From the NCBI GenBank assembly GCA_905250025.1, contig CAJNOJ010000046.1, positions 456,061-520,060 of the forward strand: a stretch of 64,000 nt of DNA, read 5' to 3'. Of this stretch, positions 1-64,000 are shown one piece after another. The translations under genes were made by a program, and so were the position numbers. The stretch is from Adineta ricciae (Eukaryota; Rotifera; Eurotatoria; Adinetida; Adinetidae). How positions within the stretch are numbered: position 1 is the first letter of the stretch; every line of letters starts with the position of its first letter. The notes under the pieces are model-generated. The model saw nothing but the letters and a program-made list of their open reading frames with translations, was not told the DNA's origin and ran no database searches.

Positions 1-553
1 TGGATGATTGAATTGAAAATGAAAACCATGAATACGAATGAGAAATAGTTCACAATCAACTAATGTATTTCGTAAACGATGGTATTCATTCGATATACGC
101 AGATACGGTCGATCAGGATGAAGTGTTCTAACGATGAATGACTTACAGAAGCAAAAATAGAGATGTTCGTCTTACCGATAGGTGACATTAATCAAATCTC
201 GAATCTTCACATGTTCTTCTTCGTATTTACTTGCCAGAGACAAAGCTGTTGCTGCTAATGTCTATGACAAAGCAATATTGAAAACTAGTGTCTCAATTAT
301 TCAACTTACATATTGATCGAAATCAGTTTCTTCTAAATGACATGAACATTTATGATAAATAACAGCAGCTGATGCAGTTGTTACGATACTCAAACGAAGT
401 TTCGCCGCTAAAATTAAACAGAACGACAGATATATGTGCTTTTACGAGTTTCATTTATTTACCACACTCAAACATATAGCTAATGATTACATAACGTTTT
501 TTCTCCTCATTTGTCACACTTGATAACGATGTCATTTGCAATCTAAAACTCAT
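1..553 (-). CDS. CCNQ: Cyclin-Q (FAM58A-like), 3' end beyond window
   Basis: Orphan cyclin that in animals activates CDK10. Read on the minus strand, the start ATG is at 553-551 and at least three introns are visible (about 408-465, 262-309 and 128-175, each starting GT and ending AG). The exons translate to cyclin-box sequence typical of FAM58A: YVIISYMFEC, then VTTASAAVIYHK, then LASKYEEEHVKIRDLINVTY, then DCELFLIRIHGF. These follow the order of the family (IYHK.., KVEEQH..RDIINV.., QCELLMLRVLRF). The C-terminal part lies before base 1. It is on the same strand as THOC1, whose stop is only about 150 bases upstream of this start. Family assignment is from remembered human protein features; the exon ends are inferred from GT/AG and frame continuity. 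Confidence 0.85.
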
Positions 554-700
554 TAACTCACACAAACAGTCGATGCAAGAAAGTGAGCGATGACTTTTGT
601 TTTCCTGATTGAAATTCTTTTTTTATAAAAAAAATACAAGTATATGTATGAGCTGTGTTGGAACACGAACGCATTAAACAAGCAAGAAAAAAGTACGAGA

Positions 701-3366
701 TTATGTGGATGTTCGTTTGGCTAATGAAAATCGTCGCTCGCGATTGTCATCATCGTCATCTTCATCGACTTTGGGTGCGACAGGTGTCGATGTTGTCGTT
801 GTTGTTGCTTCTTCTTCTGTTTCCTGGTCAGTGTTTGTTGTTTCACCTGTGCTAGGAGGATTTTCTAAGGGTTCGTCGTCAATATTAGTATCTTCTTCTT
901 CTTCATCTCCATTTGTTGTCGATGTTGCCGATGGAACAGTAGAATTGGTGCTTGCTGTTGCCGTCGACGTTGTTGTTGACGAAGTCATATGTTCACGTCG
1001 AATTTTTTCACATGTTGTGACAAGGAATTGCGCCATACTTGGAACTGTTTGAGCATTTTGAACGAAAAAGTATGGAGATTGACGAGCTAATAAACGTAAT
1101 GCACGCCAAATGAGTGAAGAATCTTCTTGCAGAAATTTTTCTCGTTCTTTATCGATATCTTGTGCTGTTGGTTGTTTGTTTTCTTGAGAATCATTATTGG
1201 ACAGTTTTGAGGACACTTCTTGAAGTTGTTCAATAATAGGATCGAAAAATTGACGAATGGATGGAACGTATTGTTGAGAAGGATTGCGTAGATCTTCAAA
1301 GTTCATTGCACGACGTTTCGATGATTGTTGAATCGATTGTCTAACATACAGAAGAAATTTAGAATGGCGAAAAGCATTCTGTAAGGATTTACCGAATACT
1401 ATCGGATAATCGATATGGTGCATAGGTTTGCGATGCATTCTTTTTCTTCAAATCAAGTTTCGCCTTGGAAAAATCTGGACAACCATTATTTTTCCATAGA
1501 TTCCACATTTCCTCTCGTTTGAGTATATGCTAAATAAAACGTTGAGTGAAGAAATAATTTCAGACAGGTTTGTCTAACCTGAATCGAAACTGTGAATATC
1601 TCGGCATTTGTCCCTGTTTGTTTAAGTAACTAAAAAAAAAGAAAATGGTGATACTTTTCTTGGAGCAAGAGCGCAGTCTACTTCATTAATTTGATGTGTT
1701 GTTCTTTTAATCCATTGAGATTGTTCTTCATTGAGAGTTTGATGTGGTTGTTTGAATTTCACAGGTAAAACAAGATATTGAAAAACAATAAGAAACTGAA
1801 CGAGAATGTTTTGACGAAATGTCACATCATTCAATTGTAATTCCAATAGCTAATGAAATCAAGTCCAATTAACAACAGCATTACTTTCACACGAATCAAG
1901 AGCTCACTTTTTCACTTGTTAAATACTTCGCAAAGAATGAATCATCAGTTGATGAAACTGTTTTCACATTGTCTAATTGATTGTTAACAAATATTTCCAG
2001 AACTTGATTTGCATTCTAAAACAATCGATCAATCGATGAAAGATCAATTCGATGCGAACGTTACTTACATGTACAAAAGTGTTCCATGATGTTCGCTCCC
2101 AAAGTTGAAATGGCTTTGAGAAATAGTCTTGTAACATCCAAAAATTTGAATAGAATTCAGCTGAATTTTTCTGATGTCTACACAATAACACACCGACAAA
2201 AATCAATAGAAGACGAGTAGTTTCCAATACTTACAAATCATGAATTTCTCCATCTTCATCCACTTCCATTTTCTTTTCTTTCTAGAAAATCCAACGAAAA
2301 TTCGAAATAGCCCATGAGGCAGTCTTTTCAACGAACTTCAACTTCTTCAACAGGCGAAACAGCTTGCTTGGTTTTCGTTAGTTTTGTCACATTGTCTGTG
2401 TTGAAATGACCGATTTGATTCAAACCTAAATAAAGATTCACGAAAAATGGAAACAAAAGAAATCAAAACAAACATACCCGACTTTTCATTCAAAGGAAAA
2501 AGTTGTGCCAGAAATGTTAATATACGTCCGGAAAAGACCGTTTTTTGCATTTTCGATAAACGTTTCAGTAAATCTAAATGCGTCTCATGTCATATTCTTT
2601 GTCAACAATAACGCGATGATTTACCATTGCACATTCTAAGAAGTACATTTTTCACCGATGGGAAAAACGTCGCCTAGAACACAAGAGAAGTCTCGTTGTA
2701 AAACATAAATTTCATCAAAGCAAAGATACATACCGATCGCCAAACTGAGGCATTTTCTTCCAACACAATAAAGATTCTTTCACCGACATCGATCGTTGTA
2801 TAAGCGAATAAGTCATTGAACAGATAAATGGGCATTGCCGCAGCAGCAAATTCTAAACGAGATGCAATGGAGAGTATGATTTTAAACAAGAAGTCACTTT
2901 ACTGTGACTCACCACTATGAACTGCTTCGATAGCACATCCAATAAGATGACGAACACTAGCCAAAAATTGATCGGTAACAAAAGTTGATGTTTCCATATC
3001 ATCAAGATTTGTACCATGTGTTATCTCTACTTGCTGTTCCTATGAAAGAGAAATTTGACGATTCGAACGCGTGTAAGAGTTTCCATGTACCATTAAACGA
3101 AAAAGAACCGATCGAAATGCATGTTCCACTGCAGTCCGGTATTCCGGCGATTTGTTTCTATGAACACAAATGATTTTTTTTTAAAATTCAAAACATCATA
3201 AGACTCACTTGTCAAGAACATCGCGAACTCTTTGTACATTCCATTGCGATGCGTTCAAATCAGTCTGATACGAAGATCAAATAGAACTCTTTCTATATTT
3301 AACAGAATATCTTACTTCGATATGTTGTCGAATTACTTCAAATGTTGACGAATTCTTTTCGATCAT
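701..3366 (-). CDS. THOC1: THO complex subunit 1 (HPR1/THOC1)
   Basis: Subunit of the nuclear THO/TREX complex that couples transcription with mRNA export. About ten short introns. Exons in order show AVEHAFRSVLFRLM (near 3150-3080), IYLFNDLFAYTTIDVGERIF (near 2830), TVFSGRILTFLAQLFPLNEK (near 2530), FWMLQDYFSKPFQLWERTSW (near 2110), ELQLNDVTFRQNILVQFLIV (near 1840) and, in the last exon, WRALRLLARQSPYFF, all diagnostic THOC1 blocks in the right order. The chosen start (3366) gives MIEKNSSTFEV and directly follows a TTTTTCAG acceptor, so either an upstream exon or trans-splicing is possible. The C-terminus is odd: after the WRALRLLARQSP block it runs into a Thr/Ser and Asp/Glu-rich tail ending RRFSLAKRTST, with no trace of the C-terminal death domain of vertebrate THOC1. 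Length estimate 650-700 residues. Confidence 0.9.
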
Positions 3367-3734
3367 CTGAAAAACGAAATCAATTATGATTAAATATTTC
3401 TGTATATATTCATCTTAATTTTTTACACATTGACAATCAACACAATGGAATAATCATTTAAAAAAAGGAAAGAAAAGAAAAACATACACACGAAAATTGA
3501 CTATAATCATTCGGAACTCATGAATAATTTTCGTTTATTCACATCGGAATCTGTCTATGTGTCAGAAGAATTAACTTGATGGTTTGTTCGTATCTGACAC
3601 ACATAAATAGAAATGGAAAAAGGTCGAATCACTGTCGCGAATAAATACTGTCCACAAAAGCAAAATACCAATCGGAAAGAAGAATAAATGGAATGACTAA
3701 TTAAATGTGTGACTGAAAAAAGAACATTGAATTA

Positions 3735-6700
3735 TCATTTGAAGAAGTTTTTCATTTCTTCCAATAAATTCGATAAGAAATGCATTTCAGTTGACTTGCC
3801 ATCGATGGCAATACCGTTAGATGATTTCAAAAGTAGTGCTATCGGATGGCCTAGAACACTTTCTGAATATAAAGATGCAGCAGAAGCAATTTGATCAACA
3901 ACTAAAAAGAGAAGGTTCTGTTTGTTGAAATTTTCAAATGAATTCGATGTACAAACCAGTAAATCGATAAGATTGACAGAGAATTTTAAGTATAGATGGA
4001 AAATCTTGACTAGATGATGGAATATTGATATGTGATTGACTAGTTAAAGTACTTGAACTCATTAAATCAGCAAATGCATTTCTAAAAATCAAATATTTGT
4101 TTCTTTTTATCAAGAAGAATGAATTTCTCTTACGAATCTATTGTTTTCTTTATTAAATATTGTGAACAAGGTAAATCGAGTTTGAATTCAATTGTTTCTT
4201 TAGAATTTTCACTCGAGGGTTTCTAATTAAAACAAAAAAAAACGGAAAAATTCTTCATCTGTTCTCTATTCGATTTCAACTTACATTAATTGTATAAGTT
4301 AACGTTGTTTTTAATTTTTGTGGAAATGATATGGCTGTAATTGCAAAGTATATATGGATATAATATTCAGCATGCGGAAACACACTGATTGATGGAAATG
4401 AAACATGATTTGGACTAGTTGTGTTCAATAATTTCGAACTCATACTATCGATCACATGCACATCAATCTGATTGATAATTGATGATGTACGATTTTTTAA
4501 TAAAAATGTCACATCTAATTGAGCAGGAGACGATGATGGAGTAATGGAAGATGTCTGTAGATAAGAAGAGTTCGATCGTTTTATTTTTTATGTGGATCTG
4601 AAATGAAGACTTACGATGAGTAAATGTTCCGATTCAGCAATTGATTTATAAATAGCTGGTTCGTTGGCTTGTTGGTTGGAAGAACTCATTGGATTGATAT
4701 CATCATCACCCATGATATCGCGAACTAATGGTGCTGAGGTTAGTGTCTCTGTTGTCGACTCCTTCCCTTTAGGCTTCTTCTTTTTCACCTTCTCTTTAGG
4801 TACAGTGGTCTCAACAATGGTGCTAGTCGCTGCTGGCGGTTGTAGTGGAGTTGGTGATGCAACGCGTTTGTCTTCTTCGTCACCAGGTGATAACTGTTTA
4901 TAATCGGTACGTTCTCGTTTTGACTTCGATTTGGGTTTTTCATCCTTTTCAGTTTTTTTCTTCTTCTTTGTCTTTGTTGTAGCCGTTGTTAATTGTTCAG
5001 TAACTGTCGAAATGGGTTCTGGAACTGCTAGTGCTGGTGCTAAGGGAGGTACGACATGTACAGGTTCGCTCAAATCGATATTCAATGCACGATGGGGGTC
5101 ATATTTTTTGTTTTTTCCAACATATTTTTCTTCGTCGTTGTCTTCATTACCACTTTCAGTAGCACCTTCGGGTAATTCTCCGCCACGTGTTACTTTGATT
5201 GCTGGATAGAGATTCTCATCGACATTGTCAGCAGCTGCAGAATCAGTTTTTCTCGTTGATTTCTTGCCTTTTTTCGCTGATCCACTATCCGCCTTGGATT
5301 TGTTCTTTAAACGATGATTTTCTTGATCAATTTTCGACTGACGATACAATTGATCGGATGATACTAGTTGCAAACCAGCAGGAATAGTTCCTTTCGACAT
5401 TGCTGGTTGTGAACGATCACTGCTATCCAAAATGGCCGATGATACATTCGTCTAAAGATTGAAAATTAAGAAAAACATTGTTCGCGTTTGTAACGCTTAC
5501 TTGTGCAGTTGATTTCGATTTTTTCGTTTCTTTTATATAGAATGGATTTAAATGTTCGCTTTGTTTTCTCGTCTCTCGTTGTTTGTCTAATTCTTCGCTT
5601 GTTAATTCAGTATATTGTCTCGGTGAGTTATCACCTGTATTCGAGCTAAGATTGCTTGCATTGTAATAATTTTCTCGTTGATCGTCCGAAAATAAACCTT
5701 GTTTACTGTACTCGTAAGGATTACTTGGAACTGTTTCGTCTTCGCTTTCAGACGGTGGATCATTGATCCAAGCATCCAAATCCAACCTGAAAGAAACAAT
5801 CGACATATATATATTGGTGGATATCGAGTGACTTACCCATTCGGTATGGCAACTTTGCGTTGAGCTTTGCTTGCAACAGGATTGAGAACGCCATCGAAGA
5901 GAACTGTCAGTTCGTTCGGATTAAATTCCGATTTTTCGATTAATTTTAGTACGACTTTAAGGATATTTAAAACCACACTTGCCTTAGTTAGGAAAGAAAA
6001 TCTTTTAGTAATAGACATTTGAAGAAAAACAATTCGAAAAACATACTCGTTCTTGTGCTTCAACATCGCCACTCGATAAAAACACGGACATTTTCGTAAT
6101 CGCCATCGAAACAAGATCTTTGGCCACTGTTCCACCATTCTCCGATGATATAATTATATGCGTGATGACTTTCAAGATGTTCTGATAATAAACTGATTGA
6201 ATATGTCCAGGGAATGACGTTATCTTCGTATTTAGCATTGCTTCCAAAGTTTTTTCTGGTTCTTTCAGACTCCTATAACAAAAGTTTCGTCAGAAATTTC
6301 TCTCGCATATTATCACACTTACGAGCTGAATTCTCCACAAATCCACGCAGCTGCATATAAAACTTCAGCAACACTGGAAGAATTCGAACCAAGAATAAAA
6401 ACATGCGCATTTTCCAGAAGAATCGCCTAGAATAACTCAATACAGAGTTCTGCAAAACTATACAAACAAACATTACCATTTGATTACATGCAAATTGACG
6501 AATCGATTCCACTCGAACAGCTACATCGAGTAATTGTAATGATATCATACCGCCATGTTTTGTGCCCTCGAGTCGAGTGAGTTCAACCAAAATGCTTACA
6601 TACCTATGAAAACGAATGTTTAGTAAGAAAAGAAGATCACTGCACTGACCATTCGAAATTAGCTATATACTGGTAATCATTTTGACTACAAACTCCGATG

Positions 6701-8448
6701 ATTTTCGATAATAATTCATCGCGATAATGTGATCCTTCAGATTTATGCATATGGATCATTAGTTTTCGCACAATTTCCATTAAGTTCTTTTTCGATACCT
6801 AATAGAAATGATCGAAATTAGTCGCATTCTCTTCGAAACAAAATTCATTGTTTACCATTCCGGAAAGAAGGCCAAGTGCTCGTAAACGAATGGATTCATC
6901 TTTATCATCCAGACATTGAAGAATTAAATCATTATGCGCTTGAACACTTTTGGGATGTGTTTGCAATATTTTCGACATGGCAAGGAGGCCAAGATATTTC
7001 ACTAAATAGCAAAAATGTTTCGGATGAAGTTCTTCAATATACTTCTCGCTTACAATTCTGATCCGAATCTTCGATAAGAATACGAAGTTTCTGTACACAT
7101 AATTGAATCGACGCTTCATGATTCGGTAAACCTGTTGATATCGAAACAAGAACTAAAGCAAAGCAAATGATATGATTCTGATCGAGTTTTGCCTTACCAG
7201 CAATGACAGTATTGATACATTCATAGAGTAAAGACATCGCAGATGTACTGTGAATTAAATTTGTTAATGGTTCAATCAATTTCTTGCCTAATCTTGGCTC
7301 CAACGGTGTTAATGCACCAAACTAAGAAAAAAAACAAGCAAGTTTTTGATGAAAGTACGCACGAAAAGTTCATACTAGTTTAATGATTTTGATTAAAACC
7401 CAATTGTTTGTTGATGACGTCATCAAACGAAAGAAAATCGGTGCTAATGAAAGATAATTCTTTGGATTGCGTCTTGCTAGCTCACAGATGACATTGACAG
7501 CTGCCGCTTGAACACCTATAGGAAAAACCGCGGTCACGAAAGAGTATTTTGATTGAGTAGCGAGCAAACCTGGATCTTGATCTTCCAATTTCTCACGTAA
7601 ACGTGGAAATGCAGGTTTGAGTGCATCTGGATTATTTAAAAATACTTTATACAAAAGCAAAACTGCTCTTTTCCGAATATACGGTTTCGTTGACGATAAC
7701 TAAATGAAGTTTTCTCATATCGGTCAGCCCAATCAACAATGTTTTTCCTTCTTACCAAACTCATAATATCATTTGCTAAATCTCTCGCCAGATCAGCGTT
7801 AATGAAACATGAGAGACCACTCATTGCCAGGCCAGCTTCATACATCGACGAGCTATTCAGGTCCTAAAATATTTTCAATGAAATCCGAAACAAACTCAGC
7901 AAGTTGATCAATCACTTTTCGAATCATATTTGTTGTTAACATCAATACATCGGTTCCTTCATGAAAACATTGCGATGCAGCCAAATAACCAATTCTCTAA
8001 ATAAACACAAAAGTTCGAATAGATAATTCACATTGAATATTTCATACTTTGAATGTGAATTTATTTGAACTCATGACTTCGATTATATTAAATGCACTCC
8101 ATGATATGTCATAGCCCAACATTTGAAGCTAAATGATAACGAAAAATTTGTCAATCCAACAATGTCTTTCGTATTGTTATTCTTACATATGTTAATTTAT
8201 TAACAGCATTGGCTTTGACCGACATATTCTCTTGTTTCAATTCTTGTTTGATCTCATCAATGGCTTCGTTGATAAATTTTGACTAAAAAAGATAATCCAT
8301 AATGAAAATTCATTTGATAGATATTTTAATTTACTTCATCATCCTTATGGCTTCGTATTCCTCGAACGAGATCATGTAAACTTTTGTCAAATATCGGTCC
8401 AAAACTATCTTTTGCTTTTTTCACCACTTGGTCCATTGTCGTCGACAT
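3735..8448 (-). CDS. AP3D1: AP-3 complex subunit delta
   Basis: Large subunit of the AP-3 adaptor, which sorts cargo from endosomes to lysosome-related organelles. Start ATG at 8448 (MSTTMDQVVKKAKDSFGPIF), followed by LHDLVRGIRSHKDDE. Adaptin armadillo-repeat sequence continues through GLSCFINADLARDLANDIMS (near 7800), NPKNYLSLAPIFFRLMTSST (near 7450), LGKKLIEPLTNLIHSTSAMS (near 7290) and ILQCLDDKDESIRLRALGLL (near 6930). A hinge begins LDLDAWINDPPSESEDE (near 5790) and is followed by a lysine-rich linker (4588-5430). The C-terminal ear follows, with LYSESVLGHPIALLLK and SNLLEEMKNFFK before the TGA at 3735-3737. More than fifteen short introns. About 1,150-1,200 residues, the usual size. It is transcribed divergently from SLC35B1. 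Domain order is complete and the assignment is firm; individual exon ends in the ear region (3900-4600) are less certain. Confidence 0.93.
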
Positions 8449-8704
8449 GACGTTTCGATTTAGATAAAATAAATTTCTTCTTCTTCTCACAATCTATATA
8501 GACATCGTTCAGTAGCCATTTATCTCGATCTTCAACCTTTCCATCATAGATGTCCTCCGATCTCATTCGCTGAGCCTGTTATTTTCTTTTCTGTTTAAAT
8601 ACATGTCACAATAAATAAAAGGATACACGACGGTCCGCTGGCTACGAAGATTGATTTATTTCCGACGAGTGTGATTTCAAAATCCACGCACAGCAATATT
8701 CATC
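8449..8704. promoter_or_regulatory. Divergent promoter interval AP3D1 / SLC35B1
   Basis: About 250 bases separate the AP3D1 start from the likely SLC35B1 start on the opposite strand, so both promoters must lie here or overlap upstream exons. No TATA box or named motif was recognised by eye. Called from gene arrangement only. Confidence 0.4.
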
Positions 8705-9906
8705 ATGGAGGGACTGGTCAACATGTGAAATTTGGAAAGTTATGTATTTCTTTTGTCGGGATATTTGTTTCATATTTAGTCTTTGGGATTGTTCAAGAAT
8801 CAGTGTAAGAATAAGAAAGTTTTAATTGAGTTGATAAATCATTTTGTTTCAGTGTTAAGGGAACCTATGGGAAGAATGACAAATTCACATTTATTTTATC
8901 TCTTGTCTTCTTTCTGTGCATGTTCAATGCTATTGTATCGAAAATAAGTATGTCTCCGTCTATTTTCAATTTAGAAAAAATATAAGTTTTTGTTGGTAGT
9001 CTTAAGTATCCGAAGATCACATCGAGATTCGACACCTTCGGTCATGTATGCATTCGTCTCCTTTACGTATCTATTCGCGATGCTCTCGAGTAATTATGCA
9101 TTAGAATTCGTGAGTTATCCAATGCAGGTAAATAGTTTACGACTGAATTCGTTCGTTTTTCTCCGATTGTCCGTTTTAGGTTTTAGGAAAGTCAGCGAAA
9201 CCTGTACCAGTCATGCTTTTCGGTGTCTTAATAGCCAGAAGACGTTATCCATTAAGAAAATACCTTTATGTTTTGTTAATTGTTATTGGTGTAGTTCTGT
9301 TTATGTATAAAGAACCGAAAGAAACAGAAAAAGCGGCTGAAGAAGGAGCAATGATTGGGATAGGAGAATTCCTTTTGGTATGTTAATTCTAATGATTGGA
9401 GATTAATTATACTTGACCAATCTGCTTTAGTTTGTTTCACTTGCTTTTGACGGATTAACCGGTGGTTTACAAGATAGTATTCGAGCTAAGCATAAAGTTC
9501 AAGCTTATCATATGATGTTTTCCATGAATCTCTGGTCATGTTTATGGTCGTTTATCGGTATTATTTCCACTGGTGAAATTTTTAGTTTTCTCAATTTTCT
9601 CCAAACATATCCAAATAGTATTTCAAACATTCTATTACTCGGTTTGACAGGTGCAATAGGACAGGTAAATCTTACCGAAAACAATTGTTTTTCATATTGA
9701 AATTTTTAATCTAATAGAATTTCATCTTCTTGACGATTGAATGGTTTGGTCCACTAACATGTTCGATTGTTACAACTACACGAAAATTTTTTACAATTCT
9801 TTGTTCCGTATTTATTTTTGGCAATCTACTTACAACGCGTCAAATAATTGCAACGATATTGGTGTTCCTCGGTCTTGTTCTTGAGCAAATACCTAGTAGA
9901 ACATGA
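8705..9906 (+). CDS. SLC35B1: Solute carrier family 35 member B1 (ER nucleotide transporter)
   Basis: Multi-pass ER membrane transporter of the nucleotide-sugar family, reported to exchange ATP/ADP in mammals. Exons read [20 protein letters not shown], then [51 protein letters not shown]-type sequence (here [20 protein letters not shown]), [26 protein letters not shown] and [20 protein letters not shown], ending IPSRT. These are family hallmarks in correct order, about 320 residues, with hydrophobic helices throughout. The C-terminus lacks the KKxx retrieval signal of the vertebrate protein. Two oddities: the only nearby ATG (8705, MEGLVN) is out of frame with the first conserved residues (frame of 8725) and meets a TGA at 8726; and the splice after SKI (near 8947) does not keep phase with a normal-length intron. 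Either small sequence errors or undetected splicing explain this. Confidence 0.82.
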
Positions 9907-10157
9907 TACTGATAGTATTATTCTAACTATCATCACAGTTAATGAACTTTCTATTTTGTTTTTATGCTTGAATCATGATGAGATCGAATAAAAAAGAAAT
10001 AGGAAAACACACATCATGACAAGGTCATTGTACTCGCATACTCAAGTCTGTACCCTTGAAGAGAACGCAAAAGAGAAAAAAAAGCACCGTAAAGAAGGTT
10101 ACGAAACAAAACACACTCGTTTTTTTTTCTTTTTGGGAGAGAGTCGCAGACATCGGC

Positions 10158-11812
<1,655 letters not shown>

Positions 11813-12290
11813 ACAAATCATATCGTTGTTTTCTTTCATTTATCATCTATTTAAAGCATTTCAAAACTTTTATCAAGTAATTCTGTTTTATTTTTCGAAT
11901 CCAATAATAATAATAAACATCAAGACAGACTCAGTCGATTGTTCTGGAATGGTCTCTAAACGAATATTTTTGTTTCTTGCCTTAGATTTCAATCAAACAG
12001 GAAATTTAACTTATCAATCACGTGTATAATTCATGTACATAGATCGTGATGAATCTATTCACAGAAACTTTGTTCAATATATAAAAAATAGAGAATAGAA
12101 AACGACAGGTTCATAAATTTTGAGACAAAAAATATTCTGAAAAAGAAACATGTTCAACAGAACGACTGTTCGAAAGAAAGAAAAACATTCGTACTGAAAA
12201 ACTTAATGTCCAAAAACAAATCACGAGAAGAGTGGCATATCGCGCACAAATTCTGAGAAAAAAAAGATCAAAATAACTTGTACAACAAAA

Positions 12291-15200
12291 TTAAAGGTAG
12301 AAAAGACGATCAGCAAGTTCAGGATTAAAGTCCTGATGTAAACTTTGACCAACCAGAAAAGCTAATTTATGAGCATATTGACAAACAGCTGGTACACGGA
12401 TGGTACCTGGCCAACTAAAATCAGAATTTTACTTAGAAAAACGCTCGTCGCATGTTCTTACGAGACCTACTTATAGTATAAATGTGTGAGTTTAAAAGTA
12501 AGCCGTTGCATGTGATCAACTTTGAAACTAAATAGTTGGTTTTCGATAATGAAAGTTATTGGAGAAAACGAGAGTAATTTTACTTTGTTCGATCCCAGAT
12601 GACATTGTAATGTGTAGGTGCAACAGTGCCTTGGCGTGCGCATTGAGAGATTAAATAGAAATCATACCATTCCGCTAGAAAAATCAGTGAAAAATGTACG
12701 GATACGATTGAATGCACACTCAGCTTACCATTCGTCACGGTATGATCGATAATTGTACCTGGTGGTGGATTCATCATGGATGTACTACCCATTTTTGCAA
12801 AGAATCGAGCATTGCCTCTTTTCTTCACAATAACTACGGCTAATTTTGGTCTAAAACATTCATGTGAACAAACGTTAATTTTTCGAAAGTGAACACGTCC
12901 TACTGGTATCCCGGCATGATCTTTGGAAAAGTATCAATGATTTGTGGTAATTCATGCTCAGCAACAACAGCTAATTGCCCATCCGAAACACCATCTCGAT
13001 AGAGTACAACTAATTAAACCAAGAATAAATATGCAAGAACGATGAATCAGAAGATAGAATTACTTTTTTCCGGCAGGGTGTTATTCACGCGATGATATTC
13101 TTTCAATGAATCTAATTGAAATGAATTCGATATCATTTGTTAAATTAATTTCTTTTACCTCGCATGCATTGTTGCAAACCATCCATTAATTCTTGTGCTG
13201 TGCGATTATAAATAATACGAGAATAATATCGAGTACATGTAACATTGGTCGATGCAACGAATGCGCCTACACTAGCACCTGAAAAGATCGAAAAGTTACC
13301 TTGAGAAATGATCGATTCATATCTTTACCTTTTCGTTTTGAATCGTGATATGAATCCATACCAATAACCATTAATGTTTTTGACTAAAATCAATTTTTTT
13401 AGTTTTTATTTTTCAAATCAAGAAGTTTTTTACCGGTATCGTCACACCCCAAATTTCTCCGCCGAGTTTTGCGTTCAATTGAATACCAACTTTAGTTGCT
13501 ACGGACATCAATTGATTCTTCTTCGAGATCGTTTTTGCTAAAACCATCTATCGGAAAAGTCAAACTATAGCATCATGTGCTAAAAGAATAAGTTCATACT
13601 TGAGATGGCACAGGATTATCCAAACACATGTATTTCTTCAAAGCATCATATCGATCCTTACGATTATTCGGTAGGATGCAAAGAACAAGATCGGTATTTT
13701 TCTGAATTTTTTCTGGTAAAACACTTAAATACGTTTCCGGACGATCATTTGGTAGTTGAATTCTATTAGAAAAGAATGAAAATCCAACGAGAATAACATT
13801 GTCAAGAATAACTTACACATTGGGATATTCAACTTCCATACCGAATGGTAAACATACTTGATGGAGTGCATTGATAAGTTCATCGCCAAGTTCGCGTAAA
13901 GATGATGGATAGAAAACTATCCAATGTTTGAGATTTTTACATGATATATGTTTTAAACTACGACCTTCTCGGCTCCAATCAGCTTCATCATGTTTATATC
14001 GAATCGATCGGTTTGCATAGAGAATTTGCTCGGATTCAAGAAGACGACCATCGAATTCGACTAAACCAGTATCTAAACTAATCTCCCATTTCTTTAATTC
14101 ATCTCGTGCTTCTTGACTGCTACAAAAGAAAGTTCTTAATGGAGACACGAGATTCAAATCAATGAAATTACTTTTGAATATCATGACAAAATTCAGTTAG
14201 TTTGTCAAAACGAGCCATTGGACCAATATGAGTATGGGTGGCCAATTCTTTCATAAATTGAAAATCTGATCGCATAACATCAGAGATACCTAGAGAAGGA
14301 AGATTTTACAAGAATCGAGGAAAACACAAGAGAACTTACCGGTGACACAGCATAATTCTGGAATAAGCATCAGTGGACCTGTTTGTCCAGCACGACGATC
14401 TTTTTTCGATGGTTTACTGATCAGTAATGGTTGAGTCGTATCTTCGATCTTCAACTGATAACGCTACAAATATTCATCAGTGAAAACAGATTTGTATGTC
14501 TAATAGAACTGATCAACTTACATCATAATAATACTTAACCAATGTTTCATCGGTGCCATCACGCTTTTTGAATGTATAATTGGGTGATTTATCTGGAGAA
14601 AAACAACAGTTCTGTCTTCATTTCAAATGTTTTGAACTAACCCCATGCAATTTCATCAATTTTGTATGTTTTCGAGTTGTAAGTTGTCAATACAATCTAG
14701 ATGGGAAGTAAATTAAGCTTTTACATGGACAATGAAGTCACATCATACTTGTCCAACAAGTTCTTTTGTTGCTTCGTCTTGTGCACGTTTAAAACTAAAT
14801 AAAATCTCAATACATGATCGTATTTTCGTTTGAACTTACTCAACAAATTGGGTGAATATGTCTTGAAGACGATTGAACACAGTGGTTTTGTTCAAAACCT
14901 ATTGTAAAGGATAGAATGAGTTCAAATTAAATTGTATCAGAGAGAAAAATCGAACCTTGTGGGATAGATCAACATTGATCATTAATGAACCTTCGTATAT
15001 GTTAACATTTGTTAGAAAACCTGGAAAAAGTGTTAAACGATAACGTTCCAAATCCACTTTTCGATCAAATTGATAATAATTTCGACCGATTAGTCTTAGG
15101 CCAGATAGTTCTAATAATCTAAATTACCAGTATATAGGATTCTGATAGGATATTTCTTCGAATATTACTTTCGTACGATTAGATTAGCCTAAATAGAAAG

Positions 15201-16381
15201 AAAACTCGATTGTGACGAACAATATTGTTGAGAACATTAAATTGACGTACAAGATGAAAGAAATTCGGCGAGTCAGGGGAATTTTTTGCTGTTAATCGGA
15301 GACGCATTTCAATTGGATCACCTGTAACTGTATGTTGACATTGAAAGGTACGTTCCTAAGCGAGAGAATAGAAAACAGGATATCGAGACGATTTAAGATG
15401 AACAAACTTACATCGCCAATATATTCAAAAGAGTAAAGAGTCGCTCCGTCAAATGCCACATCTTTCAGAACGTTTTTATGTTGAAGAATCTGAAAGAAAA
15501 TGTGAAGTTTCGACGAATTTAGAAACAAATTTTACCATCTCTCGACGCATTTTACGTTGGACGACCATTTCTTCCGGATTGAAGTCTAAACGAATAAAAA
15601 CAACCAACCATTTCATCATCTAGTCGTAATAAAAACTTCCTTTCTTACCAATATGATATTGATACAATTGCCATGACGGTTTTGATAAAATCCGAATATA
15701 ATTCGCAACAATACTAATTGGATCACCGCTGACACCTACAGAGAGATTTCAATTACATAGAATCATTTCTATGATGACTTTAATCTACCTCGTTTATCTT
15801 CGATATGACTTGGTTTTGTTTTGGGCGGAGCTGTGTTTGACCATGGTGTGCCCCGTCCTGAGCCACCCTGACGTTCGCCAGTTGACAGAGCAGCGAAATC
15901 CGAAACAAGATGTTCGACGCCTTTGCCACGTGGTGCTGTCATGATAACTGGTGCATTGCCACGGCGAGGTTTATCAACTGTTGACTTTGTTGTTGAAGAT
16001 ACAGGCTGAATTATAATTAGATATGTTTGTTAACAGTTAGAAACTCGACACTTTACTTGAAAAGTAGTGCCTGTTGATGTTGCCGGTTGTTTCTCGGTTG
16101 GTGTAGCTGTTGTTAGAACTATTGACGATTTCGAAGAAAGTTTCAGGTAAAAGATATTTTTTGGGGAAAAAGGTCAAACTTGATGAGGCCGAGCTGATCG
16201 TGGAAAATGTTGAAGCAGCTACAGCAGCATTGGCAAATGCACCTGGCCGAGGACTAGATTCCGTTTGACCAGCTAATAAATCGATACATAGATACACGTG
16301 AGCAAAATATCGAAGAATCAACGAACTTAAATTAAACAAATTAGCTCGGCCACGTCCACGGGCACGTCCAACTGATTCCAT
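12291..16381 (-). CDS. PIWI-subfamily Argonaute protein
   Basis: RNA-guided silencing protein of the PIWI clade, expected to bind piRNAs and repress transposons. The start at 16381 reads [15 protein letters not shown]: arginine-glycine repeats of the kind methylated for Tudor-protein binding. An exon near 15900-15800 carries more RG/GG sequence. A PAZ-type region ([18 protein letters not shown], near 14950) is followed by the PIWI domain. Visible catalytic elements are the first Asp in VIGMDSYHD (near 13370), the second Asp in [13 protein letters not shown] (near 13000) and the His in [13 protein letters not shown] (near 12610); QELMDGL (near 13190) may supply the glutamate finger. The DDH slicer triad therefore appears intact. 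It ends LADRLFYL with TAA at 12291-12293. Many introns of about 50 bases. Bdelloids are known for expanded Argonaute/PIWI families; which member this is cannot be told here. Confidence 0.92.
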
Positions 16382-17968
16382 GATTGATAATCAAACTTCA
16401 ATCCGTGAAAGTCGATCAACTGTAATAGAAAATAATGAAACTACTTTGTTTTTAATGAACGAAAAAATCCGTTTTCATACAACAGATTTTGATACGTTAA
16501 ATTCAACTTGAAGATATTTGCTTTATCTTTTCAGCTAAAGCAGTGTTTTGTTCTCCCCTAATATTCGATTACTTTCAGACTATTCTATACTTTTTCCGAC
16601 GGATTCTCCACGTGGATATTCAGATCCACGCTGTCTTTTCCAGGCATGTGTAGAATAATGAACTACAATGAACGGTCATTTGTAAGAAGAGGAAAAAAAA
16701 CCCGACCAGTTTCGATACGCACATTTGTCTCTATCTATATGAACAATCGAAATTCGAATCGAGGGTTAGCAGAAGATGAAGAAAGCTCATGGACAAATGA
16801 AAATTCTTTCATCATTATAAAAATGAAATCAATAACCTTAATAAGCAGTTTTTGTGTCGTACATTTCTATCAGCATATCAATGATTACCATAAAGACATC
16901 ATTGCTGACATTTTACATTTTAATAATCAATAATTAGGAACAAAATGCAGGAACCATAGTTTTTACATTATTTGATCATGATACTCTAATTATTCGAGAT
17001 ATTTTGCAAAGGATGCATAAAAATAACTTGACAAAAATATTTTTCCTTTAAAACTTCATAGATTTCATAAGTACGAAAGAAATGCTTCCATCCTGTCGAC
17101 AATGGAATCAGCTAAAGTTTTGCAAAGTAAATATCGCACTAGAAAAGGATTGAAAGCACAGTAGAGAGTGTTCTTAGTCAAAACATGCCAAAAAAAAAGA
17201 ATAGACTACTATCGTTTCTCTTGTTAGAAAAGAAATATATGTTAACGAAAGAGAAAATGCTTTCTTCTCTTCAGAATGGAATCTCTTGATTACGCCTACT
17301 TAAACCAGTTTTTGACAAGATCAATAAAAAGTACACAAGGTTTTTTTTTTCAAAGCCAGTTTATTTGATTCGTTCTGGGCGAAATCTAGGCAACAAATAT
17401 CCATATAATTTGACCTTCGATTTCTCTCGTACATATACCTATCAATTATAAAATTATAACATATGACTTTCTCCATTATTATCTTATGTAATATTCACTT
17501 GATAATAATTATGTGAGAACCTGTGTTCTTTTTTCCTTTATATACTTTTGGGTACATATTTTGATTAGTATGACCCCCTTTTTTTCCTTCTCTATATTAG
17601 CAACGCTAGTATGGAGTTATTTTCGTCGTAGTCTTTTTTTTCTCTCGGTATCGAATGAAAGCATTTTCTTCGCAACAACAACTCTTGCTCTGTTCCTTAC
17701 GTCCTGTTTTCTAAGCGTCTGACAGAACGGCAAATGTGCGTTGGTATATGTTCTAGCTGGAGGAAACAGAAAATCTTAGGCTTTTTCCTCTCGTTTTTTA
17801 TGTGCGACTCGAAACGTCTGTATGAGGACAAAAACAACATAAGCGTGTTTTTCACATCGAGAAAAGAACTAGATACTTTGTTTTCCGCGTTTTGTTTTAC
17901 TATTTCGCTAGTTATTTTTGTTATTGTAGATTGATTATTATTAAAAACTTTGTCAACATATAAAAATC
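16382..17968. other. Intergenic interval PIWI / glycogen phosphorylase
   Basis: About 1.6 kb between two divergently transcribed genes, AT-rich with T-runs. Short open frames (16646-16933 plus, 17513-17722 plus, 17734-17934 plus) show no recognisable domain, start context or splice continuity and look like chance. The interval probably holds both promoters and 5' untranslated regions; I see no clear motif. Confidence 0.5.
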
Positions 17969-20900
17969 ATGTCAAAATCATCGACAACAGTTCCATTAAC
18001 CGATAAGGATCGTCGTAAACAAATTTCGATTCGAGGTCTACCAGTCTTGGAAAACGTTGCATCAGTTAAGAAAACTTTCAATCGTCATTTACATTTTACA
18101 ATTGTCAAAGATCGTAATGTTGCTACCAATCGTGATTACTATTTGTCAACAGCATATACGGTACGCGATCATCTCGTTGGTCGATGGATTCGCACCCAAC
18201 AGCATTATTATGAAACGGATCCCAAACGTGTTTATTATTTGTCATTGGAATATTACATGGGACGATCTTTATCAAATATGATGATCAATCTTGGCATTGA
18301 ATCAGAATTGGATGAAGCTTTATATGAAGTATGAATTGACAAATGAAAACTCGGCAATTTCTTGTTATTTGTTCGTGTCTATTTAGCTTGGCTTATCGAT
18401 CGAAGAATTAGAAGATTTTGAAGAGGATGCTGGTTTAGGTAATGGTGGTCTTGGTCGACTTGCCGCTTGTTTTCTTGACTCAATGGCTACATTGGGATTA
18501 GCTGGTTATGGTTATGGTTTACGGTAAAAATGAAAATCTTGGATTTGTTCGCTTTTCTAAATGGTTTGCCTTTTCTTTATTGTTAATTAGTTATGAATTT
18601 GGTATATTTCAACAAACAATTAAGGATGGTTTTCAATGTGAAGAGCCTGACGATTGGTAATGAACCGGAAATAATTGATGGCATTCTTTATGTCGATAGT
18701 TATGTATAGGTTACGTTACGGAAATCCATGGGAAATTCCTCGACCAGAATATCAAATACCTGTGAATCTCTATGGTCGTGTTGTTGAACAAGATGGAAAG
18801 GCAAAATGGGTTGATACCAAAGTATGATTTATTCAATATATAAAATCGAAAAACAATGAGATTCCATATTTATTTAGGTGATTATGGCAATGCCATACGA
18901 TACACCGGTGCCTGGCTATAATAATAATGTAAACAATTTTGTTTTGAGAATCTTTTTCGAAATATGTTTTTCAACTTTTAGGTCGTTAATACTCTTCGCT
19001 TATGGAGTGCTAAAGCAGCTCAAAAATTCAATTTTCAATTTTGTTCGTATTCAATTTTCTTATTCAAAATGATTTTATACATAAATTCAATTTTAGTTAA
19101 TGATGGAGACTATCTCAATGCTGTCAGCGATCAAAGTTTAGCTGAAAATGTAACACGGGTTCTTTATCCAAATGATAATGTAATTATCCATCTATTTAAC
19201 TTCAAAGCTAGACAAGCTTTTCTCCTTTGTTCTACGTAGTATATGCAAGGAAAAGAACTTCGTTTGAAACAAGAATATTTTCTTGTGGCTGCAACTTTAT
19301 CCGATATTATCCGACGATACAAGCATTCAAAATTTGGCGTCACTGCATCAACACGTGATGATTTCAGTACATTTCCCGATAAAGTAAGTTTATACATCGT
19401 TTCCTGACTGAAATTCACACGCAATCTTTCGATAAAACTAACAGGTTGCGATACAAATGAATGATACACATCCGGCGTTGACTGTCGCAGAATTGATGCG
19501 TTTGTTAATTGATGTCGAAGGTTTATCATGGGATCGAGCTTGGGACATAACAAAACGATCATGCGCTTATACCAATCATACGTTGATGCCTGAAGCTGTT
19601 GAACGATGGTCAGTGGGGTTATTGCAACATGTTTTACCACGACATTTACAAATTATTTATGACATCAATTTACGTCATCTTCAAGTAAAAGAAAGAATCT
19701 AAAAATCATTTTCGCGAGATTACCTTGTATGATGTTTTATTCAAGGAAGTAGCTACTCGTTATCCAGGTGATCACGGTCGTCTTCAAGCTCTTTCGGTTG
19801 TCGAAGAAGGTGGAGATAAACGAATCAATATGGCCTATTTAGCTATTATTGTATGTCTAAAATTCTCGATTCTTGAATACGATGATCGGTTTTGATACAT
19901 AGGGATCTCATGCAGTGAATGGTGTTGCACAAATTCATTCAGAATTATTGAAAACAACTTTGTAAAATTTTCTTTCATTTAATATATTTACTTGAAAGGT
20001 ATTTCTATTTGATATTAGATTCAAGTCGTTCTATGAATTATCGCCAGAAAAATTTCAAAATAAAACAAATGGAATTACTCCACGTCGTTGGCTAGTTCTA
20101 AGCAATCCTAATTTGAGTGATGCAATTGCTGAAGTAAGACAAATTGTTTTCACCGAAAACAACTCTTCATGAAGAACGTATTTAGAAAGTCGGAGAAAAT
20201 TGGATCACAAATCTCGATGAATTGAAAACTTTACGAGAATTCGCCGACAATGAGATGTTCTTGCGGGACATTCAACGTGTCAAGCAAGAAAATAAACAAC
20301 GTTTAGCTGAATGGCTTTTGAAAACACACAATCAAAAGATCAATCCGTTGTCATTGTATGATATGCAGGTGAAACGTATTCATGAATATAAACGACAACT
20401 ATTGAACGTTTTACATATTATTACTCTATACAATCGAATTAAAGCGAATCCCAATGGAAAATATGTACCAAGAACAGTGATGATTGGCGGAAAGGTTTAT
20501 ATAAAAACGAAAAAAACTTTCATGATGTGATGCTTTTCTTTCTAGGCTGCTCCTGGTTATCATATGGCAAAGAAGATTATCAAATTGGTACGTGTTGCAG
20601 TGTTATCAAGAATTGCATCGAAAATTCGTTTCTGTTTAGGTTAATAGTGTTGGTAAAATTGTTAACAATGATCCGGTGGTTGGTGATCGTTTGAAAGTCG
20701 TTTATCTTGAAAATGTAAATGATCTTTTGTGTCAGATGAGGGTCTTCCTTCTAAGTAATCGATGAAATTTTAGTATCGTGTGACTATGGCTGAGCAAATT
20801 ATTCCAGCAGCTGATTTATCTGAACAAATCTCTCTTGCCGGCATGGAAGCGAGTGGCACATCTAATATGAAGTTCATGTTGAATGGAGCGTTGACAATCT

Positions 20901-21601
20901 GTACATTGGATGGAGCAAACGTTGAAATGGCTGAAGAAGTTGGCAATGACAATATTTTTATCTTTGGCATGACAGTCGAAGAAGTTGAAAAACGCAGACA
21001 AGAAGGGTATGAGAACAATTTGAGATAAGATTGAAAATGTCAATGGTTGCCTTAGATATCGCGCACGAAATTTTTATGAAAAGATTCCTGAACTCAAACA
21101 AGCATTGGATCAAATTAACAGCGGATACTTCTCACCGGAGGATCCCGAATTATTTCATGACATTGTCAATAGTTTATTATGCGAACATGGCGATCAGTAT
21201 GTATCTTTGGATTGAAGAGATAGAATAGATATCGTTTTCGTATGCGTTTTAGTTATATGCTCTTAGCTGATTATGAAAGTTACATTCAGTGTCAAGGACG
21301 GGTTGATGAACTTTTCAAAGTAAACCAGTTTCATTTGGTCAGGTTTCTTGACAACAGGTTCTCTTCTTCCTAGGATCCACTTGCCTGGACGAAGAAAAGT
21401 CTTTTGAACATTGCTGCATCGGGTAAATTTTCAAGCGATCGTACTATTGCGGAATATGCTCGCGAGATCTGGGGTGTTCAACCAGCACTTCAACCATTAC
21501 CTAATCCCCATGAAGGTCGACCTGGCACGAAAAATGAAGGCGAAGAAACACATGGTTCATCAGCATCACTTCAAGATTCAGCCAAAAAGAACGAACAATA
21601 G
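17969..21601 (+). CDS. Glycogen phosphorylase
   Basis: Cytosolic PLP enzyme that releases glucose-1-phosphate from glycogen. Start at 17969 ([20 protein letters not shown]). The regulatory N-terminal segment [16 protein letters not shown] keeps the serine that phosphorylase kinase modifies in animal enzymes. Catalytic-core blocks follow in order: [90 protein letters not shown] and [20 protein letters not shown]. The lysine of the last block (NMKF) is the PLP-binding lysine of the family. About fifteen introns. The end adds a polar extension and stops at 21599-21601. Near-full length at about 850-880 residues. The single-gene animal form cannot be assigned to muscle, liver or brain type. Confidence 0.95.
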
Positions 21602-22919
21602 TCAATCATAGCCCTCTACTTTACCATTTAGCCAATAGTTCAATTAATCAAATAGACTTTTCCCATCAGTTCTTACTATTTCATACAGTTTACTCTATCA
21701 CATCTTACGACGAAATAAATCTATTAATAAAATTGCAAATCATTAATATTAGTGTGGAAGGAAAAAATGCACAAATATCTTATATAATCAACAAAACGGA
21801 TGTGTGACTGTTATGGAAAATCTTTTCTTTTTAGATTGATGATTCCATTCTTTTCTAAAACAGAAAAGAACAGAGTGAATGATCATAGGCGTGAAGCATT
21901 ACGCATTAACAGTTGTGACGATCTCTAAGGTAAACAGAAGCGCTATATAGGTCAATTGGAGAAAGTAATTCACAAACTATAACCAAAGTCCATCCAGAAC
22001 TAATTTTCTACATATTCGAGAATCTTCTCAGGAAACTGTATTCTATATCACTGTATGTGAAGGAGTGCTTTTTTATCTCTTAATTAGTTTAACGTTGTAT
22101 ATTATCTGTCATTCTAAACTAAGCAGTTAGCAATAAAAAAGGTTTAAGTATTCGTTTGTTATGCGGATTTATTGCTCAAGAATGCTTTGCATGGGTTGTA
22201 CATCGTTTAGATACAGAAGATGAAGTGGGCAACATAATAAACAGCGTGGAAGAAGAAGCATACTGATGAAAACAAAATTGAAGGACACGACGCAAGGATG
22301 GTCGCTAATACTGATGTTTTACTTTCGTTGTTCTAAAAAGAATTGCGGGGTTTTTGTTAACGAATTTGTGTGAGCGACCCTCGTTGTGGAACGTACCAGA
22401 TTTTTTTTGTAATCGATAAGATCCGCCCATAGCCGGACACGGTCATCAATTCCTTCGATAGAATTCTGGTCCGGGGGTAAAAATGGAAGCTTGAGGTCCA
22501 CCGTCTCAAAACAAGTCACTTTGACCTTCAATCAGCTAGTACTTAATTCGACAATCTATATGCCATAGTTCGTGAGAAATGAGATAAATATCTTTTCTCT
22601 GCGCATCCAGTGTGCATTTGTATGATGACCAGAGACATCTAGAGAGGCTTTTATTCAATACGACAATTTTCTAACTCGTTACTTGCAGTTCTTTGTTCGT
22701 AGTGAATGGATGAACGAAAAACGAAGGTAAAAAGTAAGACGATGTATAGAAGAAAAGTATATATTCATTATCGATTATTTAACTCATATCAAGTCATATA
22801 ATTACGTCATCCTTCAGTCGATTTGATTCTATTTTCTTATTGCTGTGTAAATGTACAATGACTCATTATTCTTTCGTAAACTTTCAGATCACTAAAGAAT
22901 CATTTTATTCTAATTAACA
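21602..22919. other. Intergenic interval glycogen phosphorylase / RCC1
   Basis: About 1.3 kb. The first part is probably the phosphorylase 3' untranslated region (AATAAA-like signals near 21715). The rest has no recognised gene. One minus-strand open frame of 70 codons (22319-22531) lies in locally less AT-rich sequence and includes ETVDLKLPFLPPDQNSIEG; I do not recognise it. It could be a fragment of a mobile or acquired gene or chance. Confidence 0.4.
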
Positions 22920-24847
22920 ATGCCCGCTTCCGGTAAGTTAACTGATAAATGCTATAAGTAACATGATACTTGACTGTTTTAGTTCGGAAAAAAGCTGGTC
23001 GATCGTCACCAAAAAACAAACAAGCAGCAACAACTAAATCGAAAAAACGTACACTCGAAGACGACAGTGATCTTCACGATGGTTCGTAGAATTTCAAAGC
23101 AACCTTTTCATTTCATTATTCTCTTCAAAATAGATTTACACAATGGAGATAGCCATCCACAAAAACGAACTAGGCCAGCACCTGATGTCGTTCATCTGAC
23201 AAGTAAATATCTCAAAATTTTAGAAAAAAACGATTAGAGGCTAGCTTGTTCTCCTTCGTCTCTAGACGGTCATGCAACAAAGGCCAAATCGCGTGCAAAA
23301 ACTCCTTCAGCATCATCCGTCGTCAATGTGTCTTGTCCATCGTTTTCGCTTTCAACGGCTGGTCAAGTCTTAGCTGTTGGTGATAATGGCATGGCACAAC
23401 TGGGTTTGAAAAGTGCGATTAGTGAACGACAAAATCCTCAACCAGTACCATTACCTGAACTTGTTGTACAAATCGCTTGCGGTCCGCTGCATTCCGTTTG
23501 TTTGACACAAAAAAATCAAATCTATACATTTGGTTGTAATGATGAACATGCATTAGGCAGAGCGGATGTCAATGACGAAGATGACGACGAAGCTGATCAA
23601 TTTGGATTAGTTGATCTGAGTGGAGTTATGGATGTTAATCAAGAAAAGATTGTTCAAATAGTAGCCGGCGATAGTCATACATTAGTATTATCGGATGCGG
23701 GGAAAGTTTATGGTAAGACAGAAGAAATTGTTTTCTTGCTAGAAATTACTCGTTATCTTGTTCACGAATAGGTTGGGGTACATTTCGTTCGAGTACAGCG
23801 GGCGTATATGGTCTCGTACAGAAAGGTGTTATGGCAAAGACTCCTGTTGAAATAGTTTTACCGGAAAAAATTGTGAAATTAGCAAGTGGTTATGACTTTG
23901 TTTTGTTTCTCAGTGAAACTGGACATGTTTACTCGTGTGGAAACGGTGAAACGGGTCAACTTGCTCGATTAAATCGTTACGCAGCCGAAGATGGCCTACG
24001 CGGTGGCATTGGTAAAGAATTTTAGATTGAAATATCTTTTGTTAAATGAAAATCTAACTTCGTTCGTCTTTAGATCGACTAATCCGACCTGCACCGATCA
24101 TTTATAATCGAATGGGAATTAAAGCAAGAAATTTACTATTTGACGATATTTTCACTGGCTCACATCACTTCTTTTTGAAAGTACATGGTCATGATTGGAT
24201 CTTAGGTGGCGGACTAAATAATTTTAATCAACTCGGTAAGTCAAGAGATCGGAGTCAGTATCGCTATAAGACTGCGAAAAATTCTTCCTCTTCAATCATC
24301 TTATATGAACAGTATAGTGACAAGATTTTCACTTTGATTTAGGTTTACCATCCGATGAACCAGTTTATTTTCCGACATTTATTCCATCCCTCGAAGGTAA
24401 AAAATGGGTGAAATTTTCCGGTGGACTACATCACACACTTGGTCTCACTGCAAATGGTAATAGACAACTGTATTCATTCGAAACTAACTTCTACTTGTTC
24501 TTCTTCATCTAGGTGAAGTATATGCTATAGGCCGACATCATGAAGGTCAATTGGGTATTGATCAATTGACCGGACAGCTCACTGAACCAACATTGATCCC
24601 AAACCTATCGGATATTGTTGACATATCTTGTGGCAATCATGTTTCATTTGTGATCAATCGATCTGGTAAAGTCTTTTCATTTGGAGCTGGCACGTCCTTA
24701 CAACATGGTCATGGTCAACAAGATGTAAAAATTCCGCGAATGATGTCATCGAAATACATGGATATTAAAATGGCTCTTAATATAGCTGTTGGCGCTCAGC
24801 ACACCTTATTTCTTACACATGATAACCCTAAAAAAGATGAAAATTAG
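22920..24847 (+). CDS. RCC1: Regulator of chromosome condensation 1 (Ran GEF)
   Basis: Chromatin-bound nucleotide-exchange factor for Ran, with a seven-bladed propeller. The start ATG at 22920 gives a tiny first exon (MPAS), then a basic nuclear-localisation region (VRKKAGRSSPKNKQ, KSKKRTLEDD). RCC1 repeats follow: LAVGDNGMAQLGLK, IYTFGCNDEHALGR, VAGDSHTLVLSDAGKVYGWG across a splice, VYSCGNGETGQLARLNR, VYAIGRHHEGQLGID and VFSFGAGTSLQHGHG. It ends HTLFLTHDNPKKDEN with TAG at 24845-24847. About 480 residues with roughly eight introns. Its last 47 coding bases reappear immediately after the N at 48077, which marks the start of the second copy of the downstream block. Assignment to RCC1 rather than another RCC1-repeat protein rests on the basic N-tail and the acidic insert DVNDEDDDEADQFGLVD. 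Confidence 0.92.
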
Positions 24848-25800
24848 TTGAGAAGAAAAGATTATTCTTTGTTATTGTTGTTTGCTTTTTTATGTCACGA
24901 ATTTTCCCTTTTTTTTGCTATTATGTGGAATTTTTTTTCCTTATGAATTTTTTGTCATTTGCTTAACATAAATAAAACAGAAAGATGAATTTGAAATGAA
25001 CATAAATCTGTGCATTCATTTCGAATGTCTGTTTATTTTTTTCCTGTATGAATTAAATAAAAGAAAAGTAGACGCTTGCATTTCACTTTAGACTTGATGT
25101 CGAATCATTTTTCTTCTTTTGTTTCTAACCATGGTCAATCACATGTCGAGAAAAACCTTCGATTCACTGTCAAAGGCTCCGCCTTTGCGAAATACACAAG
25201 CATGCTTGTGATGAATGATAGTCTGTACTGGATAATCTATGAGTCATAATTATTGAACAATTTACTCTCTCAAAAAGACAGTTGAGTACAAATTCTTTGG
25301 ATAGTTCATCTTGAATATTCAACATTATCAAGTAGGAAACAACAACAAAGAAAAAACGTGAAAAAGGAGCTGAAGAAAAAGAAACATCCATCGTTGTAAC
25401 TGTGTCTATTTGAATGCAAGTTTGTATTATAAAAAAGAGAAGTATAAGAGAAGAGAAACAAGAACAAGGAAAGAAATGAAAAATACACAAATCGTGTTGT
25501 AACAAGAAGAAAAAGAAAGTGATGTTCACTTGTCAATAGCTGAGAACCTATCTACATAAATAGTCAATTTACCATCCTCATCTTTAATAATATATATATG
25601 TATACGTATATATTTGTAAGAAACATTAAAGGAAAATAGCAAACAAAAATACGAGGAAATCTCTCTGATAATGATGGTCAAATTGTAAACAAAATATCCA
25701 ACAAAGAGAAAGAATGGTGAAATGCTTTTTTTTTCTCCATTGACAACACACATACACACTCGGTTTCGACTAGCACAACAATAGATGATCTTTTATTCAG
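24848..25800. other. Convergent 3' interval RCC1 / ILRUN
   Basis: About 950 bases between two convergent genes. It contains AATAAA signals (near 24970 and 25058), long A/T-rich tracts and a TA-rich run (near 25588-25615). Open frames on the minus strand (25170-25529) are compositional. The part 25305-25592 is unusually similar to its counterpart in the second copy, with 4 substitutions counted in about 288 bases, while the sequence just before it (25141-25300) is much more diverged. Confidence 0.6.
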
Positions 25801-26928
25801 TTAAAATGTGTCTAAAGAATTGTCGTCAGTCATTCCATTTGACGATGACGAAGGGTCCGATGGTTGATGATTGATGTTATTCGTTCGAGAGTATTCCTAA
25901 ACATTCATCAAGACAATTATTCGAAGTTCTCATTGCAAAACTCACTGTAACAGGCACAACAGGATAGTTCGTCCAGCCGGGCACATTATTAGTGTCGGTA
26001 TTTGGCCCTAAATCAACAAATTAGTCGTCAGTTTCATTTCACAAGTCATTTCGTTTACATCTCGTTGGTTGAAAAGGATTTGTTGGAGAAGTCTGATGAA
26101 GTAAATTATTTGACGGCTGAATATTCATTTCATGTGGTTCACCAACGTTCATACCGAGAGAATGACATTGCTCAAGCTGTTGAGTGATTCCCATTAGTCC
26201 GCCTTCTTCAACGCTCGCAATTAACCAAATCGGATCTGAATGAAGCAATTTCGAGTTCTCAATTCAAATTAGCTAATATTTATCCTACCTCCAAAGGGTA
26301 CGCCAGCTGAAGTGAATAGACGCCACTGTGATCTGATGATTTTCGGCGTGAATGGACTGGTTATATCAACCGAAATGTTTGTTTGTTCACCTGGTGCTAG
26401 TGAACCAACATAGATTTCATCACGATCTTGCAATCGATCACCGTTAACAAATCTCAATGAGCAGTTCGTTGGCCATGGTTCACTGCCTGAAAAAAAAACA
26501 GCAGATCATTTCACTTCGTATTCAATTCCATTGACTTACCAGAATTTTGTACACGCCAAGTTTTAACAAATCTGGTATTGGGTGGAATGGCTTCACCTTC
26601 GCCAACAGTAACATCGGCAACAAAACGCATTTGTGGAATCTTATCTGTCGGCATTTCAGCATCATAGTACGCAAGAATAGCTTCGTTTAAATTCCTAGAA
26701 AAGATTCTCATAAATACTTGGACATTCTCCTTTTCTAAGTTACCAGTTGCTCATTTCAAGAAAGAAAGCACATCCTTCGTCCGTCAACATTGCATTTGTC
26801 GTCGCGCGAAATTGTGCAATTAGATCTTCTCGATTACTTGTAGTAATGGATCGTAATCTTTCCATTAGATCTTCGTCTAAATTCGCCATAGCAGGATTGG
26901 ATGATATAGGTTCTGAATCGACATCCAT
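25801..26928 (-). CDS. ILRUN: ILRUN (C6orf106-like) protein, copy 1
   Basis: In mammals ILRUN damps antiviral and inflammatory transcription by acting on IRF3 and p300/CBP. The N-terminal exon (MDVDSEPISSNPAMANLDED) carries a UBA-like segment with EDLIAQFRATTN and CAFFLEMSNW, which matches the family's CAFFLDMTNW. An NBR1-like FW domain follows: ILAYYDAEMPTDKIPQMRFV, DVTVGEGEAIPPNTRFVKTW, RVQNSG, then SLAPGEQTNISVDITSPFTP and SQWRLFTSAGVPFGG. The rest reads DPIWLIASVEEGGLMGITQQ and a low-complexity tail ending DDNSLDTF, TAA at 25801-25803. Six or so exons. About 280-290 residues, close to the human length. The second copy is at 49102-50231. Confidence 0.92.
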
Positions 26929-27314
26929 GGATCACAACACAGTAAATGAAATACAAAAAAAGAAATTCGATCTGAAAAACAAGCAGAATGAAAACATGAA
27001 CATATGATTGGCATTTTGTATATCTTGGTAAATAAATAACACTGGGTGTCCTCGAAAATGAAAGTACAGTGCCCTATTTCTTCTGAAGGTCTTTAAAAAT
27101 TTATATACAAGAAAGAGTTTGATGTTAAAATATAACTGATTTCTTTGACGAATCAATTTCCAAAGAAATGAAACACAGTGACGTCATTATTATTCTTTGT
27201 TTAATTATAAAATAAACAGAACAGAAAAAAAAGAGAATCAAACGAAATTATCAGATAATAGTATGTAATGTATATGGCGAAATATCCTGTATACGATAGT
27301 CTCCGTGACTTCGA

Positions 27315-27560
27315 TTAACGTATCAAAACCGTCGATAAATTTGGGATTGTCGAATGTATAATATTATGAATATGAAATGGAACATATACAAATGCTGAGT
27401 AAGTCACTAATGAAATAGCACAAAAGAAGATGCTCATCATCAAGATTCTTTCCCATGGTTCCATGACATAGAGTGTTGTTACTAAGAGAAACTGCATATA
27501 TAAATGCTGGAATGTTTGATATAGACAATTAAACCAAGAGGATTTTCTTGTTGGTTTCAT
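27315..27560 (-). CDS. Serine palmitoyltransferase small subunit, gene 1, copy 1
   Basis: Small activating subunit of serine palmitoyltransferase, the first enzyme of sphingolipid synthesis, in the ER membrane. Single exon, 81 residues. The family core is plain: YMQFLLVTTLYVMEPWERIL, followed by a hydrophobic helix (IFFCAISLVTYSAFVYVPFH) and HIHNIIH. The start MKPTRKSSWFNC is conserved in the second copy (50622-50867). It is the first of two adjacent family members on the same strand. Human has SPTSSA and SPTSSB; whether these two are one-to-one orthologues cannot be told. Confidence 0.88.
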   Translation of the reverse strand: MKPTRKSSWFNCLYQTFQHLYMQFLLVTTLYVMEPWERILMMSIFFCAISLVTYSAFVYVPFHIHNIIHSTIPNLSTVLIR

Positions 27561-28714
27561 CTAATTTATAGGAGAAAGCAGATAAAATGAAGTTCGAATA
27601 TACAAGATTACCATCGATTCGTCGTCGGTTTTGGATAAGGTATTCAAATACGATGTTCGACGTGTTACATTCATACTTCACAAAAGAAAAGGAAAGGTGT
27701 CCTGCTTTATTTGATCGTCGATCCTTTCAACTGAGCTTATATGCACGACTTGATCGAGGCAAAATAAAATGAATATACAAGAAGCAACCGTAGTAACGCA
27801 CTTAACTCGCAAGCAAGTGATCGCGTTGGTAAAACAAAAATAGCAGAGAAAGAGTGACAGAGACAGAGGCGGAGTAATCGTTACAATAGAAGCAGGAGAA
27901 AAAGATTGTGGAAGAAATGAGAAACGAAGTGATTGAGCTTTAACTCATATATGTGAAACGGCGAGAAAAAACAATGGATGAAAATTTGTCGTGTTAGACA
28001 AAAATATTCATTTGGTTAAATTATAATTGCAACCGAAGGTCGTCTTCGATTGATAAACAAGCCATCGAAAGTGAGAGAGAGAGAGAGAGAGAGAGAAGAA
28101 AAACCAACCACGCGCACACAATAAGCTACATGAATGGGCTATTGATACAATTATTTCTTAACGCAAGATACAACACGCATAAAACGGTAAGCGGCTGCTT
28201 ATGTATATTTATTACAGGTAGGAAACGCATTTATACTATGCATAATTACTCTCTTAATCGCAAAGTGAGTAAAATCTTGATCAAGTTCAGAATGACCTTA
28301 TATATCTAAGGAAAAAGTAACTAGAGTAGCGTGGGTAGGAAATTCGTGCTGTTATTTCAAGAACATTCCTGCGATCGTGTGTAAACTTTTCTTTTCGAAA
28401 GTTTCAAGTGTTCTTTGAAGACTATAACGGTATTACATCACATGAGTGATACAAATTGTTTTTTCTTTTAACAGAAATGCGCCATTCCAAATCAGTACTG
28501 TCTATTCGATGCACTCTTTTTTCGTGTTTAATCACGTCAAACGCTAAACGAAGATTTTTCCGAAGACAAAAGTAATTCAATTGAAAACGATCGTATTTTT
28601 TTATTGTTACCTTATTTAAGTATTCAGTAAGCAATAAACTCACATTGAATTGTTTGAAAATTTCTCCTAATCAGTTTGTGGAAAAAGCGTTTATGGTAAA
28701 TATTTGTCTTTTAT
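27561..28714. other. Intergenic interval between the two ssSPT genes
   Basis: About 1.15 kb, AT-rich. It holds a (GA)12 tract but no recognised gene. The open frames at 27587-27772 (plus) and 28422-28643 (minus) are not kept intact in the second copy and are probably chance. Confidence 0.5.
28073..28096. repeat. (GA)12 microsatellite
   Basis: Twelve uninterrupted GA units. The matching position in the second copy (near 51383-51388) has only three units, so the tract is length-variable between the copies. Confidence 0.95.
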
Positions 28715-28918
28715 TCACGAGTAGAATTGTATCATTGAGCGAACATGATGTGGAAGGAACACTAATGCCGAGTAGAGAGCTGTGGAAAGTATCGCGAATA
28801 ATAAGGTTGAGAACAGCAATCGTTCCCAAGGTTCGAGCATGTACAGGGCAGTATTTAAGAGATACTGAAGATAAAGCCAATGAATAAATTTAAAGAAGCG
28901 ACGAATGTAAGATAACAT
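28715..28918 (-). CDS. Serine palmitoyltransferase small subunit, gene 2, copy 1
   Basis: Second ssSPT family member, 67 residues, single exon. Core YLQYLLNTALYMLEPWERLL, then helix LFSTLLFAILSTALYSALVF, then LPHHVRSMIQFYS. It is closer to the vertebrate consensus (YLLVTALYMLEPWER) than its neighbour. An upstream in-frame ATG at 28972 would add 18 residues, but that extension is interrupted in the second copy, so the conserved MLSYIRR start at 28918 is preferred. ER membrane, sphingolipid synthesis. Confidence 0.88.
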   Translation of the reverse strand: MLSYIRRFFKFIHWLYLQYLLNTALYMLEPWERLLFSTLLFAILSTALYSALVFLPHHVRSMIQFYS

Positions 28919-29321
28919 TGTTTTCCAGTGACAATTTTTGTAGGTGTACGATAGTTTGTCTAAAATGTACATGAGAGAGACATGTCGTTTTGAAAACTAT
29001 TCAAGTACGTCGAAGAAAAGTCGGATGATCATTCAACGTCATTCGTACTCGTAATCACAAAATAAAATAAATGACAAACAAAGTAGACAAACAAATCTGA
29101 TCAGTATGATTAGATGATTCACAACAGTCGAATCAAATGAGTAGTTATTACCTCTATTGATACTCAAGAAAGGAAAATTTTTGAAAAGGTAAAAGGTCGA
29201 CAAATAAAAAATGGCAGACTGTCTATTGACAGAACACCAATAGAAACGACAGATCGAAGTCGATATAGCATACTGTAGTGACCTCTATGGAGCAAATGGA
29301 CACAGATAGTAAACGTCACAG

Positions 29322-30017
29322 TTAACGTTTAGTTTTCGATCGTCGTTTTTTCCTTTGAGATCGTTTCCTTTTATTATTCGAAGAATCCGACGAAGTTTTC
29401 GTCTTTTTCGATAGCCCACTATGATCTGATGGTCGATGTACGACAATTTGTGGTGATTCTCCATCTAAAGATTTCTCCTTTGATAACAATCGCTGATCAG
29501 TTTTACGAAGTGTCACATATTGATTAGATGGACTTTCGGACAATGACTTTGGTATTGGCGTAGCAGTCGAAAAGTTATCTTCGTTGTCAGTAGTATCATT
29601 GATGAGAGGTGCATTTACCACCGGTGGTACAGAACGAAGACCATAGCTTTCTTCTGCCTCACTCTATTGAACATATCTAACACTATTGATATTTTCTATT
29701 CGCTTACTAGTTTTTCTAGATTGTGTGTATAATATATTAGAATGTATTTCACTGCTCGTTCCCGTAATACCTCCGGCGACGATAGAGGCTACAATGGGAC
29801 CAAGTAAATATTGGTGTTTGTTTTTGCTCGGCAGATATACTACCTGTGCATTAAAAACTTGCTCGTAAGCAGCAAGAGTTACTAAGTCGAGTGCCGGTAA
29901 GCGTTCTCTGTGTTTCGTTTGGATAAGATTGCAAATAGTTTTGAGTTCTTGCCGAAGATAGATATTTCGTATGGCAGTTAACTGGCCGGCAACGATTTCC
30001 GGTGTTGGACATTGCAT
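29322..30017 (-). CDS. Unrecognised protein with lysine/arginine-rich tail, copy 1
   Basis: Not recognised. Three exons are inferred: 29844-30017, 29708-29788 and 29322-29663, with introns of 55 and 44 bases (GTAGTATATC..TTGTAG and GTAAGCG..CAATAG). The spliced product is 198 residues: a helical N-terminal part (TAIRNIYLRQELKTICNLIQ), then PLSSPEVLRERAVKYILIYY, a polar linker, and a basic tail NKRKRSQRKKRRSKTKR that looks nuclear or nucleolar. Both copies keep this frame only when the introns are removed, since unspliced reading meets a stop in the second copy. That is good evidence for a real gene. Downstream, on the same strand, of the PKA-like gene, with about 125 bases between. Confidence 0.7.
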
Positions 30018-30142
30018 TTAAAAAATGAGAGAAATTGAAAGAAAGAATGAACAATCAGCGGGAAATTTCAAGAAAAGAGTTAAGTCAGCGAGCATTCCAG
30101 GAAATTTTATTCTATATGATAGAAATGAGACAATGTTTTCTA

Positions 30143-31458
30143 CTAAAATTTATCAAATAAATTGTATTCTTCGTTTGTACATTGTGGTGCGTGAAAGCGT
30201 TCGTGTGTAAACGACTCAAAATTTTGTGTATCACCTGGATAATCAACTCTCGGTACGATCGGAGGCTAAAATAAGAATGTCTTTAAGGTTTTTTTCCCTG
30301 CATGACTGTCTTACTCGTATTCTTCCTTCAAGAGCATCTGTCCATGGGACTTGTTTAAACCATCGATGTCGTTTTATATCACTAGCTCCTCCAGCCATAC
30401 ATCCCATACGACGTGTTCGATCACGTTCAAGAAGTTTCCGTATTAAATTTCGTCCTGTACGATCAATAATTCTATAAATCACAACAACTTTGTAATTTTA
30501 TACATTCCTTTGAAAGAATATTCACTCGGAGTGGCACGGAGGTGCGTACGGCCACGGGATCTGAGCATTTAGAATTCTCAGAAATATACTAGATGGATGA
30601 TTTTGCTGGTCGATTGCGGCGAATGGTGTATGTCCCACTAATAATTCATAGATTACAATTCCTAAGGCATACCAATCAACGCCAAATGAATGGCCATGAC
30701 TCGAGAGAATCATTTCCGGAGCGAGATATTCAGGTGTACCGCATAATGTATACGTTCTAGAGAAAAAGAAAAGATTTCACGTTTAATTAATGAACTAATA
30801 ACGTTCATTTCCTAATTAACCTGTCTGGGACGTATTTTGAAAAGCCAAAATCAGTCAATTTGACATGTCCATGAGCATCAAGTACTAAATTCTCCAACTT
30901 CAAATCTCTAACATTGAGAATAATGATGTATTTATAATAGCGAAAAGAAAACATTCTTGAATTTCGCTGTTACCTATAGACGATGAGAAGGTTATGCAAA
31001 TATTCCAAGGCAAGGATAATTTCACAAGCATAAAATCTTACAGCCGTCTTCCTTAGACGACCCGCTTGACGAAAGTAAGAGAAGAGCTCACCGCCAGACA
31101 AAAATTCCATTGATAAATACAAATAACGCGTATCTCGATACGATTCATAACTTAAAAAACGAATAATCATCAACTAAATCTAGTTGACAACTTACAAACG
31201 AACTATGAACGGATGTTGAACAGCCGCAAGAATTCTTCGTTCATCATTCACATGATTCACTTGTTTCTTTTCTACGATATCTCGTATGGCCATCGTTTTC
31301 ACTACGAAAAACTCTTCATAATTTTCAGAACATCGACGAGCTAATATAACTCGACTAAATGTTCCAACACCTAATCGATAAACAACATAAAATATTCTTG
31401 GAATTCATTTTTGATCGAGTTATCTCGCCTTACCAATAGTTGTTATCAATTCTTCCAT
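30143..31458 (-). CDS. cAMP-dependent protein kinase-like catalytic subunit (AGC kinase), copy 1
   Basis: Serine/threonine kinase of the PKA/PRKX group. The ATP loop reads [13 protein letters not shown] across the first splice, the ATP lysine lies in [11 protein letters not shown], the catalytic loop is [19 protein letters not shown], the DFG is in [10 protein letters not shown], and the activation segment is [13 protein letters not shown] with the threonine phosphorylated in PKA. The C-lobe shows [18 protein letters not shown] and [17 protein letters not shown]. The protein ends NLFDKF, the FxxF tail typical of PKA. TAG at 30143-30145. The start at 31458 (MEELITTI) is the first ATG after an in-frame stop, giving a very short N-terminus; an upstream exon is possible. 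PKA catalytic alpha-type and PRKX cannot be separated by eye. Confidence 0.87.
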
Positions 31459-31821
31459 GAATAACTTGTGGTTACTTTCACGGAAATCTTCTTGCTGATA
31501 TCCACGTAATCGAGCGAACGGAAGAAAAACAGGAGAATCTTATACGTCATTCGTCCGTCTATTTATCATTCTTTAGCCTTGGGCAGACATATGTCAGCGG
31601 GACAAGTAAATTGAAGACATTTACTGTGCCCGTAAATATTGTTTTCTTATTCGTTTTTTTTTTGTTTTTCATTTCATATTGAAAAGTGATACACGCACAC
31701 AAACGGATACAAACAAATTGAACAAAACAAAAAAAAGTGTTATCTATTCATGAGAATGAAGAAAAACAAACTTGAGGGTCGCTTAGCGATTTAATTAGAT
31801 TAGAAATTTTTCGAATTATAT

Positions 31822-34800
31822 TCATATCGGAGAAACAACTTCTCGTTGTCGACGAATCATATTCTAAAAACAAGCCATATGTATTCATTGCTGAACTGGA
31901 ATCGATTCTAGACACAAACCTCTCTAATAGTCGATAGTTGTTGTAAGATTTGTTCTTGTTTCGTTGCAGGCGTACTATACTGAATAGGTTGTGTAGTAGG
32001 ATATTGTCGATTGGTATTTTCCGAATCGTATGCTTGATAGTTTGTATTTGCATTCGTCTAGAATAACAAATATAAGTATTGCTGATCGGAAGTAAAATGC
32101 TTACTTCTGATACTGGTTGATAAGATGTTGTGTTCATAGGTTGCGACGATTCAGGTGCTTCGTCAGTCCGTGAATATGGCACATAATTATCATATCTTTC
32201 TAACGATGATGGATGATTGGAAGTATATTGATCATCTGCTTTGACATGATTGCTTGGAGGATATCTTGTTCCGTACGTATCATTTTGTTGTTTATGTTGC
32301 CCTCTGAGTAAATTCATGATGCTTTCATCCTTGTGATGACCATGACTTGCTGTTTTTGGAACACGAGTACGTGTTACTTGTTTTTTCTCGATTTCGCTAT
32401 CACTGTTCCAACGATTGTAACATGTTTTCTTTTGCACATCGTCGATACAATCATAGTTTCCTAGTTCCATGTTTTTCAGACGCTGACGTTTTTCATAATG
32501 CGGGTCACGTTTCGAATTGGGAATGTATTCACCACGCTTTTGTTGGTTGTAGTTCCATAACGGACGATTGTGAACGTCAGTTGCGCCGTGGCTCGTACGT
32601 TGACCATTCATTTGAGAAGTTGTACCAGCATTATGTGCGTTCATATGATGGTTTGCATGTGAAGTATGTCTTGATGGCTGATTGTCGTCAGCAGAATGCA
32701 TATGCGTCGGTTTTTTACCTGGATAGTGGGAATTATTTCGATAGACTCCATCACGATGATGATTAGGAACTTGAGGAGGGAGATCTGAATCTTCGTATGC
32801 ATGACTGGGCCCTCGACGATTGGGAGGACGACGATAATCAATTTGATCTCTAGATGGATAGGACAACAAGTTATTTGAAGGAAAAATCGATTCATTGTTG
32901 TTCTCACCCTCGAAATGTAGCATCAACCGTGTTGACAGATTCATCTCGACGAGCATCACTTGGTCGATAGGCCTGCTGTCGGTCGAAACCAACATGCAAA
33001 TGGGGTGGCTCAGTTTTACTATTCGAATTTGAACCGAACAGATTTTCTCCTGATCTTTGATTCGATGTTGCACCATTCGATTTGACATCTATAAACATTG
33101 ATCATGAATTATTGATCGAAACTACAAGGAAAACTGAATACCGTTGTGATGTGTAGAAGAGACGTCAGATGATGGTGGTGGCGGGTGTCGACTGGCAGCT
33201 TCTTGAACAAGTGGGTGTACTTTATCACGTAAAAAGTCCTGCCGACGTTCAGATTCCTGCTGTACATATTTTTTTCGCTTGTTTTCCTCGATTTGTTTAT
33301 GTAGATCATCCAACCATTGGCGACGTTCCATTTCTTTGAGTGTTTCAACGTCTTCCTGATGACGATCATTACCAAATGCTATGTTCGTTCGCATTGCAGC
33401 TGGAACACGCCCTCGATCGCTAGGAAGAATGGTAGACACAGAATTCTCTTGCGCTCGTGGTGGAGAGCGATGAAGTGGAGGAACGTTTGCTATCGTATTC
33501 TAAAATTTCCAAACACCGTTCAAAACAGAAATGTCCTGATGAGATACGAACATTTATTCGTGGTTGAGTATCATGACGTTTCGGCGCACCAGCGCCCGGA
33601 CGTCCAAATGGATCCCAGTATGACATTTTATCCGCTAAAAAGTCGTAAACGCTTGAACAAATCTCTCGAATATATTTCATACGAAACCTACAGTTTTCTT
33701 GATTCCATTGCTGTTGCTTCTTCTCCATTAGTCGTGTTTTCATTGGATCTTGACTTTCATCTAGTGGAATACGTTGAATATTCGACGATGTACTTGTTTT
33801 TCGACCTACCTTCGTTGTTTCTTGTTGACATATCGTACTGCTGACCGTTTTGCTTTAAAGATGCAGGAGCCGACGACTTATTCGTCGTTGATGGAGGGAA
33901 ATCATATTGAAACGTTGATCGTTCTGAAGTACAAGAAAACAAATGAACGAAAGAATTCTATTGAACCTTACGAGGTGATGCATTTTTCTTCTGACGTGGT
34001 GATAACTGATGTTTGAGTTGATCATATTCGATTTCCAGTTGCATTCGCTCAATTTCAGCTATTAAATATTAACGAATCGAATTTACGTAATGTAAAACTA
34101 CTTTCATATAAGAATACCTTTTTCTTTCAACCATTTCTCACGTTTTTTACTCGCCATTCTGTTCAATGTCTCTTCTCGCGGTGTCGTTTGAGATACCGGT
34201 AATGGTGGCGGTTCCAATCCTAAATCTAAATTCGGTACAGCGGTTGCAACTGTTGGTTCACTATGATATCGTGGTGGTGACAATGCTGAATAAACAACAA
34301 ATAGTTTAGGAAAACTCCCACACTCAAATCTGTCAACATACCCTTGGTATCTGAAGTATGATTTGAATCATCTAAAAGAATGATTGTTGTTTATGAAATG
34401 AAGGTTTTGTCGAATGAGTTTCTACTTTTAGAGTTTTCTTTCACAGCAGTGACAAGATCAGCGATTTCATCCATGGTCATATAAACTCCTAATGAATCAT
34501 CGTCGTTAACTCGTTTTTTATTCGTTGACTGCTCATTTTTCGTTGGTTGTCTTTTTGGTTCCACGTATTTTTGATTATCTCCTTTATTTCTTTGATCAAA
34601 CTGCCGGGTTGTAGTATTTATTGCTCGACTATTTCTCTTTGATCTTGCTTTTGTCGACGAGTCATCTACATACATTTTCAATAAAGATTTCACTGAGAAA
34701 ATTCAATCAATTGATAAACACAAACCGATTGCATCGTAGAAAATTTGAGGTTTACCATTCACCATTTGCGTTCGAAAATTCATTTTATCAGTTTCTGATT

Positions 34801-34865
34801 AAACGAACAAATTGACTTATACTGAAAGAATATCTCAATTTGACTTTACCTGTTATAGCAGTCAT
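31822..34865 (-). CDS. Coiled-coil protein, CCDC66-like, copy 1
   Basis: Probable ciliary/centrosomal coiled-coil protein. The start at 34865 gives MTAIT, then FRTQMVNGKPQIFYDA and MTMDEIADLVTAVKENSK, which resemble N-terminal and mid-protein motifs of CCDC66. Middle exons contain KKREKWLKEKG, EIEYDQLKHQLSPRQKK, DPFGRPGAGAPKR and a charged coiled coil (RRQWLDDLHKQIEENKRKKY). The C-terminal third is rich in His/Asn/Arg and ends RRQREVVSPI with TGA at 31822-31824. About ten exons. It shares a divergent promoter with LRRC51 containing two X-box-like sites, which supports a ciliary role. Alternatives are CSPP1 or another centrosomal coiled-coil family; the naming is tentative, the coding call is firm because both copies keep frame. 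Confidence 0.6.
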
Positions 34866-35047
34866 TTTCTCGATCTTCTAAAACGAGTTTACCAAGGCTT
34901 CGTAAATCTAAAAAATACTCCTATGTTTTCAAATAAGTGAATTCCAATGTCGCTATGTGAAGTGCTATAGTAAAATTCTTTTTTTTTCTTTGTTTGTATT
35001 TTTAAAACAGCTTTCTCCTTCGTTCATGAGCACCAATCACGGTTAGC

Positions 35048-35060
35048 GTTGCTAAACAAC
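35048..35060. promoter_or_regulatory. X-box-like (RFX) site, distal, copy 1
   Basis: GTTGCTAAACAAC fits the RFX-factor consensus of two half sites (GTTGCY..RGYAAC) with one mismatch in the right half. It lies in the divergent promoter of the CCDC66-like gene and LRRC51 and is identical in the second copy (58358-58370). Confidence 0.65.
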
Positions 35061-35188
35061 AGCCTTTATTTTCTTCTGATTCGATTCATGCAAACATATT
35101 TATAAATCCGAGCATTTGGTTTTCAAATTTCATAATTAGACTCTTGAAAAATATCAAAATAGATCGAGATAGTGTTGAAGAACATCGC

Positions 35189-35201
35189 GTTGCTAAGCAA
35201 C
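35189..35201. promoter_or_regulatory. X-box-like (RFX) palindrome, proximal, copy 1
   Basis: GTTGCTAAGCAAC is an inverted repeat with perfect arms, an excellent match to the X-box bound by RFX factors at ciliary genes. It lies about 85 bases before the LRRC51 start and is unchanged in the second copy (58499-58511). Together with the other site it is part of a 24-base direct repeat, 141 bases apart, with two mismatches. Confidence 0.75.
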
Positions 35202-35285
35202 AGCTTTTATTAGCTCGATAAGCATGATCACATGTCATTCTTTTTTTACAGCTTTTTTTGTTCGCGATCAATTGTGACCTCAATG

Positions 35286-36063
35286 ATGAGCTCGAAAAAA
35301 GTAATTTCGTCATCTGAAAAGCGCATTGATAACCATGCACAGTCGTGTCCACCATTGGATTACTCATTTCATAATGCTCAACAACTCGAAGGTACAATCC
35401 GTTGATGTTCTACTTATTTGAATTCGATATCATCTGTCATATAGACGCTGTCGTCGAGCCACGTATTTTAGCAACTGGACCGAAGCTAACTAAGGAAGGC
35501 GATCGATACAATTCGTATGGAATTAATCTGAACCATAATGCTTTGCATGGTCCGCTGGAAACCTTTCCGGAATTTGTTCGATCGACTCTGGTGAATCCAG
35601 ATGCTCTGTCGACGTTAGATTTATCATTCAACTTATTCACTGAAATCCCGATGGTGAGCGAACATGAACGATTCTAATGACATCTTTTTCTGCTCCATTC
35701 CTGGGAAGAGACAGATGTCGTGATGACAAATTTGTATTTGTTTATCATTGCCAGCTCTTTTTTTTTAAGGTTGTAACTCAATTTCCTGCACTGAAATGTT
35801 TTTACTTTCATAAAAATATCCTCACGGATATGAATGAAGTTCAAAAACTAGCTCCATTGAAACAATTGAAATATTTGACGTTGCATGGAAATCCAATTGA
35901 AATAACAGTGCCTTTTTTACGTTCGTATGTTTTATGTCTGCTACCCGGTTTACGTAGTTTGAATTGTACGCCTGTCACTAAAGGTGATCGAAAAACTAGT
36001 GAAGTTTGGGGAGGAATGAATAGAGATTTACTTCCAAAATATACAAATAAAAAGACAAAATAA
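35286..36063 (+). CDS. LRRC51: Leucine-rich repeat-containing protein 51, copy 1
   Basis: Small LRR protein of ciliated animals (LRTOMT/LRRC51 locus in mammals). Three exons: MSSKKVISSSEKRIDNHAQS with CPPLDYSFHNAQQLE (family: PPLDYSF), then LSTLDLSFNLFTEIPM (family: WIDLSFNDLTSI), then FYFHKNILTDMNEVQKLAPL, LKYLTLHGNPIEI, LRSYVLCLLPGLRSLN, VTKGDRKTSEVWGGMN. TAA at 36061-36063. About 190 residues, as in human. A second ATG three bases upstream (35283) is absent in the other copy, so 35286 is taken as the start. Divergent with the CCDC66-like gene; the E2-like gene starts only 34 bases after the stop. Confidence 0.9.
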
Positions 36064-36070
36064 TCGATAT

Positions 36071-36086
36071 CGAGCTTTTTTTTCAG
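36071..36086 (+). promoter_or_regulatory. Candidate trans-splice acceptor before E2-like gene, copy 1
   Basis: A run of eight T followed by CAG (ending 36086) sits 23 bases after the LRRC51 stop and 11 bases before the next ATG. With no room for a normal promoter, this looks like a spliced-leader acceptor in a two-gene unit. Spliced-leader trans-splicing is established in bdelloid rotifers. The same arrangement is kept at 59394-59403. Confidence 0.5.
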
Positions 36087-36097
36087 ATCACTAGTCT

Positions 36098-36568
36098 ATG
36101 AGTGCTACATCCACTGTTGCCGCTGCTGCCGCTGCTACCGTTGCTGCTTCTGCACGACCAAATAAGCAGACAGCACTGATTCAACGTCAGTTGGAGTTAT
36201 TACGGCAGACACCATTGAATTTTGTTCAAAACTTGAATACAGAACAACATGATGGTACCAATGAAGTGACTGGTATCATGACTGGACCAGAAAACAGTCC
36301 ATATGCTGGTAATCAGTTCGATTTTATTCTTCGATTTCCACTCGAATATCCTTTCAAACCACCAGCAGTTCACTTCATTACTCCGATTAATCATCCCAAT
36401 ATCAGTTCAAAAGATGGCTTTGCATGTGATGATGTATTAATAGGAACATGGACTACAAAAATGAATCTGATTGATGTATTAAATGGAACACATTCACTAT
36501 TAGCGAACCCAAATTATGACAAACCAGTAGATAGTATTCCATCCCCTGACAGCAATAACCAGAAATAG
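36098..36568 (+). CDS. Divergent ubiquitin-conjugating enzyme E2-like protein, copy 1
   Basis: E2 fold, 156 residues, single exon. After an alanine-rich start (MSATSTVAAAAAA) the UBC core shows RQLELLRQTPLNFV, a GPENSPYAGNQFDFILRF segment (typical GPxxTPYxGGxF), YPFKPPAVHFITPINHPNIS and DGFACDDVLIGTW. The HPN motif and the cysteine in the usual catalytic position (FACDDVL, where most E2s have ICLDIL) are both present, so it may be active. A weak DPNP-like NPNYDKPVD region follows. It belongs to no E2 subfamily I can name. It appears to be co-transcribed with LRRC51. The second copy is at 59415-59867. Confidence 0.8.
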   Translation: MSATSTVAAAAAATVAASARPNKQTALIQRQLELLRQTPLNFVQNLNTEQHDGTNEVTGIMTGPENSPYAGNQFDFILRFPLEYPFKPPAVHFITPINHPNISSKDGFACDDVLIGTWTTKMNLIDVLNGTHSLLANPNYDKPVDSIPSPDSNNQK

Positions 36569-36891
36569 TTTGTGTCTGGCTTTCATTATATTCTGGAGCA
36601 ATAATATTAAACCAGAACAGTGATTTTTTTTTGTATTTTCCCAGTGTTCTTAGAGTAAAATCTTCACACAATTTCATGTATTTCAAGATCAAAAGTCACT
36701 TTTCAAAGAATTTCAATACTGAATGTCAGTTCTTTGAAAATTCTTTTGCTTTGTTTCTTTTATGATTGTTGAACACAAGACAGAACGTAGTCTCAAAAAC
36801 TTTGATTCTATTTTATTTCGAAAACAGCACAGCGTGAAAAAATAAAGTACTGTTATATGCCATTATCAGTTTTCTTTTTCGCCTAAAAAGA
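36569..36891. other. Convergent 3' interval E2-like / NO VEIN-like
   Basis: About 320 bases between convergent stops, AT-rich with AATAAA-like signals (near 36840). No other feature seen. Confidence 0.5.
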
Positions 36892-39800
36892 CTAGGTTCG
36901 AGGCTTCATTGTCATACTAAGCTGAAGTTGTTTCTTTTGTAAATTTTCTTTGATTCGGTTGATTACTGTGATCGTGGATGAATCTCGATTATCTGCATAA
37001 TAAACTCGATAAATGAAATAATTTGTCGGGTGTTGAAGGAGATATTCAAATTCAGCAAAAGATACAGGAAATGTATTTTGATCGAGTGTGCGAGTTGTTT
37101 TGACTTCAATAAATTCGATTCTGGCATCTTCTGATGAAAAAATTACCCGAATATCGTACGGTTTCCCAGATTCAGTTGTTTGATTTAACCATTCAACGGT
37201 TTCCTTCGGATATTTCCATTTCAGATAATAGAAAACGAATTCTTCACCTTGCCGACCTGTGAATATATCAGCTTCAGTTCCGTGAGGACGATTGGGGATA
37301 CTAATGGATGGATCATTTGTTGATGAAGCATTAAATAGATCAAGATCAGGGAGGGTAGAAACGGCAATACGTTCAAAATTAGCGGCGAACGAAATCGGAT
37401 CCGAATAATTAATAGGAACATGAGATTGACGAGAGTCCTCTTTGTTACTGTCATCGTTTGAACAAGATTTACTTTTTTCAACTAAAATCAATGATTGTGG
37501 CTATTAGTTTTCAAGTCAAATAATTGATTTTCAACTTACCATAGGGATGCTTATCTCCTTTTGTCTGCTTCGCTCGATTTTCATTATTTTGGTGTTCATG
37601 ATCGTTCGATGGTCGTGATGGACGATCGTCCGAGTCTAATGTAACTGTATGTTTTTCTTTGGTTGAATTTTCAGCGGTAGATTTTGAGGTTGTTTTCAGT
37701 GTAGAAGGATCTTCCGATTCTGCAGCGCCTGCTTTCAAAGGGAAACTCGTTAGTTGACTCGCGTTTTCTTCACTTGTCGTTTCTTTTGCTCGTGGTTTCG
37801 GTCGACGAGTAGGTTCACTACTCAACTGTGCAATCTGCTCATCTGTTATCACCGGTTTCTCCACTACTGGTATCTTCTCTTCTTTCAATGCAACTGAAAC
37901 ATCTCTGTTCGCGATCTCTGGAATGATCCATTTTGGCTCGTGATTTCTCTTTAAATTTTCATGCAGTAGATCTAGGCCATGATCCGCATCGTTCTGGTAT
38001 ATCTGCAACAGTTTTCGAATGTACGCCAAAATTTTGGATCGAGCGACATCATCTTTCACGATAAATTCGCCCATTGCATCGGTATACCGCATCTCTGAAT
38101 TTTCATATTTCTTCAAAATATAAAATTTGCATTCTTGTTGATCGATATACGTATCGATGCTGTGCAAATTCGAAGGTGCTTTGACAAGGTCACTTCCGTA
38201 CGAATACGAAACTTGAATATGATCAACGCACAAAAATTGCATGCGTGCAAAGATTGCTGAAAGATGATTCGATTGAGTATCGGATATAAAATGATTCGAG
38301 AGTACAAAATCTTGAATAAGATCGATTGATTGACGGTAAAAACTGGATAAATTTATTGCAGATTGCTCATTTTCAACAGTAACTTTTGTTTGAATATGAT
38401 TTGCAAGATTTTCGATGTTGAAAAGTATGCAAAAGTGCTTTTTGAAATCAGATGAAAGATCATAACCTAAATAACTAACTGACAACAAACAAAAATCGAA
38501 ATTTTGGTTCACGCACTCGGTAGTTTGATGACCGATAGAACGTCAGCGAACAGATTGGCAATATCACGATCATGCGGGTAGAATGGATGATCAGTGTATT
38601 TCATTAGTTTTTGATTTTCATTCATACAGGGAATGAATGGAAGATCAAGTAATTTCTCTATGTAAAAAACGTATGCATGCAAATGTGAAATCGTTTGTGG
38701 AAATCTTTCATACCTCGAACTTCTTTGTGCTTCTCTTGCTCTGTAGTTAATTTCGTAATTACTTGAATAACTTGCCAGAGTTGATCATTCTCGTGAATAT
38801 TTGATAACAACGGAATGTAATCATCAATAGTTGGTTGACACTCGGCACCAAGAACTTCAAGAAAGAAGGATTGTAAGATTGTATTATTTCCATAATAAGA
38901 TTCGAGTGAAATTCGATTGTTGGAAGTCGGATGTGACGAGAGAAGCAACGAGGGATCATGCCAAAATGTTTGTCGGACAAAGACAAAGTTTCCTTCCTTT
39001 TGATTTTCGGGTATGAATATGAGTGGCCAAAGGTGAAAACGATGAACAAGACTTTTAGTTTCATGATTCGATGCAAGAAACTGGTAGATTTGACAGAAGT
39101 TATCGATAGAGTCCAAACAACTCTGTTTAAATGTACTAGGAAGAGTGCAAGGAATGCTAAAATCGAACCAAAGTTAGATTAGAACATCATTCTACGCAAA
39201 AAAATATGACTCTCTTATCTCTCAACTTACAGTTCAGACGCTTGTGTTTCATTTACCAAACTCCACAATGCTTCTTTATTTAAATCACATGACCATTTCA
39301 TCAATAATTCAAATATAATTCTAGCCGAAACAGATTGCTGAATACCAAGTATATTAAACAGAAAATCTGCATTGGTTAATGCTACTTTCGATTCATCTAA
39401 ATGCGGAACATATCGTCGAAAAGCAGAGGTTTGACTATCCTGCGATATTCGATACACATCGTTAGGTTTGAATAGTTTACCACCAAAAACAGGAATCCAA
39501 GCGCATTGTCTCAAGGAAAGACAAAATGATGATTCGATACCTTGAATTGGCGTTGGATTGTATTTGTATACTCGAGCTAGACAGACTGAAGCAGTGAAAA
39601 ACGTCATAATATATCGATAATGTTTGTCTAAATATTGAAGCAACTGTGCACATAGATCCAGATCATTAGATTCATTTTCGTCAAGAGTCGAAACCAGTTT
39701 ATCGAATTCTTCGCACACGCAATCTTTGATGATAAACGGCTCGTGAACAGATTCCGATAATTGTGCTACGGAATATGCCCATTTGGTAGTTAGTAATCCA

Positions 39801-42800
39801 TCCACATTGGCAAAAGCTAATGAAAAAGAGAAAACATCATTTTGAGAAATAGCTCATTGGTAGCAAACTTACGTTCATCTTTGAAATTGACTTGAAAAGA
39901 GTCAGAAATGCCCAGTTGGTTGAGAAATGAAACAAAATTGTTTATTTCCATATCGGTATTCAACAAATCTGTACGATATTGTGTGTAATAATCGTCGGAG
40001 ATGAATATAAACTGATGTTTTGATAATTTCAACGTCTCTAAAGACTTTTTACATCCATATTTTGCTGTTAGATGGACAATAACATCAGGTGAGCCTAATG
40101 AAACGAATTTATTGTCACGGGTTTTTACAACCAAAACTTTTCTCAATGTTTCCAATTCATTTTCAGCTAGCACATATCCCTTTGTTTTATAGATATAATC
40201 ATAAATACACATTACGTAGGCAACTAATACTGAATCTGACTTTGCAGTCCAACGCTTTGGATCTGACATGACTGGTAGCATATGGAGACGGTACATTTCA
40301 TTAATATTACGTGTTTCGGTAACACCTACAGCATATAAATGATTGATCAGTAAGAGGAAACGAAAGTTCATGTTACATACCGAGTTTCAGAAGGAGTTGT
40401 TTAATCGAGTCCACCTGTCTTGGATGTTTATCTTCGATGAAAGTTAAGAGATACTCATCCAATGTTGGTATATCCTCAAGAACGAGTTTTAAGTGTTTGG
40501 AATACTTCACTGATTTATCTAATGGAAATGTGATCGCATATTTCTCATATTCGTTGATAGATGCTAGGCGTGATTGTTGTTTGATCGGAATGATCTTCAT
40601 CTGTTTGATTTTTTCGATCGTTTCTTTTTCAACCTTTGGATCATGGTCAGGATTAAAGCGCATTTGTTCGCGTTGTTGTTGAAGACTGTAATCAAGACAT
40701 ACAAGCCATTGTGCGACTAAAATCGAAATGAAAAAGAGTAAGACAATCCTCATATTGGTAAGATTTACTTTGTTCAATTGAGGTTGGAGTTTTTGGCCGT
40801 TCTTGTTCATCTTGTTTATATGACAATTCGATAAGTCGTGTAATATCGGAGAAATCAAGTTGACGACAACCTAATTTGAGAAGAATTTGTTCGTCACACT
40901 CGAGAATTAACTGTTCATGAACATAATAACTATTAAAATGCGAGATAAGTAGATCTTGCGAGAGAATTTTTCGTATGTGTGGATCTCGTACGATCACACA
41001 TTTCGAGGGAGCGACCCAATCGATGGCCGTTTCATTGTTTTCACTCTGTCGAACGATTGGTAACTCGATGATTCCTGTTAACAATTTGATACTTTCATCA
41101 ACAAATGCATTGAAATACGGATCGAGTTCGTTTCGTGATGGTATCAGTTTGAGAAAATATTTGATTGTTTGTATCGGTGTTAGTTGATTGGTAATTTGTG
41201 CATCGATGGCCGATGAAGCAAATAAGTCAGGTAAACTTTTGAATTGTTGATAGGCTAGAGAAAGAAGACAAGTCATTTCGGTTTTCAGCCACTCGTTCCA
41301 TAAATTGTCTCGACGTATTTCCTGACGGGTTGCTGGAATTTCAAAGTCAGCTTGAAGAATAAACCGAAATCCATAAGACCGAAGTGGCAAATATGCAAAG
41401 AGAGGTTGGGTGGGCGGTGGTTGACTCGAAGATTCTTGAATTTTACTCAATGGATAAGCTACTGCTATCGTTGTCGATTCAACTTCACCTTTAACATCAC
41501 GTAGTTTCTCCTAAATGAGTCACAAAACAAGAGAAATGTTCGGAAAATGAGCAAAAGGTGTTCAATACTTTTATCGTGTTTGGGACTTTGATTACTCTCT
41601 TGACGACTAACCAGAAATTAGTTGTAATTGGCTGATTGGTAATCTTTTCTTGCAGTTCGATGATTTGCCCTTGGGCGTGATCAATTCTCGTGAATGTTCG
41701 GGTAATCGAGTTGTTTTGCTGATGAACTATTTCAATTTGTCTTAGACGATTAAGGAAGAGCAAAAGTTTTGCTTGAATATCATTAAAATTCCGTTCCAAT
41801 CGATCTTGTCGCGTTTCCTGTTTCAACGGAAGACGAATACATGTTGTCCATTCATCAGAATTCGGCAACGTCTCTTCATATTCATCTAGCCAGATCGGTC
41901 GAATGTAACCGATCTGTTGTGTACCATTAACAGTATCAAAACGTATATGGTAATCTCGAGAATGAACTTCAGGTCGATGTGAGACCATGAAAACCGATTT
42001 AAATCCAATACCTTTGTGGCCAGCATAGCCCTGCTTATGTTTTCCTTTCGTTGAAGCACCAACATTGCAAATAGCTGAAATGTTACTTGGTTGAAAACCC
42101 AGCTCGTTGTTACATACGAGAACTCGTTCTTTCGAAAGCATAAATCTTAATGTTGGTAAATGATCTGGTAAATATTGATTGTCATCTGCGTTTTGAATCA
42201 ATTCCAAAACAAAATGACCTTGATCGGAATAGAGATCATTGGATAATTTCTCTAAGCTTCGTTCGATCATTCCTTGTAGATTCGTAACGATAGATAGACC
42301 TGCTGAATCGAGCGTACTATCAACACCGAAACCACGACGAATCGATTCGATATGTTCGAATGCAGCGTTCGATGAACTCTTTTCATCGTCTGTATAATTC
42401 TTTATCGGAATAGTCGATAGAGCCGGTGTCGGTACTTCAGTGTACGAAACAGCAGAAGACACGCCATTGATTGCCGCTGCTCGTTTAGTATCAGCATCTA
42501 TTTCCAGGAAAAAGTAAGAGACTCAAAGATGATCAGAAGGGTATCGACTTTACCTTCCTTGGTACTGTTTTCTGGTAACAGTCGTTGACTCATATTACTT
42601 GCAGAATTTTCTTGTGATTCGTCTTCATCCAACCATTTCGAGTCATTCTTCCATTCATCGATATCCATCAAATGACCAAATAATTCTAATTTTGTTCGTT
42701 GTTGCATATCAGCTAAGTCCCATAATTTTTTACGCATATTCGTTCCATCAACATTATCAAACACGTTATCGAGTGGAACAAGAATAAGTTCTTCAATGAT

Positions 42801-45800
42801 CTTTGCTTGGCCAACTAACACAGGAAGATATGTAATGAAATCTAAAATATATTCCAGTGGATCGATTTGTTCGCTTTGCAATTTCACTTGTGTTCTCAAA
42901 TGACGGAACCAAGTATCCATAGATGTTCGGTAGACATTGAATGAAAAGTGAGTGATCAAACCTTCTTGAAGAATCAAAGCACATAAATGGCCGACAGCTG
43001 ACCGAACATGGAACTTTCGCAGTTCATGCTCGAATGTTTCTAATGTAGTGTGATCAGGTAAGCGATACAATTCTCCAGTTGACGTTTCCAATAGATGAAG
43101 ATCTTTTAACAGATCTTCGTGTTTGTTTATAAACGTCTTCAGAGTGCCATGTTTTGGCTGAAAGAAATAGGACCATTGGAGCCAGGTGTGAAGATCAGTC
43201 ATCAATGGACAGTGAAGTATCAGTTGACAAAGATGCAATGGTTCACCATTGAGAGATGTTGGACAAACATTCAAACGGTTGAGACCATTGACATCTAATA
43301 CAGATTCTTCAAATCTAAATACGAAATGGATAGTAGGTTTTAGCTTATGTTCAATCAAAGAAATTGTACTGACCGAATAATTGGATGTTTAGCTCTGTGA
43401 CGTTCCTGTTTAACTCTCCGCATGATTTGATTTCCTTGCTGAAAATGATGAATTTCAGGAAATTTATGTCTGACTGCTTTTTCGATCGCAGACATGTTTT
43501 CGCTGCTCAAATGAAACTGATCAGCGTGAACATTGCCATGAATCAACACACTCGATTGATGTTGATACTCGTCAGTATTTGCATTGTTAGGATTGATTGC
43601 ACTCAACTGTTGAACAAATGAATACAATTCTTCTCGATTATTTGTCGATGTCGCATGCTCATAGATAGATAGTTCTCCGTGTGGGTCAATCGTATGGCGA
43701 TGTTTATCCAAAAAGGAAACCAAACTTGTTCGATTGTCATTGTCATCGTCGTTATCATCATAGTTAAAAACAGCGAAGTTTGAGACACCGTGTTGAGTAT
43801 GTAGGTGATTTTCTATCTTCAGAAGTTGTTTTATGGGCGGTACTGTATTGTAGCGAGAAAGAGCGATGTAGATATCTGAGCAGAGTTGAGTGAAACTAAC
43901 TGGTGGTTTGTGTTTTGTTGGATGAGTTGTGAAAAATGAACTAGCGAACGATGTATCGACTGGAATATTTGAATTTGCATGCATTAATGCTGCCGCCTAG
44001 AATGAATGGATATGTCAGTTTTTCTTGTTCTAAGAAGTCTCCCTTTACAGATTGAAATATAGATGATACATACTTGTGGATCATTGTTCGATAAAATATC
44101 GAACTTTTGTGCTGCTAATTGCTGCTGTTGTTGAGCCATCGCTTGCATTCTATTACGATCTTTTCTACTCATTTTCCCTTGTGGCACGGATGGTGGTAGT
44201 ATTACCATTGGGCCTGGTAGACTCTGCTGTCCTTCCTGGAGCCCGAGAAGTTTTTTGAGTTCAGGAATGAATGTTTCCGGCTTTTCAATAGTGCCAAGAT
44301 AAATGCTCACATTGAACAAACAGCGTAGCAATTCATCGTCGCGAAGTTGAGTTAAAGCTGCGTAGACTGCTGGCTGTTGAGGAAGAAAGTCTAAATGTTT
44401 ATGAACAAGCGTGGTCAAATGATTGAACACAGCCGTTGGCGTCTTTTTCTTATTGAATAGCGACAATTCCAGTTCGTCCCGCATTTTGTCTTTGAATTCA
44501 TTCAAACGAGCACGAATGACTTCAATCAACTCTTTCTGAGTTTCTTCCTGAGCATGCTTTGTATGCGAATCAAAATCGCGTCGAACAGTATGAGTAACCT
44601 AGAATGTATGAAAGAATGATAGCGAAAGAAACTACGCTTATGATTGCATTACCTGAACTAGATATGGAAATGATTTGCAATAAATACCTAATTCTTCACG
44701 TGATTGAAGTTTATATCTTTTAACAAGATCATCAAGGAAAATGTCGAACGGCACCTGACGTTGATGTCGATTGGTGCGCATGAATTCCATAAATCTGCAA
44801 ATAACCTGTCCAGTAGTGATATTTGGAATGGCTTGATCATGATCAGTTGGATTGTACGCGAATACTTGTCGTACATCAGGATTCTTATCAAGTGGACCTA
44901 ATCGAAGGTCTGCGTAGTTTTCTACTTCCAGGAATCGAGCAAGTAGTGAGTCGAGGTCGTGCAACGTGCATAGATTAAAGATTTGTTCGAAAATTTTCAT
45001 ATAGAAATTGACATTCTTTTGTCGATCAGTAAGATTAATCAATGGATTAAATCTTGACGGTTGAACTCCTAACTTACTCCATGAATCCACGTGATAAAAA
45101 TCGAATAGTTCTCGTTGCACTCGTTCACGCGACACATATTCTTTACTCTCATGGATGGTCAAGATTATTTCACATATCTTTTTGTTAATTTGCTCCTCGT
45201 ACGGCGTCAATGGTCGTGTTACTACTTGAGTTGACATTGTATCTAACACATGAAAATGAACTAGTCGTATATAAAATTTGTCGATATTATCTACCTGATG
45301 ATGCAACAGACGATGAAACAGCTCGCGACTCTGAATGTTTTCCGTATGATTGTTCTGACGGAATTTGTGTTCCCATATAGACCGACGAGACATTGTGTTT
45401 TTTCCCAGTAGTTTTTTGCGCTGGTGGTAAAGTGGAGGATGTTGATAACAAAACATTGAAATCATTTGCTTTACTTCGCGAATGTGTGGGTTTTTCTAAA
45501 TAGAAGATAAATCAATAATTCTAACCATTACTGTACTGCTATGAATCGGCAATTGATATTGCTCTATACCTGATGCTGTTAATTGATCCTAAAAGATTCA
45601 TTGTAGTAGCGAATTTGCAAAAACGTTTGATAAAAATTATACCCAAACTGAACGTGATGATGATGCTTCTTCGAGCGACGGAAAATCTGCTTCGTAGAAA
45701 GAAGATGTGGTTGTTAGTGGCAACTGAGTAGTAGATGCTGCCGTCGGTTCTTCTGCCTGTTTAGAAGATTGTCTGCGCCCAAAAGATCTGCTTGCATAAG

Positions 45801-45834
45801 TTGGTTTGTTGTTATTTGAATTTTTACCGCTCAT
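36892..45834 (-). CDS. Giant NO VEIN-like protein: GHKL ATPase plus DUF3883, copy 1
   Basis: About 16 exons, roughly 2,600-2,700 residues. The start at 45834 gives MSGKNSNNNKPTYASRSFGR and a low-complexity N-terminus, followed by a conserved helical region (44650-45240, RPLTPYEEQINKKICEIILT) and a Gln-rich linker. Near 42260-41950 lies an HSP90/histidine-kinase-type (GHKL) ATPase: FVLELIQNADDN (N box), RVLVCNNELGFQ, and AGHKGIGFKSVF (glycine-rich box), as in Arabidopsis NO VEIN and sacsin-type proteins. A long helical middle follows. The last exon (36892-37490) carries a DUF3883 domain: GRQGEEFVFYYLKWKYP, KPYDIRVIF and EFIEVKTTRT, whose D..ExK spacing resembles PD-(D/E)XK nucleases. Splice phases were checked across several 5' junctions and are consistent with one gene. 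Function in animals is unknown to me. Confidence 0.85.
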
Positions 45835-46632
45835 GTTCGACGCAATGTGAAAAATAGTTTTAGTAAAATGCGGTTGCAAAGTAAAAGCCGATAACAATAT
45901 TTTTCGTTTATTTTTTACGATGACTCATTGCAGGATAAAAAAATATGAGTAGTGTGTGTTTCCTCCCATACAGAACACAGTTTTACCATCTATTTGCTTT
46001 ACAATAACCAATGACGGTTGGCGGTATTCTTTAGCATGGCAGTTCGAGAACTTAACGAATTAACATATGATCATCAGACTGGAGAAATAAGCTTCGTCCT
46101 ATTAGTTTCAAGTCAATGTCTAGTGGAATCAAAATGCTTTTCGCCGAACAATATTCTATTAAAACTATTTTTCTGCAAGTTTTGACAACATCGAGATCCG
46201 TATGATCAGGTAACATTGTGCTCAATAACACTTGAAATAGGTTTAATTAAGTAATAAGAAAAAGTCTGCCCATAAGAATGGTCACTTGCGATTTTATGCA
46301 TCGATTGAAAGCAGTTTGACAGACTGGAATTGATTATAATTATATGACGTCTCTCATGCTCTTGCTTTTGATGATTTCATATAAAATCTACTCGCTCATT
46401 ATTTAAATAAATCTCTTTCTACTTTATTTCATTTCCTTTGTTCATGCATAGTTTATATAAATCACGCACATTGTTCCTTAGGAACAATTCATAACAATAC
46501 AAGGATTTGTGAAGATCGACGTCGAAATACTATGTTAACTAGATCTTTTCTGACGAGAATGCAAAAAGAAATGTTCAATAGTTTATTTCAGAACAAGCAC
46601 CGCGAGTACGATACAGAAAAACATGTCAGATA
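45835..46632. other. Intergenic interval NO VEIN-like / Toll-like LRR gene
   Basis: About 800 bases, AT-rich, upstream of the NO VEIN-like gene and downstream of the LRR receptor gene. A short inverted repeat (TTGTTCC..GGAACAA, 46471-46487) is the only structure noticed. No gene seen. Confidence 0.5.
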
Positions 46633-48076
46633 TTATCTATGTACATGTGGATGAATATATGTATCCATATTTTGTACATGACCATGACATCGACAAGTTG
46701 AACTTGGAAGAAAAAGTGTTTCATTGTTACAATAACGGAGAACATTAGTATCTGCTGTAATTGATGCTCCATCTTGTTGTTGATTAGAGAGAAGACGTTG
46801 TTGTAAATGTTGTAATTCCGATGGACAGGAATGGGATGCGCAATCACGACGATTAGCGCTCGTTTGTGTCGGATAGAGTAGGCGATTAGCCCAAAGTAGA
46901 ATAGCAGCACATTGATGTTGCTGTGATGTTGGTGTTGAGTAACCTGTAGTCGTTGTAACATTTGTCGCATATTGATATTCATGAGAATTCGTTGTCGGAA
47001 TTTGTAATAAGCGGCTTGCCGGATGACAACAGAAATGATGTCGAAGTGTTGGCGGATGTGGTGGTATCGCCGGCGCATTGGATGGAGTCAATTTCTTTTC
47101 GTTGTAAAGAAAAGGTTGATCACTGTCAGAAGATAGTGACGGTAGTTGTTCGTAGAGACTATCGTTGATACCAACACTTGTATGAGTTTCATTGACTTTC
47201 ATGGATGGTTGATGCAATCGAACCGGATGATGATAATAATAATGGTGAGAATGTTGACGGTGAATTTCACTCGTTAGATGACGACGAAGTCGACGGCGAC
47301 AGATAGCTAATGTAATCAATAGAACAAGAAAGAGTAGCACAAATACGAGTAGAAAGAAAACGACGATAATGAGCGTTTGATTGTGTTGCATAAACGAGAT
47401 ATGTCGAGTGATAGTCGAATAAGTCGATGGAATAAATGTTGTACACTCTTGTTGGTAAATAGGTGAAACAGTGACAGCTTTTGTATGAGAATAACGTATT
47501 GAACGAGATGTTGTAGAGGACATAAGAACAGTGAGAATCGTACTGGTCGATGATAGAACTACAAAGAAACATAATGGAATGATAAGAAGGAATTTGTCAA
47601 AGCAAACCTGTTGGTTTTAGTGGAATTCGTGTCAGACGCACAATGTCTTCGTCATTATTCGAAATGATCATCCATCCGTTAGTAATCGGTCGTTCGGGAT
47701 CAATTTGATCTTTTGAAAGGATCACATACTGCAAATGTTTCAAACATTGAAACAAATCATCAATGCCAGGAAGTATTGAAACTAAATCGGTATTGTAACT
47801 GAGATTGATCTCACGTAAATGACTCGCTGCACAGAATGTTTCGTTTGTTAATTGTTTCAAATGATTTCTTGCCAGATTAAGTTTAATCAATGATGTTTTA
47901 CCAATGAATACATAGGGTTTGATTTGTTCAATGTTATTCCCTTCGTAATCAAGTTCAGTGATTGATTGAGGTAAAAGAATATGTATATCGGATAGATTCG
48001 TACGTGGACATTTAACCAAATGACGTGACCATTGAGCATCATGTGAACATGAACAATCCGAAGGACAAACCAAATG
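46633..48076 (-). CDS. Toll-like LRR transmembrane receptor without TIR domain, 5' truncated at N
   Basis: Two exons are visible. The outer one (to 48076) begins with an LRR N-terminal cysteine cap, VCPSDCSCSHDAQWSRHLVK, then repeats LPQSITELDYEGNNIEQI, KPYVFIGKTSLIKLNLARNH and LREINLSYN. This resembles the membrane-proximal LRR block of insect Toll/18-wheeler-type receptors (CPxxCxCxHDxxWSxxxVDC). The second exon has one strong transmembrane helix (LIIVVFFLLVFVLLFLVLLI) followed by a basic stop (CRRRLRRH). The cytoplasmic tail, about 200 residues, is rich in His, Gln, Pro and Thr and has no TIR motifs; it ends YIHPHVHR with TAA at 46633-46635. The upstream ectodomain and signal peptide are lost at the N (48077). 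No counterpart is seen in the second block within this window. Confidence 0.75.
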
Positions 48077-48077
48077 N
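48077..48077. other. Single ambiguous base marking a contig join
   Basis: The only N in the window. Left of it a coding exon on the minus strand is cut mid-protein; right of it sequence begins inside the last exon of RCC1 on the plus strand. Both sides are broken genes, which is what a scaffold join of unknown gap size would produce. Confidence 0.9.
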
Positions 48078-48124
48078 ACACCTTATTTCTTACTCATGAT
48101 AATCCTAAAAAAGATGAAAATTAG
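48078..48124 (+). pseudogene. RCC1: RCC1 3' fragment (last 15 codons)
   Basis: Reads TLFLTHDNPKKDEN followed by TAG at 48122-48124, identical in protein to the end of the RCC1 gene at 24801-24847 with two base changes. Everything upstream is missing because the sequence starts at the N. It is probably the end of a second RCC1 allele rather than a true pseudogene. Confidence 0.9.
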
Positions 48125-49101
48125 TTGAGAAAAAAAAAGATTCTTCTTTGTTATTGTTGTTTGCTTTTTTATGTCACGAATTTTCCCCTTTTTTCGCTAT
48201 TATGTGGAATTTTTTTTTCCTTATGAATTTTTTGTCATTTGCTTAACATAAATAAAACAGAAAGATGAATTTGAAATGAACATAAATCTGTGCATTCATT
48301 TCGAATGTCTGTTTATTTTTTTTTCCTGTATGAATTAAATAAAAGAAAACTAGATGAATTGCATTTCACTTCAGACTTGATGTCGAATCATTTTTCTTCT
48401 TTTGTTTCTAACTATGATCAATCATATGTCGAAGAAAACCTTCGATTCACTGTCAAACGCTGTGTCTTTGTGAAATACACAAACATGCTTGTGATGAATG
48501 CTACTGTTGTACTAGATGATCTATGAGTCATAGTTATTGAACAATTTACTCTCGCAAAAAAACTTCTTAATCACATATGTTGTGATGAGTTGAATAGAAA
48601 TTCTTTGAATAGTTCATCTTGAATATTCATCATTATCAAGTAGGAAACAACAACAAAAAAAAAACGTGAAAAAGGAGCTGAAGAAAAAGAAACATCCATC
48701 GTTGTAACTGTGTCTATTTGAATGCAAGTTTGTATTATAAAAAAGAGAAGTACAAGAGAAGAGAAACAAGAACAAGGAAAGAAATGAAAAATACACAAAT
48801 CGTGTTGTAACAAGAAGAAAAAGAAAGTGATGTTCACTTGTCAATAGCCGAGAACCTATCTACATAAATAGTCAATTTACCATCCTCATCTTTAATAATA
48901 TATATACGTATATATTTTTAAGAAACATTAAAGGAAAATAGCAAACAAAAATACGAGGAAATCTCTCTGATAATGATGGTCAATTTGTAAACAAAATATC
49001 CAACAAAGAGAAAGAATGGTGAAATGCTTTTTTTTCTCCATTGACAACACACATACACACTCGGTTTCGACTAGCACAACAATAGATGATCTTTTATTCA
49101 G
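48125..49101. other. 3' interval between RCC1 fragment and ILRUN, copy 2
   Basis: Counterpart of 24848-25800. Contains AATAAA signals and the low-divergence tract (about 48616-48903). The minus-strand frames at 48571-48844 are compositional; their reading frame breaks relative to copy 1. No gene seen. Confidence 0.6.
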
Positions 49102-50231
49102 TTAAAATGTGTCTAAAGAATTGTCGTCAGTCATTCCATTTGACGATGACGAAGGGTCCGATGGTTGATGATTGATATTATTCGTTCGAGAGTATTCCTA
49201 AACATTCATTAAGAAAAATCATTCGAAGTTCTCATCGGAAAACTCACTGTAACAGGCACAAGAGGATAGTTCGTCCAGCCAGGTACATTATTAGTGTCGG
49301 TATTTGGCCCTAAATCAACAAATTAGTCATCTGTTTTATTTCACAAGTCATTTCATTTACATCTCGTTGATTGAAAAGGATTTGTTGGAGATGTCTGATG
49401 AAGTAAATTATTTGACGGCTGAATATTCATTTCATGTGGTTCACCAACATTCATACCGAGAGAATGACATTGCTCAAGCTGTTGAGTGATTCCCATTAGT
49501 CCACCTTCTTCAACGCTCGCAATTAACCAAATCGGATCTGAATGTCGCAATTTCGAGTTCTCAATTCGAATTAGCTAATATTTATCTTACCTCCAAAAGG
49601 TACGCCAGCTGACGTGAATAGACGCCATTGTGATCTGATAATTTTCGGCGTGAACGGACTGGTTATATCAACAGAAATGTTTGTTTGTTCACCTGGTGCT
49701 AGTGAACCAACATAGATTTCATCACGATCTTGCAATCGATCACCGTTAACAAATCTCAATGAGCAATTCGTTGGCCATGGTTCACTACCTGAAAAAAAAA
49801 CAGCAGATCATTTTCACTTCGTATTCAATTCCATTGATTTACCAGAATTTTGTACACGCCAAGTTTTAACAAATCTAGTATTGGGTGGAATGGCTTCGCC
49901 TTCACCAACAGTAACATCGGCAACAAAACGCATTTGTGGAATCTTATCTGTCGGCATTTCAGCATCATAGTACGCAAGAATAGCTTCGTTTAAATTCCTA
50001 GAAAAGACTTTCATGAATATTTGAACATTCTCCTTTTCTAAGTTACCAGTTGCTCATTTCAAGAAAGAAAGCACATCCTTCGTCCGTCAACATTGCATTT
50101 GTCGTCGAACGAAATTGTGCAATTAGATCTTCTCGATTACTTGTGGTGATAGATCGTAATCTTTCCATTAAATCTTCGTCTAAATTTGCCATAGCAGGAT
50201 TGGATGATATAGGTTCTGAATCGACATCCAT
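49102..50231 (-). CDS. ILRUN: ILRUN protein, copy 2
   Basis: Same six-exon layout as 25801-26928. Nearly all differences in the UBA-like and FW domains are silent; visible replacements include FRSTTN for FRATTN near the N-terminus. The TAA is at 49102-49104. Strong purifying selection on protein sequence in both copies indicates both are (or were until recently) functional. Confidence 0.92.
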
Positions 50232-50621
50232 GAATCACAACACAGTAAATGAAATACAAAAAAAAAGAAATTCGATCTGAAAAACAAACAGAATGAAAAC
50301 ATGAACATATGATTGGCATTTTGTATATCTTGGTAAATAAATAACACTGGCATCCTTGGAAATGAAGGTACAATGCCCTATTTCTTCTGAAGGTCTTTCA
50401 AAATTTATATATATATAAGAAAGAGCTTGATGTCAAACTACGACTGATTTCTTTGACGAATCGATTTCCAAAGAAATGAAACACAATGACATCATTATTA
50501 TTCTTTGTTTAATTATAAAATAAACAGAACAGAAAAAAAAAGAATCAAACGAAGTTATCAGATAATAGTATGTAATGTATATGGCGAAATATCCTGTATA
50601 CGATAGTCTTCCTGATTTCGA

Positions 50622-50867
50622 TTAACGTATCAAAACTGTCGATAGATTTGGGATTGTCAAATGTAGAATATTATGAATGTGAAATGGAATATACACAAAT
50701 GCCGAGTAAGTCACTAATGAAATAACACAAAAGAAGATGCTGATCATCAAGATTCTTTCCCATGGCTCCATGACATAGAGTGTTGTTACTAAGAGAAACT
50801 GCATATATAAATGCTGGAGCGTTTGATATAGACAATTAAACCAAGAGGATTTTCTTGTTTGTTTCAT
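50622..50867 (-). CDS. Serine palmitoyltransferase small subunit, gene 1, copy 2
   Basis: 81 residues, single exon, same length as 27315-27560. Core YMQFLLVTTLYVMEPWERIL is unchanged. Replacements include MKQTRKSS for MKPTRKSS and IISTFFC-region changes (MISIFFCVISL). Membrane subunit of serine palmitoyltransferase. Confidence 0.88.
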   Translation of the reverse strand: MKQTRKSSWFNCLYQTLQHLYMQFLLVTTLYVMEPWERILMISIFFCVISLVTYSAFVYIPFHIHNILHLTIPNLSTVLIR

Positions 50868-52025
50868 CTAATTTATAGGAGAAAGCAGATAGAATGATGT
50901 TCGAATATACAAGATTACCATCGATTCGTCGTCGTTTTTCGATGAGGTATTCAAATACGGTGTTCGACGTGTTACATTCATACTTCACAAAAGAAAAGAA
51001 AGGTGTCCTGCTTTGTTTGATCGTCGATCCTTTCAACTGAGCTTATATGCGCGACTTGATCGAGGCAAAATAAAATGAATATACAAGAAGCAACCGTAGT
51101 AACGCACTTAACTCGCAAGCAAGTGATCGCGTTGGTAAAACAAAAATAGCAGAGAAAGAGTGACAGAGACAGAGAGACAGAGTAATCGCTACAATAGAAG
51201 CAGGAGAAAAAGATTGTGAAAGAAATGAGAAACGAAGTGATTGAGCTTTAACTCATAAATATGAAACGACGAGAAAAAAGCAATGAATGAAAATTTGTCA
51301 TGTTAGACAAAAATCTTAATTTGGATAAATTATAATTGCAACCGAAGGCCATCTTCGATGGATAAACAAGTTATTAAAGTAAGAGAGAAGAAAAACCAAT
51401 CACGCGCACACAATGATCTACCTGAATGAGTTATTGGTATATTTATTTCTTAATACATGATATAACACGCATAAAACGATAAGAGGGTGTTTAATGTATA
51501 TTTATTACAGGTAGGAAACTCATTCGTACTATGGATATTACTCTCTTAATCGCAGAGTAAGTGAAATTTTGATTAAGTTCAGAATGACCTACATATCTAA
51601 GGAAAATGTAACTAGAGTAGTAAGTGTACGGAATTCGTGCTGTTATTTCAAGAACATTCTTGCGATCGTGTGTAGACTTTTCTTTTCAAAAGTTTCAAGT
51701 GTTCTTTGAGCACCATAGCGGCATTACATCACATAGGTGATACAAATTGTTTTTTTACTTTAACAGCAATGCGTCATTTCAAAACAGTACTGTCTATGCG
51801 ATGCGCTCTTTTTCGTGTTTAATCGCGTCAAACGCTAAACGAAGTTCAAGGTTTTTCAAACGAAGACGCTTCCCAAATCAAAAGTAATTCAATTGAAAAC
51901 AATCGCATTTTTTATTGTTACCTTATTTAAGCATTCAGTAAGCAATAGACTCACATTGAATTGTTTGAAAATTTCTCCTAATCAGTTTGTAGAAAAAACG
52001 TTTATGGTAAATATTTGTCTTTTGT
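50868..52025. other. Intergenic interval between the two ssSPT genes, copy 2
   Basis: Counterpart of 27561-28714 with many more substitutions and indels than the coding parts; the GA tract is reduced to three units. No gene seen. The plus frame 51893-52198 is antisense to ssSPT gene 2. Confidence 0.5.
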
Positions 52026-52229
52026 TCACGAGTAGAATTGTACCATTGAGCGGATATGATGTGGAAGGAAGACTAATGCCGAGTAGAGAGCTGTGGAAAG
52101 TATCGCGAATAATAAGGTTGAGAACAGTAGTCGTTCCCAAGGTTCGAGCATGTACAAGGCAGTATTTAAGAGATATTGAAGATAAAGCCAATGAATAAAT
52201 TTAAAGACGCGACGGATGTAAGATATCAT
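52026..52229 (-). CDS. Serine palmitoyltransferase small subunit, gene 2, copy 2
   Basis: 67 residues (MISYIRRVFKFIHWLYLQYL then LNTALYMLEPWERLL). The core matches copy 1 exactly; conservative changes lie at the ends (HHIRSMVQFYS). The upstream extension possible in copy 1 is closed here, which fixes the start at 52229. Confidence 0.88.
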   Translation of the reverse strand: MISYIRRVFKFIHWLYLQYLLNTALYMLEPWERLLFSTLLFAILSTALYSALVFLPHHIRSMVQFYS

Positions 52230-52632
52230 TGTTTTCCAGTAACTATGTTTGAATGTGTATGATAGTTTCGTCTAAAATACGAACAAGAGGGACATGTCGT
52301 TTTGAAAACTATTCAAGTACGTCGAAGAAAAATCGGATGATCATTCAACGTCATTCGTACTCGCAATCACAAAATAAAATAAATGACAAACAAAGTAGAC
52401 AAACAAATCTGATGAGTATGATTAGATGACTAACAACAGTCGAATCAAATGAGTAGTTATTACCTCTATTAATACTTAAGAAAGGAAAATTTTTGAAAAA
52501 GGTAAAAGGTCGATAAATAAAAAATGGCAGACTGTCTCTTGACAGAACACCAATAGAAACAACAGATCGAAGTCGATATAGCATACTGTAGTGACCTCTA
52601 TGGGTCAAATAGATACAGATAGTAAACGTCAG

Positions 52633-53325
52633 TTAACGTTTATTTTTCGACCGTCGTTTTTTCCTTTGAGATCGTTTCCTCTTATTCGAAGAATTCGACG
52701 AAGTTTTCGCTTTTTTTGATAACCCACTATGATCTGATGGTCGATGCACGACAATTTGTGGTGACTCGGCACCTAAAGATTTCTCCTTTGATAATAATCG
52801 CTGATTATTTTTACGAAGCGTCACATATTGACTAGATGAACTCTCGGACAATGAATTTGATATTGACGTAGCAGTCGAAAAGTTATCTTCATTGTCAGTA
52901 GTATCATTGATTAGAGATGCATTTATCACCGGTGGTTCAGAACGAAGACCATAGCTTTTTTCTGCCATACTCTATTGAATATATTTAGTACCATCAATAT
53001 TTTCTATTCGCTTACTAGGTTTTCTAGATTGCGTGCATAGTACATTAGAATGTATTTCACTGCAAGTTCCCGTAATACCTCCGGCGATGATAAAGGCTAC
53101 ACTTGGATCAAGTAATTATCGGTGTTTGTTTTCTCTCGGTAGATATACTACCTGTGCATTAAAAACTTGCTCGTAAGCAGCAAGAATTACTAAGTCGAGT
53201 GCCGGTAAGTGTTCTCTGTGTTTCGTTTGGATAAGATTATAAATAGTTTTGAGTTCTTGACGAAGATAGATATTTCGTATGGCAGTTAACTGGCCGGCAA
53301 CGATTTCTGGTGTTGGACATTGCAT
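52633..53325 (-). CDS. Unrecognised protein with lysine/arginine-rich tail, copy 2
   Basis: Second copy of 29322-30017. Exon 1 starts MQCPTPEIVAGQLTAIRNIY; unspliced it would stop at NKHR, but removing the GT..AG intron restores PLSSPEVLRELAVKYILMYY, and a second intron leads to SMAEKSYGLRSEPPVINASL. One asparagine codon is lost before the basic tail (SSNKRKRSQRKKRRSKNKR). Frame is kept through all three exons. Function unknown. Confidence 0.7.
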
Positions 53326-53450
53326 TTAGAAAAAGAGAGAAATTGAATGAAAGAATGAACAATCAGCGGGAAATTTCAAGAAAAGAGTAAAGTCAGCGAG
53401 CATTCCAGGAAATTTTATTCTATATAATAGAAATGAGACAATGTTTTCTA

Positions 53451-54773
53451 CTAAAATTTATCAAATAAATTGTATTCTTCGTTTGTACATTGTGGTGCGC
53501 GAAAGCGTTCGTGTTTAAACGACTCAAAATTTTGTATATCACCTGGATGATCAACTCTCGGTACGATCGGAGGCTAAAATAAGAATGCCTTTAAGATTTT
53601 TTCCCTGCAGGACTGTCTTACTCGTATTCTTCCTTCAAGAGCATCTGTCCATGATACTTGTTTAAACCATCGATGTCGTTTTATATCACTAACTCCTCCA
53701 GCCATACATCCTATACGACGCGTTCGATCACGTTCAAGAAGTTTCCGTATTAAATTTCGTCCCGTACGATCAATAATTCTATATTTAAACAACTTCATAA
53801 TTTTATATATTTCTTTAAAAGAGTATTTACTCGGAGTGGCATGGAGGAGCGTACGGCCACGGGATCTGATCATTCAGGATTCTTAGAAATATGCTAGATG
53901 GATGATTTTGTTGGTCGATTGAGGCGAATGGTGTATGTCCCACTAATAATTCATAGATTAAAATGCCTAAAGCATACCAATCAACGCCAAACGAATGACC
54001 GTGACTTGAGAGAATCATTTCCGGAGCGAGATACTCAGGTGTACCGCATAATGTATACGTTCTAGAGAAAAGAAAAGATCTCACGTTTAATTAATGAACT
54101 AATAACGTTCATTGCCTAATTAACCTGTCTGGAACGTATTTTGCAAAGCCAAAATCAGTCAATTTGACATGTCCATGAGCATCAAGTACTAAATTCTCCA
54201 ACTTCAAATCTCTAACATTGAGAATAATGATGTATTTATAATAGAAAAAGAAAACATTCTTGAATTTCGCTGTTACCTATAGACGATGAGAAGGTTATGC
54301 AAATATTCCAAGGCAAGGATAATTTCACAAGCATAAAATCTTACAGTCGTCGTTCTTAGACGACCCGCTTGACGAAAGTAAGAGAAGAGCTCGCCACCAG
54401 ACAAAAATTCCATCGATAAATACAAATAACGCGTATCTCGATACGATCCATAACTTTAAAAAACCGAATAATCATCAACTAAATCTAGTTGACAACTTAC
54501 AAACGAACTATAAACGGATGTTGAACAGCCGCAAGAATTCTTCGTTCATCATTCACATGATTCACTTGTTTCATTTGTACGATATCTCGTATGGCCATCG
54601 TTTTCACTACGAAAAATTCTTGATAATTTTCAGAACGTCGACGAGCTAATATAACTCGACTAAATGTTCCAACACCTAATCGATAAACAACATCAAATAT
54701 TCTTGGAATTCATTTTTGATGGAGTTATCTTATCTTACCAATAGTTGTTATAAACTCTTCCATGAATAACTTG
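53451..54773 (-). CDS. cAMP-dependent protein kinase-like catalytic subunit, copy 2
   Basis: Same exon layout and motifs as 30143-31458: GVGTF loop, [32 protein letters not shown] and the NLFDKF end (TAG at 53451-53453). Changes are conservative or in variable loops, such as MCTAGG-region [12 protein letters not shown] and [11 protein letters not shown]. Start at 54773 (MEEFITTI) matches the copy-1 start. Confidence 0.87.
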
Positions 54774-55137
54774 TGGTTAGTTTTACGGAAATCTTCTTGC
54801 TGATATCCACGTAATCGAGCGAACGGAAGAAAAACAGGAGAATCTTATACGTCATTCGTCCGTCTATTTATCATTCTTTAGCCTTGAGCAGACATATGTC
54901 AGTGGGACAAGTAAATTGAAGACATTTACTGTGTCCGTAAATATTGTTTTCTTGTTCGCTTTCTTTTTTTGTCTTTCATTTCATATTGAAAAGTGATACA
55001 CGCACACAAACGGATACAAACAAATTGAACAAAACAAAAAATGTGTTATCTATTGATGAGAATGAAGGAAAACAAATTTGAGAGTCGCTTAGCGATTTAA
55101 TTAGATTAAAAATTTTTCGAATTATATTCATATCGGA

Positions 55138-58100
55138 GAAACAACTTCGCGTTGTCGACGAATCATATTCTAAAAACAAGCCATATGTATTCATTGCTGT
55201 ACTGAAATCGATTCTAGACACAAACCTCTCTAATAGTCGATAGTTGTTGTAAGATTTGTTCTTGTTTCGTTGCAGGTGTACTATACTGAATAGGTTGTGC
55301 AGTAGGATATTGTCGATCGGTATTTTCCCAATCGCGTGCTTGATAGTTTGTATTTGCATTCGTCTAGAATAACAAATATAAGTGTTGTTGATCACAAGTA
55401 AAATACTTACTTCTGATACTGGTTGATAAGATGTTGTTTCCACGGGTTGCGACGATTCAGGCGCTTCGTCAGTCCGTGAATATGGCACATAGTTATCATA
55501 TCTTTCTAATGATGACGGATGATTGGAAGTATATTGATCATCTGTTTTGACATGATTGCTTGGAGGATATCTTGTTCCGTACGTATCATTTTGTTGTTTA
55601 TGTTGCCCTCTGAGTAAATTCATGATGCTTTCATCTTTGTGATGACCATGACTTGCTGTTTTTGGAACACGAGCACGTGTTACTTGTTTTTTCTCGATTT
55701 CGCTATCGCTGTTCCAACGATTGTAACATGTTTTCTTTTGCACATCGTCGATACAATCATAGTTTCCTAGTTCCATGTTTTTAAGACGCTGTCGTTTTTC
55801 ATAATGTGGGTCACGTTTTGAATTGGGAACGTATTCACCACGCTTTTGTTGGTTATAGTTCCATAACGGACGATTATGAACGTCAGTTGGACCATGGCTC
55901 GTACGTTGACCATTCATTTGGGAAGTTGTACTAGTATTATGTGCGTTCATATGATGATTTGCATGTGATGTATGTCGTGATGACTGATTGTCGTCAAGAC
56001 AATGCATATGAGTCGTTTTTCTACCTGGATGGTGAGAATTATTTCGATAGACTCCATCACGACGATGATTAGGAACTTGAGGAGGGAGATCTGAATCTTC
56101 GTATGCATTACTGGGCCCTCGACGATTCGGCGGACGATGATAATCAGTTTGATCTCTAGATGGATAGGACAACAAGTTATTTGAAATAAAATTCGATTCA
56201 TTGTTGTTCTCACCCTCGAAATGTAGCGTCAACCGTGTTGACAGCTTCATCTCGACGAGCATCACTTGGTCGATAGGCTTGCTGTCGGTCAAAACCAACA
56301 TGCAAATGAGGCGGTTCAGATTTACTATTCGAATTTGAACCGAACAGATTTTCTCCAGATCTTTGATTCGATGTTGCACCATTCGATTTTACATCTACTA
56401 ACATCGACCATGAATTATTGATGAAAATACAAGGAAAAGTGAATACCATTGTGATGTGTAGAAGAAACGTCAGATGATGGTGGTGGTGGTGGATGTCGAC
56501 TGGCTGCTTCTTGAACGAGTGGATGTACTTTATCACGTAAAAAATCTTGCCGACGTTCAGATTCCTGCTGTACATATTTTTTCCGCTTGTTTTCTTCGAT
56601 TTGTTTATGTAGATCATCTAACCATTGACGACGTTCCATTTCTTTGAGTGTTTCAACGTCTTCCTGATGACGATCATTACCAAATGCTATGTTCGTTCGC
56701 ATTGCAGCTGGAACACGCCCTCGATCGGTAGGAGGAATGGCAGATACGGAATTTTCTTGCACTCGTGGTGGAGAGCGATGAAGTGGAGGAACATTTGCTA
56801 TCGGATTCTAAAATTTCAAAACATCATTCCAATGAGAAATGTGCTGATGAGATACGAACATATATTCGTGATTGAGTATCATGACGTTTGGGTGCACCAG
56901 CGCCTGGACGTCCAAATGGATCCCAGTATGGCATTTTATCCGCTAAAAAGTGGCAAATGCTTGAACAAATCTCTCAAATATATTTCATTTCAAACTTACA
57001 GTTTTCTTGATTCCATTGCTGCTGCTTTTTCTCCATTAGTCGTGTTTTCGCTGGATCTTGACTTTCATCTAGTAGAATATATTAAATATTCGACGATGTA
57101 CTTGTTTCTCGACCTACCTTCGTTGTTTCTTGTTGACATATCGTACTGCTGGCCGTTTTGCTTTGAAGATGCAGGAGCCGACGATTTATTCGTCGTTGGT
57201 GGAGGAAAATCGTATTGAAACGTTGATCGTTCTGATGTACAAGAAAACAAATGAACGAAAGAATTCTATTGAACCTTACGAGGTGATGCATTTTTCTTCT
57301 GACGCGGTGATAACTGATGTTTGAGTTGATCATATTCGATTTCCAGTTGCATTCGTTCAATTTCAGCTATTAAATATTAACGAACCGGATTTTCGTGATG
57401 TAAAACTACTTCCATATAAGTATACCTTTTTCTTTCAACCATTTCTCACGTTTTTTACTTGCCATTCTGTTCAATGTCTCTTCTCGCGGTGTCGTTTGAG
57501 ATACTGGTAATGGTGGCGGTTCCAATCCTAAATCTAAATTCGGTACAGTAGTTGCAACTGTTGGTTCACTATGATATCGTGGTGGCGACAATGCTGAATA
57601 AATAACAAATAGTTTAGGAGAAAATTTTTACACTCAAATCTGTCAACATACCCTTGGTATCTGAAGTATGATTTGAATCGTCTAAAAGAATGATTTTTGT
57701 TAATGAAATGAAGGTTTTGTCGAATGACTTTCTACTTTTAGAGTTTTCTTTCACAGCAGTGACAAGATCAGCGATTTCATCCATAGTCATATAAACTCCT
57801 AATGAATCATCTTCGTTAACTCGTTTTTTATTCGTTGACTGATCATTTTTAGTTGGTTGTCTTTTTGGTTCGACATATTTTTGATTATCTCCTTTATTTC
57901 TTTGATCGAACTGCCGGGTTGTAGTATTTATTGCTCGACTATTTCTCTTTGATCTTGCTTTTGTCGACGAATCATCTACATTGATTTTCAATAAACATTT
58001 GACATAGAAAATTCAATTAATTGCTAAATACAAACCGATTGCATCGTAGAAAATTTGAGGTTTACCATTCACCATTTGCGTTCGAAAATTCATTTTATCA

Positions 58101-58175
58101 GTTTCTGATTAAACGAACGAATTGACTTATACTAAAAGAATATCTCAATTCGATTTTACCTGTTATAGCAGCCAT
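55138..58175 (-). CDS. Coiled-coil protein, CCDC66-like, copy 2
   Basis: Counterpart of 31822-34865, start MAAIT at 58175 and end RRQREVVSPI with TGA at 55138-55140. The coiled-coil exon (RRQWLDDLHKQIEENKRKKY) is unchanged; a proline is added in the HPPPPP run, and the His/Asn-rich C-terminal exon carries most replacements. Frames are intact throughout. A long plus-strand frame (56625-57218) is antisense to these exons and is not a gene. Confidence 0.6.
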
Positions 58176-58357
58176 TTTATCGATCTTCTAAAACGAGTTT
58201 ACCAAGGCTTCATAAATCTAAAAAATACTCCTATGTTTTCAATTAAGTGAATTCCAATGTCACTATGTGAAGTGCCATAGTAAAATTCTTTTTTTTTCTT
58301 TGTTTGTATTTTTAAAACAGTTTTCTTCGTCGTTCATGAGCACCAATCACGGTTAGC

Positions 58358-58370
58358 GTTGCTAAACAAC
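58358..58370. promoter_or_regulatory. X-box-like (RFX) site, distal, copy 2
   Basis: GTTGCTAAACAAC, identical to 35048-35060 although neighbouring bases differ between the copies. Confidence 0.65.
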
Positions 58371-58498
58371 AGCCTTTATTATCTGCTGATGCGATTCATT
58401 CGAACATATTTATTAATCTGAGCATTTGAGTTTCAAATTTCATAATTAGATTGTTGAAAAATATCAAAATAGATCGAGATAGTGTTGAAGAACATCAC

Positions 58499-58511
58499 GT
58501 TGCTAAGCAAC
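58499..58511. promoter_or_regulatory. X-box-like (RFX) palindrome, proximal, copy 2
   Basis: GTTGCTAAGCAAC, identical to 35189-35201, with a substitution directly before it and another just after it. The 141-base distance to the distal site is also the same in both copies. Confidence 0.75.
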
Positions 58512-58595
58512 AACTTTTATTAGCTCGATAAGCATGATCATATGTCACTCATTTTTCACAGTTTTTTTTGTTCGCGATCAATTGTGACTTCAACG

Positions 58596-59382
58596 ATGAG
58601 CTCGAAAAAAGTAATTTCGTCATCAGAAAAGCGTATTGATAATCATGCGCAATCGTGTCCACCATTGGATTATTCATTTCATAATGCTCAACAACTCGAA
58701 GGTACAATCTGTTGATGCTCTGTTTATTTAAATTCTACGTTATCTGTCATATAGACGCTGTCGTCGAGCCTCGTATTTTAACAACTGGACCGAAGCTAAC
58801 TAAGGAAGGCGATCGATACAATTCGTATGGAATTAATTTAAACCATAATGCTTTGCATGGTCCGCTCGAAACCTTTCCGGAATTTGTTCGATCGATTCTG
58901 GTGAATCCGGATGCTCTTTCGACGTTAGATTTATCATTTAATTTATTCACTGAAATCCCGATGGTGAGCGAACATGAACGATTCTCATGACATCTTTTTC
59001 TTCTTAACTCCTCGGGAGAGACAGATGTCGTCATGACAAGTTTTCATTTGTTTATCATCGCCGTGCGATTTCTGTTATTTTTTTTTAGGTCGTAACTCAA
59101 TTTCCTGCGCTGAAATGCTTTTACTTTCATAAAAATATCCTTACGGATATGAATGAAGTTCAAAAACTAGCTCCGTTGAAACAATTGAAATATTTGACGT
59201 TGCATGGAAATCCAATTGAAATAACAGTGCCTTTTTTACGTTCGTATGTTTTATGTCTGCTACCCGGTTTACGTAGTTTGAATTGTACACCTGTTACTAA
59301 AGGTGATCGAAAAACAAGTGAAGTTTGGGGAGGAATGAATAAAGATTTACTTCCAAGATATACAAATAAAAAGACAAAATAA
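58596..59382 (+). CDS. LRRC51: Leucine-rich repeat-containing protein 51, copy 2
   Basis: Three exons as in 35286-36063, with a single start ATG at 58596. The LRR core is almost unchanged (LSTLDLSFNLFTEIPM, LKYLTLHGNPIEI); replacements include MNKDLLPRYTNKK near the end. The second intron differs by several indels while its splice sites are kept. TAA at 59380-59382. Confidence 0.9.
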
Positions 59383-59393
59383 TCGATATCGAG

Positions 59394-59403
59394 CTTTTTT
59401 CAG
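59394..59403 (+). promoter_or_regulatory. Candidate trans-splice acceptor before E2-like gene, copy 2
   Basis: T-run plus CAG ending 20 bases after the LRRC51 stop and 11 bases before the E2-like ATG. The T-run is shorter than in copy 1, but the CAG and its distance to the ATG are the same. Confidence 0.5.
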
Positions 59404-59414
59404 ATCACTAGTCT

Positions 59415-59867
59415 ATGAGTGCTAACATCGCTGCTGCCGCTGCTGCCGCTACTGCTTCTGCACGACCAAATAAGCAGGTAGTACTGATTCAACGTCAGTT
59501 GGAGATATTACGGCAGAAACCATTGAGTTTTGTTCAAAACTTGAACACAGAACAACATGATGGTACCAATGAAGTGACTGGTATCATGACTGGACCAGAA
59601 AACAGTCCATACGCCGGTAATCAGTTCAATTTTATTCTTCGATTTCCACCCGAATATCCTTTCAAACCACCAGCAGTTCACTTCACTAGTGCGATTAATC
59701 ATCCAAATATCAGTTCAAAAGATGGCTTTGCATGTGATGATGTATTAATGGGAACATGGAACACAAAAATGGATTTGATTGATGTATTAAATGGAACGCA
59801 TTCACTGTTAGCGAATCCAAATTATGACAAACCAGTTGATAGTGTTCCATCGTCCGGACAGCAATAA
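59415..59867 (+). CDS. Divergent ubiquitin-conjugating enzyme E2-like protein, copy 2
   Basis: 150 residues, six fewer than copy 1. The UBC core is conserved, including the HPN motif and the putative catalytic cysteine in FACDDVLMGTW. The proline of the GPENSPYAGNQF region and PPEYPFKPP are closer to the E2 consensus than copy 1 (PLEYPFKPP). The alanine run is shorter, and a small indel near the end changes the last residues (VPSSGQQ instead of IPSPDSNNQK). Confidence 0.8.
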   Translation: MSANIAAAAAAATASARPNKQVVLIQRQLEILRQKPLSFVQNLNTEQHDGTNEVTGIMTGPENSPYAGNQFNFILRFPPEYPFKPPAVHFTSAINHPNISSKDGFACDDVLMGTWNTKMDLIDVLNGTHSLLANPNYDKPVDSVPSSGQQ

Positions 59868-60203
59868 GCAGAAATAATTGATATCTAGCTTCCATTATAT
59901 CCTAGAGCAATAATATTAAACCAGAACAGTGATTATTATTTGTATATTTTCCCAGTGTTGTTAGAGTAACATTTTCGTATCGTTTCATGCGTTTCAAAAT
60001 CGAAAGTCATATGTCAAAAAATATCAATAGTGAATATCTGTTTTATAAAAATTCTTTTGTTTTGTTTCTTTTATGATTGCTGAACACAAGACAGAAGGTA
60101 ATCTTAAAAACTTTGATTCTATTTTATTTCGAAAACAGTACAGCGTGAAAAAAATAAAATACTGTTATCCATCATTGTCAGTTTTCTTTTTCGCTTAAAA
60201 AGG
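59868..60203. other. Convergent 3' interval E2-like / NO VEIN-like, copy 2
   Basis: About 335 bases, counterpart of 36569-36891, AT-rich with an AATAAA-like signal near 60155. No other feature seen. Confidence 0.5.
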
Positions 60204-63200
60204 CTAGGTTCGAGGCTTCATTGTCATACTAAGCTGAAGTTGTTTCTTTTGTAAATTTTCTTTGATTCGGTTGATTACTGTGATCGTGGATAAATCTCGA
60301 TTATCTGCATAATAAACTCGATAAATGAAATAATTAGTCGGGTGTTGGAGGAGATATTCAAATTCAGCAAAAGATACAGGAAATGTATTTTGTTCAAGTG
60401 TGCGAGTTGTTTTGACTTCAATGAATTCCATTCTGGCATCTTCTGATGAAAAAATTAGCCGAATATCGTACGGTTTCCCAGATTCAGTTGTTTGATTTAA
60501 CCATTCGATGGTTTCCTTCGGATATTTCCATTTCAGGTAATAGAATACGAATTCTTCACCTTGACGACCTGTGAGTACATCAGCTTCAGTTCCGTGAGGA
60601 CGGTTGGGAATACTAACGGATGGATCATTTGCTGATGAAGCATTAAATAGATCAAGATCAGGGAGGGTAGAAACGGTAATACGTTCAAAATTAGCGGCGA
60701 ACGAAATCGGATCCGAATAATTAATAGGAACATGAGATTGACGAGAGTTTTCTTTGTTATTGTCATCGGTTGAACAAGATTTACTTTGTTCACCTAAAAA
60801 CAATGATTGAGACTATTAGTTTTCAAGTCAAATAATTGATTTTGAACTTACTATCGGGATGTTTGTCTCGTTTTGTCTGCTTCGCTCGATTTTCATTATT
60901 TTGGTGTTCATGATCGTCCGATGTTCGTGATTGACGATCGCCCGAATCTAATGTAACTGTAGGTTTTTCTTTGGTTGAGTTTTCAGCGGTAGATTTTGAC
61001 GTTGTTTTCAGTGTAGAAGGATCTTTCGATTCTGCAGCGCCTGCTTTCAAAGGGAAACTTGTTAGTTGATTCGCGTTTTCTTCATTTGTAGTTTCTTTTG
61101 CTCGCGGTTTCGGTCGACGAGTAGGTTCACTACTCAACTGTTCAATCTGTTCATCTGTTATTACTGGTTTCTCGACTACTGGTATCTTCTCTTCTTTCAA
61201 TGTAACTGAAACATCTTTGTTTGCAATCTCTGGAATGGTCCATTTTGGTTCGTGATTTGTCTTTAAATTTTTATGCGGTACATCTAGGCCATGATCCGCA
61301 TCGTTCTGATACATCTGCAAGAGTTTTCGAATACATGTTAAGAGTTTTGATCGAGCGCCGTCATCTTTCACGATAAATTCGACCATTGCATCGATGTACC
61401 GCATCTCTGAATTTTCATATTTCTTCAAAATATAAAATTTGCATTCTTGCTGATCAATATACGTATCGATGCTGTGCAAATTCGAAGGTGCTTTGACAAG
61501 GTCACTTCCGTACGAATACGAAACTTGAATATGATCAACGCACAAAAATTGCATGCGTGCAAAGATTGCTGATAGATGATTCGATTGGGTATCGGATATA
61601 AAATGATTCGACAGTACAAAATCTTGAATAAGATCGATTGATTGACGGTAAAAACTGGATAAGTTTATTGCAGGTTGCTCATTTTCAACAGTAACTCTTG
61701 TTTGAATATGATTTGCAAGATCTTCGATGTTGAAAAGTATGCAAAAATGCTTTTTGAAATCAGATGAAAGATCATAACCTAAATAAATAACTGACAACAA
61801 ACAAAGAATTGAAATTTTGTTTCACCTACTCGGTAGTTTGATGACCGATAGAACATCAACGAACAGATTAGCAATATCACGATCATGCGGGTAGAATGGA
61901 TGATCAGTGTATTTCATTAGTTTTTGATTTTCATTCATACAGGGAATGAATGGAAGATCAAGTAATTTCTCTATTTAAAAAAAAGTATGAATACAAATGT
62001 GAAATCGTTTGTAGAAATCTTTCATACCTCGAACTTCTTTGTGCTTCTCTTGCTCTATAGTTAATTTCGTAATTACTTGAATAACTTGCCAGAGTTGATC
62101 GTTCTCGTGAATATTTGATAACAACGGAATATAATCATCAATAATTGGTTGACACTCGACACCGAGAACTTCAAGAAAGAAGGATTGTAAAATTGTATTA
62201 TTTCCATAATAAGATTCCAGCGAAATTCGATTGTTGGAGGTCGGATGTGATGAGAGAAGTAACGAGGGATCATGCCAAAATGTTTGTCGGACAAAGACAA
62301 AGTTTCCTTCCTTTTGATTTTCGGGTATGAATATGAGTGGCCAAAGGTGAAAACGATGAACAAGACTTCTAGTTTCATGATCCGATGCAAGAAACTGGTA
62401 GATTTGACAGAAGTTATCGATAGAGTCCAAACAACTCTGTTTAAATGTACTAGGAAGAGTACAAGGAATGCTAAAATCGAACCAAAGTTAGATCAGAACA
62501 TGATTCTATGAAAAGAAATGTGACTTTCTTATCTCAACTTACAATTCAGACGCTTGTGTTTCATTTACCAAATTCCACAATGCTTCTTTATTTAAATCAC
62601 ATGACCATTTCATCAATAATTCGAATATAATTCTAGCCGAAACAGATTGCTGAATACCAAGTATATTAGACAGAAAATCTAAATTGATTAATGATACTTT
62701 CGATTCATCTAAATGTGGAACATATCGTCGAAAAGCAGAGGTTTGACTATTCTGCGATATTATATATACATCGTTAGGTTTGAATAGTTTACCACCAAGA
62801 ACAGGAATCCAAGCACGTTGTCTCAATGAAAGACAAAATGATGATTCAATACCTTGAATTGGCGTTGGATTGTATTTATATGTTCGAGCTAGATAGACTG
62901 AAGCAGTGAAAAATGTCATAATATATCGATAATGTTTGTCTAAATAGTGAAGCAACTGTCCACATAGATCCAGGTCATTAGATTCATTTTCGTCAAGAGT
63001 CGAAATGAGTTTATCGAATTCTTCGCACACGCAATCTTTGATGATAAACGGCTCGTGAACAGATTCCGATAATTGTGCCATGGAATATGCCCATTTGGTA
63101 TTTAGTAATCCATCCACACTGGCAAAAGCTAATGAAAAGAAGAAAACATTATTTTGAGAAATAGCTGATTGGTAGCAAACTTACGTTCATCTTTGAAATT

Positions 63201-64000
63201 GACTTGAAAAGAGTCAGAGATGCCCAGTTGGTTGAGAAATGAAAGAAAATAGTTTATTTCGCTATCGGTATTCAACAGATCTGTACGATATTGTGTGTAA
63301 TAATCATCGGAGATGAATACAAACTGATGTTTTGATAATTTCAACGTCTCTAAAGACTTTTTACATCCATATTTTGCTGTTAGATGGACAATAATATCAG
63401 GTGAGCCTAACGAAACGAATTTATTGTCACGGGTTTTTACAACCAAAACTTTTCTCAACGTTTCCAATTCATTTTCAGATAGCATATATCCCTTTGCTTT
63501 ATAGATATAATCATAAATACACATAACGTAGGCAACTAATACCGAATCTGACTTTGCAGTCCAACGCTTTGGATCTGACATGACGGGTAGCATATGAAGA
63601 CGGTACATTTCATTAATATTACGTGTTTCGGTAACACCTACAGCATAGAAATGATTGATCAGTAAAAAGAAACGAAAGTTTATATTACATACCGAGTTTC
63701 AGAAGGAGTTGTTTAATCGAGTCCACCTGTCTTGGATGTTTATCTTCGATAAAAGTTAAGAGATACTCATCCAATGTTGGTATATCCTCAAGAACGAGTT
63801 TCAAGTGTTTGGAATACTTCACTGATTTGTCTAATGGAAATGTGATCGCATATTTCTCGAATTCGTTGATAGATGCTAAGCGTGATTGTTGTTTGATCGG
63901 AATGATCTTCATCTGTTTGATTTTTTCGATCGTTTCTTTTTCAACCTTTGGATCATGGTCAGGATTAAAGCGCATTTGTTCGCGTTGTTGTTGAAGACTG
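60204..64000 (-). CDS. Giant NO VEIN-like protein, copy 2, 5' part beyond window
   Basis: C-terminal part only, matching 36892-40688. It includes the complete DUF3883 exon (GRQGEEFVFYYLKWKYP, KPYDIRLIF, EFIEVKTTRT) and the helical middle region, with the same six exon boundaries. The nuclease-like acidic and lysine residues are unchanged. The GHKL ATPase part would lie beyond base 64000. Confidence 0.85.

Follow-up and report, generated by a model that had tools for sequence, protein, structure and literature searches.

The window, a stretch of 64,000 nucleotides of Adineta ricciae, corresponds to C46:456061-520060, and scaffold C46 is 520,060 bases long, so that the window end is the scaffold end. 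A multigene block of about 16 kb occurs in it twice, copy 1 at 24801-40688 and copy 2 at 48078-64000, both on the plus strand. The sequence-only reading had claimed a repeat in direct order, and self-BLAST recovered it at exactly the coordinates claimed. The only N of the window, at 48077, is the join between the contig of copy 1 and that of copy 2, which begins on the next base and extends to the last base of C46. With an N directly before it and the scaffold end after it, copy 2 is a whole contig of 15,923 bases, terminal on the scaffold and attached by one N. Copy 1 lies within a contig free of Ns that starts at scaffold position 356061 or further upstream and ends at 504136; none was present in the 100 kb upstream of the window. 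A sequenced junction between the copies was looked for in the window and is absent, the junction being the N itself.

Inside the block, 4 of the 16 open reading frames (ORFs) scanned have a Pfam match: an SPT_ssu-like protein, a ubiquitin-conjugating enzyme, a NO VEIN C-terminal domain and a leucine-rich repeat (LRR), the last of these falling short of Pfam's cut-off. Also within the block lies the tail of an RCC1-repeat gene whose last ORF, taken as its last exon, occupies 24488-24847 on the plus strand. The contigs on both sides of 48077 end inside genes. Copy 2 starts within the counterpart of the last RCC1-repeat ORF, of which a truncated remnant is left at 48078-48124 on the plus strand, reduced, as read from the sequence, to the final 14 sense codons plus the stop. 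The opposite contig carries, at 47597-48076 on the minus strand, an LRR-protein ORF that runs into the N and is cut by the contig end. The stretch after copy 1, 40689-48076 on the plus strand, has no allele of at least 90% listed elsewhere in a search that covered 40700-48076. A minus-strand ORF at 41500-42522 carries a Sacsin-domain match (E 5.7e-11).

The block pair is the sole non-trivial match in a self-BLAST of the window with E values up to 1e-10, and both block edges are exact in the self-alignment. The two copies share 93.41% identity over 15,982 columns, with 900 mismatches and 153 gap columns. MAFFT gave 930 mismatches in 15,832 paired bases (5.9%), made up of 654 transitions and 276 transversions and distributed over the whole block at 1.2% to 11.8% per full 500 bases. 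The alignment is unbroken, and an identity of 93% is maintained throughout, non-coding DNA included. Is this the distance between alleles or between ohnologues? Two scaffolds that match the window and form an allelic pair, C97 (361,376 bases) and C258 (142,668 bases), are 93.7% identical over 34,928 columns, and the block's ohnologues on both consist of short pieces at about 70-86%. In six ORFs that have a Pfam match or exceed 340 aa, Ks lies at 0.09-0.19: 0.193 for the SPT_ssu-like ORF, 0.163 for the LRR ORF under the Pfam cut-off, 0.115 for the ubiquitin-conjugating enzyme, 0.091 for the NO VEIN C-terminal ORF, and 0.104 and 0.152 for two long ORFs without a Pfam match. Pooling nine ORFs with Ka/Ks below 0.4, a selection that favours high Ks, gives 0.148, and the range is 0.02-0.26 across 27 ORFs of at least 90 aa, overlapping non-coding frames included. 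Published averages for A. ricciae, as given in the text available from PMC5916493, put homologues at 0.135 and ohnologues at 1.27; the copies do not reach the ohnologous value of about 1.27. Judged by their divergence, copies 1 and 2 are alleles, and the earlier proposal of allele-level divergence is borne out by the agreement of 93.4% with 93.7% and by the Ks values. A genome search with 34000-38000 listed two matches of at least 90%, both on C46, and searches with the flanks 20500-24800 and 40700-48076 listed one each at that level, the window itself. Our statements of absence rest on queries of at most 7.4 kb, which listed the window's own match; longer queries missed that match and do not enter into these statements. 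The genome searched comprised 130.5 Mb in 1,033 contigs, against 4,302 in the published account as it is available in PMC7943196, short ones presumably having been left out.

C97 also provides an independent view of what should adjoin 48076. It matches the window collinearly at 5070-21570, 26148-33337 and 47016-48076, the last match ending at C97:52828. In the 40 kb fetched from each of C97 and C258, copies 1 and 2 match one single stretch, situated between the matches to 5070-21570 and 47016-48076. Beyond 52828, the best match of C97 besides itself and its allele C258 is the start of C757 (25,167 bases) in the same order, and weaker matches are found to C16, C400 and C263. The gene order across 48077 finds no support in this relative, where what follows has its best ohnologue in C757 and not in copy 2. 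At this point C97 encodes an LRR protein in two adjacent minus-strand ORFs, 52984-53931 and 52355-53056, which from their adjacency and LRR content we infer to be exons of one gene. The match between the ORF 52355-53056 and the window extends as far as 48076 (56% over 158 aligned residues), and the ORF 52984-53931 matches C757:327-1172 (54% over 282), the upstream partner of the ORF cut at 48076. A second match of the latter ORF, to C757:3068-3904 (53% over 279), is explained by the doubled stretch with which C757 begins. The first 76 residues of the ORF 52355-53056 were found neither at the window end nor in C757:1-6000, so that 48076 and C757 are not linked letter to letter. This comparison points to C757 as the most likely place for the rest of the gene interrupted at 48076, with a short piece in between left unassembled: an LRR ORF cut at the contig end, a partner on C757 and the adjacency of both on C97 make C757, and not copy 2, the likely neighbour. 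LRR genes are a repetitive class, and the C757 match is possibly a paralogue instead of the true continuation.

Elsewhere the ohnologous relationships of the window are less uniform. The stretch 40866-45142 finds its matches on C132 (278,781 bases), and C97 has just 2.1 kb between its matches to 33337 and 47016, so that the ohnologous regions differ in content there. The RCC1-repeat gene (23360-24800) has its best relative among the matches listed on C25, at 72%, and not on C97 or C258.

The join at 48077 is one of a kind that recurs in this assembly. We surveyed 290 kb: 164 kb of C46 (including the window), 40 kb each of C97, C258 and C132, and 6 kb of C757. Apart from C46, scaffolds entered this sample for matching the window or C97 and not at random, and the doubling in C757 was already visible before that scaffold was fetched. 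This sample contains seven single-N joins (one each in C46, C757 and C258 and four in C132), and at all seven the opening base of the right-hand contig already belongs to a direct copy of sequence lying further upstream on that scaffold. The copies are 93-97% identical at six of the joins, and in C258 the overlap is exact and 221 bases long. Among three longer runs of N, the 67 N in C258 accompany an exact 154-base overlap; for the 22 N in C97 and the 1,830 N in C132 no overlap was found among matches of at least 150 columns. Same-scaffold BLAST matches of at least 500 bases and 85% identity straddle single Ns in 7 of 7 cases, at six joins, and none lies in N-free sequence; among smaller ones (at least 200 columns), a 246-base match straddles a single N and a 347-base repeat does not. 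The individual joins are instructive in their own right. Those at C132:163757, 170064, 193844 and 196093 each stand directly before a 93-96% copy of upstream sequence, and the contig 193845-196092 is wholly bounded by two of them. C757:1-5478 is another allelic tandem, in which the first 2,739 bases and the contig past the single N are 97% copies. At C258:81543-81985 and 83486-83860, contig ends that overlap exactly remain separate, with 1 N between those sharing 221 bases and 67 N between those sharing 154.

The contig ends carry a further signature. The final 121 bases of copy 2 (63880-64000) are identical to 40568-40688, the probable point of haplotype merging, and we infer that this identical end is the place where an assembly bubble closes. 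Only 29 of 15,849 columns lie at least 121 bases into an identity run in the alignment of the copies minus its last 130 columns. A run of 121 bases recurs at the start of the second contig of C757, and one of 221 bases at three other contig ends. Altogether 5 of 12 contig ends have a run of 121 or 221, the remaining seven measuring 13, 16, 16, 61, 144, 150 and 154; this count leaves out one end that the alignment fails to reach by a single base. At its left, copy 2 begins with just 16 identical bases in the MAFFT alignment, and a long overlap is absent. The recurrence of exact values suggests k-mer overlaps of a de Bruijn assembler. PMC7943196, in the portion available, gives a final k of 121 in SPAdes for the maximum-haplotig set of A. 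ricciae and not for the reference set; the genome analysed here resembles the reference set, and a final k of 121 leaves the run value of 221 unexplained. According to PMC7943196, the DNA of A. ricciae ARIC003, very probably the assembly analysed here, had undergone whole-genome amplification.

Based on these observations, we propose that copy 2 is a misplaced haplotig, the other allele of copy 1, mis-joined during assembly, and that no real rearrangement has taken place. We hold this reading with very high confidence. The bdelloid is highly heterozygous, and copies 1 and 2 would be its two alleles at a single locus. The second allele of the 16 kb stretch was probably kept by the assembler as a contig of its own because it differs by about 6%, and a scaffolding step may then have put this allelic contig after the contig of the first allele, with one N between them. 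The true location of copy 2 would be on the homologous chromosome, opposite 24801-40688, and the true sequence past 48076 is probably scaffold C757. Of the two outcomes left open by the sequence-only reading, a haplotype mis-join or a chromosomal rearrangement, the former is favoured by the N at the join, by the pattern at 7 of 7 single-N joins and by the apparent continuation of the cut gene on C757, and the same three observations leave the latter unsupported. Some points speak against a mis-join. The scaffolder presumably had some evidence for linking the contigs, a backward overlap of 23 kb is long for short-insert pairs, and the end runs are uneven, with so short an identity at copy 2's left end and 7 of 12 runs being neither 121 nor 221. 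SSPACE-type tools write a single N for negative gaps. The literature passages available to us do not say which scaffolding tool inserts a single N.

A real tandem segmental duplication on one chromosome, 6% diverged with age and with an assembly gap at its junction, would likewise place the copies in direct order on one scaffold, and the single-copy state of the flanks 20500-24800 and 40700-48076 in the assembly is as compatible with a local duplication as with a mis-join. Nevertheless, we consider it very improbable: the junction is an N and not sequence, the divergence equals that between alleles, the LRR gene at 48076 appears to go on in C757, and the identical pattern is seen at all seven single-N joins. 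Moreover, at such heterozygosity a duplication should have left further allelic copies, and just two matches of at least 90% are listed for 34000-38000. There is an equally slim chance that a direct transposition or duplication united both alleles of the 16 kb block on one chromosome and broke the LRR gene, the gap falling at the junction by chance. A real ameiotic rearrangement, an idea formerly put forward for Adineta vaga, would bring the two alleles of the region onto one chromosome and has precedents in the linked homologous blocks of the 2013 A. vaga assembly and in two tandem blocks of an older A. ricciae assembly, both described in the available part of PMC5916493. The same source states that many of the detected breaks span scaffold gaps and that at least some of them may be scaffolding errors, a single palindrome is reported in a later A. 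vaga assembly in the text available from PMC7749112, and the evidence from single Ns and C757 counts here as well, so that we regard such a rearrangement as extremely unlikely. That the copies are an ohnologous pair from ancient tetraploidy has a practically negligible probability: bdelloids are degenerate tetraploids, so a block in two related copies is to be expected (PMC5916493, available text), but the real ohnologues on C97 and C258 stand at about 70-86% and copies 1 and 2 at 93% throughout, a divergence that refutes this candidate.

What are the implications of a misplaced haplotig? One apparent case of linked alleles would be removed, and such linkage has served as an argument that chromosome pairing is impossible in bdelloids. 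Our observations also suggest a rule for this assembly: single-N joins can mark tandemly placed allelic contigs, and scaffolds should therefore be broken at single Ns before tandem duplicates or linked alleles are counted. Gene counts from this assembly may be inflated in the same way.

How does the block relate to arrangements already described? Like the palindromes and linked alleles of A. vaga from 2013, which according to the available part of PMC5916493 were then taken to indicate ameiotic evolution, it has alleles sharing one scaffold; unlike them, it is in direct order, the A. vaga blocks being mostly inverted (23 of 25). Artificial palindromes can arise from erroneous scaffolding, as noted in the text available from PMC7953838. 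For the A. ricciae assembly nAr.v1.8, the available text of PMC5916493, published in 2018, reports two linked homologous blocks only, both tandem, on scaffolds ARIC00305 and ARIC00659. These resemble the present case in being homologous blocks in direct order on one scaffold of A. ricciae, but belong to a different assembly. The closest parallel is heterotype false duplication, an assembly error class characterized by allelic copies with a gap between them (PMC9516828, Ko et al. 2022, as available). As in that class, two diverged alleles stand on one scaffold and are separated by an assembly gap; the locus differs in that the second allele is a terminal contig of 16 kb attached through a single N. 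A gap separates the copies at 48077 and their difference is allele-like (93.4% against 93.7%), and as far as it could be tested on these sequence features, the block fits the class of heterotype false duplications.
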